Shown piece by piece: positions 1 to 64,000 of a stretch of 64,000 nucleotides of DNA. Source of the stretch: Bradyrhizobium prioriisuperbiae (GTDB lineage: Bacteria > Pseudomonadota > Alphaproteobacteria > Rhizobiales > Xanthobacteraceae); assembly GCF_032397745.1 (NCBI RefSeq), contig NZ_CP135921.1:7738501-7802500 (forward strand), written 5' to 3'. Each line of letters starts with the position of its first letter. The stretch's first letter is position 1. The notes beneath the pieces are model-generated. The model saw only the letters and a list, made by a program, of their open reading frames with translations. It did no database searches and was not told the DNA's origin. A program made the translations under genes and the position numbers.

Positions 1-204
1 TTCGACCGCGATCCTGTTGCGATTGACCACAACCACCCCACTTGCAATCGGCAGGTTGTTGGCCAGGACCCTGACCTCGTCCTGCTCGGTGGCGTCGAGC
101 TCGATGATGGCGCCGCGGCTCAACCGCATCACCTGATGGATGGGCATGGTGGTCGTTCCGAGGACGACCATCAGGTCGACAGAGACTTTATCGAGGGTTG
201 TCAC
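1..204 (-). CDS. fliN: Flagellar motor switch FliN/SpoA-domain protein, C-terminal part cut by window edge
   Basis: The gene starts with GTG at 204 and runs off the left edge, leaving 68 codons. The protein begins VTTLDKVSVDLMVVLG and has the SpoA-fold pattern of FliN: an N-terminal beta strand, then MPIHQVMRLSRGAIIELD and a conserved VLANNLPIASG segment. FliN is part of the C-ring that sets flagellar rotation direction and binds CheY-P indirectly through FliM. The very short region before the SpoA domain suggests a short FliN-type protein. Type III secretion SctQ proteins share the fold, but the LANNLPIASG motif favours the flagellar version. The next gene upstream in its transcription direction is the divergent lipB. 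Confidence 0.75.
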   Translation of the reverse strand, partial: MTTLDKVSVDLMVVLGTTTMPIHQVMRLSRGAIIELDATEQDEVRVLANNLPIASGVVVVNRNRIAVE

Positions 205-266
205 AGGGAATCCAGGCTCACGCTGAGGGGCGATGAGTGAGAGATCAACACGGTTATGGTTAGTTA

Positions 267-992
267 ATGGTTAATAGCCGCCAACAGCTTGATTTGACGG
301 ACTTTCGGGGCCCTGACGGCTCCCCGGTCGAATGGCTGATATCGGACGCCCCGGTGACCTATCCGGACGCCCTCGCCGCCATGGACCAGCGGGCGGCGGC
401 GATCGCCGCGGCCGAGGCCCCCGAGCAGGTCTGGCTGCTGGAACACCCCCCGCTCTACACCTCAGGAACCAGCGCCCAGCCAGCCGACCTGCGGAACCCT
501 CGATTCCCGGTGTTTTCCACCGGCCGCGGCGGCCAGCTGACCTATCACGGCCCCGGCCAGCGGGTGGTTTACCTGATGCTGGACCTCAAGCGCCGCCGCC
601 CGGACGTCCGTGCCTATGTGGCCGCTCTGGAGGAACTCATCATCCGGACCCTGGCCGCCTTTAACGTGCGGGGCGAGCGGCGGGAAGACCGGGTCGGGGT
701 CTGGGTGGCCCGGCCCGACAAGGGCCCGGGCCACGAAGACAAAATCGCCGCCATCGGAGTCCGGTTGCGGCGCTGGGTGGCCTTCCACGGCATCGCCATC
801 AATGTGGAACCGGATCTCGGCCATTTCGCCGGGATCGTCCCCTGCGGCGTCGTGGACCCCCGCTACGGCGTCACCAGCCTGGTCGACCTCGGGCTGCCGG
901 TAACCATGGCCGATGTGGACATTGCGCTCCGGCAGGCGTTCGAGGAGATTTTCGGCCCCGCGATGGTGCACCTGCCGGAAACCGTGGCCTGA
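267..992 (+). CDS. lipB: Octanoyl-[acyl-carrier-protein]:protein N-octanoyltransferase LipB
   Basis: This 241-residue enzyme moves the octanoyl group from octanoyl-ACP to the lipoyl domains of 2-oxoacid dehydrogenases and the glycine cleavage H protein, the first step of lipoate assembly in the cytoplasm. Family signatures are clear: [12 protein letters not shown] near residues 87-98, the catalytic Lys159 in KIAAIGVR and the acyl-accepting Cys193 in VPCGV. Length is normal for the family. The ATG at 267 lies in an AT-rich stretch with several TTAA repeats and no strong ribosome-binding site. It stands alone between a divergent fliN and a convergent tautomerase, which suggests its own promoter. 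Confidence 0.95.
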
Positions 993-1004
993 ATCTTTTT
1001 AGTT

Positions 1005-1052
1005 GAGCATGATCTTTCGGAAAACCGGTTCCCACTTTTCCGGATCATGCTC
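1005..1052. repeat. Dispersed intergenic inverted repeat
   Basis: The arms GAGCATGATC (1005-1014) and GATCATGCTC (1043-1052) are perfect inverted repeats around an AT-rich centre containing AAAACCGGTT. It lies between the convergent ends of lipB and the tautomerase and could act as a two-way terminator. From memory, close relatives of this element are scattered in intergenic regions of Bradyrhizobium and relatives; copy number cannot be checked here. Confidence 0.7.
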
Positions 1053-1055
1053 GCC

Positions 1056-1481
1056 TCAGGCCGCGACACTCTTCAGCGCCGCCAGCTTGCCGGCGATATA
1101 GCGCCGCTCCTGGGTCAGGCCCCCGTAGCCATAGGCGTCCCCGCGCACGTCATTGACGTGGACGTAGGTCTCGTTGTGCAGCGGCCCCAGCAGGTCGCCC
1201 ATCCGCTTGAATGCGGCAGCGACGAAATCGGCCTTCTCGTCCTTGGTGTTGGTGCCATCGGTGATTCGGATGTCGAGCCAGAAGCTCGCCAGCTTCTGCT
1301 CGGCGAGTGAAGTGCCACCGGCAAACCAGTCGGCCGGATTGACGGTTTCCACGATCACGGCGGTGACCTTGGGATCCTTGTGCAGAATCTCGGCGGCAAG
1401 GCTGCTGGCGAGGCCAGCGACCTCGGCCTTCAGCGTGGGCGAGGTCTTCGAACTGGCGTAGCGAACGGTGATGAGGGGCAT
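1056..1481 (-). CDS. Tautomerase (4-oxalocrotonate tautomerase/MIF superfamily) protein
   Basis: This is a 141-residue protein whose mature N-terminus would be Pro2 (MPLITVRYASS), the general base of the tautomerase superfamily. I chose the ATG at 1481 over an upstream in-frame start because AAGGAG lies just before it and because Pro must follow the initiator Met. At about 140 residues it is longer than the 60-residue 4-OT subunits, resembling proteins with two beta-alpha-beta units. A C-terminal part reads NETYVHVNDVRGDAYGYGG. The substrate is unknown. It is divergent from a LysR regulator with a LysR-type site in the shared 119-bp promoter region, so regulation by that protein is likely. 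Confidence 0.85.
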   Translation of the reverse strand: MPLITVRYASSKTSPTLKAEVAGLASSLAAEILHKDPKVTAVIVETVNPADWFAGGTSLAEQKLASFWLDIRITDGTNTKDEKADFVAAAFKRMGDLLGPLHNETYVHVNDVRGDAYGYGGLTQERRYIAGKLAALKSVAA

Positions 1482-1554
1482 GGTCGTTCTCCTTGAGGTG
1501 CGTGACGCGATCGATCGCGTTGCCAGGAACCTAGTCTTGCCCTCACCATTCCGA

Positions 1555-1573
1555 TATCTTATCTTTGTTGATA
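1555..1573. promoter_or_regulatory. Candidate LysR binding site, TATC-N11-GATA
   Basis: TATC at 1555-1558 and GATA at 1570-1573 form a perfect dyad spaced by exactly 11 bases, the T-N11-A form expected for LysR-type regulators. It lies between the divergent tautomerase and LysR genes, 28 bases before the LysR start at 1601. A downstream ATATC could extend the site. The assignment rests on pattern and position only. Confidence 0.6.
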
Positions 1574-1600
1574 TCAATAATAACTAATTCTGATGATGAG

Positions 1601-2455
1601 ATGACCAGCCTCGACATTCCCTCCGTTCACGCCTTCCTGCTGGTCGCGGACCTGCAGAGCTTCACCCGCGCCGCGGAAGCGCTGGGCACGACCCAGGCCG
1701 CCGTCAGCATGAAATTGCAGCGGCTGGAGGCCCTGCTCGGCCAGCGTCTGGTCGAGCGCTCGCCACGCTCGGTGCGGCTGACCGCGGACGGCCAGGCCTT
1801 TCGCGACAACGCCCAGACGCTGATGCAGGCGCACGACCGCGCGCTGGCTGGCACCCATCCGGTGCGCCAGCAACTCAGCCTTGGCATCAGCGATCATGCC
1901 GCCGGCCCCGAACTGGTGCCGCTGCTGGAAAAGCTGCGATCGGTGGCGGCCACGCTGACGCTGTCGGTCAGCATCGGTTTCTCCCGCGACCTGATGGATG
2001 CGCTCGACGCCGGCAAACTCGAGGCGGTGATCGTGCGGCAGGAGGCCGGCCGGCGCGGCGGCGAAATGCTGGCCGATGACGAATTCGGCTGGTTCGCCAC
2101 GCCGACATTTCAGGTGGCTCCGGACACCAAGGTGCCGCTTGCCGTGCTGGCGGCGCCCTGCGGCGTGCGTGCGCTGGCGGTCCGCGCGCTGGACAAGGCC
2201 GAGATGGATTGGACCGAAGCCTTCATCGGCGGCGGCGTCAGTGCGGTGACCGCGGCGGCGCAGGCCGGCCTCGCGATCGCGCCACTGGCAAAACGGATCG
2301 CCCCACCCGGCCTTGTCGATGTCGGCCCCGCCAACAAGCTGCCGCGCATCGGGAGCTCGAAGGTGATGCTGCATTCCCGCGTCAGCGACGCCGGCAAGCT
2401 CGCCGCGCTGCGCACGCTGGCGGCAACCTTCCGCAAGGTAGCGACGGCGGCGTAA
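1601..2455 (+). CDS. LysR-family transcriptional regulator
   Basis: This 284-residue protein has an N-terminal winged helix-turn-helix (SFTRAAEALGTTQAAVSMKLQRLEALLG split across residues about 18-45) and a C-terminal effector domain of the periplasmic-binding fold. I use the ATG at 1601; an upstream in-frame start at 1565 would run through the proposed operator. LysR proteins usually control a divergent target gene, here the tautomerase, and repress themselves. The inducer cannot be told from the sequence. It ends two bases before the convergent acylphosphatase. Confidence 0.9.
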   Translation: MTSLDIPSVHAFLLVADLQSFTRAAEALGTTQAAVSMKLQRLEALLGQRLVERSPRSVRLTADGQAFRDNAQTLMQAHDRALAGTHPVRQQLSLGISDHAAGPELVPLLEKLRSVAATLTLSVSIGFSRDLMDALDAGKLEAVIVRQEAGRRGGEMLADDEFGWFATPTFQVAPDTKVPLAVLAAPCGVRALAVRALDKAEMDWTEAFIGGGVSAVTAAAQAGLAIAPLAKRIAPPGLVDVGPANKLPRIGSSKVMLHSRVSDAGKLAALRTLAATFRKVATAA

Positions 2456-2456
2456 C

Positions 2457-2768
2457 TCAGAGCGTGGCAAGCACCGCAAACCGCTCGCCGGGCGGACGCA
2501 GGTTCAGCATATCGGCCGTGGCAGGCTGATCGTCCACGGCACTGACGTGGGCCAGCCGCGGACCGTGGCGGCAGTCGGCGATCATCTGCGTCACCTCATC
2601 GGCCTCACCCGCGAACACCGCTTCCACCGAGCCATCGCGACGATTGCGCACCCAGCCTTCGAGATCGCGCTGCCGCGCGGTGTGCGCGACCCAGGCGCGA
2701 TAACCGACGCCCTGCACCCGGCCGCGGACCGCGGCGTGGCGAATGATCACAGCGTGTGTCTCACCCAT
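2457..2768 (-). CDS. acyP: Acylphosphatase
   Basis: This 103-residue protein hydrolyses the carboxyl-phosphate bond of acyl phosphates. The signature [12 protein letters not shown] carries the phosphate-binding loop and catalytic Arg24, and Asn42 in WVRNRRDG is the catalytic asparagine. The second family motif appears as [12 protein letters not shown]. It is slightly longer than the usual 90-100 residues because of a short N-terminal extension and a C-terminal tail. It lies 45 bases after the DyP peroxidase gene on the same strand and may be read with it. Confidence 0.92.
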
Positions 2769-2813
2769 GCTGATGTCCGGCTGTTGCCGCCCGATGACCT
2801 GCCGCTGCCCGCG

Positions 2814-3809
2814 TCAACGCGGTGAGGCCTCGGCCGCAGGCTGCTGTTGCGCCAGTTGGATAAGCGATTGCAGCGTGGAACGTGTCGGCGCGAAAAACGT
2901 CGTGCCCGTGTGCGGTGTCGAGAAGTCGAGCAGCCGGTCGTAAGCGCCGGGCGGATCACCGAGATACATGCGCTGAAGCATTTTCTCGATCACCCAGAGA
3001 TAGCGGGAATAACCGATGAAATAGGTGCCGAATTCCCGGTGCCCCGGACGGCCGAAGGGCATGTTGTCGCGCAGGATGTCGTACTCGTTGCCATCGGCAT
3101 CTTCGATGGTAGCCAGCGACTTGTGCGATTTGCGCGGCGCGTCGTCGTCATCGATCTCGATATTGTCGATTTTGGTGCGGCCGATGATCTCCTCCTGGAG
3201 CGGCGTCGGCGTCCGCGCCCATGCACTCAGATCATGCAGATATTTCTGAATGACGACGTAGCTGCCTCCGGCGAAATCGGCGTCTTCATCGCCGACAAGC
3301 GCCGATGCGGGCAGATCGAGGCCGGTCGGGTTCGCCGTGCCGTCGACAAAGCCGAGCAAATCACGCGCATCGAAATAGCGAAAGCCCGACACTTCGTCGA
3401 CAACAGTCACGGCGGCGCCGAGATTGTCGAGCAGAATCCGTTCAAACTCAAAGCAGAGATCGGGACGCTCTGACCGGATATGGAACAGAAGATCGCCCGG
3501 CGTCGACGGCGCCGCATGAACCGGCCCCTCGATCGTTGCGAACGGCTTCAGCTCTTTCGGCCGAGCACCTGGACGCAGACGCCCCCAGAGATCGTGACCG
3601 ATTCCGGCGATGCACGACAGACGGCCGGACAAATCACGAAAGCCGACGGTCTTGACGAGATCGTCAAGCCCATCGAGGACAGAGCAAACCTTCGCGAGAT
3701 CCGCCGGTTCGCTCCCGACCGTCACCACAAGGAAGATCGCCGCCGTCGACAAGGGAGCATCGATGCTCTGCGCATCGATCGGCACTCTGTCCCAACTGTT
3801 CCCAGACAT
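2814..3809 (-). CDS. Dye-decolourising (DyP-type) heme peroxidase
   Basis: This 331-residue heme peroxidase has the DyP signature GFVDGT (residues 153-158) with catalytic Asp156, a candidate proximal heme ligand His229 in RKSHKS and a distal Arg247 in DILRDN. The N-terminal sequence has no signal peptide or Tat motif, so the protein is cytoplasmic or encapsulin-loaded; no encapsulin gene is next to it. The start at 3809 has GGAG and AGGCGG before it. It follows the PEP-mutase-like gene by 19 bases, suggesting one transcript with the two genes upstream. The physiological substrate is not known. Confidence 0.92.
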   Translation of the reverse strand: MSGNSWDRVPIDAQSIDAPLSTAAIFLVVTVGSEPADLAKVCSVLDGLDDLVKTVGFRDLSGRLSCIAGIGHDLWGRLRPGARPKELKPFATIEGPVHAAPSTPGDLLFHIRSERPDLCFEFERILLDNLGAAVTVVDEVSGFRYFDARDLLGFVDGTANPTGLDLPASALVGDEDADFAGGSYVVIQKYLHDLSAWARTPTPLQEEIIGRTKIDNIEIDDDDAPRKSHKSLATIEDADGNEYDILRDNMPFGRPGHREFGTYFIGYSRYLWVIEKMLQRMYLGDPPGAYDRLLDFSTPHTGTTFFAPTRSTLQSLIQLAQQQPAAEASPR

Positions 3810-3828
3810 TCCGCCTCTCCGACAGGCC

Positions 3829-4695
3829 TCAGCGCTTCAAGCCGAGCACATCGGCGATTCGCTGCTTCACCACACCGTCGCGCATCACCCGCGCGGTCAG
3901 TTCAGCCGATGGCAATCCCTGCAGATCCTTCGGCCGCGTGCCCTCGCGCAACGCTTTCAGCGTGGCGTACACCGCTTGCGTCGCCGCGGCGATCGGCGCA
4001 TGGCCCTGATTGGCGATCCTGACCCGCTGGCTCGCCAGAAACACGTCGTCGTCGAGATCACCGTCGACGGTGCCCAGCATGATCGGCAGTTTGGTGACTG
4101 CGGCGATCGCCTGCACCTCGGCGCGGCTCTTGATGCCGGTAAAGAACAGCGCGTCGACGCCCGCGGCCTCATAGGCCTTCGCCCGCGCCACGGTATCGTC
4201 GATGCCGCTGATGGACGCGGCTCCGGTGCGCCCGAAGATCACCAGCGACAGGTCGCTGCGGCCGTCGCGCGCGGCCTTCATCTTGCCGACGCCCTCCTCG
4301 ATCGAGATCAGTTGCGGCTTCGCCTCGCCATAGGCCTGCGGCAACAGCGTATCCTCGATGGTCAGCGCCGCGGCGCCCGCGGCCTCGAGCTCCTGCACGG
4401 TCCGGCGCACATTGAGCGCATTGCCATAGCCGTGATCGGCATCGACCATCACCGGCAGCTTGCCGGCGCGGGTGATGCGCCGGACCTGCTCGGTGAGCTC
4501 GGTCAGCGTGATCAGCACCAGATCCGGGTCGCCCAGGATCGCCAGCGACGCGGCCGAGCCGCCGAGAATACCGATCTCGAAGCCGAGATCCTCGGCGATG
4601 CGCGCCGACACCGCGTCGTAGACCGATCCGGGACGGATCACCTTCTGTCCCGACAACACCGCGCGAAACGCTTCGCGCCGCTCCTGAGCAATCAT
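3829..4695 (-). CDS. Isocitrate lyase/PEP mutase superfamily protein, probable oxaloacetate decarboxylase
   Basis: This 288-residue TIM-barrel protein of the PEP mutase/isocitrate lyase superfamily has RPGSVYDAVSARIAEDLGF at the N-terminus, the metal-binding PVMVDADHGYGNA segment and IEDTLLPQ. The isocitrate lyase KKCGH motif is absent, and the sequence resembles the Pseudomonas-type oxaloacetate decarboxylases. Expected activity is Mg-dependent decarboxylation of oxaloacetate to pyruvate; a related 2-methylisocitrate-lyase role is less likely. It starts 7 bases after the carboxylase alpha-chain gene, so the two are almost certainly one operon, which links it to propionyl/acetyl-CoA or anaplerotic metabolism. 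Confidence 0.85.
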   Translation of the reverse strand: MIAQERREAFRAVLSGQKVIRPGSVYDAVSARIAEDLGFEIGILGGSAASLAILGDPDLVLITLTELTEQVRRITRAGKLPVMVDADHGYGNALNVRRTVQELEAAGAAALTIEDTLLPQAYGEAKPQLISIEEGVGKMKAARDGRSDLSLVIFGRTGAASISGIDDTVARAKAYEAAGVDALFFTGIKSRAEVQAIAAVTKLPIMLGTVDGDLDDDVFLASQRVRIANQGHAPIAAATQAVYATLKALREGTRPKDLQGLPSAELTARVMRDGVVKQRIADVLGLKR

Positions 4696-4702
4696 GACAG
4701 CC

Positions 4703-6718
<2,016 letters not shown>

Positions 6719-6860
6719 GAGATTTTTCTTGTGCTTTCTTCGACCCGGGCTGTGGATAACTTTCGGAGCTGCCAATCTGGCACGGGGCCGCGCCTGTAAC
6801 AATTCCGTCGTAACGGAAATTTATACCTTGAAAAGCCTTCAACCGAAAAAGAGATTTTTT

Positions 6861-8702
6861 ATGCGCACCTGGATCACGGCCCTCTCCGCAGGGTTTCTGG
6901 CGCTGTCGGCCCAAGCCGCATTTCAAGCCGCATTTGCACAGACCAATCAGCCCCGAAACGTCATTCTGTTCGTTCCGGACGGGTTGCGGGCCCTCAAGGT
7001 GACCCCGGAGACCGCGCCGACCATGGCCGCGATCCGCGAGAAGGGCATCAACTTCACCAATTCGCACTCGTTGTTCCCGACCTTCACCATGCCGAATGCC
7101 TCGGGCATGTCGACCGGCCACTATCTCGGCGACACCGGCATCTTCAGCAACACCATCAATACCGGCTATGCGGTCGGCACCGCCAACGGCAGCGTGACGC
7201 CGTTCATCGAGAACGACCCCGTGCTCGGCGACATCGACGATCATTTCGGCGGCAATTATCTCAATGAAGAAACCATCCTGAGGATGGCGCGCGGCACCGG
7301 CTATTCGACGGCGGCCGTCGGCAAGCTCGGCCCGACCCTGATGTTCGATCACAACGAGCGCACCGGCAAAACCATCATCATCGACGACCAGACCGGCAGC
7401 GCCGCGGGCGTGCCGCTGACCGACGACTTCAAGAAGGCCCTGACCGACGCGGGCCTGCCCACCACCGCGCCCTCGCGCGGCGACAACGGCAAGGCCGGCG
7501 ACTTCAAGACCGCCGGCACGACCATCGCCAACGTCACCCAGGGCAAGTTCTTTGCCGATGCGGTGACCAAGGTCATCCTGCCGATGTTCAAAGCGCGCAA
7601 CAAGCCGTTCATCATCGTGCTGTGGTCGCGCGATCCGGACGGCTCGCAGCACAATCAGGGCGACAGCCTGAACAGCGTAACGCCGGGCATCAACGGCCCG
7701 ACCTCGCTTGCCGCGATCAAGAACGCGGACGACAATCTGGCGCAGGTGCGCCAGGCGCTGAAGGATCTCGGTCTCGAGGCCTCGACCAACGTCATCGTCT
7801 CCGCCGACCACGGCTTCTCGACGATTTCGAAGGAGAGTTCGACCAGCCCCGCCGCCAAGGGCAAATACGCCGACGTCAAGGAAGGATCGCTGCCGCCGGG
7901 CTTCGTCGCGCTCGATCTCGCCAAGGCGCTGGAGCTGCCGCTGTTCGACCCCGACAGCAAGAACGCGGCCGTGGCCGCCAAGGACGCGTATCCGCGTCTC
8001 GGCAACGGCCTGATCGGCAAGGACGCAGCCAAGCCCGACGTCATAATCGCGGCCAATGGCGGCTCGGACCTGATCTATCTGCCCAAGAACGATCGCAAGC
8101 TGGCGCGCCGCGTGGTCGACGCGCTGCTGGCGCAGGACTATGTCAGCGGCATCTTCGTCAATGACGATCTCGCACCGATCCGCGGCACGCTGCGGCTGTC
8201 GTCGGTCGGCCTCGACGGCAAGGCGCTGACGCCGCATCCCTCGATCGTGGTGAACTTCCGCTCCTATTCAACGGGCTGCGACCAGCCGGTGCTCTGCACC
8301 GTCGAAGTCGCCGACACCCGGCTGCAGCAGGGCCAGGGCATGCACGGCAACTTCGCCCGCTCCGATACCCAGAACTTCATGGCGGCGATCGGACCGGACT
8401 TCAAGGCGGGCTACGTCAACGCCCTGCCGGTCAGCAATGCCGACGTCGGCATGACCATCGCCCGCATCATGGACATGAAGGCGTCGCCGAAAGGCAAACT
8501 GGTCGGGCGGGTGATGACGGAAACCATGCCGAACGGCGTGACGCCAAAGGCCTACACCGGCACGCTGGCCTCGGCGGCGAGCTCGAATGGCTTGCGTACG
8601 GTGCTGCACTTCCAGCGCGTGCTGGAGCAGCGCTATTTCGATGTCGCAGGTTTCCCGGGCCGCACCGTCGGCCTCGAAGCCGACAAGACCGCCAAGCGCT
8701 AG
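6861..8702 (+). CDS. Secreted alkaline-phosphatase-fold phosphodiesterase/nucleotide pyrophosphatase family protein
   Basis: This 613-residue protein has a signal peptide (about residues 1-26, cleaved near AFAQ). The start at 6861 has GAGA 7 bases upstream. The metal-binding site of the alkaline phosphatase superfamily is visible as VILFVPDGLR (about residue 35), with a likely Thr nucleophile in FPTFTMPNASGMSTGHY and later metal ligands in WSRDPDGSQHNQGD and SADHGFSTI. It should act in the periplasm or outside on phosphodiester, phosphonate or nucleotide substrates. It has its own promoter region divergent from pccA and no same-strand partner. Confidence 0.82.
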   Translation: MRTWITALSAGFLALSAQAAFQAAFAQTNQPRNVILFVPDGLRALKVTPETAPTMAAIREKGINFTNSHSLFPTFTMPNASGMSTGHYLGDTGIFSNTINTGYAVGTANGSVTPFIENDPVLGDIDDHFGGNYLNEETILRMARGTGYSTAAVGKLGPTLMFDHNERTGKTIIIDDQTGSAAGVPLTDDFKKALTDAGLPTTAPSRGDNGKAGDFKTAGTTIANVTQGKFFADAVTKVILPMFKARNKPFIIVLWSRDPDGSQHNQGDSLNSVTPGINGPTSLAAIKNADDNLAQVRQALKDLGLEASTNVIVSADHGFSTISKESSTSPAAKGKYADVKEGSLPPGFVALDLAKALELPLFDPDSKNAAVAAKDAYPRLGNGLIGKDAAKPDVIIAANGGSDLIYLPKNDRKLARRVVDALLAQDYVSGIFVNDDLAPIRGTLRLSSVGLDGKALTPHPSIVVNFRSYSTGCDQPVLCTVEVADTRLQQGQGMHGNFARSDTQNFMAAIGPDFKAGYVNALPVSNADVGMTIARIMDMKASPKGKLVGRVMTETMPNGVTPKAYTGTLASAASSNGLRTVLHFQRVLEQRYFDVAGFPGRTVGLEADKTAKR

Positions 8703-8744
8703 ACTTGAAGCGCAGGACTTAAAGCGCAGGACTTAAAAGCGCAA
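8702..8744. repeat. Three imperfect tandem copies of a 14-15 bp unit
   Basis: Units start with GACTT and end with GCGCAG or GCGCAA: 8702-8715, 8716-8729 and 8730-8744, followed by another partial GACTTG. They lie directly after the stop codon of the phosphodiesterase-like gene. No function is evident; replication slippage is the simplest origin. Confidence 0.7.
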
Positions 8745-8948
8745 GACTTGCACTTATCGAAGAGGTTCGGTCCCCGAGGGATCTCACACGCGCGGTCGCG
8801 CTGGGCGACGGCCATCAGGACTGGTCAACGGCGCTCGCCCGGATCGCGCGTGGCACGACGCAGCGCCAGGACTAGATCATCCGCAGCGACTGGAAAAGTT
8901 CGATTTTTTTGAAAATGACGTCGCGCCCAACGGCCCGACGCCGGATCA

Positions 8949-9596
8949 TCACATCCCAAGATCAAGCAGACCCGGCAGCGAGTGCGCCAGCGGCAGCGTG
9001 GTGGCAGCCCCGATCAGCGTTGCGACCAGCGACATCAGGAGACGGTTGTGACGGCGCTTGCCGCGCATCTGGGCGGCGATCCATTCCAGCACTTCGATGT
9101 TGACGCCGATGGCCTTGGTCGGGGCCCAGCTTTCGATGGCGGTCTCCGGCGACAGCGCCACAGCGCGCGGCGGCACCGGCAGGCCCGATGACGACGCGGC
9201 GTGATGAACGATGGCCTTGGCGAACAGGTCATCGAAACGACCGTCGTCCATGCGCTCGGTGGCGGCGTCGTTGATCTGGAACAGGGCTTCCGCTTCAGCA
9301 CGGCTGACCGGTTGATGGTCGAGGGCTGCGGCGGTCAGGATACGCGCGCACCAATCGGCGTCGCCGGTATCGAGCGAACGGGAGAAATGAACACGCCCTG
9401 CTGCCGTGGGTCCCTCTCCGGTCAGAACGCCATCACGGACAAAAGCCAGTGCCTGCGCCGTTGTGTCGCGATCGACGATCGGCGAGGTTTCGATGGTACG
9501 GATCAGGTCGGTCAAAGTTCCAGCAGGGGCAGACATTTCACTTCTCGTTGGTTGGTCGGAGACCATTTTGGGTTGCTCGGAGGCCACCATTTTCAT
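8949..9596 (-). CDS. Hypothetical protein with C-terminal hydrophobic segment
   Basis: I do not recognise the family. The protein is about 215 residues. The middle is acidic and Ala-rich, with an Asp- and Glu-rich helical part (residues about 85-120), and the C-terminus has a possible membrane segment (LLMSLVATLIGAATTLPLAH) preceded by a basic stretch (RGKRRHNR), which suggests a C-tail anchor with most of the protein in the cytoplasm. The start is uncertain: ATG at 9596, 9590, 9566 or 9536 are all possible, the last with GAGAAG upstream. It is convergent with the preceding gene and divergent from peroxiredoxin. Confidence 0.6.
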   Translation of the reverse strand: MKMVASEQPKMVSDQPTRSEMSAPAGTLTDLIRTIETSPIVDRDTTAQALAFVRDGVLTGEGPTAAGRVHFSRSLDTGDADWCARILTAAALDHQPVSRAEAEALFQINDAATERMDDGRFDDLFAKAIVHHAASSSGLPVPPRAVALSPETAIESWAPTKAIGVNIEVLEWIAAQMRGKRRHNRLLMSLVATLIGAATTLPLAHSLPGLLDLGM

Positions 9597-9924
9597 GCGG
9601 CCGTGAATCAAAAGTTAAAAAACTGTGTTTTCAACCGCTTGATTTGAACATGGTGTACATTGGTCGCATTTCAGCGGTTGAGGTTCATGTCCATCGCAAT
9701 CCCTCCCGGCGGCGTTGGGGCGCGGATGCGGTAAAATCGGGGCATGACCAAACGGTTTCGTGAAGGGATGAATTTCCATTCATCGAGTCCGCGGAAGCGA
9801 CGAAATGATGCAAATGGCCGCGCGCCAGCAAGGATTTTGTCCTTTTCCCGGAGCGGTTCCGCCTGTCGCGCGCGGGCTTTATATCAATCGTGGAGATTCG
9901 GTCCACACAGGAGGAGGTAAAAAC
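9597..9924. other. 328-base intergenic promoter region before peroxiredoxin
   Basis: No gene is supported here. The stretch holds AT-rich blocks (for example around 9610-9660) that could carry divergent promoters for the hypothetical protein and the peroxiredoxin. A strong ribosome-binding site GGAGGAGG ends at 9918, just before the ATG at 9925. Confidence 0.5.
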
Positions 9925-10584
9925 ATGACATTTCAGATTGGCGCGACGGCGCCGGACTTCGAGGCTGAAACCACCGAAGGGCCGATCCGTTTTCACGACT
10001 GGATCGGCAGCAGCTGGGCGCTGCTGTTCTCGCATCCGAAAGACTTCACGCCGGTCTGCACCACCGAGCTCGGCACCCTCGCCCGCCTGAAGGGCGAGTT
10101 CGACAAGCGCGGCGTCAAGCTGATCGGCCTCAGCGTCGATCCCGTCACCAAGCATTCGTTGTGGGCCGAGGACATCCGCGAGACCCAGGGCGTGGCACCG
10201 AACTATCCACTGATCGGCGACACCGACCTGAAGATCTCGAAGCTCTACAACATGCTGCCGGAAAGCACGTCGGGCGACGCCAACAACCGCACGGCCGCCG
10301 ACAATGCCACGGTGCGCACCGTGTTCATCATCGGCCCCGACAAGAAGATCAAGCTGGCGCTGGCCTATCCGATGACCACGGGCCGGAACTTCGACGAAAT
10401 CATTCGCGTGATCGATTCCCTGCAGCTCACCGCCAAACACCGCGTCGCGACACCGGCGAACTGGAGACAGGGCGAGGACGTCATCATCGCGGGCTCGGTC
10501 AGCGACGACGAGGCGAAGACGATCTATCCGAACGGGTGGAAATCACCGAAGCCCTACATCCGGATCGTGCCGCAGCCGAAATGA
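9925..10584 (+). CDS. 1-Cys (Prx6-type) peroxiredoxin, complete copy
   Basis: This 219-residue thiol peroxidase reduces hydrogen peroxide and organic hydroperoxides in the cytoplasm. The peroxidatic Cys45 lies in DFTPVCTTELG. No resolving Cys is present in the C-terminal half, as in 1-Cys Prx6 enzymes. The C-terminal domain (YPMTTGRNFDEIIRVIDSLQLT) and the KHRVATPANW segment are typical. The start is supported by GGAGG 7 bases upstream. A second copy at 18153-18791 is nearly identical over 637 bases but lacks the first codons and this promoter, so this copy is the one expected to be expressed. Confidence 0.95.
   Translation: MTFQIGATAPDFEAETTEGPIRFHDWIGSSWALLFSHPKDFTPVCTTELGTLARLKGEFDKRGVKLIGLSVDPVTKHSLWAEDIRETQGVAPNYPLIGDTDLKISKLYNMLPESTSGDANNRTAADNATVRTVFIIGPDKKIKLALAYPMTTGRNFDEIIRVIDSLQLTAKHRVATPANWRQGEDVIIAGSVSDDEAKTIYPNGWKSPKPYIRIVPQPK
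9948..10584. repeat. Left copy of a 637-bp direct repeat (peroxiredoxin gene body)
   Basis: Bases 9948-10584 align without gaps to 18155-18791 at a constant offset of 8207, with roughly 15 to 20 mismatches by eye. Similarity begins in codon 8-9 and stops at the stop codon. The two copies are in the same orientation and bracket the 10585-18154 block. Confidence 0.9.
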
Positions 10585-10613
10585 GGGCTGCCCGTCAGGC
10601 CGCATGAAAACAA

Positions 10614-10650
10614 GAAAGGCTCCGTTTTACGACGAAGCCTTTTCATTTTC
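10614..10650 (+). terminator. Rho-independent terminator after peroxiredoxin
   Basis: AAAGGCT (10615-10621) pairs with AGCCTTT (10636-10642), followed by TCATTTT. It lies 30 bases after the peroxiredoxin stop codon. Confidence 0.7.
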
Positions 10651-10732
10651 GAAGCATCATAAAAGCGACCGTTAAGGACTTGGCCCGATGCGTCCTGCTC
10701 TCCGCAGGGGGCGTCGACGCGAAAATGAGATC

Positions 10733-10829
10733 GTCCGCCGCATAATCAGGCGCCCGACCTCACCGTCCGCCTCATAATCAGGCGCCCAACCGTCGCCGCC
10801 TGCCGCATAATCAGGCGTCCAACCTCAAC
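10733..10829. repeat. Three tandem 32-33 bp repeats
   Basis: Copies at 10733-10764, 10765-10797 and 10798-10829 share the core CATAATCAGGCG and a following CCAACC or CCGACC. They sit between the peroxiredoxin terminator and the promoter of the LysR gene. Three phased copies upstream of a regulator could be protein-binding sites, but there are too few to call a plasmid-type iteron array, and no CRISPR-like spacers exist. Confidence 0.8.
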
Positions 10830-10835
10830 GACTGA

Positions 10836-10848
10836 CTCTATAATAGAG
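10836..10848. promoter_or_regulatory. 13-bp perfect palindrome overlapping a -10-like TATAAT
   Basis: CTCTATAATAGAG is a perfect palindrome containing TATAAT at 10839-10844, about 95 bases before the LysR start at 10941 and just after the three tandem repeats. A repressor bound here would block polymerase. No clear -35 element is seen at the right spacing. Confidence 0.4.
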
Positions 10849-10940
10849 ATTGTCGCGCTCGGTCGATCTGGCTCCGAGCGAGGGCCCGCTGTTTCCTAGA
10901 CTCACGGAGCGAGAAATCGATTTTAAGAGTGAGGATCGCG

Positions 10941-11837
10941 ATGTTGGATCTAAAGGCGCTCGAAACTTTCGTTTGCGTCACGGACCTCCAGAGTTTCCGG
11001 CGCGCCGCCACCAAACTCAACGCAACCCAGCCCGCCATTTCACAGCGCATCGCACAACTTGAACGCCTGCTCGGGCACAAGCTTTTGCATCGCGACGGCC
11101 GATATGTTGTGCCAACTCCGCACGGTCGCGAACTCCTCGATTACGCGCTACGCATCTTGGTTCTTCGCGACGAACTCATGCTGGCCGTTGGCGGAGCCGC
11201 ATCGTTCACCGGCGTGCTTCGGCTTGGATCGTCGGAAACGCTTGTTCATACTTGGCTTCCCGATTTTATTCGCACAATCAATGAAAACTTCCCAAAACTC
11301 ATTCTTGAGATAGAGGTCGATATCTCGGCAAGGCTTCTTGAGCGCCTGTTCAGCTTTGAAATCGACCTCGCCTTTATGGTCGGCCCAGTTGCCCTCCCGC
11401 AAATCCATACTCGGCCCATCTCACGCTACCCGGTCGCTTTCATTGCAAGCCCGTCTCTCGGCCTCGGCAAAACGCAGATCTCGATCGAGACGCTTTCCAA
11501 GTATCCCATCGTGACGTTCCTTCGTCGCACGCAGCCTTTCCATGCGGTTGAAACCATGTTTTTCGGCGGCACGCGCAGGCTTCCGATCCGGCTACATGCC
11601 AGCGCATCGCTTGCCACCGCCACCCGCATGGCACTCGACGGGCAAGCAGTTGCGGCGATTCCACCCGCGATCCTGCTGCCACACCTGAAAAGCGGTGAAC
11701 TTGAAATCCTGGATGTCGATGCGGAGTTGCCCGATCTGCAATTCATTACGGCGTGGCATGACGCGAAAACCAGCCCAGCCATATTTGCCCTGGTGGACAA
11801 GGCCTCGAAGATCGCGAGTGAAAACAAAGGCTGTTGA
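10941..11837 (+). CDS. LysR-family transcriptional regulator of the island
   Basis: This 298-residue protein has a helix-turn-helix at residues about 1-60 (MLDLKALETFVCV, then SFRRAATKLNATQPAISQRI) and an effector-binding domain after that. I place the start at ATG 10941 with GAGGA upstream; an in-frame GTG at 10929 is less likely. It is convergent with the DMT transporter gene across a shared hairpin, and the nearest likely targets are the minus-strand biosynthetic genes ending at 11908. Its promoter carries three tandem repeats and a palindrome. The effector is unknown. Confidence 0.9.
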   Translation: MLDLKALETFVCVTDLQSFRRAATKLNATQPAISQRIAQLERLLGHKLLHRDGRYVVPTPHGRELLDYALRILVLRDELMLAVGGAASFTGVLRLGSSETLVHTWLPDFIRTINENFPKLILEIEVDISARLLERLFSFEIDLAFMVGPVALPQIHTRPISRYPVAFIASPSLGLGKTQISIETLSKYPIVTFLRRTQPFHAVETMFFGGTRRLPIRLHASASLATATRMALDGQAVAAIPPAILLPHLKSGELEILDVDAELPDLQFITAWHDAKTSPAIFALVDKASKIASENKGC

Positions 11838-11907
11838 TCCGTCGTCGCGCTACCACGAAAACAACTGCGCGCATGACATCAAGATTCCGATGATCCGGCT
11901 TGTCCGC

Positions 11908-11955
11908 CTAGAGCCTCCGTTCTGGTTGAATCAGAACGGAGGCTCTAGCTTTTTG
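11908..11955 (+). terminator. 17-bp perfect hairpin with T-run ending the LysR gene
   Basis: Arms 11908-11924 and 11932-11948 are perfectly complementary around a 7-base loop, followed on the plus strand by CTTTTTGTTTT. The hairpin also encodes the last codons and stop (TAG, 11908-11910 on the minus strand) of the convergent transporter gene. A similar CCGTTCTG/CAGAACGG hairpin is, from memory, a common intergenic element in this bacterial group. Confidence 0.85.
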
Positions 11956-12936
11956 TTTTGACGCGTTCTCTTCACGCGAACCGGCATCCACCTCGCTCGA
12001 AAACGCTCCCGTTTCAGCAGCACCTGATCCAGAAGCCATCACCCGAGCGGGCTGAAACAACTGCTGCAAAAAACCACGCAATCTGTCGCTTACACAAATC
12101 AACCCAACCAGAACCAACAGGGTGCCGGCGAGGCCGAAGATGCCATATGACTCTCCGAAATAAACATACGATGCCGACATCGCTATGATGGGCACAAGTA
12201 TAGCAAATTGAGAAATGACTGCTGGTGAGTATTTATGCACCATGTTCGCCCATATGCCGTATGCAACGATGGTCGACACTATTCCCGTGTAACCAACGGC
12301 AAGCATGCCTTTAAAATCCAAACTCGCGAGATTATCGATGATACGCCCTTCAAACATTTCGGAAGCCAAGAACAACGGAATGGGAGGGACCAGACACATC
12401 CACAATGCGAGTCGAAATCCATCTACTGTCTTGGCTGACCTCAAAATGACGTTGTAGCTTGCCCACGCAATACCGGCACCTAAAACCAAAGCGTATCCTA
12501 AGAAGTGGCCCCGCTCCGATCGATCAAATCCCAGGAATATCAGCCCGGCAGCGCAAAGGAATATCGAGACAGTCTGCCACCGGGACGGGTACTCCCTGAG
12601 CAGCAGTGCAGCAAGAATGATGGTGAAGAATGACTGACTCTGAAGAGCAATTGAAGCCAAGCCTGGAGCCAGGCCGATATACATGGCTATAAAAAGCAAT
12701 CCGAATTGAACAATTCCGACAAGCGCTCCAGAAGCCAGAATAAGCCGCCAGGGAACATTATTTCTTCCAAACATAAAGGCCCAAGGCAACCCAGCAATCA
12801 AAAACCGCATCGCTGAAAACAGCAGCGGAGGAAGCTCACCCAGACCGATTTTGATGGCTAGAAAATTCAGTCCCCAGATCAGTGCAACAAGAAGGGTCAA
12901 ACCGATGTCACGTATACTCATGTCACGTGCACTCAT
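11908..12936 (-). CDS. EamA/DMT-superfamily transporter
   Basis: This 342-residue inner-membrane protein has about ten hydrophobic segments in two EamA halves (first half residues about 10-140, second about 150-290), for example DIGLTLLVALIWGLNFLAIK at the N-terminus. It has a long soluble Ser/Ala-rich tail from about residue 297. Members such as RhtA and YdcZ-like proteins export amino acids and metabolites. Its place at the end of the biosynthetic run suggests export of the product or self-protection. The last codons and stop are inside a transcription terminator hairpin, which suggests the gene end was fused to a pre-existing terminator. Its start lies 48 bases after the AMP-ligase stop. 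Confidence 0.88.
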   Translation of the reverse strand: MSARDMSIRDIGLTLLVALIWGLNFLAIKIGLGELPPLLFSAMRFLIAGLPWAFMFGRNNVPWRLILASGALVGIVQFGLLFIAMYIGLAPGLASIALQSQSFFTIILAALLLREYPSRWQTVSIFLCAAGLIFLGFDRSERGHFLGYALVLGAGIAWASYNVILRSAKTVDGFRLALWMCLVPPIPLFLASEMFEGRIIDNLASLDFKGMLAVGYTGIVSTIVAYGIWANMVHKYSPAVISQFAILVPIIAMSASYVYFGESYGIFGLAGTLLVLVGLICVSDRLRGFLQQLFQPARVMASGSGAAETGAFSSEVDAGSREENASKQKARASVLIQPERRL

Positions 12937-12984
12937 CCGTTCAGCGCTCTGTGGAAACGATTGACATTTTCGCCGCTCGCCAAA

Positions 12985-14355
12985 TCACGACAAAGGTATT
13001 ATTCGCCTCATCTTGCCTGTCTTCTTGTCCGGGCCAATCTCACGTTTGTGCTCCGTAGAAATCGATAACGCCCCGTTATCCTTCAGAAGTTTTCGGATCT
13101 CTGCTTCCAACACTAGCCCAACATGTGTTGGGTCACCCCCGAACGAAACTGAGTAGCCGATGTTGAGCGCATCGGGCCGTGTTTGATGTAGTTGATAGTT
13201 CGCGAGTCCGGGCACCGCAAAACCAGCCAACTCGCGTTCGCAAACTTCGAATACGGATCCGTCCACCTTGAATTTCAAGACGGTGGAATTTCTACCCATC
13301 AGAAAAGACATCGTCGGCCGACCGTCATCAGTGGGCAGCCAGCAGGCCTGATCGCCCAAGTCGTACCGCAGCAACGGCATGACCGTATTGTAAGTATTCG
13401 AGACAACAATTCGGCCATACTCATGAAAGCGAGTTATCGGAACGCCGCTTTCATCCACGATCTCAACGTAATTGAGAGCCGGATAGCAAGTCAGACTCTC
13501 AACATCAGGGTCGAGCTGGAAGCCTATTGGTCCGGTTTCCGTCGTTGAGAAGCTATTGTGAGGAAGCGTCTCAAAACAGCTCGATATCGACTGTGCATCG
13601 GGCGGGGTTAAGCCCTCTCCGACCGAGATCAAGTGGGCTCCCTTAAAGGTCAGTCTCCCCTGAGCTTTTCCGGACAATCCCAATTCGCGAAGCAGGTGCG
13701 GTCGAGTCAATATAACGCTGGGACAAAAACGGGAAATCTCGTGAAGCAGATGTTCGAGATCGTCAAACAGATCGAAGAGCGCAACATTTGCGTGACCACG
13801 AAGGTGGTACATCCATTGATTGCCCCCGTTATACCTGTCCAACAATCCCACATACGCCACGCGAGCAGGATTGCGGACATAGGGCTGCATGCACATCCCA
13901 TAAAAGGCGGCAAGAGATCTTCCAAAGTCGAATAGGTTGTAAACGGAAATTGAACGATGCCCACTGGAGCCCGATGACTCGAAAGCCAAGTAGCGGTCAT
14001 GAAGGCAATTGGATAAATCGAAGCGTTCGGCAAGATACCCTTCTACGATGGGCCGATTGATCCCTTGCGATACGACAAGGTCTTCAAACATTTTCGACAC
14101 TATGATCTTGTCAATGATCGGCAGACTGTCCCATTCGTTGGGATTTTTGCCCGAATAGAGCTTTGCGTACATTGGATTTGTGCGACTTAAACGCAACGCC
14201 GCAGCCAACCGATCCTGATATAAAAACTCGCTGCGCTCGGTTACGGATAGATCGGCGACCCGCCTTTCCAACGACGACTGAAAGGCATAGCCGGCTTCAA
14301 TGTAGGGGTCCGCAGCTCCCTCACTTGAATAATGGAATTTGAGCGACGTTTTCAT
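12985..14355 (-). CDS. CapK/PaaK-type AMP-forming ligase
   Basis: This 456-residue protein resembles phenylacetate-CoA ligase and CapK-type adenylating enzymes. The ATP-binding motif appears as FESSGSSGHRSISVYN (about residue 125), followed by a Thr/Glu motif SFSTTETGPIG, the RYDLGDQ motif and a C-terminal lid ending near GPDKKTGKMRR. It should activate a carboxylic acid as acyl-AMP, then pass it to CoA, an amine or a carrier. The substrate is not predictable; no typical aryl pocket is recognised. Its ATG overlaps the stop of the ATP-grasp gene (ATGA), showing translational coupling within the cluster. Confidence 0.85.
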   Translation of the reverse strand: MKTSLKFHYSSEGAADPYIEAGYAFQSSLERRVADLSVTERSEFLYQDRLAAALRLSRTNPMYAKLYSGKNPNEWDSLPIIDKIIVSKMFEDLVVSQGINRPIVEGYLAERFDLSNCLHDRYLAFESSGSSGHRSISVYNLFDFGRSLAAFYGMCMQPYVRNPARVAYVGLLDRYNGGNQWMYHLRGHANVALFDLFDDLEHLLHEISRFCPSVILTRPHLLRELGLSGKAQGRLTFKGAHLISVGEGLTPPDAQSISSCFETLPHNSFSTTETGPIGFQLDPDVESLTCYPALNYVEIVDESGVPITRFHEYGRIVVSNTYNTVMPLLRYDLGDQACWLPTDDGRPTMSFLMGRNSTVLKFKVDGSVFEVCERELAGFAVPGLANYQLHQTRPDALNIGYSVSFGGDPTHVGLVLEAEIRKLLKDNGALSISTEHKREIGPDKKTGKMRRIIPLS

Positions 14356-15668
14356 GCGGCACGTGAATCGACGACGAATGAAAACTTGGAGAGCGCATCA
14401 AGCATTGTGCGCTCAAGAACCCCCCAATCCGGGTGCTGAAAGACAACGTGCGCGTTGCACCTCGACGAAAGCGGAGCCCGATATGCCATGTCTCCGATAT
14501 CGTCGTAAATCTGGTGCTCAATGTAGGTGGGCGCCGTGACGAGGTGTGATTCTCCACGAATAGCGGTGATACGCCCGGTCGCCGGGGCAAACACAAGGGG
14601 AGAAATGGTCGGCACGGGGGCAGTCACACTTAATGTCAGAGTCTCGTTCCTTGATAGAGCAATGAGAATGTCAATGAAATCGTTGCGCGTTGATAGTTTC
14701 AGGGATCGATATACCGGTCCTCCACCGAGTCGAATGCCAAACTCCAGGAGAACCAATCTGTCGGCATATGATCGAAACTCGGTATGAAGAACAAATCCAC
14801 CAGGACCAAGCCCGTTATGAATTCTGGTAACGTAGTCATGGGCCTGACGGACCAACTCGGCCGGCATCCTGGTCGGCGTAGAGATAACGACTTCCTCAAA
14901 ATAAGGACCGTTTGCGGGCAGCGGCTTGTCGTGGATGGCGAGGACATGCGTACGACCTCCAAAGCTAACGCTCTCAACAGAGAATTCGCCCACAGCAGCC
15001 GGCATCAGAGTAGCGAACGTGTTGACACCTTCGACCAACTCTTCAACCATAAATGGATACTCGTCGTCCTTACTCAGCGTCTTCGAGATTTGAGAGTCCT
15101 TTCGATAGATCTCACGCGCATGAGCCTGCAATCTTTTGAAGTTGTCTTTCAGATCGCTGAAAGAATCGAACCGTTCTACCAACGTGGACCCGCCACCGAC
15201 CACAGGCTTAGCAATGACCGGGAACTGGAAGCGCGCAACTTCGGCCAGAGACCGACTCGTAACTTTAGCAAAATTTGGTATCGGTATGCCCAAATTGCCG
15301 GCAAAGCGCCGCATGTTGTATTTGTCCCTGCCGACTTCAGCTGCTGCGCGCGAAGGCGCGCAGATCCCGAACTCCTCCCCCAACAAAACTTGAACCGGCA
15401 AGCACGGCTCAGAAAGATTGAGCAGCGCGTCGGGTATGCGATGATTACGGATCGATCTGACGATTTCCGCTTCGTGCTGATGCGTATTGGCGATTGGCAA
15501 CCGCAGCACGTGATCGACGAATAAGGCCTGCCAGCCGACCGGCTGATCCTCGTCCATGACGAGCGTTATTTCAAAATCGCTTCGCAGCTCTCCAATCTTT
15601 CGAATATGTGCCAGTCGACTCGGATTATGAGAGTACAGGACGATGAGTTGGGGCTTTAGGGAGCGCAT
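14352..15668 (-). CDS. ATP-grasp ligase
   Basis: This 438-residue protein has an N-terminal Rossmann-like part (PQLIVLYSHNPSRL) and an ATP-grasp domain with FPVIAKPVVGGGS (about residue 160), FMVEELVEGVNT, and the metal-binding end LLEFGIRLGGGPVYR. Such enzymes join a carboxylate, activated as acyl phosphate, to an amine or similar nucleophile, as in L-amino acid ligases and biotin carboxylase relatives. In this cluster it probably makes the amide bond. The start has GAGG nine bases upstream. It lies 15 bases after the reductase gene and overlaps the AMP-ligase gene by four bases. Confidence 0.85.
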   Translation of the reverse strand: MRSLKPQLIVLYSHNPSRLAHIRKIGELRSDFEITLVMDEDQPVGWQALFVDHVLRLPIANTHQHEAEIVRSIRNHRIPDALLNLSEPCLPVQVLLGEEFGICAPSRAAAEVGRDKYNMRRFAGNLGIPIPNFAKVTSRSLAEVARFQFPVIAKPVVGGGSTLVERFDSFSDLKDNFKRLQAHAREIYRKDSQISKTLSKDDEYPFMVEELVEGVNTFATLMPAAVGEFSVESVSFGGRTHVLAIHDKPLPANGPYFEEVVISTPTRMPAELVRQAHDYVTRIHNGLGPGGFVLHTEFRSYADRLVLLEFGIRLGGGPVYRSLKLSTRNDFIDILIALSRNETLTLSVTAPVPTISPLVFAPATGRITAIRGESHLVTAPTYIEHQIYDDIGDMAYRAPLSSRCNAHVVFQHPDWGVLERTMLDALSKFSFVVDSRAA

Positions 15669-15683
15669 ACTGTCGACCTCGAG

Positions 15684-16859
15684 TCAAATGAGGGATACGA
15701 CGTTACTTTCAGGCGCAAACGACGGCGTTCCCAGCGGCCGAGACACGCCGATGGTATGTTGTGAAAGTTCAGCGACCTCGCACAATATTTTGCCGTATCT
15801 ATTGCCCAGAAGATCTTCGAGCTTTGCATCTTCTTGTTTAACGAAACCCCGTCGGGGCAGAGCGCCCGTAAAGAGCAGCTCCACCATGGCGCAAACTCCC
15901 AGCGCCGTTGTCAGTTCAATTGCCGTCCAGATACGCCCTTTCCGCTCCCGGGACCGCACCTCCATCGAGTAGCTCGACTCTTCCAACCGATCGTCGCGCA
16001 TGCCGGTTCCTGAAACGAGCAGAACTACAAAATCTTGAGTGATTCTAGGGATCGCTTTTTCCAGGATAGCGATCAACGTCGGGCGATCCTTCGACATCTG
16101 AAGATCACGGAGCAGGAATTTTATTCGGTCACGATGCCCAGGGTACCGCAGGGTCTTGTAGGACAGCTCGTTCAGACGCCCCAACCAGGATTCACATAAC
16201 GAACCCAATCCTCCTGATGTGTTAAATGCTTCAAACTCGGTCCCGTTCACAACAATCCTCTCGACATCATTCAACGGTTCAACAGATGTGGAGACACCGT
16301 CAATAATCGCTTCGCAGGAGTTGCAGTACTCGTTAATCAAACCCTCCGTACTCCAAGTCAGTCCATATCCCAGAGAATTGGTCGAGTACTGCGGAAGCGC
16401 GCCGACTCTCAGTTGCAGACTTAAGGCGTCATCGAATTGTTGAGCAATTGTGTTGCCGATAACACAAACCAGGCCCGGCGCCAGTCCGCATTGGGGAACA
16501 AATGCGGAGCTAGCCCCAACAGCCAGCCGCTTGACCTCACGGGCTACCGCTACATCTTCCGTTAAGTCGAAATAGTGGACATCCGCACTGGCTGCCAATC
16601 GGGCGACGGTGATGTTGTGTCCAAATGGCAGGGCACTGATGACGGCGGCATGCCTTGAAATCTCGGCAGACAGAATCGTTTCATTGTTGATGTCAGCGAC
16701 ACAAACGTTGCAATTAAGGAATCCTAGCCGGCTCAGCGCCGCAGACTGGACATCCAATACCGTGACGCTATACCGCCCTTCGATCAATAATTCTGCAATT
16801 GCAGCGCCAATCTTTCCGGCGCCAAGAATGAGAACATCGGTTCTATTAGGCACTCGCAT
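15684..16859 (-). CDS. Saccharopine dehydrogenase-like NAD(P)-dependent oxidoreductase
   Basis: This 391-residue protein has a Rossmann nucleotide-binding start (DVLILGAGKIGAAIAELL) and the family motif VPQCGLAPGL near residue 130. Relatives reduce or oxidise imine adducts of amino acids (saccharopine, lysine, carboxynorspermidine). I place the start at the ATG at 16859, preceded by GGAGA; the frame stays open another 79 codons upstream and carries in-frame short repeats. It heads the tight reductase, ATP-grasp and AMP-ligase run. A role in forming a secondary-amine or opine-like bond is inference. Confidence 0.82.
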   Translation of the reverse strand: MRVPNRTDVLILGAGKIGAAIAELLIEGRYSVTVLDVQSAALSRLGFLNCNVCVADINNETILSAEISRHAAVISALPFGHNITVARLAASADVHYFDLTEDVAVAREVKRLAVGASSAFVPQCGLAPGLVCVIGNTIAQQFDDALSLQLRVGALPQYSTNSLGYGLTWSTEGLINEYCNSCEAIIDGVSTSVEPLNDVERIVVNGTEFEAFNTSGGLGSLCESWLGRLNELSYKTLRYPGHRDRIKFLLRDLQMSKDRPTLIAILEKAIPRITQDFVVLLVSGTGMRDDRLEESSYSMEVRSRERKGRIWTAIELTTALGVCAMVELLFTGALPRRGFVKQEDAKLEDLLGNRYGKILCEVAELSQHTIGVSRPLGTPSFAPESNVVSLI

Positions 16860-16906
16860 TTCAAGGTCTCCAGTTGATCGGAAGGATTGCAAAGACCAGT
16901 GGCCGC

Positions 16907-17062
16907 TCTTGGCAATCCAGATCTTGGCAATCCGAAGCCACCTGCCTGCTCTGGATCGAGCAAGACTAGATCGAGCAAGAGCAAGACATGCATTACGCGA
17001 GATCAAGTAACTAGATTCCAGATACCTGGATTTAAGGCTGGTCTTCGATTTAAGGCTGGTCT
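16907..17062. repeat. Three separate short tandem duplications, all with periods divisible by three
   Basis: TCTTGGCAATCC occurs at 16907 and 16922 (period 15), GATCGAGCAAGA at 16954 and 16969 (period 15), and GATTTAAGGCTGGTCT at 17029 and 17047 (period 18). All lie in the 391-base gap between the reductase and the oxygenase gene. In the minus-strand frame of the reductase they read as IAKIW-IAKSG, LARSS-LARSR and TSLKSK-TSLKSR, and that frame has no stop until 17097. No ATG opens it, so coding is unproven. Confidence 0.65.
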
Positions 17063-17250
17063 CGTCCGGGAATGGACCGCCATCCTCGCCAGCGCATCAC
17101 ACGCCGCGCTGGCGCTTCGCAGGTTCAATCGAACGAAATTCCACGTCGGCTTTGTCTCGTTGCTGTGAACGCAGAAAGCCGCAACAGTGACTGCCTTTTC
17201 AAGTTTCTACGACACGCGCCAACTTGCCCGCCAAACGGGCGAGCGCTTGG

Positions 17251-17991
17251 TTAACTATGCAACGTGCCAAGCCAAAGCCGCTTGAGCTCTCTGGTTCGAT
17301 CTTGATATGCGTCCCTCGAGTGCAGTATCCGAAAGTTGTCCCAGATCAAGAAGTCGTTCTTCGACCACCGGATGTACTTATGATCCGTTTTGAACTGATC
17401 GACCATCTTCTCTGAAAAATCCTCTGCAATTTGATCTCCATTTCTCTCCATGCAGTTGTAACTAAAGCGCAGGATCGGGCGACCACCATTCCGCTTCTCG
17501 TATATTTTATGGCGCGCGGTTTTACCCAAACTTGACGCTTGAATGCCTGAGCTGGATACGAATGAGAACTCTCGTTCTGAAATATAGCTCTGCACCGAGG
17601 TATCGAGCTTGCCAACGAAATCGACCGCATCAAACAGTTGGGTTTTTCCACCATCATCCGCTGGCGGTTTGACGCAATACAAGACCAGATATTCCGGAGG
17701 CGTACCGTCAAATTCGTAGCACTCCGTATGAGGGTTGAGCGCTTTTGTATTCAACGAATGATAGTGTTCATCAAATTTCGGATCTGCCTTGATGGACCAA
17801 ATGAATCTGCCATCGTATTGCGGTTGCAGCGGTGAGAACTGTTCCGCAAACATGACATGATCGAAATTATCCGGCAGTCCGGTGAGGTGCAGGTAACCTT
17901 GCGCGCGGAGAAGCTGTTTGTAGGTGGTCAGCACCGATGGCGACTGCAATTCTTCTTGGGACGTTGGAGTTGATGTAGCAGCTTGAGACAC
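17251..17991 (-). CDS. TauD/clavaminate synthase-like Fe(II)/2-oxoglutarate dioxygenase
   Basis: The protein is about 246 residues from a GTG at 17991 preceded by AAGGAG; an ATG at 18063 would add 24 residues. The iron-binding HxE form (HTECYEF) is followed by EYLVLYCVKPPADDGG, a typical TauD-fold strand, and the C-terminal His lies in RILHSRDAY with an Arg two turns later (TRELKRLWLG). It should hydroxylate, desaturate or otherwise oxidise a small amine or amino acid using 2-oxoglutarate and oxygen. It is the first gene of the minus-strand cluster and is divergent from the truncated peroxiredoxin. Confidence 0.85.
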   Translation of the reverse strand: MSQAATSTPTSQEELQSPSVLTTYKQLLRAQGYLHLTGLPDNFDHVMFAEQFSPLQPQYDGRFIWSIKADPKFDEHYHSLNTKALNPHTECYEFDGTPPEYLVLYCVKPPADDGGKTQLFDAVDFVGKLDTSVQSYISEREFSFVSSSGIQASSLGKTARHKIYEKRNGGRPILRFSYNCMERNGDQIAEDFSEKMVDQFKTDHKYIRWSKNDFLIWDNFRILHSRDAYQDRTRELKRLWLGTLHS

Positions 17992-18152
17992 GGTTAAATC
18001 TCCTTGGTGCAGGAACATTTCACACGCCAGCTTGCGTGAATAACCCTCGCCTATCGCGGTCATGCTGTCCAATCGTTAGTTTTTATCCGTTGCGATAAAC
18101 TGCACTGATCGGATTCAGCCGATAGACCCCAATCCCTCGACAGAACCCTGAG

Positions 18153-18791
18153 GTGGCGCCGGACTTCGAGGCTGAAACCACCGAAGGACCCATCCGTTTT
18201 CACGACTGGATCGGCAGCAGCTGGGCGCTGCTGTTCTCGCATCCGAAAGACTTCACGCCGGTCTGCACCACCGAGCTCGGCACCCTCGCCCGCCTGAAGG
18301 GCGAGTTCGACAAGCGCGGCGTCAAGCTGATCGGCCTCAGCGTCGATCCCGTCACCAAGCATTCGTTGTGGGCCGAGGACATCCGCGAGACCCAGGGCGT
18401 GGCACCGAACTATCCGCTGATCGGCGACACCGACCTGAAGATCTCGAAGCTCTACAACATGCTGCCGGAAAGCACGTCGGGCGACGCCAACAGCCGCACG
18501 GCCGCCGACAATGCCACGGTGCGCACCGTGTTCATCATCGGCCCCGACAAGAAGATCAAGCTGGCGCTGGCCTATCCGATGACCACGGGCCGGAACTTCG
18601 ACGAAATCATTCGCGTGATCGATTCCCTGCAGCTCACCGCCAAACACCGCGTCGCGACGCCGGCGAACTGGAAACAGGGCGAGGACGTCATCATCGCGGG
18701 CTCGGTCAGCGACGACGAGGCGAAGACGATCTATCCGCAGGGATGGAAATCACCGAAGCCGTATATCCGGATCGTGCCGCAACCAAAATAA
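18153..18791 (+). CDS. 1-Cys peroxiredoxin, second copy with truncated 5' end
   Basis: The reading frame matches the peroxiredoxin at 9925 from residue 9 to the stop, keeping the peroxidatic Cys motif DFTPVCTTELG. Changes include Asn to Ser in DANSRT, Arg to Lys in ANWKQ and Asn to Gln in YPQGW. The normal start, the first eight codons and the GGAGG site are missing; a GTG at 18153 keeps the frame but has no proper ribosome-binding site. The missing residues belong to the first beta strand. It may be a silent relic, yet the reading frame is intact, which suggests recent duplication or gene conversion. The downstream terminator probably belonged to the original locus. Confidence 0.65.
   Translation: MAPDFEAETTEGPIRFHDWIGSSWALLFSHPKDFTPVCTTELGTLARLKGEFDKRGVKLIGLSVDPVTKHSLWAEDIRETQGVAPNYPLIGDTDLKISKLYNMLPESTSGDANSRTAADNATVRTVFIIGPDKKIKLALAYPMTTGRNFDEIIRVIDSLQLTAKHRVATPANWKQGEDVIIAGSVSDDEAKTIYPQGWKSPKPYIRIVPQPK
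18155..18791. repeat. Right copy of the 637-bp direct repeat
   Basis: This is the partner of 9948-10584. Sequence upstream of 18155 and downstream of 18791 is unrelated to the flanks of the left copy, so the duplicated unit ends exactly at the stop codon and begins inside the gene. Confidence 0.9.
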
Positions 18792-18822
18792 GGCCGCGAC
18801 CAATCCAATTGACCGGGACAAC

Positions 18823-18850
18823 ACAAAGGCCGCGACAGCGGCCTTTGTCG
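18823..18850 (+). terminator. Terminator after the second peroxiredoxin copy
   Basis: AAAGGCCGC (18826-18834) pairs with GCGGCCTTT (18839-18847) across a GACA loop, followed by GTCG. It has a strong GC stem but a weak T-run. Confidence 0.7.
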
Positions 18851-18964
18851 TGAGGCAGGTTCGTTGCGGTAAGTTCCACTGTCACGACGGCTTTGCACGA
18901 CGGCTTTGATTGAATCGCCGCTACGCTCTATCCTTGCGCGCTTCTGACAGGGATCGCGGAAACG

Positions 18965-19684
18965 ATGAAGACGATCGGGCTGATTGGCGGCATGAGCTGG
19001 GAAAGCTCCGCGCAATACTACCGCATCATCAATCAGGAGGTGCGCGAACGCCTCGGCGGCGTGCATTCCGCCCGCAGCCTGATGTTCTCGGTCGATTTCG
19101 GCGAGATCGAACGCCTGCAGCACGACGGCAACTGGCCGGCGCTGACCATCGCGATGGTTGATGCCGCGGAGCGGTTGCAACGCGGCGGGGCCGACTTTGT
19201 CGTGATCTGCACCAACACCATGCACCGGATGGCCGACGAGGTGACGGCCAACATCAGCATCCCGCTGCTCCACATCGCGGATCCGACGGGCGAGGTGATC
19301 GCGGCCGCGGGGTATCGGCGAGTTGGCCTGCTCGGCACCGCCTTCACCATGGAGCAGGAGTTCTACAAGGCGCGCCTGGCCGGCAAGTTCGGGCTCGACG
19401 TGATCGTGCCCGACGACGCGGACCGCGCCGTGGTGCACGAGATCATCTACAAGGAGCTGGTGGCGGGCACCGTGTTGTCGCGCTCACGCGCCGCCTATCG
19501 CGCGATCATGGCGCGCCTGGTGGAACGCGGTGCGGAGGCCATCATCCTCGGCTGCACGGAAATCATGCTGCTGGTCGGCGCCGACGACAGCTCCGTTCCG
19601 CTGTTCGATACCACGACACTGCATGCGCAGGCCGCTGTCGACGAGGCGCTCGCCGGCGACACACCGGAGAGCATTTCCGGGTAA
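18965..19684 (+). CDS. Aspartate/glutamate racemase family protein
   Basis: This 239-residue cofactor-independent racemase has the two catalytic cysteines in the expected motifs: Cys82 in VICTNTMHR and Cys197 in ILGCTEI. The N-terminus KTIGLIGGMSWESS is typical of the aspartate racemase (YgeA-like) branch rather than MurI. It interconverts L and D forms of an acidic or related amino acid in the cytoplasm. It stands outside the right peroxiredoxin copy, so it belongs to the core flank, not to the island. Confidence 0.9.
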   Translation: MKTIGLIGGMSWESSAQYYRIINQEVRERLGGVHSARSLMFSVDFGEIERLQHDGNWPALTIAMVDAAERLQRGGADFVVICTNTMHRMADEVTANISIPLLHIADPTGEVIAAAGYRRVGLLGTAFTMEQEFYKARLAGKFGLDVIVPDDADRAVVHEIIYKELVAGTVLSRSRAAYRAIMARLVERGAEAIILGCTEIMLLVGADDSSVPLFDTTTLHAQAAVDEALAGDTPESISG

Positions 19685-19685
19685 A

Positions 19686-20087
19686 CTAGGCGCGCGGCGC
19701 GATCCTGTCGGCAATCATCAGGCCGAGCGTCGACGCCACCGCGGTCACGAACGTGCCCCAGGCCACATCGACCAAAACCACCGGCCATGTCCAGTGCTTC
19801 AGAAGCGACAATGCGGTCAGCTCGAACGTCGCATAACAGAATAGGCCGAACAGCGCGCCGTAAAGCAGGGTCGATTGCGGCGTCGCGGCCGCCGAGGCAT
19901 TGACGAAGATCAGAATGCCCGCGACATAGAGCAGATAGAACAGCACAGCCGGCGCCAGGCGAATTGTGCCCAGCATGTCGCCCACCTGCGACGTGAAAAA
20001 ACCCTTCGCCACCAGTCCCAGAAACAGGAAATCGATCGGTACGATCACGATCAGGGTGGCGAGATAGAGGATGGCATGGCGCTTCAC
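19686..20087 (-). CDS. DUF2177-family membrane protein
   Basis: This 133-residue protein has four predicted membrane helices: residues about 5-25 (YLATLIVIVPIDFLFLGL), 45-62, 72-92 and 102-125. The pattern P-D near the end of the first helix and the overall layout match the DUF2177 family of small inner-membrane proteins. Function is unknown. It is convergent with the racemase, one base apart, and follows the chemoreceptor by 74 bases. Confidence 0.8.
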   Translation of the reverse strand: MKRHAILYLATLIVIVPIDFLFLGLVAKGFFTSQVGDMLGTIRLAPAVLFYLLYVAGILIFVNASAAATPQSTLLYGALFGLFCYATFELTALSLLKHWTWPVVLVDVAWGTFVTAVASTLGLMIADRIAPRA

Positions 20088-20161
20088 GTCGACCTCCGCA
20101 TCGATCTGTCGATCGAACTACGTGCCACACCTCTCGCGGGTTTCAATCCGCCTCCTCTGCC

Positions 20162-21898
20162 TCAGGCCGCCCGCACGCTGTCGAGAAACTTGTCGACCTC
20201 GGCCTTGAGATGCACGCTCTCGCCCGACAGTTCCTGCGCCGACCGCAGCATACGGCTCGAGGTCTCGCCGGTCTGGCCGGCGCCGGCCGCGACACGATCG
20301 GCGTTGTCGGCCACATCCAGCGTGCCGCTGGCGGCGGCCTGAACGCTGCCGGCGATGCTGTGGGTGGCGGTGCCCTGCTGTTCGACGGCCGCCGAGATCG
20401 ACGTGCTGATCTGGCTGATGCGCTCGATGGTCTGGCCGATTTCCTTGATCGCCTCGACGGATTCGTTGGTCGCACGCTGCATGTTGACGATATGGCTGCT
20501 GATCTCGTCGGTCGCCTTCGCGGTCTGCCCGGCAAGGGTCTTGACCTCCTGGGCGACCACCGCGAAGCCGCGGCCGGCATCGCCGGCGCGAGCCGCCTCG
20601 ATGGTGGCGTTGAGGGCGAGCAGATTGGTCTGTTCGGCGATCGACGTGATCAGCTTGAGCACGTCACCAATGCGGTCGCCGGCTTTGGACAACTCCGCCA
20701 TCCGCTGGTCGGTGGCGGTGGCCTGGCGGACGGCATCGGCCGCGACGCCGTTGGATTCCTGAACCCGGCGACTGATTTCGGCAATCGAGTCCGACAGTTC
20801 GCCCGACGCGGCGGCAGCATTGCGGACATGCTCCGAGGCCTGCCGGGATGCGTTTGCGGACCGGCCCGACAGCGCAGCGGTCGATTCCGCTGTGGTTGAA
20901 AGTTGCTGCGCCACCGTCTCAAACTGCCTGGACGACTCCAGCACGCGTTCGATGACGCCGCTGATCTTGCCGCGAAACGCATCGACGAAGGTGCTCATGT
21001 CGGCTTTGCGCCGTTCCATCGCCAGCCGCTCGGCATTGACACGCTCGCTCTCGAGCTGATGGCGCTCAATCCGATTGGTCCTGAACACCTCGATGGTGCG
21101 CGCCAGCGCGCCGATTTCATCGTGACGTTCGGAATGGCGCACTTCGACATCGGTGCGGCCTTTGGCCAACCCGGTCAGGGCTTCGGTCACGGCCTGCAAG
21201 GGACGGGTGACGCGGCGAACGATCAGCATGGTCAGGCCGAGCACGAGCAGCGCGGCAATCAAGGCCGCGATCGCCATGGCTTGCAGCGCCTGCCACAGCA
21301 TGGCGTCAAGCTGCGCCGTCGGGATCCCGACATAGACGATCCCGATCACCTTGCCGCCGGCATCGAAGACCGGCTGATAGGCCGTGAAGAAGCGCTGGCC
21401 GAACAGCACCGCCGGGCCCTTGTAGGCCTGGCCACGCCGCAGCACGGCCTGCGCGGGATGATCCCCCGCGAGTTGCGTGCCGACGGCGCGGTCGCCGTTT
21501 TCCTTTTTCAGATTGGTGGTGCGGCGGACGAACTGCTTCGACGCGTCGTCATAGACGAACAGCGTGGCGGTGCCGCCGACATAGGACGTGGCGCGATCGA
21601 CAATGGCGTGATCCTTGAATTCGGGCATCGCCGGAATTTCGATGCGGTCCACCACCCCGTTGCGAACCGCGATCTTCGCGTCGCGAAAGCTCTCGCCGAC
21701 CGCCAGGCTGAGGGTGCGGAGGTTGACGTCGATGTCGCGCTCGGCGCGGGCATCGAAATCCCGGGTCAGCGACCAATAGCCGGCCCCGACCACCAGCGCC
21801 GTGTTGATCGCAATCAGCAGCGCGGCGCTGAGGACGGCTTTTGTCCCCAGGTTGAAGCGCAGGAATGCGAAGGCACTTCCCTTGATGGCCTGGGCCAT
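20162..21898 (-). CDS. Methyl-accepting chemotaxis protein with Cache-type sensor
   Basis: This 578-residue transducer has a first membrane helix at residues about 16-38 and a periplasmic Cache-like sensor (about 40-195) containing [12 protein letters not shown] and [14 protein letters not shown] second membrane helix follows (about 200-222), then a HAMP domain starting [14 protein letters not shown], and a cytoplasmic signalling domain with the conserved hairpin tip [18 protein letters not shown]. It signals to CheA through CheW. The ligand is not predictable; single-Cache domains of this kind often sense small carboxylates. It has no chemotaxis neighbours, as usual for stand-alone receptors. 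Confidence 0.93.
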
Positions 21899-22045
21899 GC
21901 CAGCTTTCTCCGTGAATCGGGTGGTGATGAAAACGCCCGATTTTAAGAGTTCTTATTTACCGTCGGCTTAATTTGCGCTGGATGAGAGTTCCAAGGCCGA
22001 AGCAACCCAGGGCTTCATTTTTTGGTGCCTAAATACCGGAGTTGA

Positions 22046-23518
22046 ATGATTTCGCCATCCGTCAAACCGGTACTGGTCTGGTTTCGCGACGATCTGCGAC
22101 TGTCGGACCACCCGGCGCTGGCCGCCGCTGCCGCGCGCGGCGCCCCGCTGATCTGCCTTTATGTCCTCGATGAAGAGAGTGCGACGCTTCGCGTGCCGCA
22201 GGCCCGCCCGCTCGGCGGCGCCGCGCGCTGGTGGCTGGCACAATCGCTGCGCGCCCTCGCCCAGAGCCTTGCCGCGCATGGGCTACAACTCGTGCTGCGC
22301 AAAGGAGCAGCGGCCAAGGTGGTGGCCGAGGTCGCGCGCGAGGCCGATGTCAGCGACGTCGCCTGGAACGAAATCGACATTCCAGCCCATGCCCAGGTTG
22401 CCGGCGACGTGGCCCGCGAGATCGAGCGCGCGGGGCTCGCCTGGACGAGCTTTCGCGGCGACGTGCTGGTCGGCCCCGCCAACCTCCGCAACAAGGAGGG
22501 GTGCGGGCTGAAGGTGTTCACGCCGTTCTGGAATCGCGTGCGAGGCCTTGGCGATCCGCCGAAACCGCTTCCGGCGCCCAGGGAGCTTCGCCCTGGCCCC
22601 GCGCTCGGTGACGACTTGGAGACGACACTCGCGCGCTGGGGGCTTTTGCCGACACGGCCGGATTGGGCCGGCGGCCTGCGTGCCACATGGACACCGGGTG
22701 AAGCCGCGGCGCAGCGCCGGCTCGGCGACTTTCTCGACGGCGCCATCGCCGGCTACTCCAATGGCCGTGACCGCCCCGATCACGACGCCACCTCGCGGCT
22801 GTCGCCGCACCTGCGCTTCGGTGAAATCAGTCCGCGCCAGGTGTGGTATGCGGCCCGCTTCGCTGCGGCCGAGCGTCCCGCGATCGCCCCCGACATCGAC
22901 AAGTTCCTCAGCGAACTGGGCTGGCGCGAATTCTGCCGCCACCTGCTTTACGATTACCCCGATCTCACCGAGCGCAACCTGCAGCCGTCCTTCGATGCAT
23001 TCCCCTGGCGGCATGACGAGCGCGGACTCGCCGCCTGGCAGCGCGGACGGACCGGCTATCCGATCGTCGACGCCGGCATGCGCGAACTCTGGCACACCGG
23101 CGTCATGCACAACCGCGTCCGCATGGTGGCGGCCTCGTTCCTGATCAAACATCTGCTGATCGACTGGCGGGAAGGCGAGTGCTGGTTCTGGGATACCCTG
23201 GTCGACGCCGACCCCGGCAGCAATCCGGCGAACTGGCAGTGGGTGGCCGGCTCCGGCGCGGATGCCGCGCCCTACTTCCGGATCTTCAACCCGGTGCTGC
23301 AGGGCGAGAAGTTCGATCCCGACGGCGCCTATGTCGCAAAATGGGTGCCGGAACTGGCCAAGCTGCCGCCGAAATTCATCCACCAGCCGTGGGCCGCAAT
23401 GCCGATTGAACTGGCGAGCGCCGGTGTCATGCTTGGGCAGACTTATCCCGAGCCGATTGTCGATCACGCCGCTGCCCGCGCGCGGGCGCTGGCGGCTTAT
23501 GCGAAGACACGCGGCTAG
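22046..23518 (+). CDS. phrB: Deoxyribodipyrimidine photolyase
   Basis: This 490-residue flavoprotein repairs UV-induced cyclobutane dimers using blue light. The N-terminal antenna-binding domain begins PVLVWFRDDLRLSDHPAL, and the C-terminal FAD domain contains LSPHLRFGEIS, FLSELGWREFC, YPIVDAGMRELWHTG, HNRVRM and NPANWQWVAG, all hallmarks of class I photolyases. GGAG lies just before the ATG. Length is normal. It is divergent from the chemoreceptor and convergent with a membrane protein gene. Confidence 0.95.
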   Translation: MISPSVKPVLVWFRDDLRLSDHPALAAAAARGAPLICLYVLDEESATLRVPQARPLGGAARWWLAQSLRALAQSLAAHGLQLVLRKGAAAKVVAEVAREADVSDVAWNEIDIPAHAQVAGDVAREIERAGLAWTSFRGDVLVGPANLRNKEGCGLKVFTPFWNRVRGLGDPPKPLPAPRELRPGPALGDDLETTLARWGLLPTRPDWAGGLRATWTPGEAAAQRRLGDFLDGAIAGYSNGRDRPDHDATSRLSPHLRFGEISPRQVWYAARFAAAERPAIAPDIDKFLSELGWREFCRHLLYDYPDLTERNLQPSFDAFPWRHDERGLAAWQRGRTGYPIVDAGMRELWHTGVMHNRVRMVAASFLIKHLLIDWREGECWFWDTLVDADPGSNPANWQWVAGSGADAAPYFRIFNPVLQGEKFDPDGAYVAKWVPELAKLPPKFIHQPWAAMPIELASAGVMLGQTYPEPIVDHAAARARALAAYAKTRG

Positions 23519-23527
23519 GATTCGGCG

Positions 23528-24118
23528 CTAGTTCAGAGTCTCGAAATGGCGCAGAATCCACACCAGCAGATAGATCAGGCTGCCGATCACGAGCACCGCG
23601 TGAAAGCGGCGATTGGGCGTGATCATCGCGATCCCGCACAGCGTGAAATAGGCCGCGCCGCGCGCGACATACTCGACACCAAACCGGTCGATATGGCCGA
23701 CACCTTTCACCAGCGTATCGGCGAGATCGAACACGAAGGTCAGCGCCAGCAGGCCGAAGAACCATTTTCGCCGCGAGAAGAAGTAGTCGTCATACCCGCG
23801 GTATTCCTTGATGTCGTCGGGAAACAGCAGGGTGCAGAGCAGATAGAGCACGATCGTGTAGCCGAACAGGACCAGGTAGATTTCGAAGGTCCACTGCTTG
23901 ATGGCGGACAGCCAAAATTCCCACCACCAGAAATGGACCAGCGAGACCAGCATGAAAACCACCCATCCGAGGTGGATCCATGACAGCTTGGCCCCCGAGG
24001 GATGCTGGATGAAACGGGAGGCCCCGCTCAGCAGCCGCGCGATGCTCAACGCGACAACGACGCCCATGATGATCCGGACGTGAAGAAATATTTCCCAAGT
24101 GCTGTCGTGTGTTGCCAT
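23528..24118 (-). CDS. Hypothetical six-helix membrane protein
   Basis: This 196-residue protein has six hydrophobic segments, for example IIMGVVVALSIARLLSGA near residue 15, WVVFMLVSLVHFWWWEFW near 50, YLVLFGYTIVLYLLCTLLF near 80 and VIGSLIYLLVWILRHF at the C-terminus. Aromatic Trp-rich loops are notable. I do not recognise a named family. It is the last gene before a region with a short intergenic hairpin and has no obvious operon partner. Confidence 0.75.
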   Translation of the reverse strand: MATHDSTWEIFLHVRIIMGVVVALSIARLLSGASRFIQHPSGAKLSWIHLGWVVFMLVSLVHFWWWEFWLSAIKQWTFEIYLVLFGYTIVLYLLCTLLFPDDIKEYRGYDDYFFSRRKWFFGLLALTFVFDLADTLVKGVGHIDRFGVEYVARGAAYFTLCGIAMITPNRRFHAVLVIGSLIYLLVWILRHFETLN

Positions 24119-24219
24119 GAATGCGCCCCGAACCGGATATTTCCGAATTCACCCGATTCGGGCCAGCGTATTCTCCGCGCAAACGCTTCGCGTGTGCCGC
24201 GTGGGAAAACCGGTACTCA

Positions 24220-24240
24220 CCCTCGGGTCAAGCCCGAGGG
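24220..24240. repeat. Short intergenic hairpin
   Basis: CCCTCGGG (24220-24227) and CCCGAGGG (24233-24240) form a perfect 8-bp stem with a 5-base loop, between the membrane protein and the DMT transporter genes. It may serve as terminator for the transporter gene, which ends at 24263 on the minus strand, but no T-run is present. Confidence 0.5.
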
Positions 24241-24262
24241 CATGCTTCGGCTGGAAAACGCT

Positions 24263-25141
24263 CTACTGCGGCGCCGCGCGATTGACGATGACCACGCCGA
24301 TCGCGCACAGCACCATGCCGCCGATCGCAAGCGCATCGAGCCGCTCGTCGAACAAGACATAGCCGAACACGGCGGTGACCGCGGGCGTGAGATAAAACAG
24401 GCTGGCGACCGCGGTCGCACCGGATCTGCGGATCAGAAAGTAGAACAGCGACACCGAGCCCACCGACAGCGCCAGCGTCGCCCAGGAGACGGCGAGGATA
24501 AATTGCGGATGCCAGTGGATGGCGCGGGTCTCGAACAGCAGCGCGCCGATGCCGAAGAAAATGCCACAGGCGGCATACTGGACGATGTTGCCGGTACGCC
24601 AGTCGATGCGACTGGAAAACCGTTTCTGGTACAGCGTGCCCAGCGTGATGCCGATCAGCGACACGATGGACGCGACCCAGCCCCAGCCCGCCTGCCCGGT
24701 CAGCGAGCGGTTATGCAGCACCAGCACCACGCCGGCGAGGCCGAGCAGCAGGCCACCCCATTGCAGCGGCGTGACCCGCTCGCCGAGAAAGCGGCTCGCC
24801 AAGGTCGATGTCAGGATCGGCTGCAGCCCCGGGATCAGGGCCGAGAGCCCCGCCGGGATCGAATGGGCAATCGCGATGGTGACGCCAGCCAGATAGACGC
24901 CATGCACCAGCAGCCCGGCGACGGCGCTGTGAAAGATGCCGCTGCCCTTCGGCCAGGCCGGGCGGGTGAGCGCGACAATGATAAGCAGCAGACAGATGGT
25001 GATCGCCATCCGCAGCGCGAGCCAGGTGAAAGGCTCAGCGCCGGTCAGGGCCAGCTTGGTGGAGATGAAGCCGGTGCTCCAGAGCACGACAAAAATCGCC
25101 GGCGCCGCGCGCACGGCGAGATTCGCAATTGAAAGCTTCAT
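24263..25141 (-). CDS. EamA/DMT-superfamily transporter
   Basis: This protein of about 292 residues has ten predicted membrane helices in two EamA repeats. The start at 25141 (MKLSIANLAVRAAP) is preferred to an in-frame extension to 25183. Motifs such as VVLWSTGFISTKLAL in helix 1, LQPILTSTLASRFLGERVTP at the end of the first half and GYVLFDERLDALAIGG near the C-terminus are typical. It probably exports amino acids or related metabolites. It is divergent from phzF-like across 223 bases. It is not closely similar to the island DMT protein at 11908. Confidence 0.9.
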   Translation of the reverse strand: MKLSIANLAVRAAPAIFVVLWSTGFISTKLALTGAEPFTWLALRMAITICLLLIIVALTRPAWPKGSGIFHSAVAGLLVHGVYLAGVTIAIAHSIPAGLSALIPGLQPILTSTLASRFLGERVTPLQWGGLLLGLAGVVLVLHNRSLTGQAGWGWVASIVSLIGITLGTLYQKRFSSRIDWRTGNIVQYAACGIFFGIGALLFETRAIHWHPQFILAVSWATLALSVGSVSLFYFLIRRSGATAVASLFYLTPAVTAVFGYVLFDERLDALAIGGMVLCAIGVVIVNRAAPQ

Positions 25142-25364
25142 GATGGCGCCTGATTGCCCGATGAGGCGCCCCCTCGCAATCACAATTCACGCAGGTCCGA
25201 CCGGCCCAAAATGCTTGGCTGCAAACGCTTTGCGGATTGTGCACGCGCGAAGCCGTGCCGGCTGACGCCCGGACAACATTGCACCGGGAGCAATGTTCAG
25301 GTTGCACCGCACCGATGTCCTCGGTCATTGATGGAGAAGAGCCTCCGCAAAACGCGAGCCCCCG

Positions 25365-26276
25365 ATGCCGAAGTTCCTCAATTTTACCACTCTCGACGTG
25401 TTCACCACCGACCAGTTCAAGGGCAATCCACTTGCCGTGGTGCGCGATGCCGTGGGCCTTTCGACGGCGCAGATGCAGGCGATCGCCGCCGAATTCAATC
25501 TGTCGGAAACCACCTTCGTGCTGCCGCCGAGGGATCCCGCGAACACCGCGGAGGTTCGCATCTTCACACCCCGCGCCGAGATGCCGTTCGCCGGCCACCC
25601 CAATGTCGGCACGGCGTTCGTGCTGGGGCGTGCCGGGGAAAGCTGCGGCAGGCCCATCGCCGGCGATCGCCTCATCTTCGAGGAGAAGGCCGGGCTGGTG
25701 CCGATCGATCTGATCCGGGATGGCGCGACCGTTGCAGGCGCCCAGCTGGCGGCACCGCAGACGCTCACCATTGGCAAGGAGATCGCGCCACTGGCGATCG
25801 CGGAGGCTTGCGCGCTTCCGCTCGAGGCGATCGAACTCGCCAACCACCGGCCCTGCGTCGCGTCCTGCGGCGCCGGCTTCATGTTCGCCGAGGTCCGGGA
25901 CCTCGCAGCGCTGGCCGCGGCCACGCCGCGCATCGACGCATTTCATCGGCACGTCACCACTGGGCCGACCGGCGTCTTCCTCTATGTCCGCGTCGGAGAC
26001 GGCGACGTCGATATCCGTTGCCGCATGTTCGCGCCGCGCCACGGCATTCATGAAGATCCGGCCACCGGATCGGCCAATGTGGCGCTGGCCGGCCTGCTGG
26101 CGCAGCTGCGCCCCGAGGCGGACCTGGCGCTGTCCCTCACCATCATACAGGGCGTGGAAATGGGCCGGCCAAGTCGGCTGGAAGCCCAGGCCATCAAGCA
26201 GGACGGACGGGTGACGCAGACCTCAATCGGCGGCCGCTGCGTGCCGGTGATGACGGGAACGCTGCAACTCGCCTAG
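25365..26276 (+). CDS. PhzF-family isomerase/epimerase
   Basis: This 303-residue protein has the two-domain diaminopimelate-epimerase fold of PhzF. It shows the N-terminal pattern LDVFTTDQFKGNPLAVV, the catalytic Glu48 in NLSETTFV and EMPFAGHPNVGTAFVL, and the second-half EDPATGSANVALAGLL. No phenazine genes are near, so it is one of the many stand-alone PhzF proteins of unknown substrate. An upstream ribosome-binding site is weak. Confidence 0.9.
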   Translation: MPKFLNFTTLDVFTTDQFKGNPLAVVRDAVGLSTAQMQAIAAEFNLSETTFVLPPRDPANTAEVRIFTPRAEMPFAGHPNVGTAFVLGRAGESCGRPIAGDRLIFEEKAGLVPIDLIRDGATVAGAQLAAPQTLTIGKEIAPLAIAEACALPLEAIELANHRPCVASCGAGFMFAEVRDLAALAAATPRIDAFHRHVTTGPTGVFLYVRVGDGDVDIRCRMFAPRHGIHEDPATGSANVALAGLLAQLRPEADLALSLTIIQGVEMGRPSRLEAQAIKQDGRVTQTSIGGRCVPVMTGTLQLA

Positions 26277-26306
26277 GTCCGTGTGGGACAGGCTAGCGCG
26301 GGCCGC

Positions 26307-26744
26307 TCAAAAATCTTCCGGACAGGGATCGACGATCTTCCAGAGATCCATGCCGTTCTTGATCTTCTTCATCTCGGTGGTGAGACCGCCGTTGCGGCGG
26401 ATCCAGTCCTTTACCGTGCTCGGGTAATAGGACATCAGGTCGGACGTGCCTTCGTAACTCGTCACCTTGATGCCGAAGGTGAATGACTTGTCGTAATAGG
26501 CCTGATGGAAACCGAGGCTGGCGCGCGGCGTGACGCAGATCTTGTTCATCGGCACGATGCCGAACACCATGGTGCAGGCCGAATTGCAGATGCCGTCAAT
26601 GATGACGCGTTCGCCGTTCTTGCGGATCTGCTCGTACTTCGCCTTGTACTCTTCGACATAGCCGCCATGGTCGCGGGTAATGCGCAGGTTCGCATGCGCG
26701 CTGGTCGCAACAAGCAACGAGATCAGCAGGACGATGAATCGCAT
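26307..26744 (-). CDS. Periplasmic ClpP-like (COG3904-type) small protein
   Basis: The start at 26744 gives a 145-residue protein with a clear signal peptide (MRFIVLLISLLVATSAHA). The body has ERVIIDGICNSACTMVFGIVP, a pattern like the oxyanion/nucleophile segment G-x-C-x-S-A-C seen in predicted periplasmic ClpP-like proteins, and a later HQAYYD segment that could supply a histidine. Function is unknown; protease activity is unproven. It is convergent with phzF-like, 30 bases apart. The longer frame to 26849 is rejected because the signal peptide would be internal. Confidence 0.7.
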   Translation of the reverse strand: MRFIVLLISLLVATSAHANLRITRDHGGYVEEYKAKYEQIRKNGERVIIDGICNSACTMVFGIVPMNKICVTPRASLGFHQAYYDKSFTFGIKVTSYEGTSDLMSYYPSTVKDWIRRNGGLTTEMKKIKNGMDLWKIVDPCPEDF

Positions 26745-26992
26745 GGGCAGTTCGGCAACCGGATGGGTGATGCGGCCAGAGGAGCTGTGCCCCGAGACCT
26801 TAGCGAAGAGTCTGGCGTTAGTGTGTTTGAATTTCGTTAAGCATGGCAACGCTCATCGAAAATCTTCGAATATCCGAACAATTACCTGAAGCATAAAGAT
26901 AAAATCAGACAGAGATCCAGACCTCAGAAGTTCGCCTGAAGGCCCACGAGCCCCCGGCGAACCACAATTCCAAGGCGCCCAAAGCCGAATCT

Positions 26993-27024
26993 GGCCGGTG
27001 TGACGGATGTCCGCCACACCGGCC
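26993..27024 (-). terminator. Hairpin after the PQQ dehydrogenase gene
   Basis: GGCCGGTGTG (26993-27002) and CACACCGGCC (27015-27024) form a perfect 10-bp stem 10 bases past the dehydrogenase stop codon. There is no T-run on the minus strand, so it may stabilise the mRNA end rather than terminate on its own. Confidence 0.55.
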
Positions 27025-27033
27025 CGTATCAGC

Positions 27034-29241
27034 TCATTTCGCCGGCGGAGCCGCGGCCTGGGGCCGGATCGCGTCGGCGGTGCCCTGGATGAAGGCGATG
27101 ATCTTGACCACGTCACCGTCCGACAGCTTGCCAGTGAAGTCCGGCATGCCCTGCGACTTGAACGGACCGTTGAACACGATGTCCTTCAGGTTGGTGATGG
27201 TCTCGGGGCTGACATAGCCGAGGTTGCGGATGTTGCCGCCCCTGTCGACACCGGGAACGCCGTGGCAAGTCGCGCAGCTCGACACATAGAGCAGCGTCCC
27301 CGGGCCGACGTCGGCGGGATCGTATTTCACCCCGGCGAGCAGCCCCTCGGTCTGGTACTTCGTGAAGGCCGGCAGCGGCGCCTTGCCGCCGACTGCGAAG
27401 GTATAGACCGTGCCCGGACTGTTGAGTTCGGTGGCGCGCTGGCTGAGGCCGAACACGCCGCCCCACCCGACCGCGACCGAGACGTACTGCACGCCGTCGA
27501 TCAGGTAGGTCGACGCCGCCGCAACCACGCCGGTGCCGGTCGCCGTTTCCCAGAGCTTCTCGCCGGTGGTCGCGTTATAGGCCACGAAGCGGCCGTCAGC
27601 GGTGCCCTGGAACACCAGGTTGCCGGCGGTGGTCAGCGTGCCGCCATTCCACGGCGCCACATGTTGCTGGCTCCAGACCTCCTTCTGCTTCACCGGATCC
27701 CACGCGATCAGCCGGCCGAACGGCAGGCTCTTTGGCGGCGCGACGTTGAGCGAGAAGCCGAGATTCCAGCCGGTGTTGCCGCCGAACTCGCCGGGCTTGT
27801 TGCCGTTGTGCTTCCATTTCGGCTGTCCGGTCAGATTCAGCGGCACGTTCTGCGCCGGCAGATACACCAGACCCGTGTTCGGGTTGAACGACATCGGATG
27901 CCAGTTGTGCGCCCCGAACGGCCCGGGAATGGAATCGAACGGTTTGTCGAACGAGCGCGCCTCAGCCACCTCGATCGGACGGCCGCCGGCGTCGTAACCG
28001 GTGGCCCAGTTCACATCGACGAAATTTTTCGCCGAGATGAATTTGCCGTTGGTGCGGTCGACGACGAAGAAGAAGCCATTTTTGGGCGCGTGCAGGATCA
28101 CCTTGCGCGGCGCACCATCGATGGTCAGGTCAGCCAGGATCATCGGCTGGGTGGAGGTGTAGTCCCAATTGTCGCCGGGGGTTTCTTGGTAGTGCCAGAG
28201 GAATTTGCCGGTCTCCGCGTTCAACGCCACCAGCGAGCCGAGATAGAGATTGTCACCGCCGCCGGGGCTGCGCACGTCGCGGTTCCACGGCGAACCGTTG
28301 CCGGTGCCGATATAGACCATGTTGAGGTCCGGGTCGTAAGTGATGGTGTCCCAGGCCGAACCACCGCCGCCATTCTCCCAGTATTTGCCGGACGGATCCC
28401 AGGTCTTGGCGGCGGCCTCCATGGATTCATCTTCAAACGGCTTGCTGGGATCGCCCGGCACCACGAACCAGCGCCAGACCTGCTTGCCGGTGTCGGAGTC
28501 ATAGGCGGTGACATAACCACGCACGCCGTATTCGGCGCCGCCATTGCCGATGATCACCTTGCCATTGGCGACGCGCGGTGCGCCGGTGATGGTGTAGGAA
28601 TGGGAGCGATCGATGACCGTATCGGTTTCCCAAACCTTCTTGCCGGTCACCGCATCGAGCGCGATCAGCCGGCCGTCATAAGCGCCGACGAACACCTTGC
28701 CCTTGTAGAGCGCGACGCCGCGGTTGACGACGTCGCAGCAGCCCTTGTAGCCGATCTCGCGCGGCACGCCGGGATCGTAGGTCCAGATCTTCTTGCCAGT
28801 GCGCGCATCGATGGCATGGACAACGCTCCAGGAGGCGCTGACATACATAATGCCATCGACCACGATCGGCGTCGCCTCGACGCCGCGCGAGGATTCGAGA
28901 TTGTAGGACCACGACAGGCCCAGATTTTTCACGTTATCAGTGCTGATCTGGTTGAGTTTGCTGAACCGGGTCTCGCCATAATCGAGCCCGACCGTCGGCC
29001 AATCCTTCGAGGTGGCGGCATTGGCGCGGATCGATGCGCCGTCGACCGCCGATGTCACCGCCTTGATATGCTCGGGCGAGCCCTTCGCCTCTTGCGCTGC
29101 AGCGCCCGAGCCGAACGCGAGAGCGGCCACGCCCAAGACCATCGCAGTCTGTACGCAAGGGGACAGTAACCTTCTGGAAACCGCGCTCAGAACATCACGC
29201 GCAAACGCAGCGCGAACGGCAACTCGATCGGAGCAAGCCAT
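27034..29241 (-). CDS. PQQ-dependent quinohemoprotein alcohol dehydrogenase
   Basis: This 735-residue periplasmic enzyme oxidises alcohols to aldehydes with PQQ and an attached heme c. It has a signal peptide (cleavage near residue 49, GAAAQEA), an eight-bladed propeller with the adjacent-cysteine disulfide in YKGCCDVV, the catalytic Asp in GDNWDYTSTQ and a C-terminal cytochrome c domain with CATCH (656-660) and heme-ligand Met699. The residue two after the catalytic Asp is Thr, not the extra Asp of lanthanide enzymes, so calcium is expected. This is the type II quinohemoprotein form. It lies downstream of the liv-type transport genes, fitting alcohol or aromatic catabolism. Confidence 0.94.
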   Translation of the reverse strand: MACSDRVAVRAAFARDVLSAVSRRLLSPCVQTAMVLGVAALAFGSGAAAQEAKGSPEHIKAVTSAVDGASIRANAATSKDWPTVGLDYGETRFSKLNQISTDNVKNLGLSWSYNLESSRGVEATPIVVDGIMYVSASWSVVHAIDARTGKKIWTYDPGVPREIGYKGCCDVVNRGVALYKGKVFVGAYDGRLIALDAVTGKKVWETDTVIDRSHSYTITGAPRVANGKVIIGNGGAEYGVRGYVTAYDSDTGKQVWRWFVVPGDPSKPFEDESMEAAAKTWDPSGKYWENGGGGSAWDTITYDPDLNMVYIGTGNGSPWNRDVRSPGGGDNLYLGSLVALNAETGKFLWHYQETPGDNWDYTSTQPMILADLTIDGAPRKVILHAPKNGFFFVVDRTNGKFISAKNFVDVNWATGYDAGGRPIEVAEARSFDKPFDSIPGPFGAHNWHPMSFNPNTGLVYLPAQNVPLNLTGQPKWKHNGNKPGEFGGNTGWNLGFSLNVAPPKSLPFGRLIAWDPVKQKEVWSQQHVAPWNGGTLTTAGNLVFQGTADGRFVAYNATTGEKLWETATGTGVVAAASTYLIDGVQYVSVAVGWGGVFGLSQRATELNSPGTVYTFAVGGKAPLPAFTKYQTEGLLAGVKYDPADVGPGTLLYVSSCATCHGVPGVDRGGNIRNLGYVSPETITNLKDIVFNGPFKSQGMPDFTGKLSDGDVVKIIAFIQGTADAIRPQAAAPPAK

Positions 29242-29446
29242 ACATATCCTCCCAACAGTCTCTCACGGACTTGTCGAGATGTTGGCGTGCGTGAGGAGTC
29301 CCGTCAACAGATGCTCGCGTTACATCTGAAACATTCGGCTGATGCGTTTCGCACAGCGGGATTGGTGAAACGTGCAGCGACGATTATCGTCGTCCCAGCG
29401 TCACTTTGGGATGGCCCCGCAAGAACGACCGGGACAAATTCCCGAC

Positions 29447-29478
29447 GTGTGCGCGGTGCTGCAACGCACCGCGCACAC
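29447..29478 (-). terminator. 13-bp perfect hairpin after the substrate-binding protein gene
   Basis: Arms 29447-29459 (GTGTGCGCGGTGC) and 29466-29478 are perfectly complementary around a 6-base loop, 12 bases past the stop codon at 29491. It separates the transport operon from the dehydrogenase gene. There is no T-run, so termination or mRNA stabilisation are both possible. Confidence 0.65.
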
Positions 29479-29490
29479 AACAATGCGCCA

Positions 29491-30690
29491 TCAGAACGAC
29501 AAGCTGTCCTTGGTCAGGACCCAGCGGCCGTTCTTGACCTGCTGCACCTGGGTGATGGTGCTGGCGAGATGATTGGTGCTGGAGAATTTGGTCGGCGGCG
29601 AACTGAAGATGTCCTGGAACACGTCGCCGGATTCCAGTGCGGTCAGCATCTTCTGTCCGGTCAGGTCCTTGCCGGCCTTGTTGGCATAATGCGCGAACGT
29701 CATGATCGCGTTGTAGCCGATGATCGCCTGGGTGTTGGCATCCACGCCGTACGCCTTCTTGTAGTTGATCAGCCAATCCTTGACCTTGCCCTTGGCGGTG
29801 TCCTCATAAGGAATCTCGAAGCCGGCGGCGGCATACAGTCCCTCAACCACCTCCTTGCCGAGCGCGGGCACCTCGAGCACGTTGGTCGGCGTGGCGCCGA
29901 GGAAGGTCACATCCCATCCCAGTTTCCTGGCTTCACCCATCGCGCCGATGGTCTCGCGAATGACAGTGCCGAGCACCACCAGATCGCAACCGTCGGCCTT
30001 CATCTTGGCGACCTGCGCGCTGAAATCCGATGCGCCGCGCTTGTAGCTCGTGACTGAAGCCGCCGTCAGCTTCATCGCCTCGACCTGCTGGGTGAAACCA
30101 TCGAGCACGTTCTTGCCGTACTCGTCGTCCTGGTGCATCACGCACGGCTTCCCAGAGTTCTTCGCCTCGATGATGTATTTGACCGCGGCGCGCGTGCTTT
30201 CGACATAAGGCAGGAGATTATTGAACTTCAGCCGCTCCTGCGGCTTCGCCGCATCGAACTTGAAGGTGAATTCCGCCGCCGTCAGCGGAAACAGCTGCAG
30301 CACACCGGCGTCGAACAGGATGTCCTGGGCGGCCAGCACGGTGGGCGAACCCATCGGGCCGATCATCGCAAAAATCTTGTCGCGCTCGATCATCTTCTGC
30401 GAGGCCAGCACCGCGCGCTTGGGATCGTAGCCTGAGTCCTCCACGATCAGCTTGAGCTTGCGGCCCTGGACGCCGCCGGCGGCATTGAGCTCCTCGACCG
30501 CCATCTTCATGCCGTTGGCAACCGGCACGCCCCAGCCCTTGATCGGGCCGGACAGATCCTGGTGGCTGCCGAGGACCAGCTCCGCCGCCGAGATGCCGTC
30601 ATTGGTGACCTTGGTTTGCGCCATCGCCGGCAGATGAGCCAGCGCAAGGGCGCCCGCCGCAAGGCCAAACGCCTTGAACGATTTCGACAT
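29491..30690 (-). CDS. Branched-chain amino-acid-type ABC transporter substrate-binding protein
   Basis: The start at 30690 gives 399 residues with a signal peptide (MSKSFKAFGLAAGALALAHLPAMAQ). The mature part starts with the type I periplasmic-binding fold pattern LVLGSHQDLSGPIKGWGVPVANGMKMA typical of LivJ/K-like proteins (Peripla_BP_6). Such proteins in this bacterial group often bind aromatic acids or other carboxylates rather than leucine. It lies after the acyl-CoA ligase gene in the same direction as livFGMH, so the ligand is probably the ligase substrate. Confidence 0.92.
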   Translation of the reverse strand: MSKSFKAFGLAAGALALAHLPAMAQTKVTNDGISAAELVLGSHQDLSGPIKGWGVPVANGMKMAVEELNAAGGVQGRKLKLIVEDSGYDPKRAVLASQKMIERDKIFAMIGPMGSPTVLAAQDILFDAGVLQLFPLTAAEFTFKFDAAKPQERLKFNNLLPYVESTRAAVKYIIEAKNSGKPCVMHQDDEYGKNVLDGFTQQVEAMKLTAASVTSYKRGASDFSAQVAKMKADGCDLVVLGTVIRETIGAMGEARKLGWDVTFLGATPTNVLEVPALGKEVVEGLYAAAGFEIPYEDTAKGKVKDWLINYKKAYGVDANTQAIIGYNAIMTFAHYANKAGKDLTGQKMLTALESGDVFQDIFSSPPTKFSSTNHLASTITQVQQVKNGRWVLTKDSLSF

Positions 30691-30795
30691 GTCAGTCTCC
30701 TCTCCGTTGGCCCATATGGAGCGAAGGCCCGGGGCCGTCAGGCCTTCGCCATTTCGATCATCGTATGCCCACACACAGCGAAGATGATTGCGACC

Positions 30796-32643
30796 TTATG
30801 CCACCGCCTGTCCCGCATACATGGCGTCGATCTCGACGGCGTACCGCTTGTTCACGTAGTTGCGCTTCAGCTTCATGGTCGGCGTCAGCTCTTCGTCTTC
30901 AGGGGTGAGTTGTCGTTCGATCAGGAAGAAACGCTTGATGGTCTCGACCCGCGCGAAGTTGGCGTTGACCCCCTCGATCTCGCGCCAGATCAGGTCCTGC
31001 ACTTCCGCCGCCCGACACAGGCTGGCGTAATTGGTGAAGGGAATGTCGCGGTCCTGGGCGAACTTCTCGACGTTCTCCTGGTCGATCATGACCAGGCAGG
31101 TGAGATAAGGGCGCTTGTCGCCGACCACGACGGCATCGGAAATATAGGGCGAGAATTTGAGCTGGTTCTCGATCTCCGACGGCGTGATGTTCTTGCCGCC
31201 GGCGGTGATGATGATGTCCTTCATCCGGTCGGTAATCCGGACGAAGCCCTCATTGTCGATCGAGCCGACATCGCCGGTGTGCAGCCAGCCCTTGGCGTCG
31301 ATGGTCTCCGCGGTCTTTTCCGGCTGGTTGAGATAACCCATGAACAGGAAGTCGCCCTTGATCAGGATCTCGCCCCGCGGACAGATCTTGACCTCGCCCC
31401 ACGGCGCGGCCTTGCCGACCGAGCCGAGCTTGATGCGGTCGGCCGGCATCACGGTGGCCACGCCGCAGTTTTCGGTCTGGCCATAAACCTCGCGCATGTC
31501 GATGCCGAGCGCCAGATACCAGCGGATCAGGTCGGGCGCGATCGGCGCCGCACCGGTGAACGCCAGCCGGCAGCGATCGAGCCCAAGCATGCGACGGATG
31601 TTGCGCAGCACCAGCCAATAGGCCATCCGGTTGGCGAGCTTGAGCGCCAACGGCGGTTCAACCCCTTCCACTTTGCAGTCGACCAGGCGATAGCCGGTGC
31701 CGATGGCGTAACGGTACATCCAGCGCTGGAACGGCGTCGCGTCCTTCAGCGCAATGGTGATGGCCGAGTAGAACTTCTCCCAGACCCGCGGCACCGCGAG
31801 GAACGCGGTCGGCTGCACCTCGCGCAGATTGTCCGGCACGGTCTCCGGGCTTTCGGCAAAATTCATCACCGAGCCCAGCGCCAGCGAGGTGTAGTAGCCG
31901 CCGATTCTTTCGGCCACATGGCACAGCGGCAGGAACACCAGCCGCTCCTCGCTGTCGGTGGACTGGAACAGGTCGCCGGCGTGGCGCATCTGATGGGTGA
32001 CGCTGCGATTGGCGTGCATAGCGCCCTTCGGCGGCCCGGTCGTCCCCGAAGTGTAAACCAGGATGGCGAGATCGTTCGGGCCGCGGCTGGCAAGCATCTC
32101 ATCCCACAGCGCGGCGCGGTCGTTCATGTGGTTGCGCCCAAGCGCAGTGAATTCCGCCAGCGACATCACCATAGGGTCGCTGAAGCCGCTCAGCCCCTCC
32201 ATGTCGAAGACGACGATCTTTTCCAGTGTCGGACAACGCGCGCGGCACGCCAGCAGTTTGTCGAGCTGCTCCTCGTCCTCGACGAAGATCACACGGGTTG
32301 CGGAGTCGTTGACGAGATACTGCACTTGGGTCGCGGAATCCGTCGGATAGATGCCGGAGGAGACGCCGCCGGCGCACAGCACGCCCATGTCGGCGTAGAG
32401 CCATTCCGGCACCGCGGTGGCGATGATCGAAGCCACATCGCCCGGCCGAAAACCGATGGCGTGCAGGCCATAGGCGATCTCCCTGGCGGCCACCATCCAT
32501 TGCCGCCAGCTGACCGGCTGCCAGATGCCGAACTTCTTTTCGCGGATCGCCGGGCGATCGCCGCGCGTCTCCACCGCGAGCACGAAGCTTTTCGCAATGG
32601 TGTCGGCGACCGTCAGCACTGCAGGTCCGGCCATGGATTGCAT
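30796..32643 (-). CDS. Long-chain-type acyl-CoA synthetase (AMP-forming)
   Basis: This 615-residue ligase has the P-loop VYTSGTTGPPKGAM, the YGQTENCG motif, GEILIKGDFLFMGY, and the hinge and DRMKDIIITAGGKNITP motif of the FadD15/FACS branch. It makes acyl-CoA from a fatty or aromatic acid, ATP and CoA in the cytoplasm. Its placement between the substrate-binding protein and livF genes is a recurring arrangement in Bradyrhizobiaceae and suggests it activates the imported acid. Confidence 0.92.
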   Translation of the reverse strand: MQSMAGPAVLTVADTIAKSFVLAVETRGDRPAIREKKFGIWQPVSWRQWMVAAREIAYGLHAIGFRPGDVASIIATAVPEWLYADMGVLCAGGVSSGIYPTDSATQVQYLVNDSATRVIFVEDEEQLDKLLACRARCPTLEKIVVFDMEGLSGFSDPMVMSLAEFTALGRNHMNDRAALWDEMLASRGPNDLAILVYTSGTTGPPKGAMHANRSVTHQMRHAGDLFQSTDSEERLVFLPLCHVAERIGGYYTSLALGSVMNFAESPETVPDNLREVQPTAFLAVPRVWEKFYSAITIALKDATPFQRWMYRYAIGTGYRLVDCKVEGVEPPLALKLANRMAYWLVLRNIRRMLGLDRCRLAFTGAAPIAPDLIRWYLALGIDMREVYGQTENCGVATVMPADRIKLGSVGKAAPWGEVKICPRGEILIKGDFLFMGYLNQPEKTAETIDAKGWLHTGDVGSIDNEGFVRITDRMKDIIITAGGKNITPSEIENQLKFSPYISDAVVVGDKRPYLTCLVMIDQENVEKFAQDRDIPFTNYASLCRAAEVQDLIWREIEGVNANFARVETIKRFFLIERQLTPEDEELTPTMKLKRNYVNKRYAVEIDAMYAGQAVA

Positions 32644-32720
32644 CCTCCTCCTCGTCGACGTGCCTTCCTGTTATCCGGGCCCGTTGATCGGGCCTCTCGT
32701 TTTGATGTCCTGTGGCTCTC

Positions 32721-33500
32721 TCAACGCCACGTCTTCTTTTTCTTCCAGCGGCGTTCGCCCCGCGCGCCTTGCTCCTTGGCACCGAGATAGAATTCCTGGA
32801 TATCCTGGGAGTGCATCAGGCGCTCACAGTTATCGTTCATGACCACGCGGCCGATCTCCAGCACGTAGCCGTAGTGCGCCGTCTCCAGCGCTACCTTGGC
32901 GTTCTGCTCGACCAGCAGGATCGACATGCCCTGCTCTTCATTGACGCGCCGGATGATGGTGAAGATCTCCTTCACCAGCAGCGGCGACAGACCGAGCGAG
33001 GGCTCGTCCAGCAGCAGCAGCGCCGGCCGGTTCATCAGCGCCCGCCCGATCGCCAGCATCTGCTGCTCGCCGCCGGACAATTGCCCGGCGGGCTGATTGA
33101 GCCGCTCGCGCAGCCGCGGGAAATAACCATACACCCGCTCGAGATCATCGGCGATGGCCTCGCGGTCGCGGCGGGGAAACGCGCCCATCATCAGGTTTTC
33201 GCGCACGCTCAGGAACGGAAACACCTCCCGCCCCTCCGGCACATGGCTAAGGCCCAGCCGGACGATCTTGTCCGCCTCCATGCGCTGGATCGGCTCACCC
33301 TGGAATTCGATGGTGCCTTTCTGGGGATCGAGAATGCCGGAAATGGTCTTCAGCACCGTAGTCTTGCCGGCGCCGTTGGCGCCGAGCAGGGTCACGATCT
33401 TACCGCGCGGCACCTCCAGGCTGATGCCGCGGATCGCCATGATCGGTCCGTAATAACTCTCGATGTTGCTGAGTCTCAGGATGATGTCGGGTGCGCTCAT
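32721..33500 (-). CDS. livF: ABC transporter ATP-binding protein, LivF type
   Basis: The start at 33500 has GAGGGGG six bases upstream and gives 259 residues; a longer form from 33542 would overlap livG. Walker A is GANGAGKTT, the signature is LSGGEQQ and Walker B is LLLLDEPSLGL. The N-terminus LRLSNIESYYGPIMAIRG is typical of LivF. It pairs with LivG to power the LivHM permease. The C-terminal tail (GARGERRWKKKK) is basic and longer than usual. Confidence 0.92.
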   Translation of the reverse strand: MSAPDIILRLSNIESYYGPIMAIRGISLEVPRGKIVTLLGANGAGKTTVLKTISGILDPQKGTIEFQGEPIQRMEADKIVRLGLSHVPEGREVFPFLSVRENLMMGAFPRRDREAIADDLERVYGYFPRLRERLNQPAGQLSGGEQQMLAIGRALMNRPALLLLDEPSLGLSPLLVKEIFTIIRRVNEEQGMSILLVEQNAKVALETAHYGYVLEIGRVVMNDNCERLMHSQDIQEFYLGAKEQGARGERRWKKKKTWR

Positions 33501-33513
33501 GGTTTTCACCCCC

Positions 33514-34272
33514 TCAAGCGCCGAGATAGGCGGCGACGACATCGGGATGCGCCTGCACCTCGGCCGGCGAGCCCATCGCCAGCACCCGGCCGTAGTTCAG
33601 CGCGATCACCCGGTCCGACACCCGGTTCACCAGGGTCATGTCGTGCTCCACCATCAGCACGGTGACACCGAGCTCGTTCTTCATGTCGCGGATCCAGAAC
33701 GACATGTCGTCGGTCTCCTCCACATTCAGCCCGGACGACGGCTCGTCGAGCAGGATCAGCTTCGGCTCGGTGCACAACGCCCGCGCCAGCTCGATCACCT
33801 TGCGCACACCGTACGGCAGGCCGGAGATCAGCTTGTCGCGATAGGCCTCGAGATCGAGGAATTCGATGACCTGCTCGACATGCCGGCGATGCGCCTTCTC
33901 GTTGCGGCGCACGTTCGGCAGGAACAGGAGCTCCTGCCACAGCCGGGTGGTGGAATGGCGGTGGCGGCCGACCAGAAGATTGCTGAGCACGGTGGCGTTC
34001 TCGAACAGCTCGATGTTCTGGAAGGTGCGCGCGATGCCAAGTCTCGCGATATCGCAGGCCGGCTCCTGGGTGATGTCGCGGTCCTCGAAAAACAGCCGCC
34101 CGGAGGTCGGGTTGTAGATTCGCGAAATCAGGTTGAAGATCGAGCTCTTGCCCGCGCCGTTGGGGCCGATGATGGACAGGATCTCGCCCCGCTCCACCGC
34201 GAAGTTGACGGCGTCGACCGCCTTCAGACCACCGAAATGCAGGGACAGGTTTTCGACGCGGAAATAACTCAT
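33514..34272 (-). CDS. livG: ABC transporter ATP-binding protein, LivG type
   Basis: This 252-residue ATPase has Walker A GPNGAGKSS and Walker B LILLDEPSSGLN; the signature region reads LPYGVRKVIELA, a common LivG variant of LSxGQ. Its ATG overlaps the livM stop (ATGA), and its stop is 13 bases before livF, so the four transport genes are one operon. Confidence 0.92.
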   Translation of the reverse strand: MSYFRVENLSLHFGGLKAVDAVNFAVERGEILSIIGPNGAGKSSIFNLISRIYNPTSGRLFFEDRDITQEPACDIARLGIARTFQNIELFENATVLSNLLVGRHRHSTTRLWQELLFLPNVRRNEKAHRRHVEQVIEFLDLEAYRDKLISGLPYGVRKVIELARALCTEPKLILLDEPSSGLNVEETDDMSFWIRDMKNELGVTVLMVEHDMTLVNRVSDRVIALNYGRVLAMGSPAEVQAHPDVVAAYLGA

Positions 34273-35420
34273 CGGTTCCGCTCCGATTTCACATAGATCT
34301 TCTGCCGCTTGAAAGTGGCGCGCTTGTACAGCGGGAACAGCTGGAAGAAGAGCTTGATCTTGAGCCAGCGCCCGTAAAGGCCGAGCGGTTCGAACAGGAT
34401 GAACAGCATGATGATCAGGCCGTAGATCGCGCCCTTCAGGCCGTTCGCCGAGGCGAACGCCGAGACCGCGTTCTGGATGCTCGTGGCGCGCGCGGAGCCA
34501 GCGCCGAACGCGGCCGCGACACCGGCGACCACACTCGGGATATCGTCCTTGAGGAAGGTCAGGAACGGATCGACCATCACGATGAAGATCGCCCCCAGCA
34601 CGGCGCCGTGCAGGCTGAATACGCCGCCGATGATGATCACCATGATGAATTCGATCGACAGCTGCAGGGTGAACATTTCCGGGCTGATGAAGGAGAGCTT
34701 GTGGGCGAACAGGCAGCCGGCGAAACCGGTGATGGTGGCGCTGATGGCGAACGACTTCACCTTGTAGAGCGACACATTGATGCCCATGCTGCGCGCCGCC
34801 GTCTCACTGTCGCGGATGGCGACAAAGGCGCGCCCCGTGGGCGCGCGCAGCAGGTTGAGCGCGCCGACGATGGTCAGCACCAGCACCCCAAGGCACAGGA
34901 AATAGAAGGCGGGACTGTCGCGCGGCACACTGGTGCCGAGCAACTGGATGGTCTTCACCCGCATGCCCTCGTTGCCGTGGGTGACGCTCTCCCACCGCGC
35001 CAGCACCTCCTCGATGATGAAAGCGAACGAAATCGTAGCGATGACGAGGTAGATGCCCTGCAGCCGCAGCGCCGGAAAGCCGACCATCGCGCCGATCACG
35101 CCGGTCAGAACACCCGACGCCAGGAAATACACCGGGAACGACACGCCGAGCTGTTGCAGGTAGGCGGTGGTATAGGCGCCGATGGCAAGGAAGGCCGCGT
35201 GACCCAGCGACGCCTGGCCGGTGAAGCCGGTCAGGATCAGCAGTCCGACGCCGACGGTGGCGTAGATGCAGACGAACACCAACTGGCTGACCAGGTAGCT
35301 CGACAGCACGAACGGCGCAATCAGCAGCAGCGCGAGCAACACGCCGTAGGACACCACGTAGCCGCTGTGCGGCACCAGCCGGATGTCGTCGTCATAGTCG
35401 GTCTTGAACTTGAACCGCAT
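34269..35420 (-). CDS. livM: ABC transporter permease, LivM type
   Basis: This 383-residue inner-membrane permease has about ten hydrophobic segments and the LivM motif GFTGQASLGHAAFLAIGAY near residue 65. The cytoplasmic coupling loop contains VAIRDSETAARSMGINVSLYK. The C-terminal tail is basic. It starts 9 bases after the livH stop and is translationally coupled to livG. Confidence 0.92.
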   Translation of the reverse strand: MRFKFKTDYDDDIRLVPHSGYVVSYGVLLALLLIAPFVLSSYLVSQLVFVCIYATVGVGLLILTGFTGQASLGHAAFLAIGAYTTAYLQQLGVSFPVYFLASGVLTGVIGAMVGFPALRLQGIYLVIATISFAFIIEEVLARWESVTHGNEGMRVKTIQLLGTSVPRDSPAFYFLCLGVLVLTIVGALNLLRAPTGRAFVAIRDSETAARSMGINVSLYKVKSFAISATITGFAGCLFAHKLSFISPEMFTLQLSIEFIMVIIIGGVFSLHGAVLGAIFIVMVDPFLTFLKDDIPSVVAGVAAAFGAGSARATSIQNAVSAFASANGLKGAIYGLIIMLFILFEPLGLYGRWLKIKLFFQLFPLYKRATFKRQKIYVKSERNR

Positions 35421-35429
35421 GGACGCGCC

Positions 35430-36305
35430 TCAGACTTTCTTGCGCGCATGAAGGCCGAACAGGCCTTCGGGCTTGAGCAGCAGCGCCAGCAGCAGCACGA
35501 TGTAGGGCGCGACATCCTTCCAGCCCTGGGGCAGGTAGAAGCCGGCCATGCTTTCGATCACGCCGATCAGCACGCCACCGACCACGGCGCCGGGGATCGA
35601 GCCGAAGCCGCCGAGCACCGCGGCGGGAAACGCCTTCAGCCCGAGCACCAGGCCGACATTGGAATGGATGAAGGTGATCGGCGCCAGCAGCACGCCGGCG
35701 CAGGTGGCGACCGCGGCGCTGATTGCCCACACCATCGCCACCACCCGCTTGACCGGGATGCCCATGTAATAGGCGGCAAGCATGTTCTCCGAACTCGCCC
35801 GCATGGCGGTGCCGAGCGTGGTGCGGTTGAAGAACAGATACAGCAGGGCGCAGAGGATGATGGTGGCGGCGATCACCGAAAGCTTGTCATAGGCCAGCAC
35901 CAGCGAACCGATCCGCAGCACACCCTGGCTGAACGGCGTCTCGATCTTGAGATCGTCGGTGCCCCAGATCATGCCGGCGATCGAGCGCAGGAAATAACCA
36001 AGCCCGATGGTGGCCATGATGATGGAAAACTGCGGATAACCCAGGATCGGGCGCACCACCATCCGCTCGGCCAGCATGCCGAACAGCGCCATGGCGGCGA
36101 CTGCGCCGGCAAAGCCGATCCAGTAATTGAGGCCGAGAATGCTGATGAAGGTGAAGGCGAAAAAGCCGCCCAGCATCATCAGATCGCCCTGGGCGAAATT
36201 GACGACCTCGGTGGCTTTGTATACCAGGACGAAGCCGAGCGCGATCAGGCCATAAACGCAGCCGAGCGCGACGCCGCTCACCAATTGCTGAACGAAGTCC
36301 AGCAT
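35430..36305 (-). CDS. livH: ABC transporter permease, LivH type
   Basis: This 291-residue permease has eight or more membrane segments and the LivH start FVQQLVSGVALGCVYGLIALGF, followed by NFAQGDLMMLGGFFAF. The coupling loop has RASSENMLAAYYMGI. It is the first gene of the transport operon, with a 319-base region upstream that should hold the promoter. Confidence 0.92.
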   Translation of the reverse strand: MLDFVQQLVSGVALGCVYGLIALGFVLVYKATEVVNFAQGDLMMLGGFFAFTFISILGLNYWIGFAGAVAAMALFGMLAERMVVRPILGYPQFSIIMATIGLGYFLRSIAGMIWGTDDLKIETPFSQGVLRIGSLVLAYDKLSVIAATIILCALLYLFFNRTTLGTAMRASSENMLAAYYMGIPVKRVVAMVWAISAAVATCAGVLLAPITFIHSNVGLVLGLKAFPAAVLGGFGSIPGAVVGGVLIGVIESMAGFYLPQGWKDVAPYIVLLLALLLKPEGLFGLHARKKV

Positions 36306-36624
36306 GAACGATATCCCTCCCCCTGATGCACGGCAATTCTGACGACCGCCTTTTGTGCATCTTGTGTTTAGTCGCTATCCCACCTCACGCGGACGAAAAA
36401 CCGAATAACCAACGCCAATCATACAGCCGAAATCGTTGGGGCGTGTCAACAAAACGCTGGTTGCCCATGGTGTTGAGCCACAGCGTAAATCGAGCAGCCG
36501 CCGATGCCGTCAAGTCAATGCGGCATGATGCATCGCCCGTCATCTCCCGGAGCGTCCCGGACGGTGACCGCCCCGGTCACAAAGCCCGTTGCGTCATCGC
36601 GGCCGCGGCTGTGTAAATAGACGT
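36306..36624. other. Intergenic region with divergent promoters for livH and a racemase-like gene
   Basis: No gene is supported. The part at 36370-36450 is AT-richer and is the likely promoter area of the liv operon. GGGAGGGAT is the minus-strand ribosome-binding site just before livH. Confidence 0.4.
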
Positions 36625-37296
36625 ATGATTCCCGGACCCGGCGACAGACGGATCGTGCTGATCAATCCGAACAGCGCACAGGCGACCACCGACATGATGG
36701 TGGCCATCGCCCGCGGCGCGGCGGGCGATCGTGCCCCCGTCGTCGGCGTGACGGCGACCCGCGCGCCGGCCATGATCGTGACGCCGCACGAACTGGATGC
36801 CAGCGCCGGTGAGGTCGTTGAGCTCGGGCTCGCGCACCGGCCCGGATGTCTCGGTTTCATCGTCAGCGCGTTCGGCGATCCCGGCCTGGAGGCCTTGCGC
36901 GAACAAACCGGCCTTCCCTGCACCGGTCTGTGCGAAGCCTCGATGCGGGCAGCCCATGCGGACGGCCGCCGCTTCGGCGTGGCCACCGTGACCCCCGAAC
37001 TCACCGACGCCATTGCGGCGCAGGCCCGACACCTCGGATTTGCGGCAACCTATACCGGCCTGCGCAGCACCCAAGGCGACCCCAGAGCCCTGGCGGCGGA
37101 TGCCGGACGGCTGCGCGCGGAGCTGGCCGACGCGGTCAGGGCCTGCATCGCGCTGGATGGCGCCGAGGCCGTCATCATCGGCGGCGGCCCGCTGGGCGAC
37201 GCCGCCTCGGATCTGCAGAGGATGTTCTCCGAGCCGATCATCGCGCCGATCCCGAGCGCGGTGAACCAGCTTCTCGGCATGATCAATCGACCGTGA
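36625..37296 (+). CDS. Hydantoin/aspartate racemase-fold protein lacking both catalytic cysteines
   Basis: The 223-residue protein, from ATG at 36625, aligns with hydantoin racemases: RRIVLINPNSAQATTDMM, SAFGDPGLEALRE and DGAEAVIIGGGP. In active hydantoin racemases the first motif reads CFGDPG and the second GCAG. Here they are AFGDPG (Ala82) and GGGP, so both cysteines are missing. It may have another activity, such as a lyase or isomerase reaction, or be a binding protein. It is monocistronic, ending 114 bases before the tRNA gene. Confidence 0.75.
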   Translation: MIPGPGDRRIVLINPNSAQATTDMMVAIARGAAGDRAPVVGVTATRAPAMIVTPHELDASAGEVVELGLAHRPGCLGFIVSAFGDPGLEALREQTGLPCTGLCEASMRAAHADGRRFGVATVTPELTDAIAAQARHLGFAATYTGLRSTQGDPRALAADAGRLRAELADAVRACIALDGAEAVIIGGGPLGDAASDLQRMFSEPIIAPIPSAVNQLLGMINRP

Positions 37297-37410
37297 ACGT
37301 GCGGGTGGCTTTTTCGCCCAGCCGGAGCTCTGGAACACCCCCAAAAATCCTTTCGCAGAGCAACATTAAGACTGGAAATCATAAATCGCCGGGCTATGGT
37401 GGCGCCGCGC

Positions 37411-37487
37411 GCACTCGTAGCTCAGCTGGATAGAGCATCGGATTTCGATTCCGAGGGTCGGGAGTTCGAATCTCTCCGAGTGCGCCA
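37411..37487 (+). tRNA. tRNA-Arg (anticodon TCG)
   Basis: The 77-base gene folds with acceptor GCACTCG/CGAGTGC, D arm GCTC-GAGC, anticodon arm TCGGA-TTTCGAT-TCCGA with anticodon TCG, T arm GGGAG-TTCGAAT-CTCTC, discriminator G and an encoded CCA. It reads arginine CGA codons. A tyrosine integrase gene starts 226 bases downstream, the classic layout of an integrative element inserted at a tRNA 3' end. Confidence 0.95.
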
Positions 37488-37540
37488 ATCCCACCGTCGC
37501 CGCTCTTCACATCCCATTGCCGCCGTTCGCGACAATATGC

Positions 37541-37570
37541 AAAAAGCCCCAGTGCCGCAGGGGCTTTTCG
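37541..37570 (+). terminator. Rho-independent terminator after tRNA-Arg
   Basis: AAAAGCCCC (37542-37550) pairs with GGGGCTTTT (37560-37568), a strong stem with a 9-base loop and a short T-run. Confidence 0.85.
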
Positions 37571-37713
37571 CATCGCGGACGGCCGCATGCGGTCGCCGGC
37601 CGTCGGTAGCCACCTGCAGAGCAGCTGCCCTTCAGCTGCCCCTTCAGCTGCCCCTCGATTTGAGTTAGAATCTCCACCCGGGCCTCCGCCAGCTCAGGCC
37701 CTTATGGAAGACC

Positions 37714-38925
37714 ATGGCCAAGTCAACCAAACCGAAAATCAACGGGAAGAACTACCTGACCGTCCCAGCCGGCGAATACCCCTGCGGCAACAACCTCTAT
37801 CTCACTGTCGCAGAGACCGGCGGCCGGCGCTGGAGCTTCCGCTATCAGCGCCGTGGCATCGTCAAAAGAATGGGCTTGGGGTCGGCCAGGATCGTCAAAT
37901 TCGGCGATGCCAAGACCCTGGCCCTCAGTGCTTTGCGCGATCTCGCTCACAACATCGACCCCAAGGAACAGCGCGACGAAAAGCGCCGCACTGAGTGCTC
38001 ACGTCTGTTCGGGGAGTTCGCCGACGAATGGCGGGAGACCTTCGAGACGGGACTGAAGCACCCCGCTGCACGTCGCAAGCTGAAGCGCATCGTCGAGGTG
38101 ATCTGCAGGCCGCTTCGCAAGCTTCCGCTCGACGAGATCCAGACCCAGCACGTCGTCGCGGCGCTAAAACCGGTTTGGCACCAGCGCGAAACCTCACGCG
38201 ACGCACGCCAGCGCATCAAGAAAATCCTCGACGCGGCCATCGCCCACAATTTTAGGCCGAAAGACAATCCGGCGGATTGGGATAGCCGCCTCTCACCGAT
38301 CATGCCAAAGCAACCGCGACGCGGCACCACGCGCGGCAGCCACAAAGCGATGGACTATCGCGACCTGCCCGCCTTTATGCAGACGCTCGCCACCATTCCT
38401 GATCAGAGTGCGCGGGCGCTCGAGGTCACCATTTTGACCCTGGCGCGCACCAATGAGGTGCAAAACATGTGTTGGACACACCTCAACTTCAACGAGCACC
38501 TCTGGGATCAGACCCACCGTGACACCAAAAACGAGCGCGCCAAGCGCACGCCGCTACCGAAGCAGACAACAAGCTACCTGCGCGCAGCTCACGAGGATCG
38601 CATCAGCGATTTCGTCTTCCCCGGCCGCAGCCTTAAACGGCCAATATCCAATATGACCATGCTCAAGCATTTGAAGGAAATCGCCGGCGACAAGAAGCTT
38701 ACTGTGCATGGCTTCCGCTCCACATTCCGCACATGGGCGCAGGAAGAAACGGACTTTGAGGAGGAGATCATCGAGCATTGCCTCCATCACATTACAGGTG
38801 ATGAGACCGAAAAGGCCTATAAGAGGGGCGAGGCCATAAAGAAGCGTCGCATCGTCATGCAGGCCTTTGCCGATTTTGCAACGCGAGCCCCTAAAGTAAA
38901 GACGATGCCGGTTAAGGCGGCCTGA
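37714..38925 (+). CDS. Tyrosine-type site-specific integrase (P4 family)
   Basis: This 403-residue recombinase has an N-terminal arm-type DNA-binding region (NLYLTVAETGGRRWSFRY), a core-binding SAM-like domain (about 95-200) and a catalytic domain. The catalytic set is visible: Arg245 in TLARTNEV, His332-x-x-Arg335 in VHGFR, His359 in CLHHITG and Tyr369 in AYKRG. It is preceded by GGAAG and lies just after tRNA-Arg(TCG), the likely attachment site. It should integrate and excise the second island. The gene looks intact. Confidence 0.93.
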   Translation: MAKSTKPKINGKNYLTVPAGEYPCGNNLYLTVAETGGRRWSFRYQRRGIVKRMGLGSARIVKFGDAKTLALSALRDLAHNIDPKEQRDEKRRTECSRLFGEFADEWRETFETGLKHPAARRKLKRIVEVICRPLRKLPLDEIQTQHVVAALKPVWHQRETSRDARQRIKKILDAAIAHNFRPKDNPADWDSRLSPIMPKQPRRGTTRGSHKAMDYRDLPAFMQTLATIPDQSARALEVTILTLARTNEVQNMCWTHLNFNEHLWDQTHRDTKNERAKRTPLPKQTTSYLRAAHEDRISDFVFPGRSLKRPISNMTMLKHLKEIAGDKKLTVHGFRSTFRTWAQEETDFEEEIIEHCLHHITGDETEKAYKRGEAIKKRRIVMQAFADFATRAPKVKTMPVKAA

Positions 38926-38936
38926 CGACCAAGTGG

Positions 38937-39221
38937 TTATCGAGACTTTGGATCAGCCGATCCCGAAACTCTTCCTTGCGAGGGCAAGCTGTCGAGAAAC
39001 GAAGCGAGATCGGCACGGGTGATGATCGTCCGCGTACCGTATTTGCGGTGACGCAAGCGTCCCTCGCGAATCGCCTTGTAGATCGATGTCTGCCCCAGCG
39101 ATGACAGCTGCGCGGCTTCTCGAATCGTCATGGCAAGTTTTTCCAGTGGAAACTCAAGCACAGAATCGTGTCTCGTTATGCCTCTCATGGTGGGCCATCT
39201 CGCGTTGCTTTCCGATCCCAT
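38937..39221 (-). CDS. AlpA/excisionase-like helix-turn-helix protein
   Basis: This small protein (94 residues from 39221, 64 from an internal ATG at 39131) has a MerR/AlpA-type HTH: MTIREAAQLSSLGQTSIYKAIREGRL followed by the wing RTIITRADLASFLDSL. AlpA-like proteins act as excisionase or as activators of integrase genes in P4-type elements, and its position convergent with the integrase fits this. The exact start is uncertain (39221, 39188 or 39131). Confidence 0.75.
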   Translation of the reverse strand: MGSESNARWPTMRGITRHDSVLEFPLEKLAMTIREAAQLSSLGQTSIYKAIREGRLRHRKYGTRTIITRADLASFLDSLPSQGRVSGSADPKSR

Positions 39222-40049
39222 GTGGCTGCTCGCCTCAACATGCGTGCCATTGGTCGACGAGATACCGACATAGCCGCGCGAAGCTTTTGAAGTGGACGTA
39301 TAGACTTGCTTTCCCTCTATTCAGTCCCGAAGGCACAGAAATTCAATCCTTGTTCGAAATGCAAATCAGCGATGAGCCACAGTTAGATCAATGCCCTTCT
39401 GTCGAGTGCTAGTGCGACGCAATCAAAGCCATCACCGAGAGATGCTTCAAAAAGACGTGAAGCATCATTCCATGTTGCATTACTTTTCCATACCGCCGCA
39501 CCGGGCCTCGAAGTCGATTTGACCTAAACCCTTAGGCCAACGTTCGGCTCAATCGTCTTTTGCGCGATAAGAACTCGATGAGGCGTCGCCCCCAAGAACA
39601 CGGGGTCATCACTTACTCCAGCCTCAGGACAATTCCGAAAACTCGCGCGGCAATTAGGGTCAGGATTCGTCCATCCGATGCGATTATGGATCGCGCAAGT
39701 CCCCGCGCCCGCCGGGTGCAATCGGAGTGAGCGACCCCCTGCGTCCTGAACGCAGGGGTTGCCAGCCAAGTATTGTTGCAAGCCGTGTTATCCCGTTTTG
39801 TTCATGCTCGTTCGGGATTGAAGCTCGAGTGCTTGCCTCTCGGCACGCTGCTTCACATGGGAAACACGGCGAGCGTTGAATTGACCGGTCTGCGAACACC
39901 CTGCGTTTTGATCGACCGATTCAAGAAAGGCCTGAAGCAACACATGATCAACAATGAGAATGGACCACCGTACAGATGTGGCGTGCTAGCTGTCGCGCTC
40001 CGGAGGTTCCGTTGGCGCGGGCGATCGAGGGTTCCCTCCCCGGTGAACG
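39222..40049. other. Gene-poor, probably decayed island segment
   Basis: No open frame here looks like a real gene. Base composition is mixed, with frames that shift and stop often. Because the segment ends in a broken integrase fragment (40050-40304), it is probably the degraded body of an older mobile element. Confidence 0.5.
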
Positions 40050-40304
40050 GTGAGTGCAGCGTTCACCCGGGCATGCGAGAAGCTAAAGATCGACAACCTG
40101 CATTTCCACGATCTGCGTCACGAGGGAACAAGCCGACTGTTCGAGGCGGGACTCCCGATTGAAAAGGTCGCACTCGTCACGGGTCACAAAGATTGGCGGC
40201 AACTGCGGCGCTATACAAATCTCATGGTCGAAGATCTTCTCAAGCTGCAGAATGCGTCGCAGCCGTCGATGGAAGAATTCCTGGAGGCGTTGGTTGCTTC
40301 GTGA
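40050..40304 (+). pseudogene. C-terminal remnant of a second tyrosine recombinase
   Basis: The 84-residue fragment starts at a GTG and carries the end of a phage-type integrase catalytic domain: HDLRHEGTSRLFEAG with the H-x-x-R pair, GHKDWRQLRRYTNL with the late His and nucleophile Tyr, and a helical tail. The N-terminal three quarters, including the first catalytic Arg, are missing. It differs from the intact integrase at 37714, so it comes from a different element. Confidence 0.8.
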
Positions 40305-40562
40305 GAGGTTGTCGCCGAACGAATCGCCCTCTGACACAGACACAGAACTGTTTGCATCAAATTATTTGTTAAATTTTAGGATATCAAGAAACTTTCTGCT
40401 CTCTATGGTCCCATGATGATCTCGCTTACATTAAGCGGAAAATGCTCAGGCTCCCTTCCTTGCTCAAGCCGTTGCTATAGGGGTTATACGACGGTTCGAA
40501 GCTCACAATCTCCGCGTCGACTTACTCGCGCTAGACACACAACAACAGAAAACATTCTTTCG

Positions 40563-40598
40563 TATAGATTGTAAGTCATATTTACAGCGCAATCTATA
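40563..40598. promoter_or_regulatory. Nested palindromes before the GntR gene, candidate operator
   Basis: An outer perfect dyad TATAGATTG (40563-40571) and CATTG-type partner CAATCTATA (40590-40598) encloses an inner perfect dyad TGTAA-N7-TTACA (40570-40586). A further TGTAA follows at 40601. The site lies 64 bases before the GntR start. The arrangement fits a dimeric regulator binding its own promoter. Confidence 0.6.
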
Positions 40599-40661
40599 AT
40601 TGTAACTTAGATAATATTCTCAAAAATAAGATTATGGCGAGTGGCGTTAGTGGGGTGAGCA

Positions 40662-41381
40662 ATGTCGTTGGGCACCACGGTCTCGGCCAGCCTCTGTGGG
40701 GCTGGTGAACATCAGCTTAAAGTGACTTCGTCTAACGTTTATGATTATTTGAAGGGGCGCCTCATACGTTATCAGTTTCGACCGCGAGAACGGCTCGTCG
40801 TTGCGGAGCTTGCTGACAGCATAAAGGTCAGCAGCACACCAGTCAGAGAGGCTTTAAGCCGCCTTTGTGTGGAGGAATATCTAGTCTCCGTGCCAAATCG
40901 AGGGTTCTTCGTCCGCCCCCTAAGCGTTAAGGAAATGCGCGATTTGCTTGAGTTTGGATGGTTCTTGCTTCGAGATTCGATCGAGCTTAGCAGCAAGAAA
41001 CGCGAAAAGATGCCGCTTAGTGACCGTCCCGAGATGCTCCCGATCGAAAGCGCAAGCTGCGATAGTGCCGCAGCTGTTGTGTATATCGAGACAGCCTACA
41101 AGCGGATTTCTGCGCTGACACCAAATTCCGCACTGAGTCGAGCCCTCTCTAATTTTGTCGACCGGACGCATTACATTCGGTCTCTAGATATCGAGGACTA
41201 TGGGTCTCGGGGCAAACTCGTCACGGACATCGGCGAGATTGACCAGCTACTTCACCGGGGAGAGATCTCACCGGCGATCTCGTGCCTGGAACTCCATTTT
41301 GAAGAACAATACGAGCGGTTGCCAAGCCTCGTAAAAGAAGGCATCAGCAGACTTTACGCTGGGACATCTGCCGATCAATAG
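40662..41381 (+). CDS. GntR-family transcriptional regulator (FadR/FCD-like)
   Basis: This 239-residue protein has an N-terminal winged helix (YDYLKGRLIRYQFRPRERL, then DSIKVSSTPVREALSRL, about residues 25-70) and an all-helical C-terminal domain of FadR/FCD type, shorter and more diverged than usual. GGGGTGAG precedes the ATG. It is the only regulator next to the large cluster at 41956-61783 and is read in the same direction, so it is the first candidate for its control. A nested palindrome in its promoter suggests autoregulation. The metal-binding His set of FCD domains is not obvious. Confidence 0.88.
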   Translation: MSLGTTVSASLCGAGEHQLKVTSSNVYDYLKGRLIRYQFRPRERLVVAELADSIKVSSTPVREALSRLCVEEYLVSVPNRGFFVRPLSVKEMRDLLEFGWFLLRDSIELSSKKREKMPLSDRPEMLPIESASCDSAAAVVYIETAYKRISALTPNSALSRALSNFVDRTHYIRSLDIEDYGSRGKLVTDIGEIDQLLHRGEISPAISCLELHFEEQYERLPSLVKEGISRLYAGTSADQ

Positions 41382-41955
41382 AATGCGGAGCCTGCAGGCT
41401 TTGCGGTAATCGCGCCGCTGTGGAATTTCCCACAGGCGTCGAATTGTCGTTGATGGCGTGACCACTAAACAAATCTCGTCATTATTTGAGGCCCGTTGAC
41501 GCCAGTACTTCGATTTCGCTTCGAACGTTTTTTGCTTCGACGGCTAGGCAGGCCAGCGTGTTTGGCAGACCTTGCGTTCGCTGACCGACGCGGTTTACAG
41601 GTCGCGGCGGTTCGCCGGCTTCAAGGCGGGTGCGCCCCCCGTACAAATTTTGCTCTGAACGGTGCCGCGCACGGTTGCGATCTGGCACTTATCGAACCGA
41701 TCATCCACTGCAGGTGCGCTGTCCGGGTCTCGCTCGCAAACACTGCTGTGTCTTCGTGCATAGGGACCCCGCGTAGAATGCAAGCAATGGATTGTCGTAC
41801 GCATTCTTTTTGGCATCGTACTATGTACTCGCCACATCTCGAACCTTGCTGCTTTACTGCGAGGCGCACAAACGCGCCGATCGTGGCATCTCCCCAGTTC
41901 ATGCGAAGCATCGCTCGGATTACGTCCTTGTGCGCGGTCCTACCGGAGAATCAGC
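41382..41955. other. 574-base non-coding region before the first radical SAM gene
   Basis: No supported gene is present. Several weak overlapping frames exist on both strands without ribosome-binding sites. The region probably carries the promoter of the cluster. I found no copy of the GntR-promoter palindrome here and no sigma-54 or nod-box consensus. Confidence 0.4.
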
Positions 41956-42864
41956 ATGGCCGTCACCGAGAGCAGGCAGCGTGCGTCGTCCGATCAGCTA
42001 AGCGCGTCTAATGCCAAGTCCCTTAAACCAGAATACCCAATGCTCGGACTCTTGAGAGACGCGTTTCCATATCGGATCCCAGGCCCGAGATTTGGACGAT
42101 ATGCATCTTTGGTGATGGTCGCCCCATGCAATATGGCGTGTCCCTATTGTGATGTCGGTGGATACGCCAAGGACGACGATCACAATCTACCTGGCTGGTC
42201 TCCCATTTCTCTTAGGGAAATCGAAGCTTTCGTCGACGAAGAGGTCGACCGCGGACGGATAATCTATCTTACCGGAGGCGAGCCTCTCATGTTTCCCGAA
42301 CTCGTAGCTCATATTGGCGCGAAAGTGCGAAGGCGCGGCGGCTATACCAGCGTGGCTACCAACGCAAGTGCGCGCCAACGACTTCGTATGGTCAGCCCTC
42401 ACGTCGACGAGTTTAGCGTCAGCCTTAAGGGCACACCACAGACGGCAGCGAGCACATCAGGCGTAACCGGACGCCTGGCATTCGACCTGCCTCATCAAAA
42501 CACACTTGGCCTTCTGAATACTCCTGGCATTACCCTTGAGCTCGTGGTCGTTCTGTTTGATGCGCTCACGTACGAGAACTTCTGCGAGATCTATCGCCCA
42601 TTCTTTGGCCGGGCCTATCTCACGTTGAAGCAATACCGGCCGAAGATTACGACCGTTCACAAGGAACATTCATACACTACCGTTCTCCTTGAGGATCGCG
42701 CGCACGCTGAGGTGCAGCCTATGTCGCTGGATCGCGCGCACGACCTCTTCAGGCGGTTGGTGAAATCGTACCCGGAGCATGGCGCGTATTTCGGTCTTGT
42801 TACCGGTGGTGGCGGCGATCAACACGTATTCAGGGGTGACGAAGAACATTTTTTTCAGCGCTAG
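41956..42864 (+). CDS. Radical SAM protein without C-terminal cluster domain
   Basis: This 302-residue enzyme has the cluster-binding CNMACPYC motif (Cys58, Cys62, Cys65) and the SAM-binding TGGEP (residues 106-110). After the barrel (to about residue 230) there is no Cys-rich SPASM or twitch domain, so only one 4Fe-4S cluster is expected. GGAGA precedes the ATG. It lies 11 bases before a second radical SAM gene, so the two are read together. The first 40 residues are a polar extension. Reaction and substrate are unknown; it may act on a small amino-acid-like substrate or a peptide. Confidence 0.9.
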   Translation: MAVTESRQRASSDQLSASNAKSLKPEYPMLGLLRDAFPYRIPGPRFGRYASLVMVAPCNMACPYCDVGGYAKDDDHNLPGWSPISLREIEAFVDEEVDRGRIIYLTGGEPLMFPELVAHIGAKVRRRGGYTSVATNASARQRLRMVSPHVDEFSVSLKGTPQTAASTSGVTGRLAFDLPHQNTLGLLNTPGITLELVVVLFDALTYENFCEIYRPFFGRAYLTLKQYRPKITTVHKEHSYTTVLLEDRAHAEVQPMSLDRAHDLFRRLVKSYPEHGAYFGLVTGGGGDQHVFRGDEEHFFQR

Positions 42865-42875
42865 TGGAGAGCGCA

Positions 42876-43862
42876 ATGTTAAATCATGTGTTTATACGTC
42901 TGCTCGATACCTGCAATCTTGAATGTGCGCATTGCTACGCATCTTGCGGGCCGAAGGCCCCTGACCGTCTTCCGATGGAGGCCGTCCTCGGTCTTACTAG
43001 ACAGCTCGGGTCGTTGCAGCCACGGCACGTCCACCTAGAGGGTGGTGAGGCGTTTGCTTATCGAGGCTTCTGGGATGTGCTCGACGCGCTGAATTTGAAC
43101 AATATCAAGCCCGCGATCACGTCGAATGGCCTGATCGTCGACGAGCGTTTAATCGCAAGACTTGTCGGACGCGTGAGCAAGCTGACCTTCAGTATCGATG
43201 GACATACTGCGGAGGTGCACGACCAGATTCGACGACGCAAGGGATCGTTCGATCGAGCGGTAAATGCCGTCCAGCTTTCGGTGCAGGCCAAGATACCAAC
43301 ACATATGATTTCGGTCGTTTGGAAGAAGAGCGTCGACCATGCCGACGATCTGGTTGCCCTTGCCGAACGTTTGGTGGTCGAAAGGCTATTGCTCTTCAGC
43401 TGCGGGCGCATTGGCGCGGCTGTGCACCATTGGGAGGAGCTTAGCTGCGACTTCGAGGCCTGGACTCGATACCTGAAGCGAGTAAGAGTGCTGGCAAGGA
43501 CACGGCCTTGGATCTGGTTTGAGGTCGATCGTGTGCGCCGCGAAGAACTGGGTTCCTATATCGACGACGACTACCGTCCGATCTGTGTTCGCGCACCACG
43601 GGACTCGGTGACTATCGACCCACGTGGAGATGTCTATCCCTGTGGCTATTTCATCCCGCTCAAGAAATCCCTTGGAAGCATCCTGGAAGCACCGCTTGCC
43701 GAAATTGTACGGCGTGAACAAGACGGCGAGCGATACAGCGGCGCCTGCAAGGACCCTTGGAAGGTCCGCTCCGACGGTATTGTGGAGCTCTGCAAGCTAT
43801 ACTCAGTGAACTATGCCGGGTTGCCCGATGCGTCACGGCCGGCAGGGCAGACTGCAGAATAA
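42876..43862 (+). CDS. Radical SAM protein with SPASM/twitch-like C-terminal domain
   Basis: This 328-residue enzyme has CNLECAHC (Cys13, Cys17, Cys20) and HLEGGEAF for SAM binding. The C-terminal third holds four spaced cysteines in PICVRAP, YPCGYF, GACKDP and ELCKLY, consistent with an auxiliary iron-sulfur cluster. I chose ATG 42876 (GGAGA upstream) over GTG 42864. SPASM enzymes often modify peptides, but no precursor peptide is seen nearby, so a carrier-bound or free substrate is also possible. It is paired with the preceding radical SAM gene. Confidence 0.9.
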   Translation: MLNHVFIRLLDTCNLECAHCYASCGPKAPDRLPMEAVLGLTRQLGSLQPRHVHLEGGEAFAYRGFWDVLDALNLNNIKPAITSNGLIVDERLIARLVGRVSKLTFSIDGHTAEVHDQIRRRKGSFDRAVNAVQLSVQAKIPTHMISVVWKKSVDHADDLVALAERLVVERLLLFSCGRIGAAVHHWEELSCDFEAWTRYLKRVRVLARTRPWIWFEVDRVRREELGSYIDDDYRPICVRAPRDSVTIDPRGDVYPCGYFIPLKKSLGSILEAPLAEIVRREQDGERYSGACKDPWKVRSDGIVELCKLYSVNYAGLPDASRPAGQTAE

Positions 43863-43905
43863 TCACGTTACATTTGGAGAACCGCGAGCTGAAATGGAGA
43901 TAGAT

Positions 43906-44730
43906 ATGCGGGACACATCTAAATCAAATAGATCATTGGTCGATCAGGAACGAGTGCTAGAATATGCAGAACATGGCTTCACGCTCGGTGACCAGCTTTT
44001 GACTGACGACGAGGCCGATGAGCTTTTTGAGATCATCAGCTCCGTAGTGACCGATGAGCACAACCCCCATCATCAAAGGGTACACGACTTTCGACATGGA
44101 GGGCGCCCCCTCCTACATATTCGCAATATGTGGCAGAGATTCGAGCAGTTCAACCGGCTGCATAAAAACGCACGGCTCATCAACGCTCTGAGCGACCTGA
44201 CCGGAGCTGAAAGCTTCAATCTTTGGCAAGATAGATTCTTCTACAAGCCGGCGGAATCTGGTGGTTTTCACACGTGGCACCAGGATGCTGCGTATTTACC
44301 CTTCATGCACCCATACAACCAATTGACGGCCTGGATCGCGTTAAATGACGCCGACGAAGAGAACGGAGCCATGTCTATGGTTCCTGGATCGCAGAATTGG
44401 GGCGACGCCAGCGAGTTTATAGAGGAGATCGCCTCTTACGCGGGCGACGACCGTCCTTTGCCAAACAACTATGGCGGTCGCGCTGTCGATGTTGAGCTGT
44501 GCCCAGTAAAGAAAGGCTGTGTGCATTTCCATACCGGCCTGACTTGGCATGCATCAGGCCCAAACTGGAGCTCACGTCCACGCTGCGGAATTGCACTCCA
44601 TTATGTGGTTGCGCCGGTGCGGTTCGATGCAACGCACAAATTTGCGAAGGACTACGGTGGCGCGCATGGCAATCTGCTGGATCCGGAACTCTATCCACTT
44701 GTCGCGATCAGTCACCCGGCAGTGGCCTAG
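43906..44730 (+). CDS. Phytanoyl-CoA dioxygenase (PhyH)-like Fe(II)/2-oxoglutarate oxygenase
   Basis: This 274-residue protein has the iron-binding triad His125-x-Asp127 in TWHQDAAY and His215 in LTWHASGPN, with Arg224 or Arg226 nine to eleven residues later for 2-oxoglutarate. The context W-x-A-L-N-D-A-D-E-E-N-G-A-M and MVPGSQNWG is typical of PhyH proteins. The ATG at 43906 has GGAG at good spacing; ATG 43894 is possible. PhyH-like enzymes in clusters hydroxylate or halogenate; a halogenase would lack the Asp, so hydroxylation or desaturation is expected. It lies 43 bases after the radical SAM gene. Confidence 0.9.
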   Translation: MRDTSKSNRSLVDQERVLEYAEHGFTLGDQLLTDDEADELFEIISSVVTDEHNPHHQRVHDFRHGGRPLLHIRNMWQRFEQFNRLHKNARLINALSDLTGAESFNLWQDRFFYKPAESGGFHTWHQDAAYLPFMHPYNQLTAWIALNDADEENGAMSMVPGSQNWGDASEFIEEIASYAGDDRPLPNNYGGRAVDVELCPVKKGCVHFHTGLTWHASGPNWSSRPRCGIALHYVVAPVRFDATHKFAKDYGGAHGNLLDPELYPLVAISHPAVA

Positions 44731-44774
44731 CTCGGATCGTTTTTGCCATATTCGATCTTCGGAGTGACGGTATC

Positions 44775-45743
44775 ATGCACTCAAGTTCACGCGCATCTCG
44801 AACAGCGACGGCGGAGGAGATTCCAATTCTGGATCTCGCGCTGAGTTCTCAGTCCGGTGGTTTTGCCTCATTAGCTCAGAAACTCAGGAGCGCGTGTCAA
44901 ACTTATGGCTTCTTCTACGTTTGCAATCATGGAATTCCGCGGGAAATATCCGACGCCGCTTTTGCGGCGTCGCGTCGGTACTTTGCACTTCCGTTCGAAG
45001 AAAAGCTCAAAGATAAGATAGACGAGAGGTTTCGACGCGGGTTCATGCCGCAGGGCATCAATCAGCATGCGGGCCACGTTCCAGATCTGCATGAGAGCTT
45101 TGACTTTATGATCGATCTGCCGGTCGACGATCCGGACGTAGCTGCTGGCCTCCCTCTACATGGCCCAAATCGATGGCCGAGCGCCCACCCGTGGTTACGC
45201 GAAGCTTCGGAAGCGTACCTCGTGGCAACTATCGGACTTGGTCAGAGGCTCCTGAAGTTATTTGCAGCCAGCCTCAGCATGGACGATGAATTCTTTCTAC
45301 GCTTTTGCAGAAAGCCGATGGTCGCCGCACGACTGCTCCATTACCTGGCACAGTCGGCAGAAGACAATGGCTTTGGCGCTGCACCGCATACCGACTTTGG
45401 CATGATCACGATTCTGGCGCAGGATGATGTAGGAGGATTAGAGATACAAAAACGAGACGGAAAATGGATCGGCGCGCCATTTATCCCGGATACGTTCGTC
45501 GTAAATCTTGGCGATCTATTCAAGATATGGACAAACGACGTGTATGTCTCGAATCCTCACAGGGTGATAGCTCCTGGCGGGAGAGAGCGCTTCTCGATCC
45601 CGATGTTCTTCAACCTTGACTATCGTACACCCGTTCAATGTTTGGATGTTTGCCTGCGTGAGGGCGACGTGCCGAAATACAAACCTACAACGTCCGGCGA
45701 CTATCTCCTCGGCCGATATAGGGAGGTCTTGAAATACGACTGA
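44775..45743 (+). CDS. Isopenicillin N synthase-like non-heme iron oxygenase
   Basis: This 322-residue protein of the 2-oxoglutarate/Fe(II) oxygenase superfamily has a DIOX N-terminal part (PILDLAL, then YGFFYVCNHGIP) and a complete active site: His205-x-Asp207 in PHTDFGM, His262 in SNPHRV and Arg272-x-Ser274 in RFSIP for 2-oxoglutarate. Such enzymes hydroxylate, desaturate, cyclise or cleave. The longer frame from 44499 overlaps the PhyH gene and is rejected. It follows PhyH by 44 bases. Confidence 0.9.
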   Translation: MHSSSRASRTATAEEIPILDLALSSQSGGFASLAQKLRSACQTYGFFYVCNHGIPREISDAAFAASRRYFALPFEEKLKDKIDERFRRGFMPQGINQHAGHVPDLHESFDFMIDLPVDDPDVAAGLPLHGPNRWPSAHPWLREASEAYLVATIGLGQRLLKLFAASLSMDDEFFLRFCRKPMVAARLLHYLAQSAEDNGFGAAPHTDFGMITILAQDDVGGLEIQKRDGKWIGAPFIPDTFVVNLGDLFKIWTNDVYVSNPHRVIAPGGRERFSIPMFFNLDYRTPVQCLDVCLREGDVPKYKPTTSGDYLLGRYREVLKYD

Positions 45744-45848
45744 AAGATTAGTCAAGTCATCGGACTAACGACCCAGCAGCTAGCAAGACGCGGCCCCCGG
45801 AAATCAGCATGAGGTAGCTCCGGGTGTCCGTTTTCCACCTGGTGAAAC

Positions 45849-46514
45849 ATGACTCAGCTAACGATCATCGGTAGCGAAAAATCTCGCACAATGCGTGTGT
45901 TGTGGATGGCCGCCGAGCTCGGTCTGGAATTTCGGCATATTCCCTGGGGAATCGAAGACGATGCATTGAGAGACGACCGCTTTCTACGTATAAACCCGAA
46001 TGGGCGCGTCCCTGCGATCATTGATGGCAGCTTTAGTCTATGGGAGTCGCTGGCGATCAATATGTATCTCGCCAAGAAATATGGAACAGTAAGCGACGAT
46101 TCTGCGCCGCTCTATCCTAGGTCGCTTGAGGGAGAGGCACTCGCCTGGCAGTGGACCCTTTGGGCAATGGCCGAGCTTGAGAAGCCGCTTGAAGCGATTC
46201 GATTTCACCGGTCCTTACAATCGGCTGATTGCAACGAGGCCGCTGCAATAGCGGCAATTCGTGAGCTGGACAGGCCCATGGCAGCCCTTGAGTCTGTGCT
46301 GATCCACCAGGAATATTTGCTGGGCAGAGATTTTTCCGTCGCGGATATCAATGTTGCTGGCGTTCTATCGCCCTCGCGTATCATCGAGCTACCGACGGAC
46401 CGATATCCCGCCATCCAGGCATGGACGCGTCGCTGCCACGGTCGTGACGCGGCGGTTCGTGTCCGTCGAAATGGTGGACGACACGACGCGCCTAGGTCCT
46501 TTCACCGAAAATAA
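45849..46514 (+). CDS. Glutathione S-transferase family protein
   Basis: This 221-residue protein has an N-terminal thioredoxin-like domain (TIIGSEKSRTMRVLWMAAEL, NPNGRVPAIIDG, SLWESLAINMYLAKKYG) and a helical C-terminal domain with the GRDFSVADINVAG capping motif. The last 20 residues are basic and atypical, which suggests some decay or a shifted end. In a biosynthetic cluster it may open an epoxide, isomerise an intermediate or detoxify. It is 105 bases after the IPNS-like gene and ends the first block of plus-strand genes. Confidence 0.88.
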   Translation: MTQLTIIGSEKSRTMRVLWMAAELGLEFRHIPWGIEDDALRDDRFLRINPNGRVPAIIDGSFSLWESLAINMYLAKKYGTVSDDSAPLYPRSLEGEALAWQWTLWAMAELEKPLEAIRFHRSLQSADCNEAAAIAAIRELDRPMAALESVLIHQEYLLGRDFSVADINVAGVLSPSRIIELPTDRYPAIQAWTRRCHGRDAAVRVRRNGGRHDAPRSFHRK

Positions 46515-46709
46515 ATTGGCACCGGCTGAGCGCATAGACCGTGACCGAAGATTAAGTGGCCAAGTGACCTGACCAAGTAATTGTCGTGATCACTTTACGC
46601 CTATGTTACTGCGCGACGGCGAGCGCGGATTTACCTACAAACACCGACTAACTCATCGCACCGAGTGGACACCTTGGAAAGCTCGCGTGCTTTGCAAGCG
46701 GGACGATAG

Positions 46710-47543
46710 TCACGGATAGCCGGAACCGGGAGCTTCGACCTCAAGGAGGTCGATCCGAGCAGACGACCTTCCGTGTTTGAGCTCTTGAGGAGAAGTAGCA
46801 GCACTTAGGCAAAACAGTGTTTTTCTATCATCACCGCCGAGAGCGCAAGCGACGCCTCGCCGTCCCGGAAGGTTAATTCTTCGCCGCTCTCTTCCCTCGC
46901 TGTCCAGCTGGACAAAGGCGCCCTCGCCAAATGAGGCGACCCAAATCGATCCGTCACGATCCAAACAAATGCCCGTGGGTCCTTCAGCGCATTCGAAACC
47001 TCGATTGAAGCGCAAGCCGCCGTCGGTATCGATGTCATACTCAGCCAGATATGCGCGATCCATCTCGGCAATCGTGAGCCGGCGGTGATCGGCGGAGACC
47101 GCGATTCCGGTAGGAAAGTGTAATCCCTCGGCTACGACGCGCATCTTGCCATCTGGCATGACCAAAATGATACGACCCGTAGCTCCTCGCTTTAGGGCTA
47201 GCGGCCAAGCGATGCCAAGGTCGCCGACATACGCGCGCCCCAATCCGTCGACGACCATATCGCCCAGCGTGCCGGCGGCAATGTGGGACAAATCCGCATA
47301 GAGCGATAGTTGCTCATTAGAGAAAGCGAGCAAACGCCTGCGAAAAGTTGTCAGAACCACAAGCCTACCGTCAGGCAGGACACCCATGCCGCAGGGAGCA
47401 TCGTTAAACGTTGCATGTTGCCGAAGGTCTCGTGAAGGGCCAATACTCAACAACTTTCGGGCGAGGCAATCGACGAACCAAAGTCGCCCTTGATGCCATC
47501 GCGGCCCCTCAAAATATTTCCCTCCATCGATCGCAGCTGTCAT
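46710..47543 (-). CDS. SMP-30/gluconolactonase family protein
   Basis: From ATG at 47543 the protein has 277 residues and opens KYFEGPRWHQGRLWFVDCLARKL, the metal-binding Glu start of SMP-30-type six-bladed propellers. Later blades show GMGVLPDGRLVVLT, LGDMVVDGLGRAYVGD and FPTGIAVSADHRRLTIAE with the expected Asn/Asp region partly replaced. A TTG at 47567 would add eight residues. These enzymes hydrolyse lactones or phosphotriesters with a divalent metal. It is the only minus-strand gene inside the cluster and is divergent from the FadD-like ligase across about 240 bases. Confidence 0.85.
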   Translation of the reverse strand: MTAAIDGGKYFEGPRWHQGRLWFVDCLARKLLSIGPSRDLRQHATFNDAPCGMGVLPDGRLVVLTTFRRRLLAFSNEQLSLYADLSHIAAGTLGDMVVDGLGRAYVGDLGIAWPLALKRGATGRIILVMPDGKMRVVAEGLHFPTGIAVSADHRRLTIAEMDRAYLAEYDIDTDGGLRFNRGFECAEGPTGICLDRDGSIWVASFGEGAFVQLDSEGRERRRINLPGRRGVACALGGDDRKTLFCLSAATSPQELKHGRSSARIDLLEVEAPGSGYP

Positions 47544-47780
47544 TCTCGATTTCGTCAAATCGGTCAAGGCCCGCCCCCTTCTCTCCGCTTTTCGGCTTGT
47601 ATGAACTCAGCGCAATCATCGACGCTGTGTCGAACTTGGCGTGGTCGCGATGCAACCGCGAGAATATTCTGCTCTGTAAAACAAAGTATGCTGGCACCGC
47701 GTGCTCGGCTTGGCGCTATATTGAAGCATCCATGCGAGAGACCGAGATTCAGTCTTTTACAAGAATTAAGGGAGAAGTTC

Positions 47781-49475
47781 TTGGAAGCGCATATCTGGGA
47801 GAAATCATATCCCGTTGGCACTCAGTGGGGAGCTCCGTTGCCTCCAGCCGCGACTATCGAGCACTTCCTCGAGAAGGCAGCAGATAAGCTGCCGGAAAGG
47901 GCAGCAGTCACATTTTATGATCAGGTCTTGACCTATTCAGAGTTATGGCAGCTTGCAAAGCGAGCGGCCAGGGGATTGCAGCAGCAGGGAGTGGGTCCGG
48001 GCGTGCAAGTCGGCCTACATCTTTCGAATTGTCCGCAATTGGTCATTTGTTTCTTCGCGATTCTGGTAGCCGGCGGACGTGTCGTGCTGCTTAATCCAGA
48101 ACTGGCTGAAGGCGAAATACGCAATCAAGTGGCGGATTCAGAGATCCGTTTAGCCATTACATTTGCAGCGACCAAAATCTCCGAACGCATCGCTCCGCTG
48201 CTGAAAAGTGGAGATCTAGATACACTAGTCGTTTGCACGGCGGAGGACCTGCCCTGCAGAGGGATTCTCTCCGTATCGCCCTCGTTTTACCGCACGCCCG
48301 AGCCGCGCGAGATGAAATTCAAGGACCTCATCGCCAATGACGGCTTGTTCGTTTACCATCCCCGGGGGGCACTGGATCGAGAGATTGCAGTCATTCTTTA
48401 CACGGGCGGGACGACAGGGCTACCGAAGGGAGTGATGCTTTCACATGCAGGCCTATGTGCGATGGTCAATATTGACCTCGCCTGGACTGGCAACTGCCGA
48501 CGCTACGGAAAGGACACGACGTTGGTCGTCCTGCCTCTCTTCCACGTCTTTGGCATGTCGATTCTTATGCTTTCTTCAATAGCTGCAGCTGCGCACATAG
48601 TTCTGCACGTGCGTTTCGATCCCGAACAGATTTTACTCGACATCAAGCGAATGCGCGTCACCACTTTTGCCGCTGTTCCAACCATGTACGCCGCGATTAT
48701 TGATCTGCTTGAAAGCAAGATATCTGACCTGTCCTCGCTAAGATATTGCACCTGCGGCGGCGCACCTATAGCCGCGGATATGCTTGCCAAGTTTGAGACG
48801 CTAACGGGGCAAATGCTGAGAGAGGGCTACGGCTTGACCGAGACCGCGGCAGTGGCAGCAATGCATCCCCTCGAAGGTCCGATACGGCCCGGCACCGTTG
48901 GCGTCCCTCAACCACACACCGTAATAGAAATTGTCGACTTTGAAACGGGTATGACTGTTCTGCCTCACGGCGAGCAAGGAGAGGTCTGCATTCGTGGCCC
49001 TCAATTGATGAGCGGGTACTGGAAGCAACCGGATGAGACGGCTTTTGTCTTTCGCGGTAACCGCTTCCACACGGGCGACATAGGCTTCCTCGACCAGGAT
49101 GGCTACCTTACTCTTGCTGATCGCAAGAAGGATATGATCATCTCGCTTGGCCACAAGGTCTTTCCTCGGCAGATTGAGGCGGCCATCTACATGCATCCCG
49201 ATGTCAACGAAGTAATCGTGATCGGCATTCCGCACCCCGAACTTGGCCAGGCCGCCAAAGCATTTATTGCGTTTAAACCTGGCCGACCAGAATTGAGCTT
49301 AAGGAAGGTCGCAGCCTTTCTGTCAAATAAGCTAGCCTGGTTCGAGATACCGGTTGCTGTGGAGATTCGGCCTAGCTTGCCGAAAACTGCTGTCGGAAAG
49401 CTCTCGAAGAAGAAGTTGCTAGACGAAATAGACGTAGCAACACGGCTTTCATCCGCATCAGATGCTGCCTATTAG
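47781..49475 (+). CDS. FadD-like acyl-CoA/acyl-AMP ligase
   Basis: I place the start at a TTG (47781) with AAGGGAGA six bases upstream, giving 564 residues; the longer open frame to 47490 overlaps the divergent gene. The protein has the P-loop YTGGTTGLPKGVM (208-220), PLFHVFGMS, EGYGLTETAA, GEVCIRGPQLMSGYW and the hinge RKKDMIISLGHKVFP. The catalytic C-terminal lysine lies in PKTAVGKLSKKKLL. It is closest in style to long-chain fatty-acid CoA ligases. It lacks FAAL-type motifs, so it may feed CoA thioesters to the KAS-like protein that follows. Confidence 0.88.
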   Translation: MEAHIWEKSYPVGTQWGAPLPPAATIEHFLEKAADKLPERAAVTFYDQVLTYSELWQLAKRAARGLQQQGVGPGVQVGLHLSNCPQLVICFFAILVAGGRVVLLNPELAEGEIRNQVADSEIRLAITFAATKISERIAPLLKSGDLDTLVVCTAEDLPCRGILSVSPSFYRTPEPREMKFKDLIANDGLFVYHPRGALDREIAVILYTGGTTGLPKGVMLSHAGLCAMVNIDLAWTGNCRRYGKDTTLVVLPLFHVFGMSILMLSSIAAAAHIVLHVRFDPEQILLDIKRMRVTTFAAVPTMYAAIIDLLESKISDLSSLRYCTCGGAPIAADMLAKFETLTGQMLREGYGLTETAAVAAMHPLEGPIRPGTVGVPQPHTVIEIVDFETGMTVLPHGEQGEVCIRGPQLMSGYWKQPDETAFVFRGNRFHTGDIGFLDQDGYLTLADRKKDMIISLGHKVFPRQIEAAIYMHPDVNEVIVIGIPHPELGQAAKAFIAFKPGRPELSLRKVAAFLSNKLAWFEIPVAVEIRPSLPKTAVGKLSKKKLLDEIDVATRLSSASDAAY

Positions 49476-49589
49476 TGGCCACCAACTCTGGACAGTCCCT
49501 TCTGGTGAGGAATCCTGCGCGTGACGTGGGTTAATTGAGATGATTCGTGAGCATTCACGCGCGGCCAGAGCACAGCCAGAGAGGCCAAA

Positions 49590-50540
49590 ATGGATATCTT
49601 CCTGGACGCTATTCACTACAAGCTCGGCGATATTCTGCCTATTGACGAGTTACCCGAATTTGAAAACAGAGCCAAGGACCTCGACCTTCTGAAGACGGTG
49701 GGCCACCAATCGTGTTCGGTCTATCAGGGGAGCGCTGAGGATCTTTTCGCGCAAATGTGCGGCCAATTTAGTGATGCAGAACCTGAAAAAATTCGCAAAG
49801 TTGATACGCTTATAACGACAGCTAAGATTGACAGTCGATTCTTCTATCGGACCCTGCTGTCCCTTGGAGTTAACGACGTATCTGTAATTGAGATCGGCGG
49901 CAGCCACTGCTGCAGCACGCTAACTGCTATTAAAATAGCCTCCAGTCTTATAAAGGCTGGAAGGGCGGAAAACGTACTTTTACTCACCTGCGATGTATGG
50001 CCGAACACCAAGCCTAGAGGCTTTTTGGGGGGCTTCGCATTATTCGGCGACGGCGCCACCAGTTGCCTGATCTCAAAAGACGTCGGCGCTTACCGTATTC
50101 TGGATGAAGAAGATATTGTGCACTGGAAACTTGTAAAGAGTGACCCTAACAGGGACTTCTCAGAAAGATTTCCAAAACTCTGCTATGAAGCTCTAAGCAA
50201 CGCGCTTGTCTCCCTAAAGAAAAAAATGTCGGGGCGACTTACATTCGCGAACAGCAAAACAGCTTTGATTACAGTCAACGTTGGTATCGTAGCACAAACC
50301 CAGCATTTAGGGCTTGGCGTTCCGGTGATGCCGGCGTTCGTCAAGAACATCGAGCGGACTGGACATATTCTATGCGGCGACTACCTGCTCAATCTAAGGG
50401 ACTACAGCCAGGAGCAGGCTGCGCAGCCGGTCGAACGGATTCTTCTCGTGGGAACTGGCATGTCGACAGCCACGTTTCCTTCGCAAGACGAGGCAACCGT
50501 AGCGGGCGCGCGCGGCATTCTCGTGTTGGAGCCGACCTAG
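49590..50540 (+). CDS. KAS III (FabH)-like thiolase-fold protein with altered catalytic triad
   Basis: This 316-residue protein keeps the thiolase fold of beta-ketoacyl-ACP synthase III: IEIGGSHCCSTLTAIKIAS with nucleophile Cys107, VLLLTCDVWP and LFGDGATSCLI. The canonical His motif (VPHQAN in FabH) aligns with ITVNVGI, giving Asn230, and the canonical Asn motif (GNTSAAS) aligns with GHILCGD, giving His259. Decarboxylative condensation is thus doubtful; acyl transfer to an alcohol, amine or carrier, as in CerJ-like enzymes, is an alternative. The gene is notably AT-rich within the cluster, with TTA and AAA codons. A carrier protein gene follows. Confidence 0.82.
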   Translation: MDIFLDAIHYKLGDILPIDELPEFENRAKDLDLLKTVGHQSCSVYQGSAEDLFAQMCGQFSDAEPEKIRKVDTLITTAKIDSRFFYRTLLSLGVNDVSVIEIGGSHCCSTLTAIKIASSLIKAGRAENVLLLTCDVWPNTKPRGFLGGFALFGDGATSCLISKDVGAYRILDEEDIVHWKLVKSDPNRDFSERFPKLCYEALSNALVSLKKKMSGRLTFANSKTALITVNVGIVAQTQHLGLGVPVMPAFVKNIERTGHILCGDYLLNLRDYSQEQAAQPVERILLVGTGMSTATFPSQDEATVAGARGILVLEPT

Positions 50541-50592
50541 GAAACGGCGAACCAATTATCGTATCAAGCACTTTGGGTTCGGGAGATTGGTC

Positions 50593-50832
50593 GTGCGCAC
50601 TGAAGCGGAAATTGGAAACTGGCTAGTTGCGCAAATCGCAGCGCGGTGTAGTCTCGAAAAATCTCAAGTTGATCCAGATCGAGATCTTGCCGAGTATTGT
50701 TTGGAATCAAGTGAAGCCGTCGACCTTGCCCTTGCGCTGGAGCTTTGGTTGGACAGAGAAATCGATCTGACGCTTTTTTGGGAAGAAAAGACCGTCAATG
50801 ACTTCGTAAGAGCCATCTGCCGACAAGCTTGA
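50593..50832 (+). CDS. Free-standing acyl carrier protein, FAAL-partner style
   Basis: From GTG at 50593 (GGGAGA six bases upstream) the protein has 79 residues. It resembles carrier domains that pair with fatty acyl-AMP ligases: a pattern DRDLAEYCLESSEAVDLALALE, with Ser39 as likely phosphopantetheine site. The usual D-S-L/V is here E-S-S. The C-terminal half (WLDREIDLTLFWEEKTVNDFV) also fits this type. It follows the KAS-like gene by 52 bases and precedes the MFS gene, and is probably loaded by the FAAL at 58805. Confidence 0.82.
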   Translation: MRTEAEIGNWLVAQIAARCSLEKSQVDPDRDLAEYCLESSEAVDLALALELWLDREIDLTLFWEEKTVNDFVRAICRQA

Positions 50833-50880
50833 TCGATCCTTTGAAGGTCGAGCTTCGATCGAGGGCTGGGAGCAGCTTAA

Positions 50881-52152
50881 GTGACTGATATGGCGCCATC
50901 GTCCCGCGGTGCACCGGCTGACGAATTCCGGCGTGGATGGCCAGTCGTGGCTGCCTGCTTTTGCGTTGCAACATTCGCCTGGGGTTTCGGCTTCTATGGT
51001 AAGTCTGTGTATGTCGGTGTCTTGCATGACGCGCGTGGCTGGCCACTTTCGTTGATTACGACGGCGACGACGATTTTTTATTTCGCGGGCGGTGTTGCAC
51101 TCATCTACGTTCATCGCGTCATTAGAACCTTAGGACCTCAGTTCCTGCTCTTTTTGGGTATTGTGATCCTCGGTGTCGCGACCATCGGCTTCACCTGGTC
51201 GCAGTCTCCCTGGCAGCTTTTCGCCTGGAGCCTTCTCATGGCCGTCGGTTGGGCCTGCACGACTGTCACAGCGATTGCGATTACAATTTCGTACTGGTTT
51301 GACCGCCGCCGTGGGTTTGCCTTGAAGATGGCATTAAATGGCGCAAGCGCTGGCGGCTTTACGATAGCGCCGTTGATGGCCAGCGCCATTGATCGCTTTG
51401 GCCTCGAGAACGGAGTTGCGCTACTGGTCATTGCATGTCTCGTCCTCCTCGTCCCAACGATCTTCATCGGAATAAGGCGCAATCCGCCCTCGGCTGTTAG
51501 CGTTGTCGGGCCAGAGCAGGCTTCAGCAAAGCACGATGATCGTCCGGCTCTTCAGAATGAGGGAGAGGCATTCCGCAGCCTGCATTTCTGGTCGATTGCC
51601 CTGCCTTTCGCATTGTCACTTACGGCGCAAGTTGGCTTCATCATCAACCAAGTTGCTCTGTTGTTGCCCCATCTCGGCATCGACGGCGCTGGCATCGCGA
51701 TCGCACTTACCGCAATCGCAGCAGTTGTGGGGCGGTCCGCCTTGGCTCCGTTTATCGACAGGCTGAACCAGCGACGCGCATCATCTATCGCTTTCGCTTG
51801 GCAGGCGGCGGGCCTCGCCGTGATAATAATCATGCCGGATAGTACGGCCGCTCTCTACATTGGTTGCATCATTGTTGGACTTTCCGTTGGAAATATTGTC
51901 TCTCTGCCGATACTTGTCATCCAGCACGAGTTTGCTCCCCGTTCGTTTGGTCTCGTCGTTGGCCTCAACTCTACTGTGATTACGCTGATCAGCGCCGCGG
52001 GACCGGCCCTCTTCGGTCTCGCGCATGATTTGAGTGGAACCTATGCGGCTTCGCTTTGCCTTTGCATTGGCCTACAAATGGCAAGTTGCCTTACAATTCT
52101 GTGCTCACCGCGGGCTGTTCGTAGTTCAGCGGCGGTAGCTGAAACCGGCTAG
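50881..52152 (+). CDS. Major facilitator superfamily transporter
   Basis: This 423-residue membrane protein has twelve hydrophobic segments in two halves of six, with a central cytoplasmic loop near residues 200-225. It starts at GTG 50881 with GGGAG upstream; ATG at 50890 is also possible. A pattern DRRRGFALKMALNGASAGG after helix 4 resembles monocarboxylate/oxalate-type MFS proteins. It is the only exporter candidate in the large cluster and probably moves the product or a precursor across the inner membrane. Confidence 0.9.
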   Translation: MTDMAPSSRGAPADEFRRGWPVVAACFCVATFAWGFGFYGKSVYVGVLHDARGWPLSLITTATTIFYFAGGVALIYVHRVIRTLGPQFLLFLGIVILGVATIGFTWSQSPWQLFAWSLLMAVGWACTTVTAIAITISYWFDRRRGFALKMALNGASAGGFTIAPLMASAIDRFGLENGVALLVIACLVLLVPTIFIGIRRNPPSAVSVVGPEQASAKHDDRPALQNEGEAFRSLHFWSIALPFALSLTAQVGFIINQVALLLPHLGIDGAGIAIALTAIAAVVGRSALAPFIDRLNQRRASSIAFAWQAAGLAVIIIMPDSTAALYIGCIIVGLSVGNIVSLPILVIQHEFAPRSFGLVVGLNSTVITLISAAGPALFGLAHDLSGTYAASLCLCIGLQMASCLTILCSPRAVRSSAAVAETG

Positions 52153-52258
52153 CCTACGCTCCAGATGTTCGCACTTTGAGCCCATGTCCTTTACGATGCG
52201 ATGAATGGTAGGCCGCACTGCACCGCGAGAAATATGCAGACTGCTGATGGAGGATCTC

Positions 52259-52279
52259 ATGAAAGGGACGCCCCAATGA
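52259..52279 (+). CDS. Six-codon mini-ORF coupled to the carrier protein gene
   Basis: A GGAGG site at 52249-52253 precedes an ATG at 52259 that opens a six-codon frame (MKGTPQ) ending in TGA at 52277-52279. The stop overlaps the ATG of the carrier gene at 52276 (ATGA). The strong ribosome-binding site thus serves the mini-ORF, and the carrier is probably translated by re-initiation. It may instead be the scar of a small deletion. Confidence 0.4.
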   Translation: MKGTPQ

Positions 52280-52563
52280 CGTCCGCGGACGTGGACCCGA
52301 ACTCGGCGAAGCGGGTCAGACAGGTGACGGATGTCGAATTGGTCAAGGTTTGGGCAGAAACATTGCAGCTTGAGCACGTGGATATGGATGCAAATGTGTT
52401 CGAGCTTGGTGCGGATTCTCTCGCTATTGTGCAGGTATGTATGAAACTGCGCGAGATATTCGATCAAGAAATCCGCGTGTCGACATTATTTCGGTTCCCT
52501 ACGATTCGTAGCCTTGCGGAGCATTTAAGGCAGCAGAGTGACCGACGCGCGTCGCGATATTAA
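52276..52563 (+). CDS. Free-standing peptidyl/acyl carrier protein, NRPS thiolation style
   Basis: This 95-residue protein has the pattern VWAETLQLEHVDMDANVFELGADSLAIVQV with the classic LGADSL motif; Ser48 should carry phosphopantetheine. The end LFRFPTIRSLAEHLRQ is typical of NRPS thiolation domains. It differs from the carrier at 50593, which suggests two separate loaded intermediates, one acyl and one amino-acid-like. It has no attached condensation or adenylation domain. Confidence 0.88.
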   Translation: MTSADVDPNSAKRVRQVTDVELVKVWAETLQLEHVDMDANVFELGADSLAIVQVCMKLREIFDQEIRVSTLFRFPTIRSLAEHLRQQSDRRASRY

Positions 52564-53114
52564 TCTACCGCGCTATCAGAGGCTCCAAGTGCGATTGAGC
52601 CTTGCTGATAACCCGTAGCGATGTTTTTGCGTCAACCACCCCCAGGAGAACGACGATAAGGTGGTGACGACAATCGACCTCGTCCAATGTGCGATCGCGG
52701 ATCAAAATAACCATCCGTCGAGAATCGCGGATTGGACGAGCGCCGCGCGACGGCCGCCCCTCAAGTGGATTCACGCCGGCTTGCTCCAGTTCTTGCGTTG
52801 CCCAGCGGGATGTAGCGCGCATTTAAGGTGATCCATCAGACCTATCGAGCTGGACCGAGCGAACCCCAGTGTTGCGCCCGAGTCGACGCAGATCATCTGA
52901 TGCTGCACAACAGCATGTCCATCCTTGTGTGTACGGAGAAGAATTCGCGTTCGTGCACGATCGAATGGATTGGCAGGCCCGCGCCGCGCTTGTTCTAATG
53001 GCCTCAAGCAAGGCTGAAACCAGCAAGTCAGTTAGAGTCAGATCGCCTAGAGCGCCTCGAAGTATTCCGATTGCATCCAAATGGGCTAGCCTGCCCTACT
53101 TTACGAGAGGTCAT
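52564..53114. other. 551-base intergenic region
   Basis: No gene is recognised. Minus-strand frames of 60-85 codons overlap each other and lack ribosome-binding sites. A plus-strand extension of the next gene to 52869 is open but does not look coding (Arg/Ser-rich). It may hold a promoter for the second half of the cluster or a decayed insertion. Confidence 0.4.
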
Positions 53115-54602
53115 ATGCCAGTTCCGAGCCGCCTCCAGTATCCCGCAGACATCGAGCCATTGGTAAATTTCATCGAGGAGACGCCGACAGAAGTGGTCGT
53201 TGAGCGTTTGTTGGAGAAGCTGCGTAACGGGCTTCCGCTCCAGACAGCATTAACGGCCTCGGCCCTGGCGGTGACTCGCTCCACCGATATGCCATCACAG
53301 CATCACGGCGGCCCTCTGCATTCGTTGGCGGGACTCTACGCGACCTCTAAGTTAGCTCATCGGCTCGACGGTGAGCGACGCTTCATCCCGGTGCTGCAAC
53401 ACGTAGTGCTTTCCAACAAAAATATCCGACACCCCGCGATGGGGCCATACCAGTTGCTCGAGTTCGAACCTCTTGATGCTGGCGGTGTCGAGGCTACCAA
53501 GTCCGCATTCCAGGCCGCCGTTGCGTGGGGCGACTACAACCATACAGATCATCTGTTTCTTTCACTCTGGAGCCAGATGCCAACCATAAAAGCCTTCGAT
53601 CTCCTCATTAGCGTGGCGATTCGAAAGAATTTCCATGATGATCATTATTTCATCTTGCCGGGCCTCCTGTGGCGCGCGTTTGAAACAGGCGTAATCGACA
53701 AGAGATACTTACCGCTGCTGATGCGGCCGGTCGTGCGCTACGTGACACGGCATCCGATTGTTTCCGATGATACGATCGCCTCGCCAATGCCGGCAATAGA
53801 CGCACTAATCGAAAAGCACGAACTTTTGACCCGTGTCCTGCGTCAGAAGACGGGGGACGATGAAACCCACGAAATCGGTCGCCTCGGCGAGGCCCTTGGC
53901 CGATGCGATGACTACGGCGATATTCCGCCGATGATCGCCGACGCGCTGGCTCGAGGATTGTCAATAGAGGGCGCTGGCGAGGCTCTCTCCATCGGTGCTT
54001 GCAGCCTATTCCTGCGCTCGCAGACCGGCAACCCAATGGACGTTCATCTTCACACCAGCGCAAATTTGCGACGCTACTTACTTGGTGTCGACGGTCTCAG
54101 CGTGAGCAACAAATTACTGCTGCTCTTAACCTGGCATACCGGACCAGAGATCCGTTTGACGCAGAGCCGAATGGATCCTGCGCAGCGGTCGACCCAGCCA
54201 ACGGCCCCGTCCGAGCCTGGGCGCTCGCAGGCAGGCCTCCTGGACGCTATAATTCAGAGTATTCATGCTCAGCCGCCGACCGATTGGTCAAAGGTGGTAA
54301 GCCAAGACCTCATGCTAGCCGTACCGGAAGTCAAGACGACTGTTAACCTGACGCAATATTACGTCCAGCATGGCTACAATTCGGAGGCGCTTATCGGAAA
54401 GCTAGCTGAAATTGCGTGTCACGATGACTTTACGGAAACCCACGCCGTCAAGCACCATCAATCTATCGTCGAAGAGTTTCATACTACGCGCGAACCTTGG
54501 CGATGGATGCATTTGGTATGCGGCGCGAAAGCAGCAGCGATCTCTTTCGGCAAGAGCACGGCCGTCTACGAGGAGTACCTGAAACTGGCGACGGCGGCTT
54601 AG
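53115..54602 (+). CDS. Unrecognised 495-residue protein with many histidines
   Basis: I do not recognise the family. The ATG at 53115 has GAGAGG at good spacing. The protein is mostly helical in appearance, without signal peptide or membrane segment. Near the N-terminus, MPSQHHGGPLHSLAGL holds His63, His64 and His69, followed by His82, His96 and His106; a middle NHTDHLFLSLW, a late VHLHTSANLRRYLLG and a C-terminal THAVKHHQSIVEEFH add more. Such repeated His clusters suggest a metal site, possibly di-iron or heme, but this is inference. A Pro/Ser-rich linker lies near residues 375-390. It stands alone, 551 bases after the carrier and 331 before the reductase. Confidence 0.85.
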   Translation: MPVPSRLQYPADIEPLVNFIEETPTEVVVERLLEKLRNGLPLQTALTASALAVTRSTDMPSQHHGGPLHSLAGLYATSKLAHRLDGERRFIPVLQHVVLSNKNIRHPAMGPYQLLEFEPLDAGGVEATKSAFQAAVAWGDYNHTDHLFLSLWSQMPTIKAFDLLISVAIRKNFHDDHYFILPGLLWRAFETGVIDKRYLPLLMRPVVRYVTRHPIVSDDTIASPMPAIDALIEKHELLTRVLRQKTGDDETHEIGRLGEALGRCDDYGDIPPMIADALARGLSIEGAGEALSIGACSLFLRSQTGNPMDVHLHTSANLRRYLLGVDGLSVSNKLLLLLTWHTGPEIRLTQSRMDPAQRSTQPTAPSEPGRSQAGLLDAIIQSIHAQPPTDWSKVVSQDLMLAVPEVKTTVNLTQYYVQHGYNSEALIGKLAEIACHDDFTETHAVKHHQSIVEEFHTTREPWRWMHLVCGAKAAAISFGKSTAVYEEYLKLATAA

Positions 54603-54933
54603 CTGCCCCGCGAGCAAGCCACCCATCTCCCTCGCAAAATACTCAACTCGTCAGCAACGCCGGCGAATACTATCGGCGATTACGAACCAGCGCAACGGAC
54701 CTGATCCGACCTGGCCCGTGCGAAGAAACGTTCTTGGCTTGACTTCATCAGAACGACAACACCGGGCCAACAGCAGCTCCAACGGTCGGATCCGAAGCAT
54801 TCGACGAAGTAGCTCGAGCATTTGTTTTTCGTATCAGCCGGCCTGCCGACGTTGCCGTGCGCTTGAGGAGAACTGTCAATCCAATCAGCTTGCAGCTCAG
54901 TTCGCAGCCCTGTTTTGTTTGGAGTAAGGCCTC
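54603..54933. other. 331-base intergenic region
   Basis: No gene is supported. A short plus-strand frame without start codon runs into the reductase ribosome-binding site (GGAGTAAGG). The region may contain a promoter. Confidence 0.4.
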
Positions 54934-55923
54934 ATGATCCGGCGAAGATTGGGAAAGTCCGATCTCCATATCACACCCCTCGGCATCGGGACATGGGCGA
55001 TGGGTGGTCCCATCAAGAACTGGGGTCGAGGTCCTCAGTCCGACCACGACTCGCTCGCTGCGATGGAACGAGCACTTGATATGGGCGTGAATTGGATCGA
55101 CACCGCACCGGTCTACGGCATCGGTCATGCCGAAGAGCTTGTCGGTACCCTGCTCAAACGTAGGGCCGGCGGAACTAGGCCACTCATCTTCACAAAATGC
55201 GGAATACGCTGGGACAAGGACGAGAACTATACCTTAAGCCTCAGCGAGGCGTCACTGCGGCGCGAACTCGAGAAAAGCCTCCTAAGGCTCGGGGCGGAGG
55301 TCATTGATCTTTACCAGATCCATACTCCGTCTTATCCGCGGCGTTCACCGTACAAAGGTGGAATCGAAGAGGCGATGGTCGCTATGTCACGGTTCCGCGC
55401 GGAGGGCAAGGTCCGTGAAATCGGTATCTCAAATTGCGACGTGCCGCAAATCCAAGCCGCATTGTCGATCGCCGAGATCTCATGCCTGCAGCCACAATAT
55501 TCGCTGCTGCAGCGCGAGGTTGAGCAGCAGGTGCTACCCTTCTGCGCCCAGAAAGGAATCGGCGTAATAGTCTATTCGCCCATGCACTCAGGACTGCTTA
55601 GCGGCACGACATCAAAAGAGAAGTTGGCAAGCTTGCCTGAGGATGATTGGCGGCGGCGCCAGCCTGACTTTCAGGAGCCGAAGCTGTCTGTAAATCTAGA
55701 GCAGGCCGAACGGGTGAAGCGGGTCGCGAGGCGATATGGCTGCACGGCCGCGGAGATCGCGGTAGCTTGGACGCTGCGTACAAATTCGGTCACAGGTGCA
55801 ATTGTTGGTCTACGAAAACCTGAACAGGTGGACGCAGTGTTCGGGGCCGCGAGCCGCATCCTAAATAATAATGACATTGCTGAGATTGAGGGGGATCTGA
55901 TTAGGTCGCATAATGACCGATGA
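54934..55923 (+). CDS. Aldo/keto reductase
   Basis: This 329-residue NADPH-dependent oxidoreductase has the TIM-barrel pattern LHITPLGIGTWAMGG, the catalytic Asp56 and Tyr61 in WIDTAPVYG, Lys88 in FTKCG and the His in YQIHTPS. The C-terminal VTGAIVGLRKPEQV fits NADPH binding. It is close to the general stress protein 69/YhdN branch. In the cluster it likely reduces an aldehyde or ketone intermediate. GGAG precedes the ATG; the LOG-type gene follows by 64 bases. Confidence 0.92.
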   Translation: MIRRRLGKSDLHITPLGIGTWAMGGPIKNWGRGPQSDHDSLAAMERALDMGVNWIDTAPVYGIGHAEELVGTLLKRRAGGTRPLIFTKCGIRWDKDENYTLSLSEASLRRELEKSLLRLGAEVIDLYQIHTPSYPRRSPYKGGIEEAMVAMSRFRAEGKVREIGISNCDVPQIQAALSIAEISCLQPQYSLLQREVEQQVLPFCAQKGIGVIVYSPMHSGLLSGTTSKEKLASLPEDDWRRRQPDFQEPKLSVNLEQAERVKRVARRYGCTAAEIAVAWTLRTNSVTGAIVGLRKPEQVDAVFGAASRILNNNDIAEIEGDLIRSHNDR

Positions 55924-55987
55924 GCCAGCACACCTATTTTGTCGCCCCGACGCCGGGCACAACGGTCGACGGACACAGGTGAGAATA

Positions 55988-56560
55988 ATGTCTTACAATG
56001 CTTCGATAGCAGTGTTCTGCGGAGGAAGGCCCGGAGTTGACCCCTCCTTCTCGGTTGCGGCCGCCGAGCTCGGGCGAGGAATAGCAAAATTGGGCTTCCG
56101 CCTAGTATACGGGGGTGGTGGCGCTGGCATCATGGGTGCTCTTGCGGAGGCGGCCTTGATGGCCGGGGGCGATGTCGTAGGCGTGATCCCGGAATTCTTT
56201 ATGATGCGCGAGTCGGTGAACAGGCGCTGTACAGAGTTGATCGTGACACCAAACATGCACCTGCGGAAACGCCGCATGTTTGACATCGCGGATGCCTTCG
56301 TCGCAATGCCAGGCGGGTTAGGCACTCTGGATGAGACGTTCGAAATGTTGACGTCGCGTCAGCTAGGTCTTCACGACAAACCAATTCTTATCTGCGACGT
56401 AGCAGGATCGGCAGCTCCTCTGCTTGATGCGATCAGCGATCTAACCCGCATGGGCTTTGTTGCGGCGCCGGAACGCCTTTTCGAGGCGTTCCCATCCATC
56501 GACGCACTGCTTACCCGACTTCCCGCCATTTGGCCCCAAGGGCTGTTGGAGGCGCCCTAA
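55988..56560 (+). CDS. LOG-family nucleoside 5'-monophosphate phosphoribohydrolase
   Basis: This 190-residue protein from ATG 55988 (AGGTGAG upstream; a frame from 55913 is open) has the family motifs SIAVFCGGRPG at the N-terminus, LVYGGGGAGIMG, and MPGGLGTLDE with the catalytic Glu, preceded by RKRRMFDIAD. LOG enzymes release the base from cytokinin riboside monophosphate or AMP-like nucleotides. No isopentenyltransferase is near. In this cluster it might release a base or sugar phosphate from a nucleotide intermediate, or make a cytokinin; both are guesses. Confidence 0.88.
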   Translation: MSYNASIAVFCGGRPGVDPSFSVAAAELGRGIAKLGFRLVYGGGGAGIMGALAEAALMAGGDVVGVIPEFFMMRESVNRRCTELIVTPNMHLRKRRMFDIADAFVAMPGGLGTLDETFEMLTSRQLGLHDKPILICDVAGSAAPLLDAISDLTRMGFVAAPERLFEAFPSIDALLTRLPAIWPQGLLEAP

Positions 56561-56719
56561 TGCGAATCTTCGCGTAGGCGCTCAAACGCGGCCCCCATAT
56601 ACCAACTCCATTCAGAGCGTTAAGATACGAATCTCGAAGCATCCGGACGAACTTGCATATTTCCCGCTGAATCCGTTCCAAGAAGAAAGCACGCCTGTTA
56701 GCCCGATAGGAGTTAGCAT

Positions 56720-57703
56720 ATGGCAGAATGGCACCTGCTTCAGCTTGGGTCGGCAATGCCGGGACCATACGCAACGGCACTAGATAGAGCCGGTCGGATC
56801 TTATCTGAATTTGTGCCCACGCAGGTAATTCCCCCCTGTAGGGGCGGCCTCCTTCACCAAGCGGGGTCCGCGCGCGCGCGGGCGGCGCTCCTTACGCGGA
56901 CCCTGTCCAGCGGCGCCGTTGCGGTACTTTCCGGCGGATGCGGCTTCAATGGCATGTCACTCGGCGATGCGATGCTCGCTGAAATCCTGCCGCATCTTCC
57001 GCAGGCTATGACGGGAACCATCGTTGGTGCAGCGGCGCATGCGCATGTATTGAGCGTACTAGCAACGCGTTTTCCAGGGCTGAGGGTCTTGGTTGGGACG
57101 CCAGTTGTGGAGACCATCGGTATGCCTGAGGATAGATCGTCAGCAGAAGCTGCAGCGCAGCAGTTGGTTAAGCTCTACCGAAATGGACCGCCGTTGCGCG
57201 AACTGCTCAAGAGAGCGCCGTGTGTTGCCTCCCACACCTGCAATACAAACGAATTAGAGTCGGGCGAGGCGCAGATTGTTCAAGCAGAGATACTCCGGGC
57301 GGGAAACGCCACCGGCGTGGCGATTGCGGGAAACATCTCCGCACTGAGCTTGCTTTCTGGCGGTCCCGACTGGCCCGAATCGACAGGCGCGATATTGTTT
57401 TTACAAAGCGCCGAAGCACGCCGACGAGATCTCGATCGGGCAATGAGCCGGCTCAAACTTCTCGGCGTTTTGGAACGTGCCGGCGCCATCATTGCTACGG
57501 TTCCGATTGCCGAAATTAGGACTCCGTTGGATCCATCACTCAGTAAGCTCTTTTCCGACGTCATGGAGGGCACGACATGCCCTGTCGTGATTAACGTGTT
57601 CGACGGACCCGGAGTTCAATCGTTGGAACTTGCGCTCGGCCGCCGCGCAATCATTGAAGTCCATCCAAGTCATGGGATCTTGAAATGGGAGGCAGATGGA
57701 TGA
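56720..57703 (+). CDS. Degenerate S66 (LD-carboxypeptidase/MccF-like) protein, predicted pseudoenzyme
   Basis: The 327-residue protein follows the S66 layout: AVLSGGCGFNGMSLGDAMLAEILPHL matches the GGYG...LLPYLD segment, and GAILFLQSAEARRRDLDRAMSRLKLLGVLERAGAI, split over two strands, matches the C-terminal Glu region. The catalytic residues are lost: nucleophile Ser of the GYSD motif is Ala105 (GAAAH), the Glu is Gln in LFLQS, and the His of FGH is Pro in FDGPG. It should therefore bind but not cut. AGGAG precedes the ATG. It is translationally coupled to the intact paralogue at 57700, so the two may form a heterodimer; S66 enzymes are dimers. Confidence 0.75.
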   Translation: MAEWHLLQLGSAMPGPYATALDRAGRILSEFVPTQVIPPCRGGLLHQAGSARARAALLTRTLSSGAVAVLSGGCGFNGMSLGDAMLAEILPHLPQAMTGTIVGAAAHAHVLSVLATRFPGLRVLVGTPVVETIGMPEDRSSAEAAAQQLVKLYRNGPPLRELLKRAPCVASHTCNTNELESGEAQIVQAEILRAGNATGVAIAGNISALSLLSGGPDWPESTGAILFLQSAEARRRDLDRAMSRLKLLGVLERAGAIIATVPIAEIRTPLDPSLSKLFSDVMEGTTCPVVINVFDGPGVQSLELALGRRAIIEVHPSHGILKWEADG

Positions 57704-58797
57704 CGGCGAACTCGGTTTCACTCGAAGTGGCTGGTTCAGGCTTCGATCTTCGGCGCGCACCACACCTGTCGGTCGGAGATACCATCCGGGTTGTCTGTCC
57801 CGGATGGCCGGCGCTAGCACTTATGAGCGAAGCGCGACGCGAGCGCGCGGAAGCCGCGCTCAGGGCTTTGGGCCTCAAGGTTAGTTATGGTAAGAATGCA
57901 TTCGCGCCTGTTGCACACGCCGCCGGCTCGGCGGCTGAACGCGCATCAGACATCAACGACGCTTTCAGAGATCCATCCGTCGCTGGCATCCTGTGCGCGA
58001 TCGGCGGCGTTCATTCGCTCGATCTGCTGCCGCTGCTTGACTACGACTGCATCGCTAGTAATCCAAAAATTTTCATCAGTCATTCAAACAATGCATCTCT
58101 CAACCTCGCGATCCTCGCAAAGGCGCGGCTAATCTCCTTTCAACCGGTGTGCTTCACCAATCACTTTGGTGAATTTCCCGCACCAGCCCCAGAGACACTG
58201 CAGAACTTTCAAATCGCTTGCATGAGCTGTGATCCAATTTATTTGCGACCGGTTGGGACAAGGACTGATGCGCCGTTGCCGTTTCTATTCGACCCGAGCC
58301 ATGATATGGCTGGCCGACCACGAAACCTGTCCGGCGGATGGCGTTGGCTCAGGCACGGTTGTGCGAGCGGCCCTCTTATCGGCGGCCTTCTTTCAACGCT
58401 TGTCGATGTAGCTGATACCGATTGGGCTCCATCTTTCGCGCGAGCAATTCTTTACTGGGACCTCACCCATTACAACGGCAATGTCGTGGCAGCGGATGCT
58501 TACCTTGCGGCGATGGCAAGACGAGGTATCCTTGCGCAGCTCTCAGGTATGATCGTCGGTTATCCGTGCCGGGTGCCTCGCCACGATTCGATGGCCTCAC
58601 TCGATGAAATAGTTGTGAAATGGTGCGCTGAGTTTGACGGGCCTATACTTGTGGATGCCGACTGTGGTCACACCGATCCGACCTGGGTGCTTCCACTCGG
58701 ATCAGATGGCCATCTCGATTCGCGCGCCGATGCGTTCTGGTGCGCCCCGGGCACAATGCCCACGTCCAGCCGGCCAGATCGCTCGCTCGCTAGGTAG
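57700..58797 (+). CDS. S66 family (LD-carboxypeptidase/microcin C immunity MccF-like) protein
   Basis: This 365-residue protein starts at ATG 57700, overlapping the upstream stop (ATGA), with GGGAGG upstream. S66 motifs: VGDTIRVVCPGWP, CAIGGVHSLDLLPLLDYD, ISHSNNASLNLAI with nucleophile Ser129, LYWDLTHYNG in the Glu position (Asp254) and DADCGHTDP with His324. The Glu to Asp change is unusual. Family members cut murein tetrapeptide or, in MccF, aminoacyl-nucleotide amide bonds as self-immunity. In this cluster it may process a peptide or nucleotide conjugate or protect the producer. No signal peptide is seen, so it is cytoplasmic. FAAL follows 7 bases later. Confidence 0.85.
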   Translation: MTANSVSLEVAGSGFDLRRAPHLSVGDTIRVVCPGWPALALMSEARRERAEAALRALGLKVSYGKNAFAPVAHAAGSAAERASDINDAFRDPSVAGILCAIGGVHSLDLLPLLDYDCIASNPKIFISHSNNASLNLAILAKARLISFQPVCFTNHFGEFPAPAPETLQNFQIACMSCDPIYLRPVGTRTDAPLPFLFDPSHDMAGRPRNLSGGWRWLRHGCASGPLIGGLLSTLVDVADTDWAPSFARAILYWDLTHYNGNVVAADAYLAAMARRGILAQLSGMIVGYPCRVPRHDSMASLDEIVVKWCAEFDGPILVDADCGHTDPTWVLPLGSDGHLDSRADAFWCAPGTMPTSSRPDRSLAR

Positions 58798-58804
58798 CTG
58801 TTCA

Positions 58805-60556
58805 ATGGACACGTTGACGGACATGATCGACTTTTACGCCGACACCTCCCCTGAGGCGCGAGCTCTCGTCTTTCTCAACAATGGCGAAGAAGTCGAGGCT
58901 TCGCTGACCTACCGCGAATTGCGGACGCGCTCTATGTTTTTAGCCTTGACTATGCGACGTTATGTTTCACGAAATTCACGAGCCGTATTGCTGTTCCCGC
59001 CCGGGCTAGACTTCATCGTGGCGTTCTTCGCGGCCCTTTACGCTGGTATTATTGCTGTTCCTCAGCCGCTGCAGCGACGCCACCTCAAAAAGCTGGAAGC
59101 CGTGATCTGGGATAGCGGCGCGTCCATGGTGATTGGACCAGAGTCAGCGCTAGCCCGGGTCCAACGAGAGTTGCAGATGCAGCGCCCAATGTATTGGATT
59201 CCCTATCCGGCGCCCCCCCCAACACAGGCTTCGGATGATGCTCTTGAGCCCCGCATGCGCTCCGACATTGCTTTGTTGCAATACACGTCGGGTACGACCG
59301 GCGGGTCGAAGGGAGTAATTCTGACGCACGGCAATATCATGGCCAATCAACGCCACATCAGCGACTGCTTCGGTCACCAAGCCGGTCTCGTTGGTGTCAG
59401 TTGGTTGCCTGCTTATCACGATATGGGCTTGATCGGTGGAATCCTGCAGCCGCTATTTAAGGGAGGAGTTGCCGTCCTGATGTCGCCTACCGCATTCTTG
59501 CAAAAGCCGGTGCGGTGGCTAGCTGCCATTTCCAGATTTGAAGCGCATTCTTCGGGCGCCCCGAACTTTGCTTACGATATATGTGTAGACCGCATTTCTC
59601 TGGAGCAGGAAGATTGTATCGATCTCCGTCACTGGCAGGTGGCCTTTGTAGGCGCAGAGTCCGTGCGATCCGAGACGCTCGAGCGCTTCGCGCAACGATT
59701 CGCCCGTCGAGGACTAAGCGGCGGCGCTCTTTACCCCTGCTATGGCCTAGCCGAGGCAACCCTTTTCGTGACCGGCGCGGAAAAAGGGCATGGGCCTACT
59801 ATCAAATCGTTTGATTGGGGAAGCGTTTATGGGCTTCGCAATGAGACAAACGAGAGGGGGGAGCGACCGCTCAGATTGACCAGTTCAGGTCGTATCACCA
59901 GTCACGTCCATGTCACCATAATTGATCCGTCTTCTCGTTGTGTTCTTCCAGAACGTACGCTCGGGGAGATCAAGGTCGATGGCCCTAGCGTATCGCCTGG
60001 GTATTGGAGTGCAGATGCAGACAGCGGAAGAAACGCATATCCTCACATAGATGGGGCTCTACCTCGCACGGTTCTAACGAAGGATCTTGGTTTCGTCTGC
60101 GACGGAGAATTATTCGTAGTCGGACGCAGCGATGACGCCATCGTCTTTGACGGCCGCAATTTCTATCCGCAGGATTTCGAGGTAGCGTTGTCGGCGTTCG
60201 ACGAACTATTAAACCAGAGCCGGGCTATCGTATTTGCCACCCTGTTGACTGGGCGTCCAGAACTGGTACTTGCCGTAGAGCTAAACGCTCATTGCAACTC
60301 TGAGCCTGCTCGGCTGAGCGACATCATCTTCGACGTTCGCCAAGCCTTTGCAGACGAAATGAACGTCATATTAAGCGGCGTTCAGGTGCTTCCCAAGGCA
60401 GCGCTGCCGATGACGTCCAGTGGCAAAGTTAAAAAGCTCGAGTATCGGCGGCTTTTCGAGATGAATGCCTGCAATCCGCTTGCAGAATGGGTCTCGCGTG
60501 GTTTGCGAAATAAACTTGATCAAGGCTCTGGAGTCAATGCGCCCGCGCATCCCTAA
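58805..60556 (+). CDS. Fatty acyl-AMP ligase (FAAL)
   Basis: The protein has 583 residues from ATG 58805 (AGGTAGC upstream). It shows the FAAL opening LTDMIDFYAD...RALVFLNNGEEVEASLTYREL, the P-loop QYTSGTTGGSKGV (159-171), the family hallmark WLPAYHDMGLIGGILQPLF (200-218) and SGAPNFAYDIC. The C-terminal hinge is GRSDDAIVFDGRNFYPQD and the end PMTSSGKVKKLEYRR. FAALs make acyl-AMP and load carrier proteins instead of CoA. The nearest partner is the carrier at 50593. It sits in a tight run with the S66 gene and P450. Confidence 0.93.
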   Translation: MDTLTDMIDFYADTSPEARALVFLNNGEEVEASLTYRELRTRSMFLALTMRRYVSRNSRAVLLFPPGLDFIVAFFAALYAGIIAVPQPLQRRHLKKLEAVIWDSGASMVIGPESALARVQRELQMQRPMYWIPYPAPPPTQASDDALEPRMRSDIALLQYTSGTTGGSKGVILTHGNIMANQRHISDCFGHQAGLVGVSWLPAYHDMGLIGGILQPLFKGGVAVLMSPTAFLQKPVRWLAAISRFEAHSSGAPNFAYDICVDRISLEQEDCIDLRHWQVAFVGAESVRSETLERFAQRFARRGLSGGALYPCYGLAEATLFVTGAEKGHGPTIKSFDWGSVYGLRNETNERGERPLRLTSSGRITSHVHVTIIDPSSRCVLPERTLGEIKVDGPSVSPGYWSADADSGRNAYPHIDGALPRTVLTKDLGFVCDGELFVVGRSDDAIVFDGRNFYPQDFEVALSAFDELLNQSRAIVFATLLTGRPELVLAVELNAHCNSEPARLSDIIFDVRQAFADEMNVILSGVQVLPKAALPMTSSGKVKKLEYRRLFEMNACNPLAEWVSRGLRNKLDQGSGVNAPAHP

Positions 60557-60589
60557 TGACTATCGATGCGATTCCGGGCAGGAGCGAGG

Positions 60590-61783
60590 ATGACTCTGTT
60601 CGATAGACATTTCTTGCATGATCCGTACCCAGAGTACGCACTTTTGCGCGACACAAAACCGGTAATGCAGCTAGGTTCGCTCAGCGGAAAGATTTGGTTC
60701 GTGACGCGATACGAGCATGTGCGGGAGGTACTCGAAAGCGACTCTTACGCTGAATACGACCTGCCAGCGATTATAGAGGCCAAGGTTGATCGCACGTCGG
60801 GCCGCGACAACGGTGAACTTGGCAAACGGCTTAGTAACTGGCTTTTCTTTATGTCACCTCCAAAGCATGCGATCATGAAGCGTTCTTTGGCTCCGCTTTA
60901 TGCCTTGAGAAATCTTGATCTCGCGCGGAATGCGGTCTGGTCGTATGCGCGAAGAATAGTGTGCAAGAGCACGCTAGAAGGCCCATGTGACACGATCCGT
61001 CAACTAGCGTCGCCGCTGCCGGTGGTTGCTACATCCACTCTTCTAGGCATATCGATCAACGATCGTGAGCACATCGCAAATCTTGCGTCCCAAGTACTAA
61101 GAGTGTTTGAACCACTTCAGCGCATGAGCATCTATGAAAGCGTTCAGGGCGGCTTAAACGGCCTTGACGTCGCGTTGTCATCACTTTCTCACGCTGAGGA
61201 GAGCCTGCGTACACTGGCCCGCCGAGCGGAGGCTAGCGCTTCACTTGCCAACTTGCCATCCGACGAGCTGCGTGCACTAGTCATAATGTTATTCGCTGCT
61301 GGACAAGACACCATATCCGCATCAATCGGAAACGCTGTATTCACTCTTGCAGCATCTCCCGAGTACTTCCGTTGCCTTCGGAAACACCCTGACATCATAC
61401 CAAATGCAGCGCGGGAGCTAATTCGATTCGATCCTCCAGTGCAAATTGTCGCTAGGGTGGCGAACAGCGATCAGGATCTGGGGGGGGCGTTCATACGAGT
61501 TGGCGAGCGTGTTTGCGTCGCACTCGGATCCGCCAATCGAGACGAGCGTCACGTTCCAGATGCAGGCACTTTGAATCTTGAACGCAGCGGCCTTGCTCAC
61601 GTGTCGTTCGGACTTGCTAGGCACTACTGTCTCGGCGCGCAACTCGCTTTAACGGTCCTTGAGGCCTTTCTTACCGCCCTTGTAGAGTGCGCAAGCAGCA
61701 TCCAGTTTGCCGGACCCTACCGCCGGCGCAGCAGCTACGTGTTCCGCGGGTTTGCAGAACTGCCAATTAAGTTTGCTCCATGA
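60590..61783 (+). CDS. Cytochrome P450
   Basis: This 397-residue monooxygenase starts at ATG 60590 with GGAG five bases upstream (an in-frame ATG at 60566 is less likely). It has the I-helix AGQDT (237-241) with oxygen-activating Asp-Thr, the ExxR pair Glu276 and Arg279, and the heme loop SFGLARHYCLGAQLA with Cys347; the second Gly of FGxG is replaced by Ala. It is a soluble class I bacterial P450 that needs ferredoxin and reductase from elsewhere, as none is encoded nearby. It may hydroxylate a carrier-bound acyl chain. Confidence 0.93.
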   Translation: MTLFDRHFLHDPYPEYALLRDTKPVMQLGSLSGKIWFVTRYEHVREVLESDSYAEYDLPAIIEAKVDRTSGRDNGELGKRLSNWLFFMSPPKHAIMKRSLAPLYALRNLDLARNAVWSYARRIVCKSTLEGPCDTIRQLASPLPVVATSTLLGISINDREHIANLASQVLRVFEPLQRMSIYESVQGGLNGLDVALSSLSHAEESLRTLARRAEASASLANLPSDELRALVIMLFAAGQDTISASIGNAVFTLAASPEYFRCLRKHPDIIPNAARELIRFDPPVQIVARVANSDQDLGGAFIRVGERVCVALGSANRDERHVPDAGTLNLERSGLAHVSFGLARHYCLGAQLALTVLEAFLTALVECASSIQFAGPYRRRSSYVFRGFAELPIKFAP

Positions 61784-61817
61784 AACTGTCGACGTTGTCA
61801 TTCAGCGCGCAACGGTA

Positions 61818-62213
61818 TTATTCCTCCACATGGAGCCCATCTCCATGAACATACCAATCAGCTCGCGATGACCAATGAGCATGTTGCTCGGGAGCAGCGC
61901 CAAGCGGTTCATCGAATCCCCCTGCATGAACGATCGCCTCACGGCCGCTGCGTGTCAGATGCGGCATTGGGCTTCCGCAGTTCTTGCAGAACGCCGTTGC
62001 AAAGCTTCGGGCTTGCGGCAGGTCGAAACGCACAACAGACGCCTCCCCCCGAAGCCATCGAAACGCCGCCGTTTTGACAATTACCTCGCAAGAGTGAGCC
62101 GTCCCTGTTGCTTTCCGGCAACGCGAACAATGGCAGTTTAGGAAGCGATCAAATGGTCCATCAACCTCAAACGCCACCTCTCCACACAGGCAGCTTCCCC
62201 GAAATGTCGGCAT
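61818..62213 (-). CDS. GFA/CENP-V family zinc-binding protein
   Basis: This 131-residue protein has the zinc-binding cysteines of the GFA (glutathione-dependent formaldehyde-activating enzyme-like) family: GSCLCGEVAF, NCHCSRCRKATG and FCKNCGSPM. Length and layout are normal. The reaction of most members is unknown. It is convergent with the P450, 34 bases apart, and marks the end of the cluster. Confidence 0.9.
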   Translation of the reverse strand: MPTFRGSCLCGEVAFEVDGPFDRFLNCHCSRCRKATGTAHSCEVIVKTAAFRWLRGEASVVRFDLPQARSFATAFCKNCGSPMPHLTRSGREAIVHAGGFDEPLGAAPEQHAHWSSRADWYVHGDGLHVEE

Positions 62214-62395
62214 TTTTGTCTCCTCTTCTGGTATTGTCCCCGCAACTCACTATCGAAGGCCGGCTCTTAAGGAAGCGGCGAAACTCTGCTCAAAGCCTTC
62301 CGATACTTCCGTGGATATCAGCCGCGTCATGCCCGACGAACCTGAGCCCAAAACTTCTGCGCAACGAACGCTTCAATGCCACTGAGCGAGCCCAT

Positions 62396-62417
62396 GGACG
62401 CGAAGGATTCGAACCTT
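62396..62417 (-). other. tRNA 3'-end-like fragment (serine type), possible attachment-site relic
   Basis: On the minus strand the sequence reads AAGG-TTCGAAT-CCTT followed by CGCGTCC, like the T arm and acceptor 3' strand of alphaproteobacterial tRNA-Ser beginning GGACGCG. The rest of a tRNA is not present, and the following bases are not GCCA. Such fragments are often left where an integrative element used a tRNA gene. Confidence 0.4.
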
Positions 62418-62850
62418 GGTGAAGCGCTTCACTTTCCCGACAATGCCGAAATTTCTATACGAATTTCAAGATGTTACGATTTTGGAACACTTTAGTGTTG
62501 GACGTTTGGTTGAACACTTTTGGCCTGCTCGTTGTGACGCAGACGCCCAGACCTACCTCTTGTTAGGCACCGTTACCTTCGTTGCTCTAGTTTGTTCGAC
62601 TATTGCCTCCGGCTGCTTGCGGTCGGCGCGAATAGGATCCCACACCCCCAAATCGACAGATGACCTACCTCAACTGCCAGCCATTAAATTCGATCGTGCC
62701 GAGATGAGTAAGCCGCGTCTGAGAGACCAGCAGGCCGACGCCTGGACCCGTGGCGGACTCTGTCTCCGCCAAGCACCCCAATTCTTTCGGTTTTATCAAG
62801 CGGTTTCAATTACTTAATAAACGTCGCGTGTGACGCGTGTGCCGAATTGT

Positions 62851-62867
62851 GTGACGTTTTGTGTCAC
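62851..62867. repeat. Small dyad GTGAC-N7-GTCAC among GTGTGACG repeats
   Basis: GTGAC at 62851-62855 and GTCAC at 62863-62867 form a perfect dyad; GTGTGACG also occurs at 62827-62834 and 62849-62856. It lies about 210 bases before the insertion sequence. It may be a binding site for a regulator or recombinase. Confidence 0.4.
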
Positions 62868-63140
62868 GTTCAGCCCATTTTTGAGCTCTCCCACACGCCG
62901 GTTTTCCACGGATTTCACAACCACAGAAGCGGACGCAGTACGCGCTGAAACGAGCAGTCAGCGCACATGATTCTCAACACCTTCATGCTTCGCAATTTGC
63001 GCGCACCGGCCTCCTCTCAGCACGTCAAGATCTGCGGTCCCGATCTATTCGACTTATCGTCAACTCGATCTGCGGTTGACCTTGCCCCCCGGGCTTAATC
63101 CAGTTTGAAGTTCGCTCTGGCCCATGACAAGGACCAGAGC

Positions 63141-63407
63141 ATGAAGCGCAGCCGTTTTACGGAAGAGCAGATCATCGGGATTTTGAAGGAGCACGAGGCC
63201 GGCGTCTCGGTTGCGGATTTATGCCGCAAGCATGGCGTCAGTGACGCCAGCATCTACAAGTGGAAGGCGAGGTTTGGCGGGATGGAGGTCTCGGAGGCCA
63301 AGCGGCTGAGGATGCTGGAGGATGAGAACACGCGGCTGAAGCGGTTGCTGGCCGACGCCATGCTGGACAATGTGGCCCTGAAGGACCTTTTGGGAAAGAA
63401 GTGGTGA
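63141..63407 (+). CDS. IS407-group transposase OrfA
   Basis: The protein of 88 residues from ATG 63141 (AAGGA upstream) has a helix-turn-helix (RFTEEQIIGILKEHEAGVSV, then DLCRKHGVSDASIYKWKARFGG) and a leucine zipper (RLRMLEDENTRLKRLLADAML). It binds the element ends and pairs with OrfB. The size is exactly typical of the group. Confidence 0.93.
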   Translation: MKRSRFTEEQIIGILKEHEAGVSVADLCRKHGVSDASIYKWKARFGGMEVSEAKRLRMLEDENTRLKRLLADAMLDNVALKDLLGKKW

Positions 63408-64000
63408 CGCCCGCGGCCGAGCGGAAAGCTGTCGCCCATCTCGTGGATGCCCACGGAATGAGCGAACGGCGGGCGTGTAAAGCCATCGGCTGCTGCCGTA
63501 TGACCATGAGATACCGTTCGACCCGAACGGACGATGCGGGCCTTCGCCAGCGCATGAAGGTGATCGCCCATGAACGCCGCCGCTTCGGCTATCGGCGCCT
63601 GCATGTCCTGCTCAAGCGGGAAGGCTATGCGATCAATCACAAGAAGCTGTTTCGGCTCTACCGGGAGGAGAGGCTTGCGGTGCGCCGCCGTGGCGGCCGC
63701 AAGCGGGCGATCGGGACCAGAGCACCGATGCTGGTGCCGATAGCGCCGAACGAACGCTGGTCGCTCGACTTCGTGTCGGATCAACTCACCGACGGCCGTC
63801 GCTTCCGCATCCTGACCGTCGTGGACGACTGCACGCGCGAATGCCTGGCGCTGGTGGCCGACACCTCACTCTCCGGCGTCCGTGTGGCGCGGGAACTGGA
63901 CCGCCTGATAGTCGAGCGCGGCAAGCCGAAGATGGTGGTCAGCGATAATGGCAGCGAATTGACCAGCAACGCCATCCTGACCTGGGCTGACCAGAGCCGC
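63404..64000 (+). CDS. IS407-group transposase OrfB, cut by window edge
   Basis: The frame starts at GTG 63404, overlapping the orfA stop (GTGA), and is -1 relative to orfA, fitting either re-initiation or programmed frameshifting. The 199 codons present include the HTH_21 segment (HERRRFGYRRLHVLL) and the first parts of the DDE integrase core: Asp122 in WSLDFVSD and Asp181 in VSDNGSE. The final catalytic Glu is outside the window. Confidence 0.9.
   Translation, partial: MTPAAERKAVAHLVDAHGMSERRACKAIGCCRMTMRYRSTRTDDAGLRQRMKVIAHERRRFGYRRLHVLLKREGYAINHKKLFRLYREERLAVRRRGGRKRAIGTRAPMLVPIAPNERWSLDFVSDQLTDGRRFRILTVVDDCTRECLALVADTSLSGVRVARELDRLIVERGKPKMVVSDNGSELTSNAILTWADQSR

What the first reader, a model, noticed from the sequence alone, without database searches (positions are those of the whole stretch)
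41956..61783. Megasynthase-free biosynthetic cluster with radical SAM, carrier protein, FAAL, KAS-like, S66 and LOG genes
Seen: within 20 kb, two radical SAM enzymes, two Fe oxygenases, a P450, two stand-alone carriers, two adenylating enzymes, a thiolase-fold protein, two S66 proteins, a LOG-type enzyme, reductase, GST and MFS exporter, with no NRPS or PKS modules. Known: FAALs load acyl chains on carriers, and MccF-type S66 enzymes can confer immunity to aminoacyl nucleotides. Inferred: an acyl- and amino-acid-derived product, possibly nucleotide-linked, built on free carriers. I know of no described pathway with this set.
Basis: partly seen in the sequence, partly recalled or inferred. Interest (0 to 1): 0.92.

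Follow-up and report, generated by a model that had tools for sequence, protein, structure and literature searches.

The report
Orphan free-carrier antibiotic-like gene cluster
A block of 18 foreign-looking genes on a probably mobile stretch of a bacterial chromosome appears to build an unknown small molecule with loose, stand-alone carrier proteins instead of a giant assembly-line enzyme, and no described pathway with this gene set was found.

The parts
37411..37487 (+). tRNA-Arg (anticodon tcg), probable integration site
   Evidence: ARAGORN; Rfam RF00005
37714..38925 (+). tyrosine integrase (Arm-DNA-bind_3, Phage_int_M, Phage_integrase)
   Evidence: Pfam
38937..39221 (-). small HTH_17 protein, excisionase-like by position
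   Evidence: Pfam; role inferred
40662..41381 (+). GntR-type regulator
   Evidence: Pfam
41956..42864 (+). rSAM1, small radical SAM protein; narrow family, the three relatives with organism names are actinobacterial; predicted fold closest to pyruvate formate-lyase activase
42864..43862 (+). rSAM2, radical SAM with SPASM match
   Evidence: Pfam
43813..44730 (+). PhyH-type Fe(II) oxygenase
   Evidence: Pfam
44775..45743 (+). 2OG-Fe(II) oxygenase with DIOX_N domain
   Evidence: Pfam; best solved relative 9ovh E 7e-64
45849..46514 (+). glutathione S-transferase family protein
   Evidence: Pfam
46710..47567 (-). SMP-30/gluconolactonase family protein, opposite strand
   Evidence: Pfam
47688..49475 (+). 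ACS, PimA-like AMP-forming acid ligase
   Evidence: Pfam; NCBIfam TIGR03205 445 bits (below its cut-off 705.6); start candidates
49590..50540 (+). KSIII-like protein with C107/H259/D264, probable acyltransferase
   Evidence: Pfam PF08545; alignments; triad precedent PMC9573744
50587..50832 (+). ACP1, stand-alone carrier, TTG start
   Evidence: Pfam PP-binding 1.2e-8
50881..52152 (+). MFS transporter, exporter candidate
   Evidence: Pfam; NCBIfam
52201..52563 (+). ACP2, stand-alone carrier of PCP type
   Evidence: Pfam PP-binding 7.2e-15; best NCBIfam hits are NRPS models
53115..54602 (+). HYP53, predicted questin-oxidase fold, probable non-heme iron oxygenase; possibly an independent insertion
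54934..55923 (+). aldo-keto reductase
   Evidence: Pfam
55988..56560 (+). LOG-type (TIGR00730) protein with PGGxGTxxE motif; alternative start 55913
   Evidence: NCBIfam TIGR00730 163 bits, cut-off 96; starts; motif name recalled, letters seen
56720..57703 (+). S66a, S66 family, catalytic positions lost (Ser, Glu, His columns hold I, Q, P)
   Evidence: Pfam S66C only; alignment
57685..58797 (+). S66b, MccF-like; Ser and His kept, Glu replaced by Asp; candidate self-immunity hydrolase
   Evidence: Pfam; PDB MccF-like relatives; alignment
58805..60556 (+). FAAL-type fatty acyl-AMP ligase
   Evidence: NCBIfam; solved relatives 7r7e (labelled polyketide synthase), 3kxw, FadD23
60566..61783 (+). 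cytochrome P450
   Evidence: Pfam; NCBIfam
63105..64000 (+). IS3-type transposase genes, continuing past the window; boundary with the conjugation module (context)
   Evidence: ORFs seen; family name from reading the sequence, not from a profile search

Best explanation
An orphan small-molecule cluster carried as cargo on an integrative-conjugative-type element. FAAL and the PimA-like ligase each adenylate an acid and charge the two free carriers (inferred from family). The KSIII-like enzyme takes the acyl group from one carrier onto Cys107, activated by His259-Asp264, and hands it to a second carrier or to an amine or hydroxyl acceptor, as reported for ChlB3 and CerJ; it probably does not make a C-C bond (inferred from the residue pattern). 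The two radical SAM enzymes, two or three iron oxygenases, the P450 and the aldo-keto reductase shape the building blocks (inferred). LOG probably releases or uses a nucleobase from a nucleotide, S66b protects the host by cleaving the finished product, and the MFS protein exports it (all inferred). Shown here: gene content, island context, catalytic-residue patterns, predicted fold of HYP53. Not shown: any substrate, product or activity.
For: Gene identities. KSIII-like family: 9 of 9 members aligned have C, H and D at positions 107, 259, 264; the canonical-type P0124 in the same alignment has the HQAN His and the GN Asn instead; the profile alignment to FabH 2ebd puts the family His opposite the canonical Asn. 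ChlB3 has Cys113-His296-Asp301, the same spacing, and hands 6MSA from ChlB1 to the carrier ChlB2 (PMC9573744, abstract and passages). An AMP-ligase match lies near the family gene in 7 of 9 plasmid loci opened, of 17 records matched. LOG lies next to it in 1 of 9 (Sphingobium); my rough after-the-fact expectation is 0.005, from 180 LOG places in 7.3 Gb and 193 kb examined. A LOG-type enzyme is proven in the angustmycin pathway (AgmA, PMC8599513, passages) and a distantly related nucleosidase, PtnC, is described for 8-azaguanine (PMC7109123, one passage). S66b is 28.7% identical to AgnC5 of agrocin 84. Integrase, tRNA, trb genes, coupling protein.
Against: By overall profile score the KSIII-like family is nearer to ordinary FabH structures (2ebd 1.6e-43) than to ChlB3 (3.2e-16) or CerJ (7.2e-15), although that profile contained one FabH-type row. 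The ChlB3 paper itself says that such homologues other than CerJ catalyse Claisen condensation, and gives DpsC as Ser-His-His. S66b is no closer to AgnC5 than to generic MccF-like proteins, and its catalytic Glu is Asp. LOG is common (167 plasmid records) and was not found in the other 8 KSIII-like loci. In a control of 7 stretches of this genome 2 had an AMP-ligase match. HYP53 relatives showed no KAS, rSAM, LOG or S66 match (0 of 26 loci) and HYP53 is flanked by the two widest gaps, so it may not belong. No att direct repeat was found. The FAAL is below the cut-off of the FAAL models listed. No second copy of the cluster was found, so co-inheritance of the whole set is untested.
Confidence: 0.5

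Rival explanations
1. The region is a mosaic: two or three unrelated gene sets (an rSAM/oxygenase block, a carrier/KSIII block, a LOG/S66/FAAL/P450 block) brought together by the mobile element, not one pathway.
For: Wide gaps around SGL and HYP53 and an opposite-strand SGL; HYP53 occurs elsewhere without the set; the rSAM1 relatives with organism names are actinobacterial while KSIII-like relatives are scattered over several phyla.
Against: 17 of 18 genes share a strand, with GC3 of 0.45-0.64 throughout, and LOG, from the last block here, is next to the KSIII-like gene in Sphingobium.
Confidence: 0.25
2. The KSIII-like protein is a C-C bond forming ketosynthase despite the altered residues, giving a beta-keto product that the aldo-keto reductase reduces.
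For: The family profile scores best against FabH-type structures (2ebd 1.6e-43); an aldo-keto reductase is present; the ChlB3 paper says that DpsC-type homologues do Claisen chemistry.
Against: The canonical His position holds V229 and the canonical Asn position H259; none of the 18 proteins is a malonyl transferase.
Confidence: 0.2
3. The product is an agrocin- or microcin C-like aminoacyl-nucleotide toxin acting on bacteria, with S66b as the immunity enzyme.
For: MccF-like S66b; the agrocin 84 plasmid also has an MccF-like gene next to PhyH-type and radical-SAM-like genes; LOG is a nucleotide enzyme family.
Against: The agrocin PhyH and radical SAM genes are only superfamily-level similar (E 9e-4 and 2e-3); no tRNA-synthetase or agnA homologue among the 18 proteins; S66b Glu to Asp.
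Confidence: 0.15

Closest known systems
ChlB3 / CerJ KSIII-like acyltransferases
   Same: Same superfamily; Cys-His-Asp with Asp five after His; ChlB3 hands its acyl group to a stand-alone carrier.
   Different: Distant: the family profile hits ChlB3 at 3.2e-16 and CerJ at 7.2e-15, far below FabH; here it sits with FAAL-type and PimA-like ligases.
KSIII-like locus of Sphingobium sp. TomTYG64 plasmid pTomTYG64b
   Same: LOG, KSIII-like, AMP ligase and carrier in one direction, with an MFS-looking protein between LOG and the KSIII-like gene (the MFS was read by eye and the window MFS does not match it).
   Different: No radical SAM, S66 or P450 match, and the only FAAL match falls on the one AMP ligase; genes annotated 4-hydroxyphenylacetate-3-hydroxylase, endopeptidase and cysteine synthase follow.
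Agrocin 84 cluster (pAgK84)
   Same: MccF-like, PhyH-type and radical-SAM-like genes side by side.
   Different: Only the MccF-like match is clear; KSIII, FAAL, carriers and LOG had no match in the 26-kb stretch examined.
Questin oxidase BTG13 and hydroquinone dioxygenase PaD
   Different: 11-12% identity, no Pfam match; BTG13 and a third match are from fungi by their labels, PaD's source was not shown.
Angustmycin and 8-azaguanine pathways
   Same: A LOG-type (AgmA) or distantly related (PtnC) nucleotide hydrolase.
   Different: Their other genes were not compared here.

Membership tests
ChlB3/CerJ-type KSIII-like acyltransferase | Cys-His-Asp triad with Asp five after His | tested here: met
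   C107, H259, D264 in 9 of 9 family members; precedent. Met at sequence level, no 3D model made
ChlB3/CerJ-type KSIII-like acyltransferase | closer to ChlB3/CerJ than to FabH by overall similarity | tested here: not met
   profile: 2ebd 1.6e-43, ChlB3 3.2e-16, CerJ 7.2e-15, (profile held one FabH-type row)
ChlB3/CerJ-type KSIII-like acyltransferase | acyl transfer without decarboxylative condensation | not testable with these tools
   needs enzyme assay
canonical KAS III (FabH) | Cys-His-Asn catalytic residues | tested here: not met
   V229 and H259 at the His and Asn positions
MccF (S66b) | Ser-Glu-His triad | tested here: not met
   Ser and His kept, Glu column is Asp; which columns are the triad is recalled
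MccF (S66a) | Ser-Glu-His triad | tested here: not met
   I, Q, P in those columns
LOG / TIGR00730 | score above curated subfamily cut-off | tested here: met
   163.3 bits against 96.35; the stricter cytokinin equivalog NF058542 is not met (133.3 against 300)
FAAL | score above a curated FAAL model cut-off | tested here: inconclusive
   top FAAL models below cut-off (345 of 775, 311 of 600) but above the CoA-ligase models; PDB hits include FadD23 and FadD32
questin oxidase fold (HYP53) | shared fold over most of the chain | tested here: met
questin oxidase fold (HYP53) | iron ligands | not testable with these tools
   eleven His and three Lys invariant in 108 sequences, but no ligand map was at hand
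integrative and conjugative element | integrase, relaxase, type IV transfer genes | tested here: met
   the relaxase reading rests on DUF3363, function recalled
integrative and conjugative element | direct repeat of the tRNA end at the far boundary | tested here: not met
   31-mer unique in genome at up to 3 mismatches; no 13-mer of the tRNA region repeated within 120 kb downstream
agrocin 84-type cluster | self-resistant tRNA synthetase and agnA homologue in the cluster | tested here: inconclusive
   none among the 18 proteins; the rest of the genome was not searched

The most novel reading that the evidence does not exclude
A new class of nucleobase- or nucleotide-acylated metabolite: LOG provides the base-derived acceptor, a ChlB3-type enzyme couples a FAAL-loaded, radical-SAM and iron-oxygenase-tailored acyl group to it from free carriers, and S66a/S66b form a dead/live heterodimer for self-protection.
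Probability: 0.1. Interest if true: 0.85.

Novelty: new variant of a known kind. Interest (0 to 1): 0.6.

Why it matters
It would add an orphan pathway with an unusual enzyme mix to free-carrier, non-modular biosynthesis, which module-based genome mining can miss. It points to a KSIII-like family with altered catalytic residues on plasmids and islands of diverse bacteria, and to a large bacterial protein family (1498 homologues at E 1e-3, no Pfam match in six members scanned) that appears to share the questin oxidase fold. Both claims can be tested with single purified proteins.

Tried and rejected
HYP53 as a marker of the cluster: 26 loci from genome contigs carried it without a KAS, rSAM, LOG, S66, GST or P450 match at E 1e-4; three (L004, L020, L027) had AMP-ligase matches; several contigs are short. 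2 of 297 order genomes matched, one of them the genome itself and one at E 7.5e-4. A neighbour survey in 22 loci gave no consistent partner; the ORF picker itself missed HYP53 in 5 of the 22.

rSAM1: 93 of 385 class genomes matched at E 1e-3, but every hit except the own genome was 28.7 bits or less and partial; 1 of 398 phylum genomes at E 1e-15, the own genome; no plasmid match. S66a: 1 of 385 class genomes at E 1e-10, the own genome, none on plasmids. KAS: 3 proteins in the large protein search, one being the query; 1 of 3 genus genomes, the own. Alignment A1 of the KAS family: 5 of 385 class genomes at E 1e-12, one the own genome, the other four weaker partial matches not examined. rSAM2 and FAAL plasmid searches gave only generic matches under 60% identity (126 and 1015 records). 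A viral-contig scan for rSAM1 gave one 28% partial match.

RiPP precursor: one small ORF with a ribosome-site-like motif in the gaps, 52661, judged unconvincing. Whole-cluster megablast against plasmids: no match. Papers: searches gave none; 69, 72, 87, 91, 111, 113, 123, 124 were seen as listings; passages were read in PMC8599513, PMC7109123 and PMC9573744; PMC7024214 was searched and gave no passage. HMMER profile of HYP53 against PDB: nothing useful. Questin oxidase iron-ligand details are recalled and were not used as evidence.
Full report
OBSERVATION. The interval holds 18 genes, 17 on the plus strand. Gaps are short within three runs (rSAM1 to GST; ACS to ACP2; AKR to P450, -50 to 159 bp) and wider around SGL (195 and 108 bp, with the ACS start used there) and the 53115 protein (551 and 331 bp). 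The block is poorer in GC than most of the window; gene GC3 is 0.45-0.64 throughout.

CONTEXT. Left of the block are tRNA-Arg, a tyrosine integrase, a small HTH_17 protein and a GntR regulator. Right of it are an IS3-type element (read by eye) and, on the minus strand, TrbI, TrbL, a TrbE-type ATPase, a T2SSE-type ATPase, a T4SS coupling protein and a DUF3363 protein. This is the make-up of an integrative and conjugative element with the cluster as cargo. The far attachment repeat was not found: the 31-base tRNA end is unique in the genome and no 13-mer of that region recurs within 120 kb, so the element may be rearranged or larger. The host genome (9.08 Mb, one contig) could not be named.

THE KSIII-LIKE ENZYME. 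It is rare: three proteins at E 1e-3 among 3563 candidates, including itself and one 78% relative. Plasmid relatives were found directly (2 records) and through the Nostoc relative (17 records, which include those 2); I opened 9 of the 17. In an alignment of the window protein, P0123 and seven plasmid relatives, all 9 have Cys at 107, His at 259 and Asp at 264, while the canonical-type P0124 has the HQAN His and GN Asn. Two opened loci (L060, L069) were not in that alignment. A profile of these rows aligned to FabH 2ebd places the family His opposite the canonical Asn and the Asp opposite a Ser. ChlB3 has Cys113-His296-Asp301, again with Asp five after His, as does CerJ by the paper's account; ChlB3 passes 6-methylsalicylate from ChlB1 to the carrier ChlB2, CerJ passes malonyl to a sugar hydroxyl (PMC9573744, abstract and passages). 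So acyl transfer is the likeliest role, and two free carriers and two AMP ligases beside it fit. Against it: the same profile scores FabH structures far above ChlB3 and CerJ (one FabH-type row was in the profile), and the paper says that homologues other than CerJ do Claisen condensation.

NEIGHBOURS OF THE FAMILY. An AMP-ligase match (E 1e-17 or better) lies in 7 of the 9 plasmid stretches opened (L030, L031, L055, L056, L057, L059, L060; not L058 or L069). In 7 control stretches of this genome 2 had one at E 1e-10, both in the NRPS/PKS area, so the enrichment is modest evidence. Only Sphingobium TomTYG64 also has LOG, with the KSIII-like gene and an AMP ligase with carrier following in one direction. 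From 180 LOG places in 7.3 Gb and 193 kb examined I would expect about 0.005 by chance; the calculation is after the fact and assumes even density. A S. meliloti relative has a tRNA-ligase gene nearby and another relative lies on pTML1 of Pseudoalteromonas sp. SANK 73390, which I recall as the thiomarinol producer.

S66 PAIR. S66b matches MccF-like structures (best 6.5e-32). Aligned with S66a and five other S66 proteins it keeps the Ser of the GYSD-type motif and the His of the GHT motif, with Asp for Glu; S66a has I, Q and P in the three columns (that these columns are the triad is recalled). S66a looks like a non-catalytic partner. Agrocin 84 has an MccF-like gene next to PhyH-type and radical-SAM-like genes, but only S66b resembles its counterpart clearly (28.7%), and no more than it resembles other MccF-like proteins.

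MECHANISM. Best reading, 0.5: acids are activated by FAAL and ACS, held on ACP1 and ACP2, passed on by the KSIII-like transferase, oxidised by the iron enzymes and P450, exported by the MFS protein, with LOG and S66b pointing to a nucleotide link and self-protection. A LOG-type enzyme is proven in angustmycin biosynthesis and a distantly related nucleosidase is described for 8-azaguanine. All substrates are inferred. Rivals are a mosaic of unrelated blocks (0.25), a true ketosynthase (0.2) and an agrocin-like toxin (0.15); they overlap with each other and with the main reading.

NOVELTY. No paper in the open library turned up that joins these features (seen as listings) and no plasmid record shares the DNA. 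Closed-access papers and antiSMASH's cluster library were not searched. I file it as an orphan variant of free-carrier biosynthesis, not a new principle.

Noticed in passing
G000 about 65 kb downstream, L065 4872-17011 (joined coordinates 128772-140914): A separate low-GC block with a 2606-aa two-module NRPS, a CN-hydrolase and an AMP ligase, followed by very long ORFs that look like a PKS; a second IS3 copy, near-identical over the residues shown, lies between them.
   Followed up: partly
HYP53 homologues, loci L002-L027: A large bacterial family without a Pfam match, with Acetobacteraceae and Stellaceae prominent among the named sources, and a predicted questin oxidase fold.
   Followed up: partly
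L055 (S. meliloti SM11 pSmeSM11b): KSIII-like gene with an iron-containing redox enzyme, acyl-CoA dehydrogenase, carrier, AMP ligase, NRPS and a class I tRNA ligase: another unexplained cluster; the KSIII-like gene is on 6 Sinorhizobium records.
   Followed up: no
window 11908-17006: Another low-GC stretch (0.51-0.53) with long minus-strand ORFs.
   Followed up: no
window 61818-62213: Minus-strand ORF that looks like a GFA-type glutathione-dependent protein, just after the P450; family name from reading the sequence, not searched.
   Followed up: no
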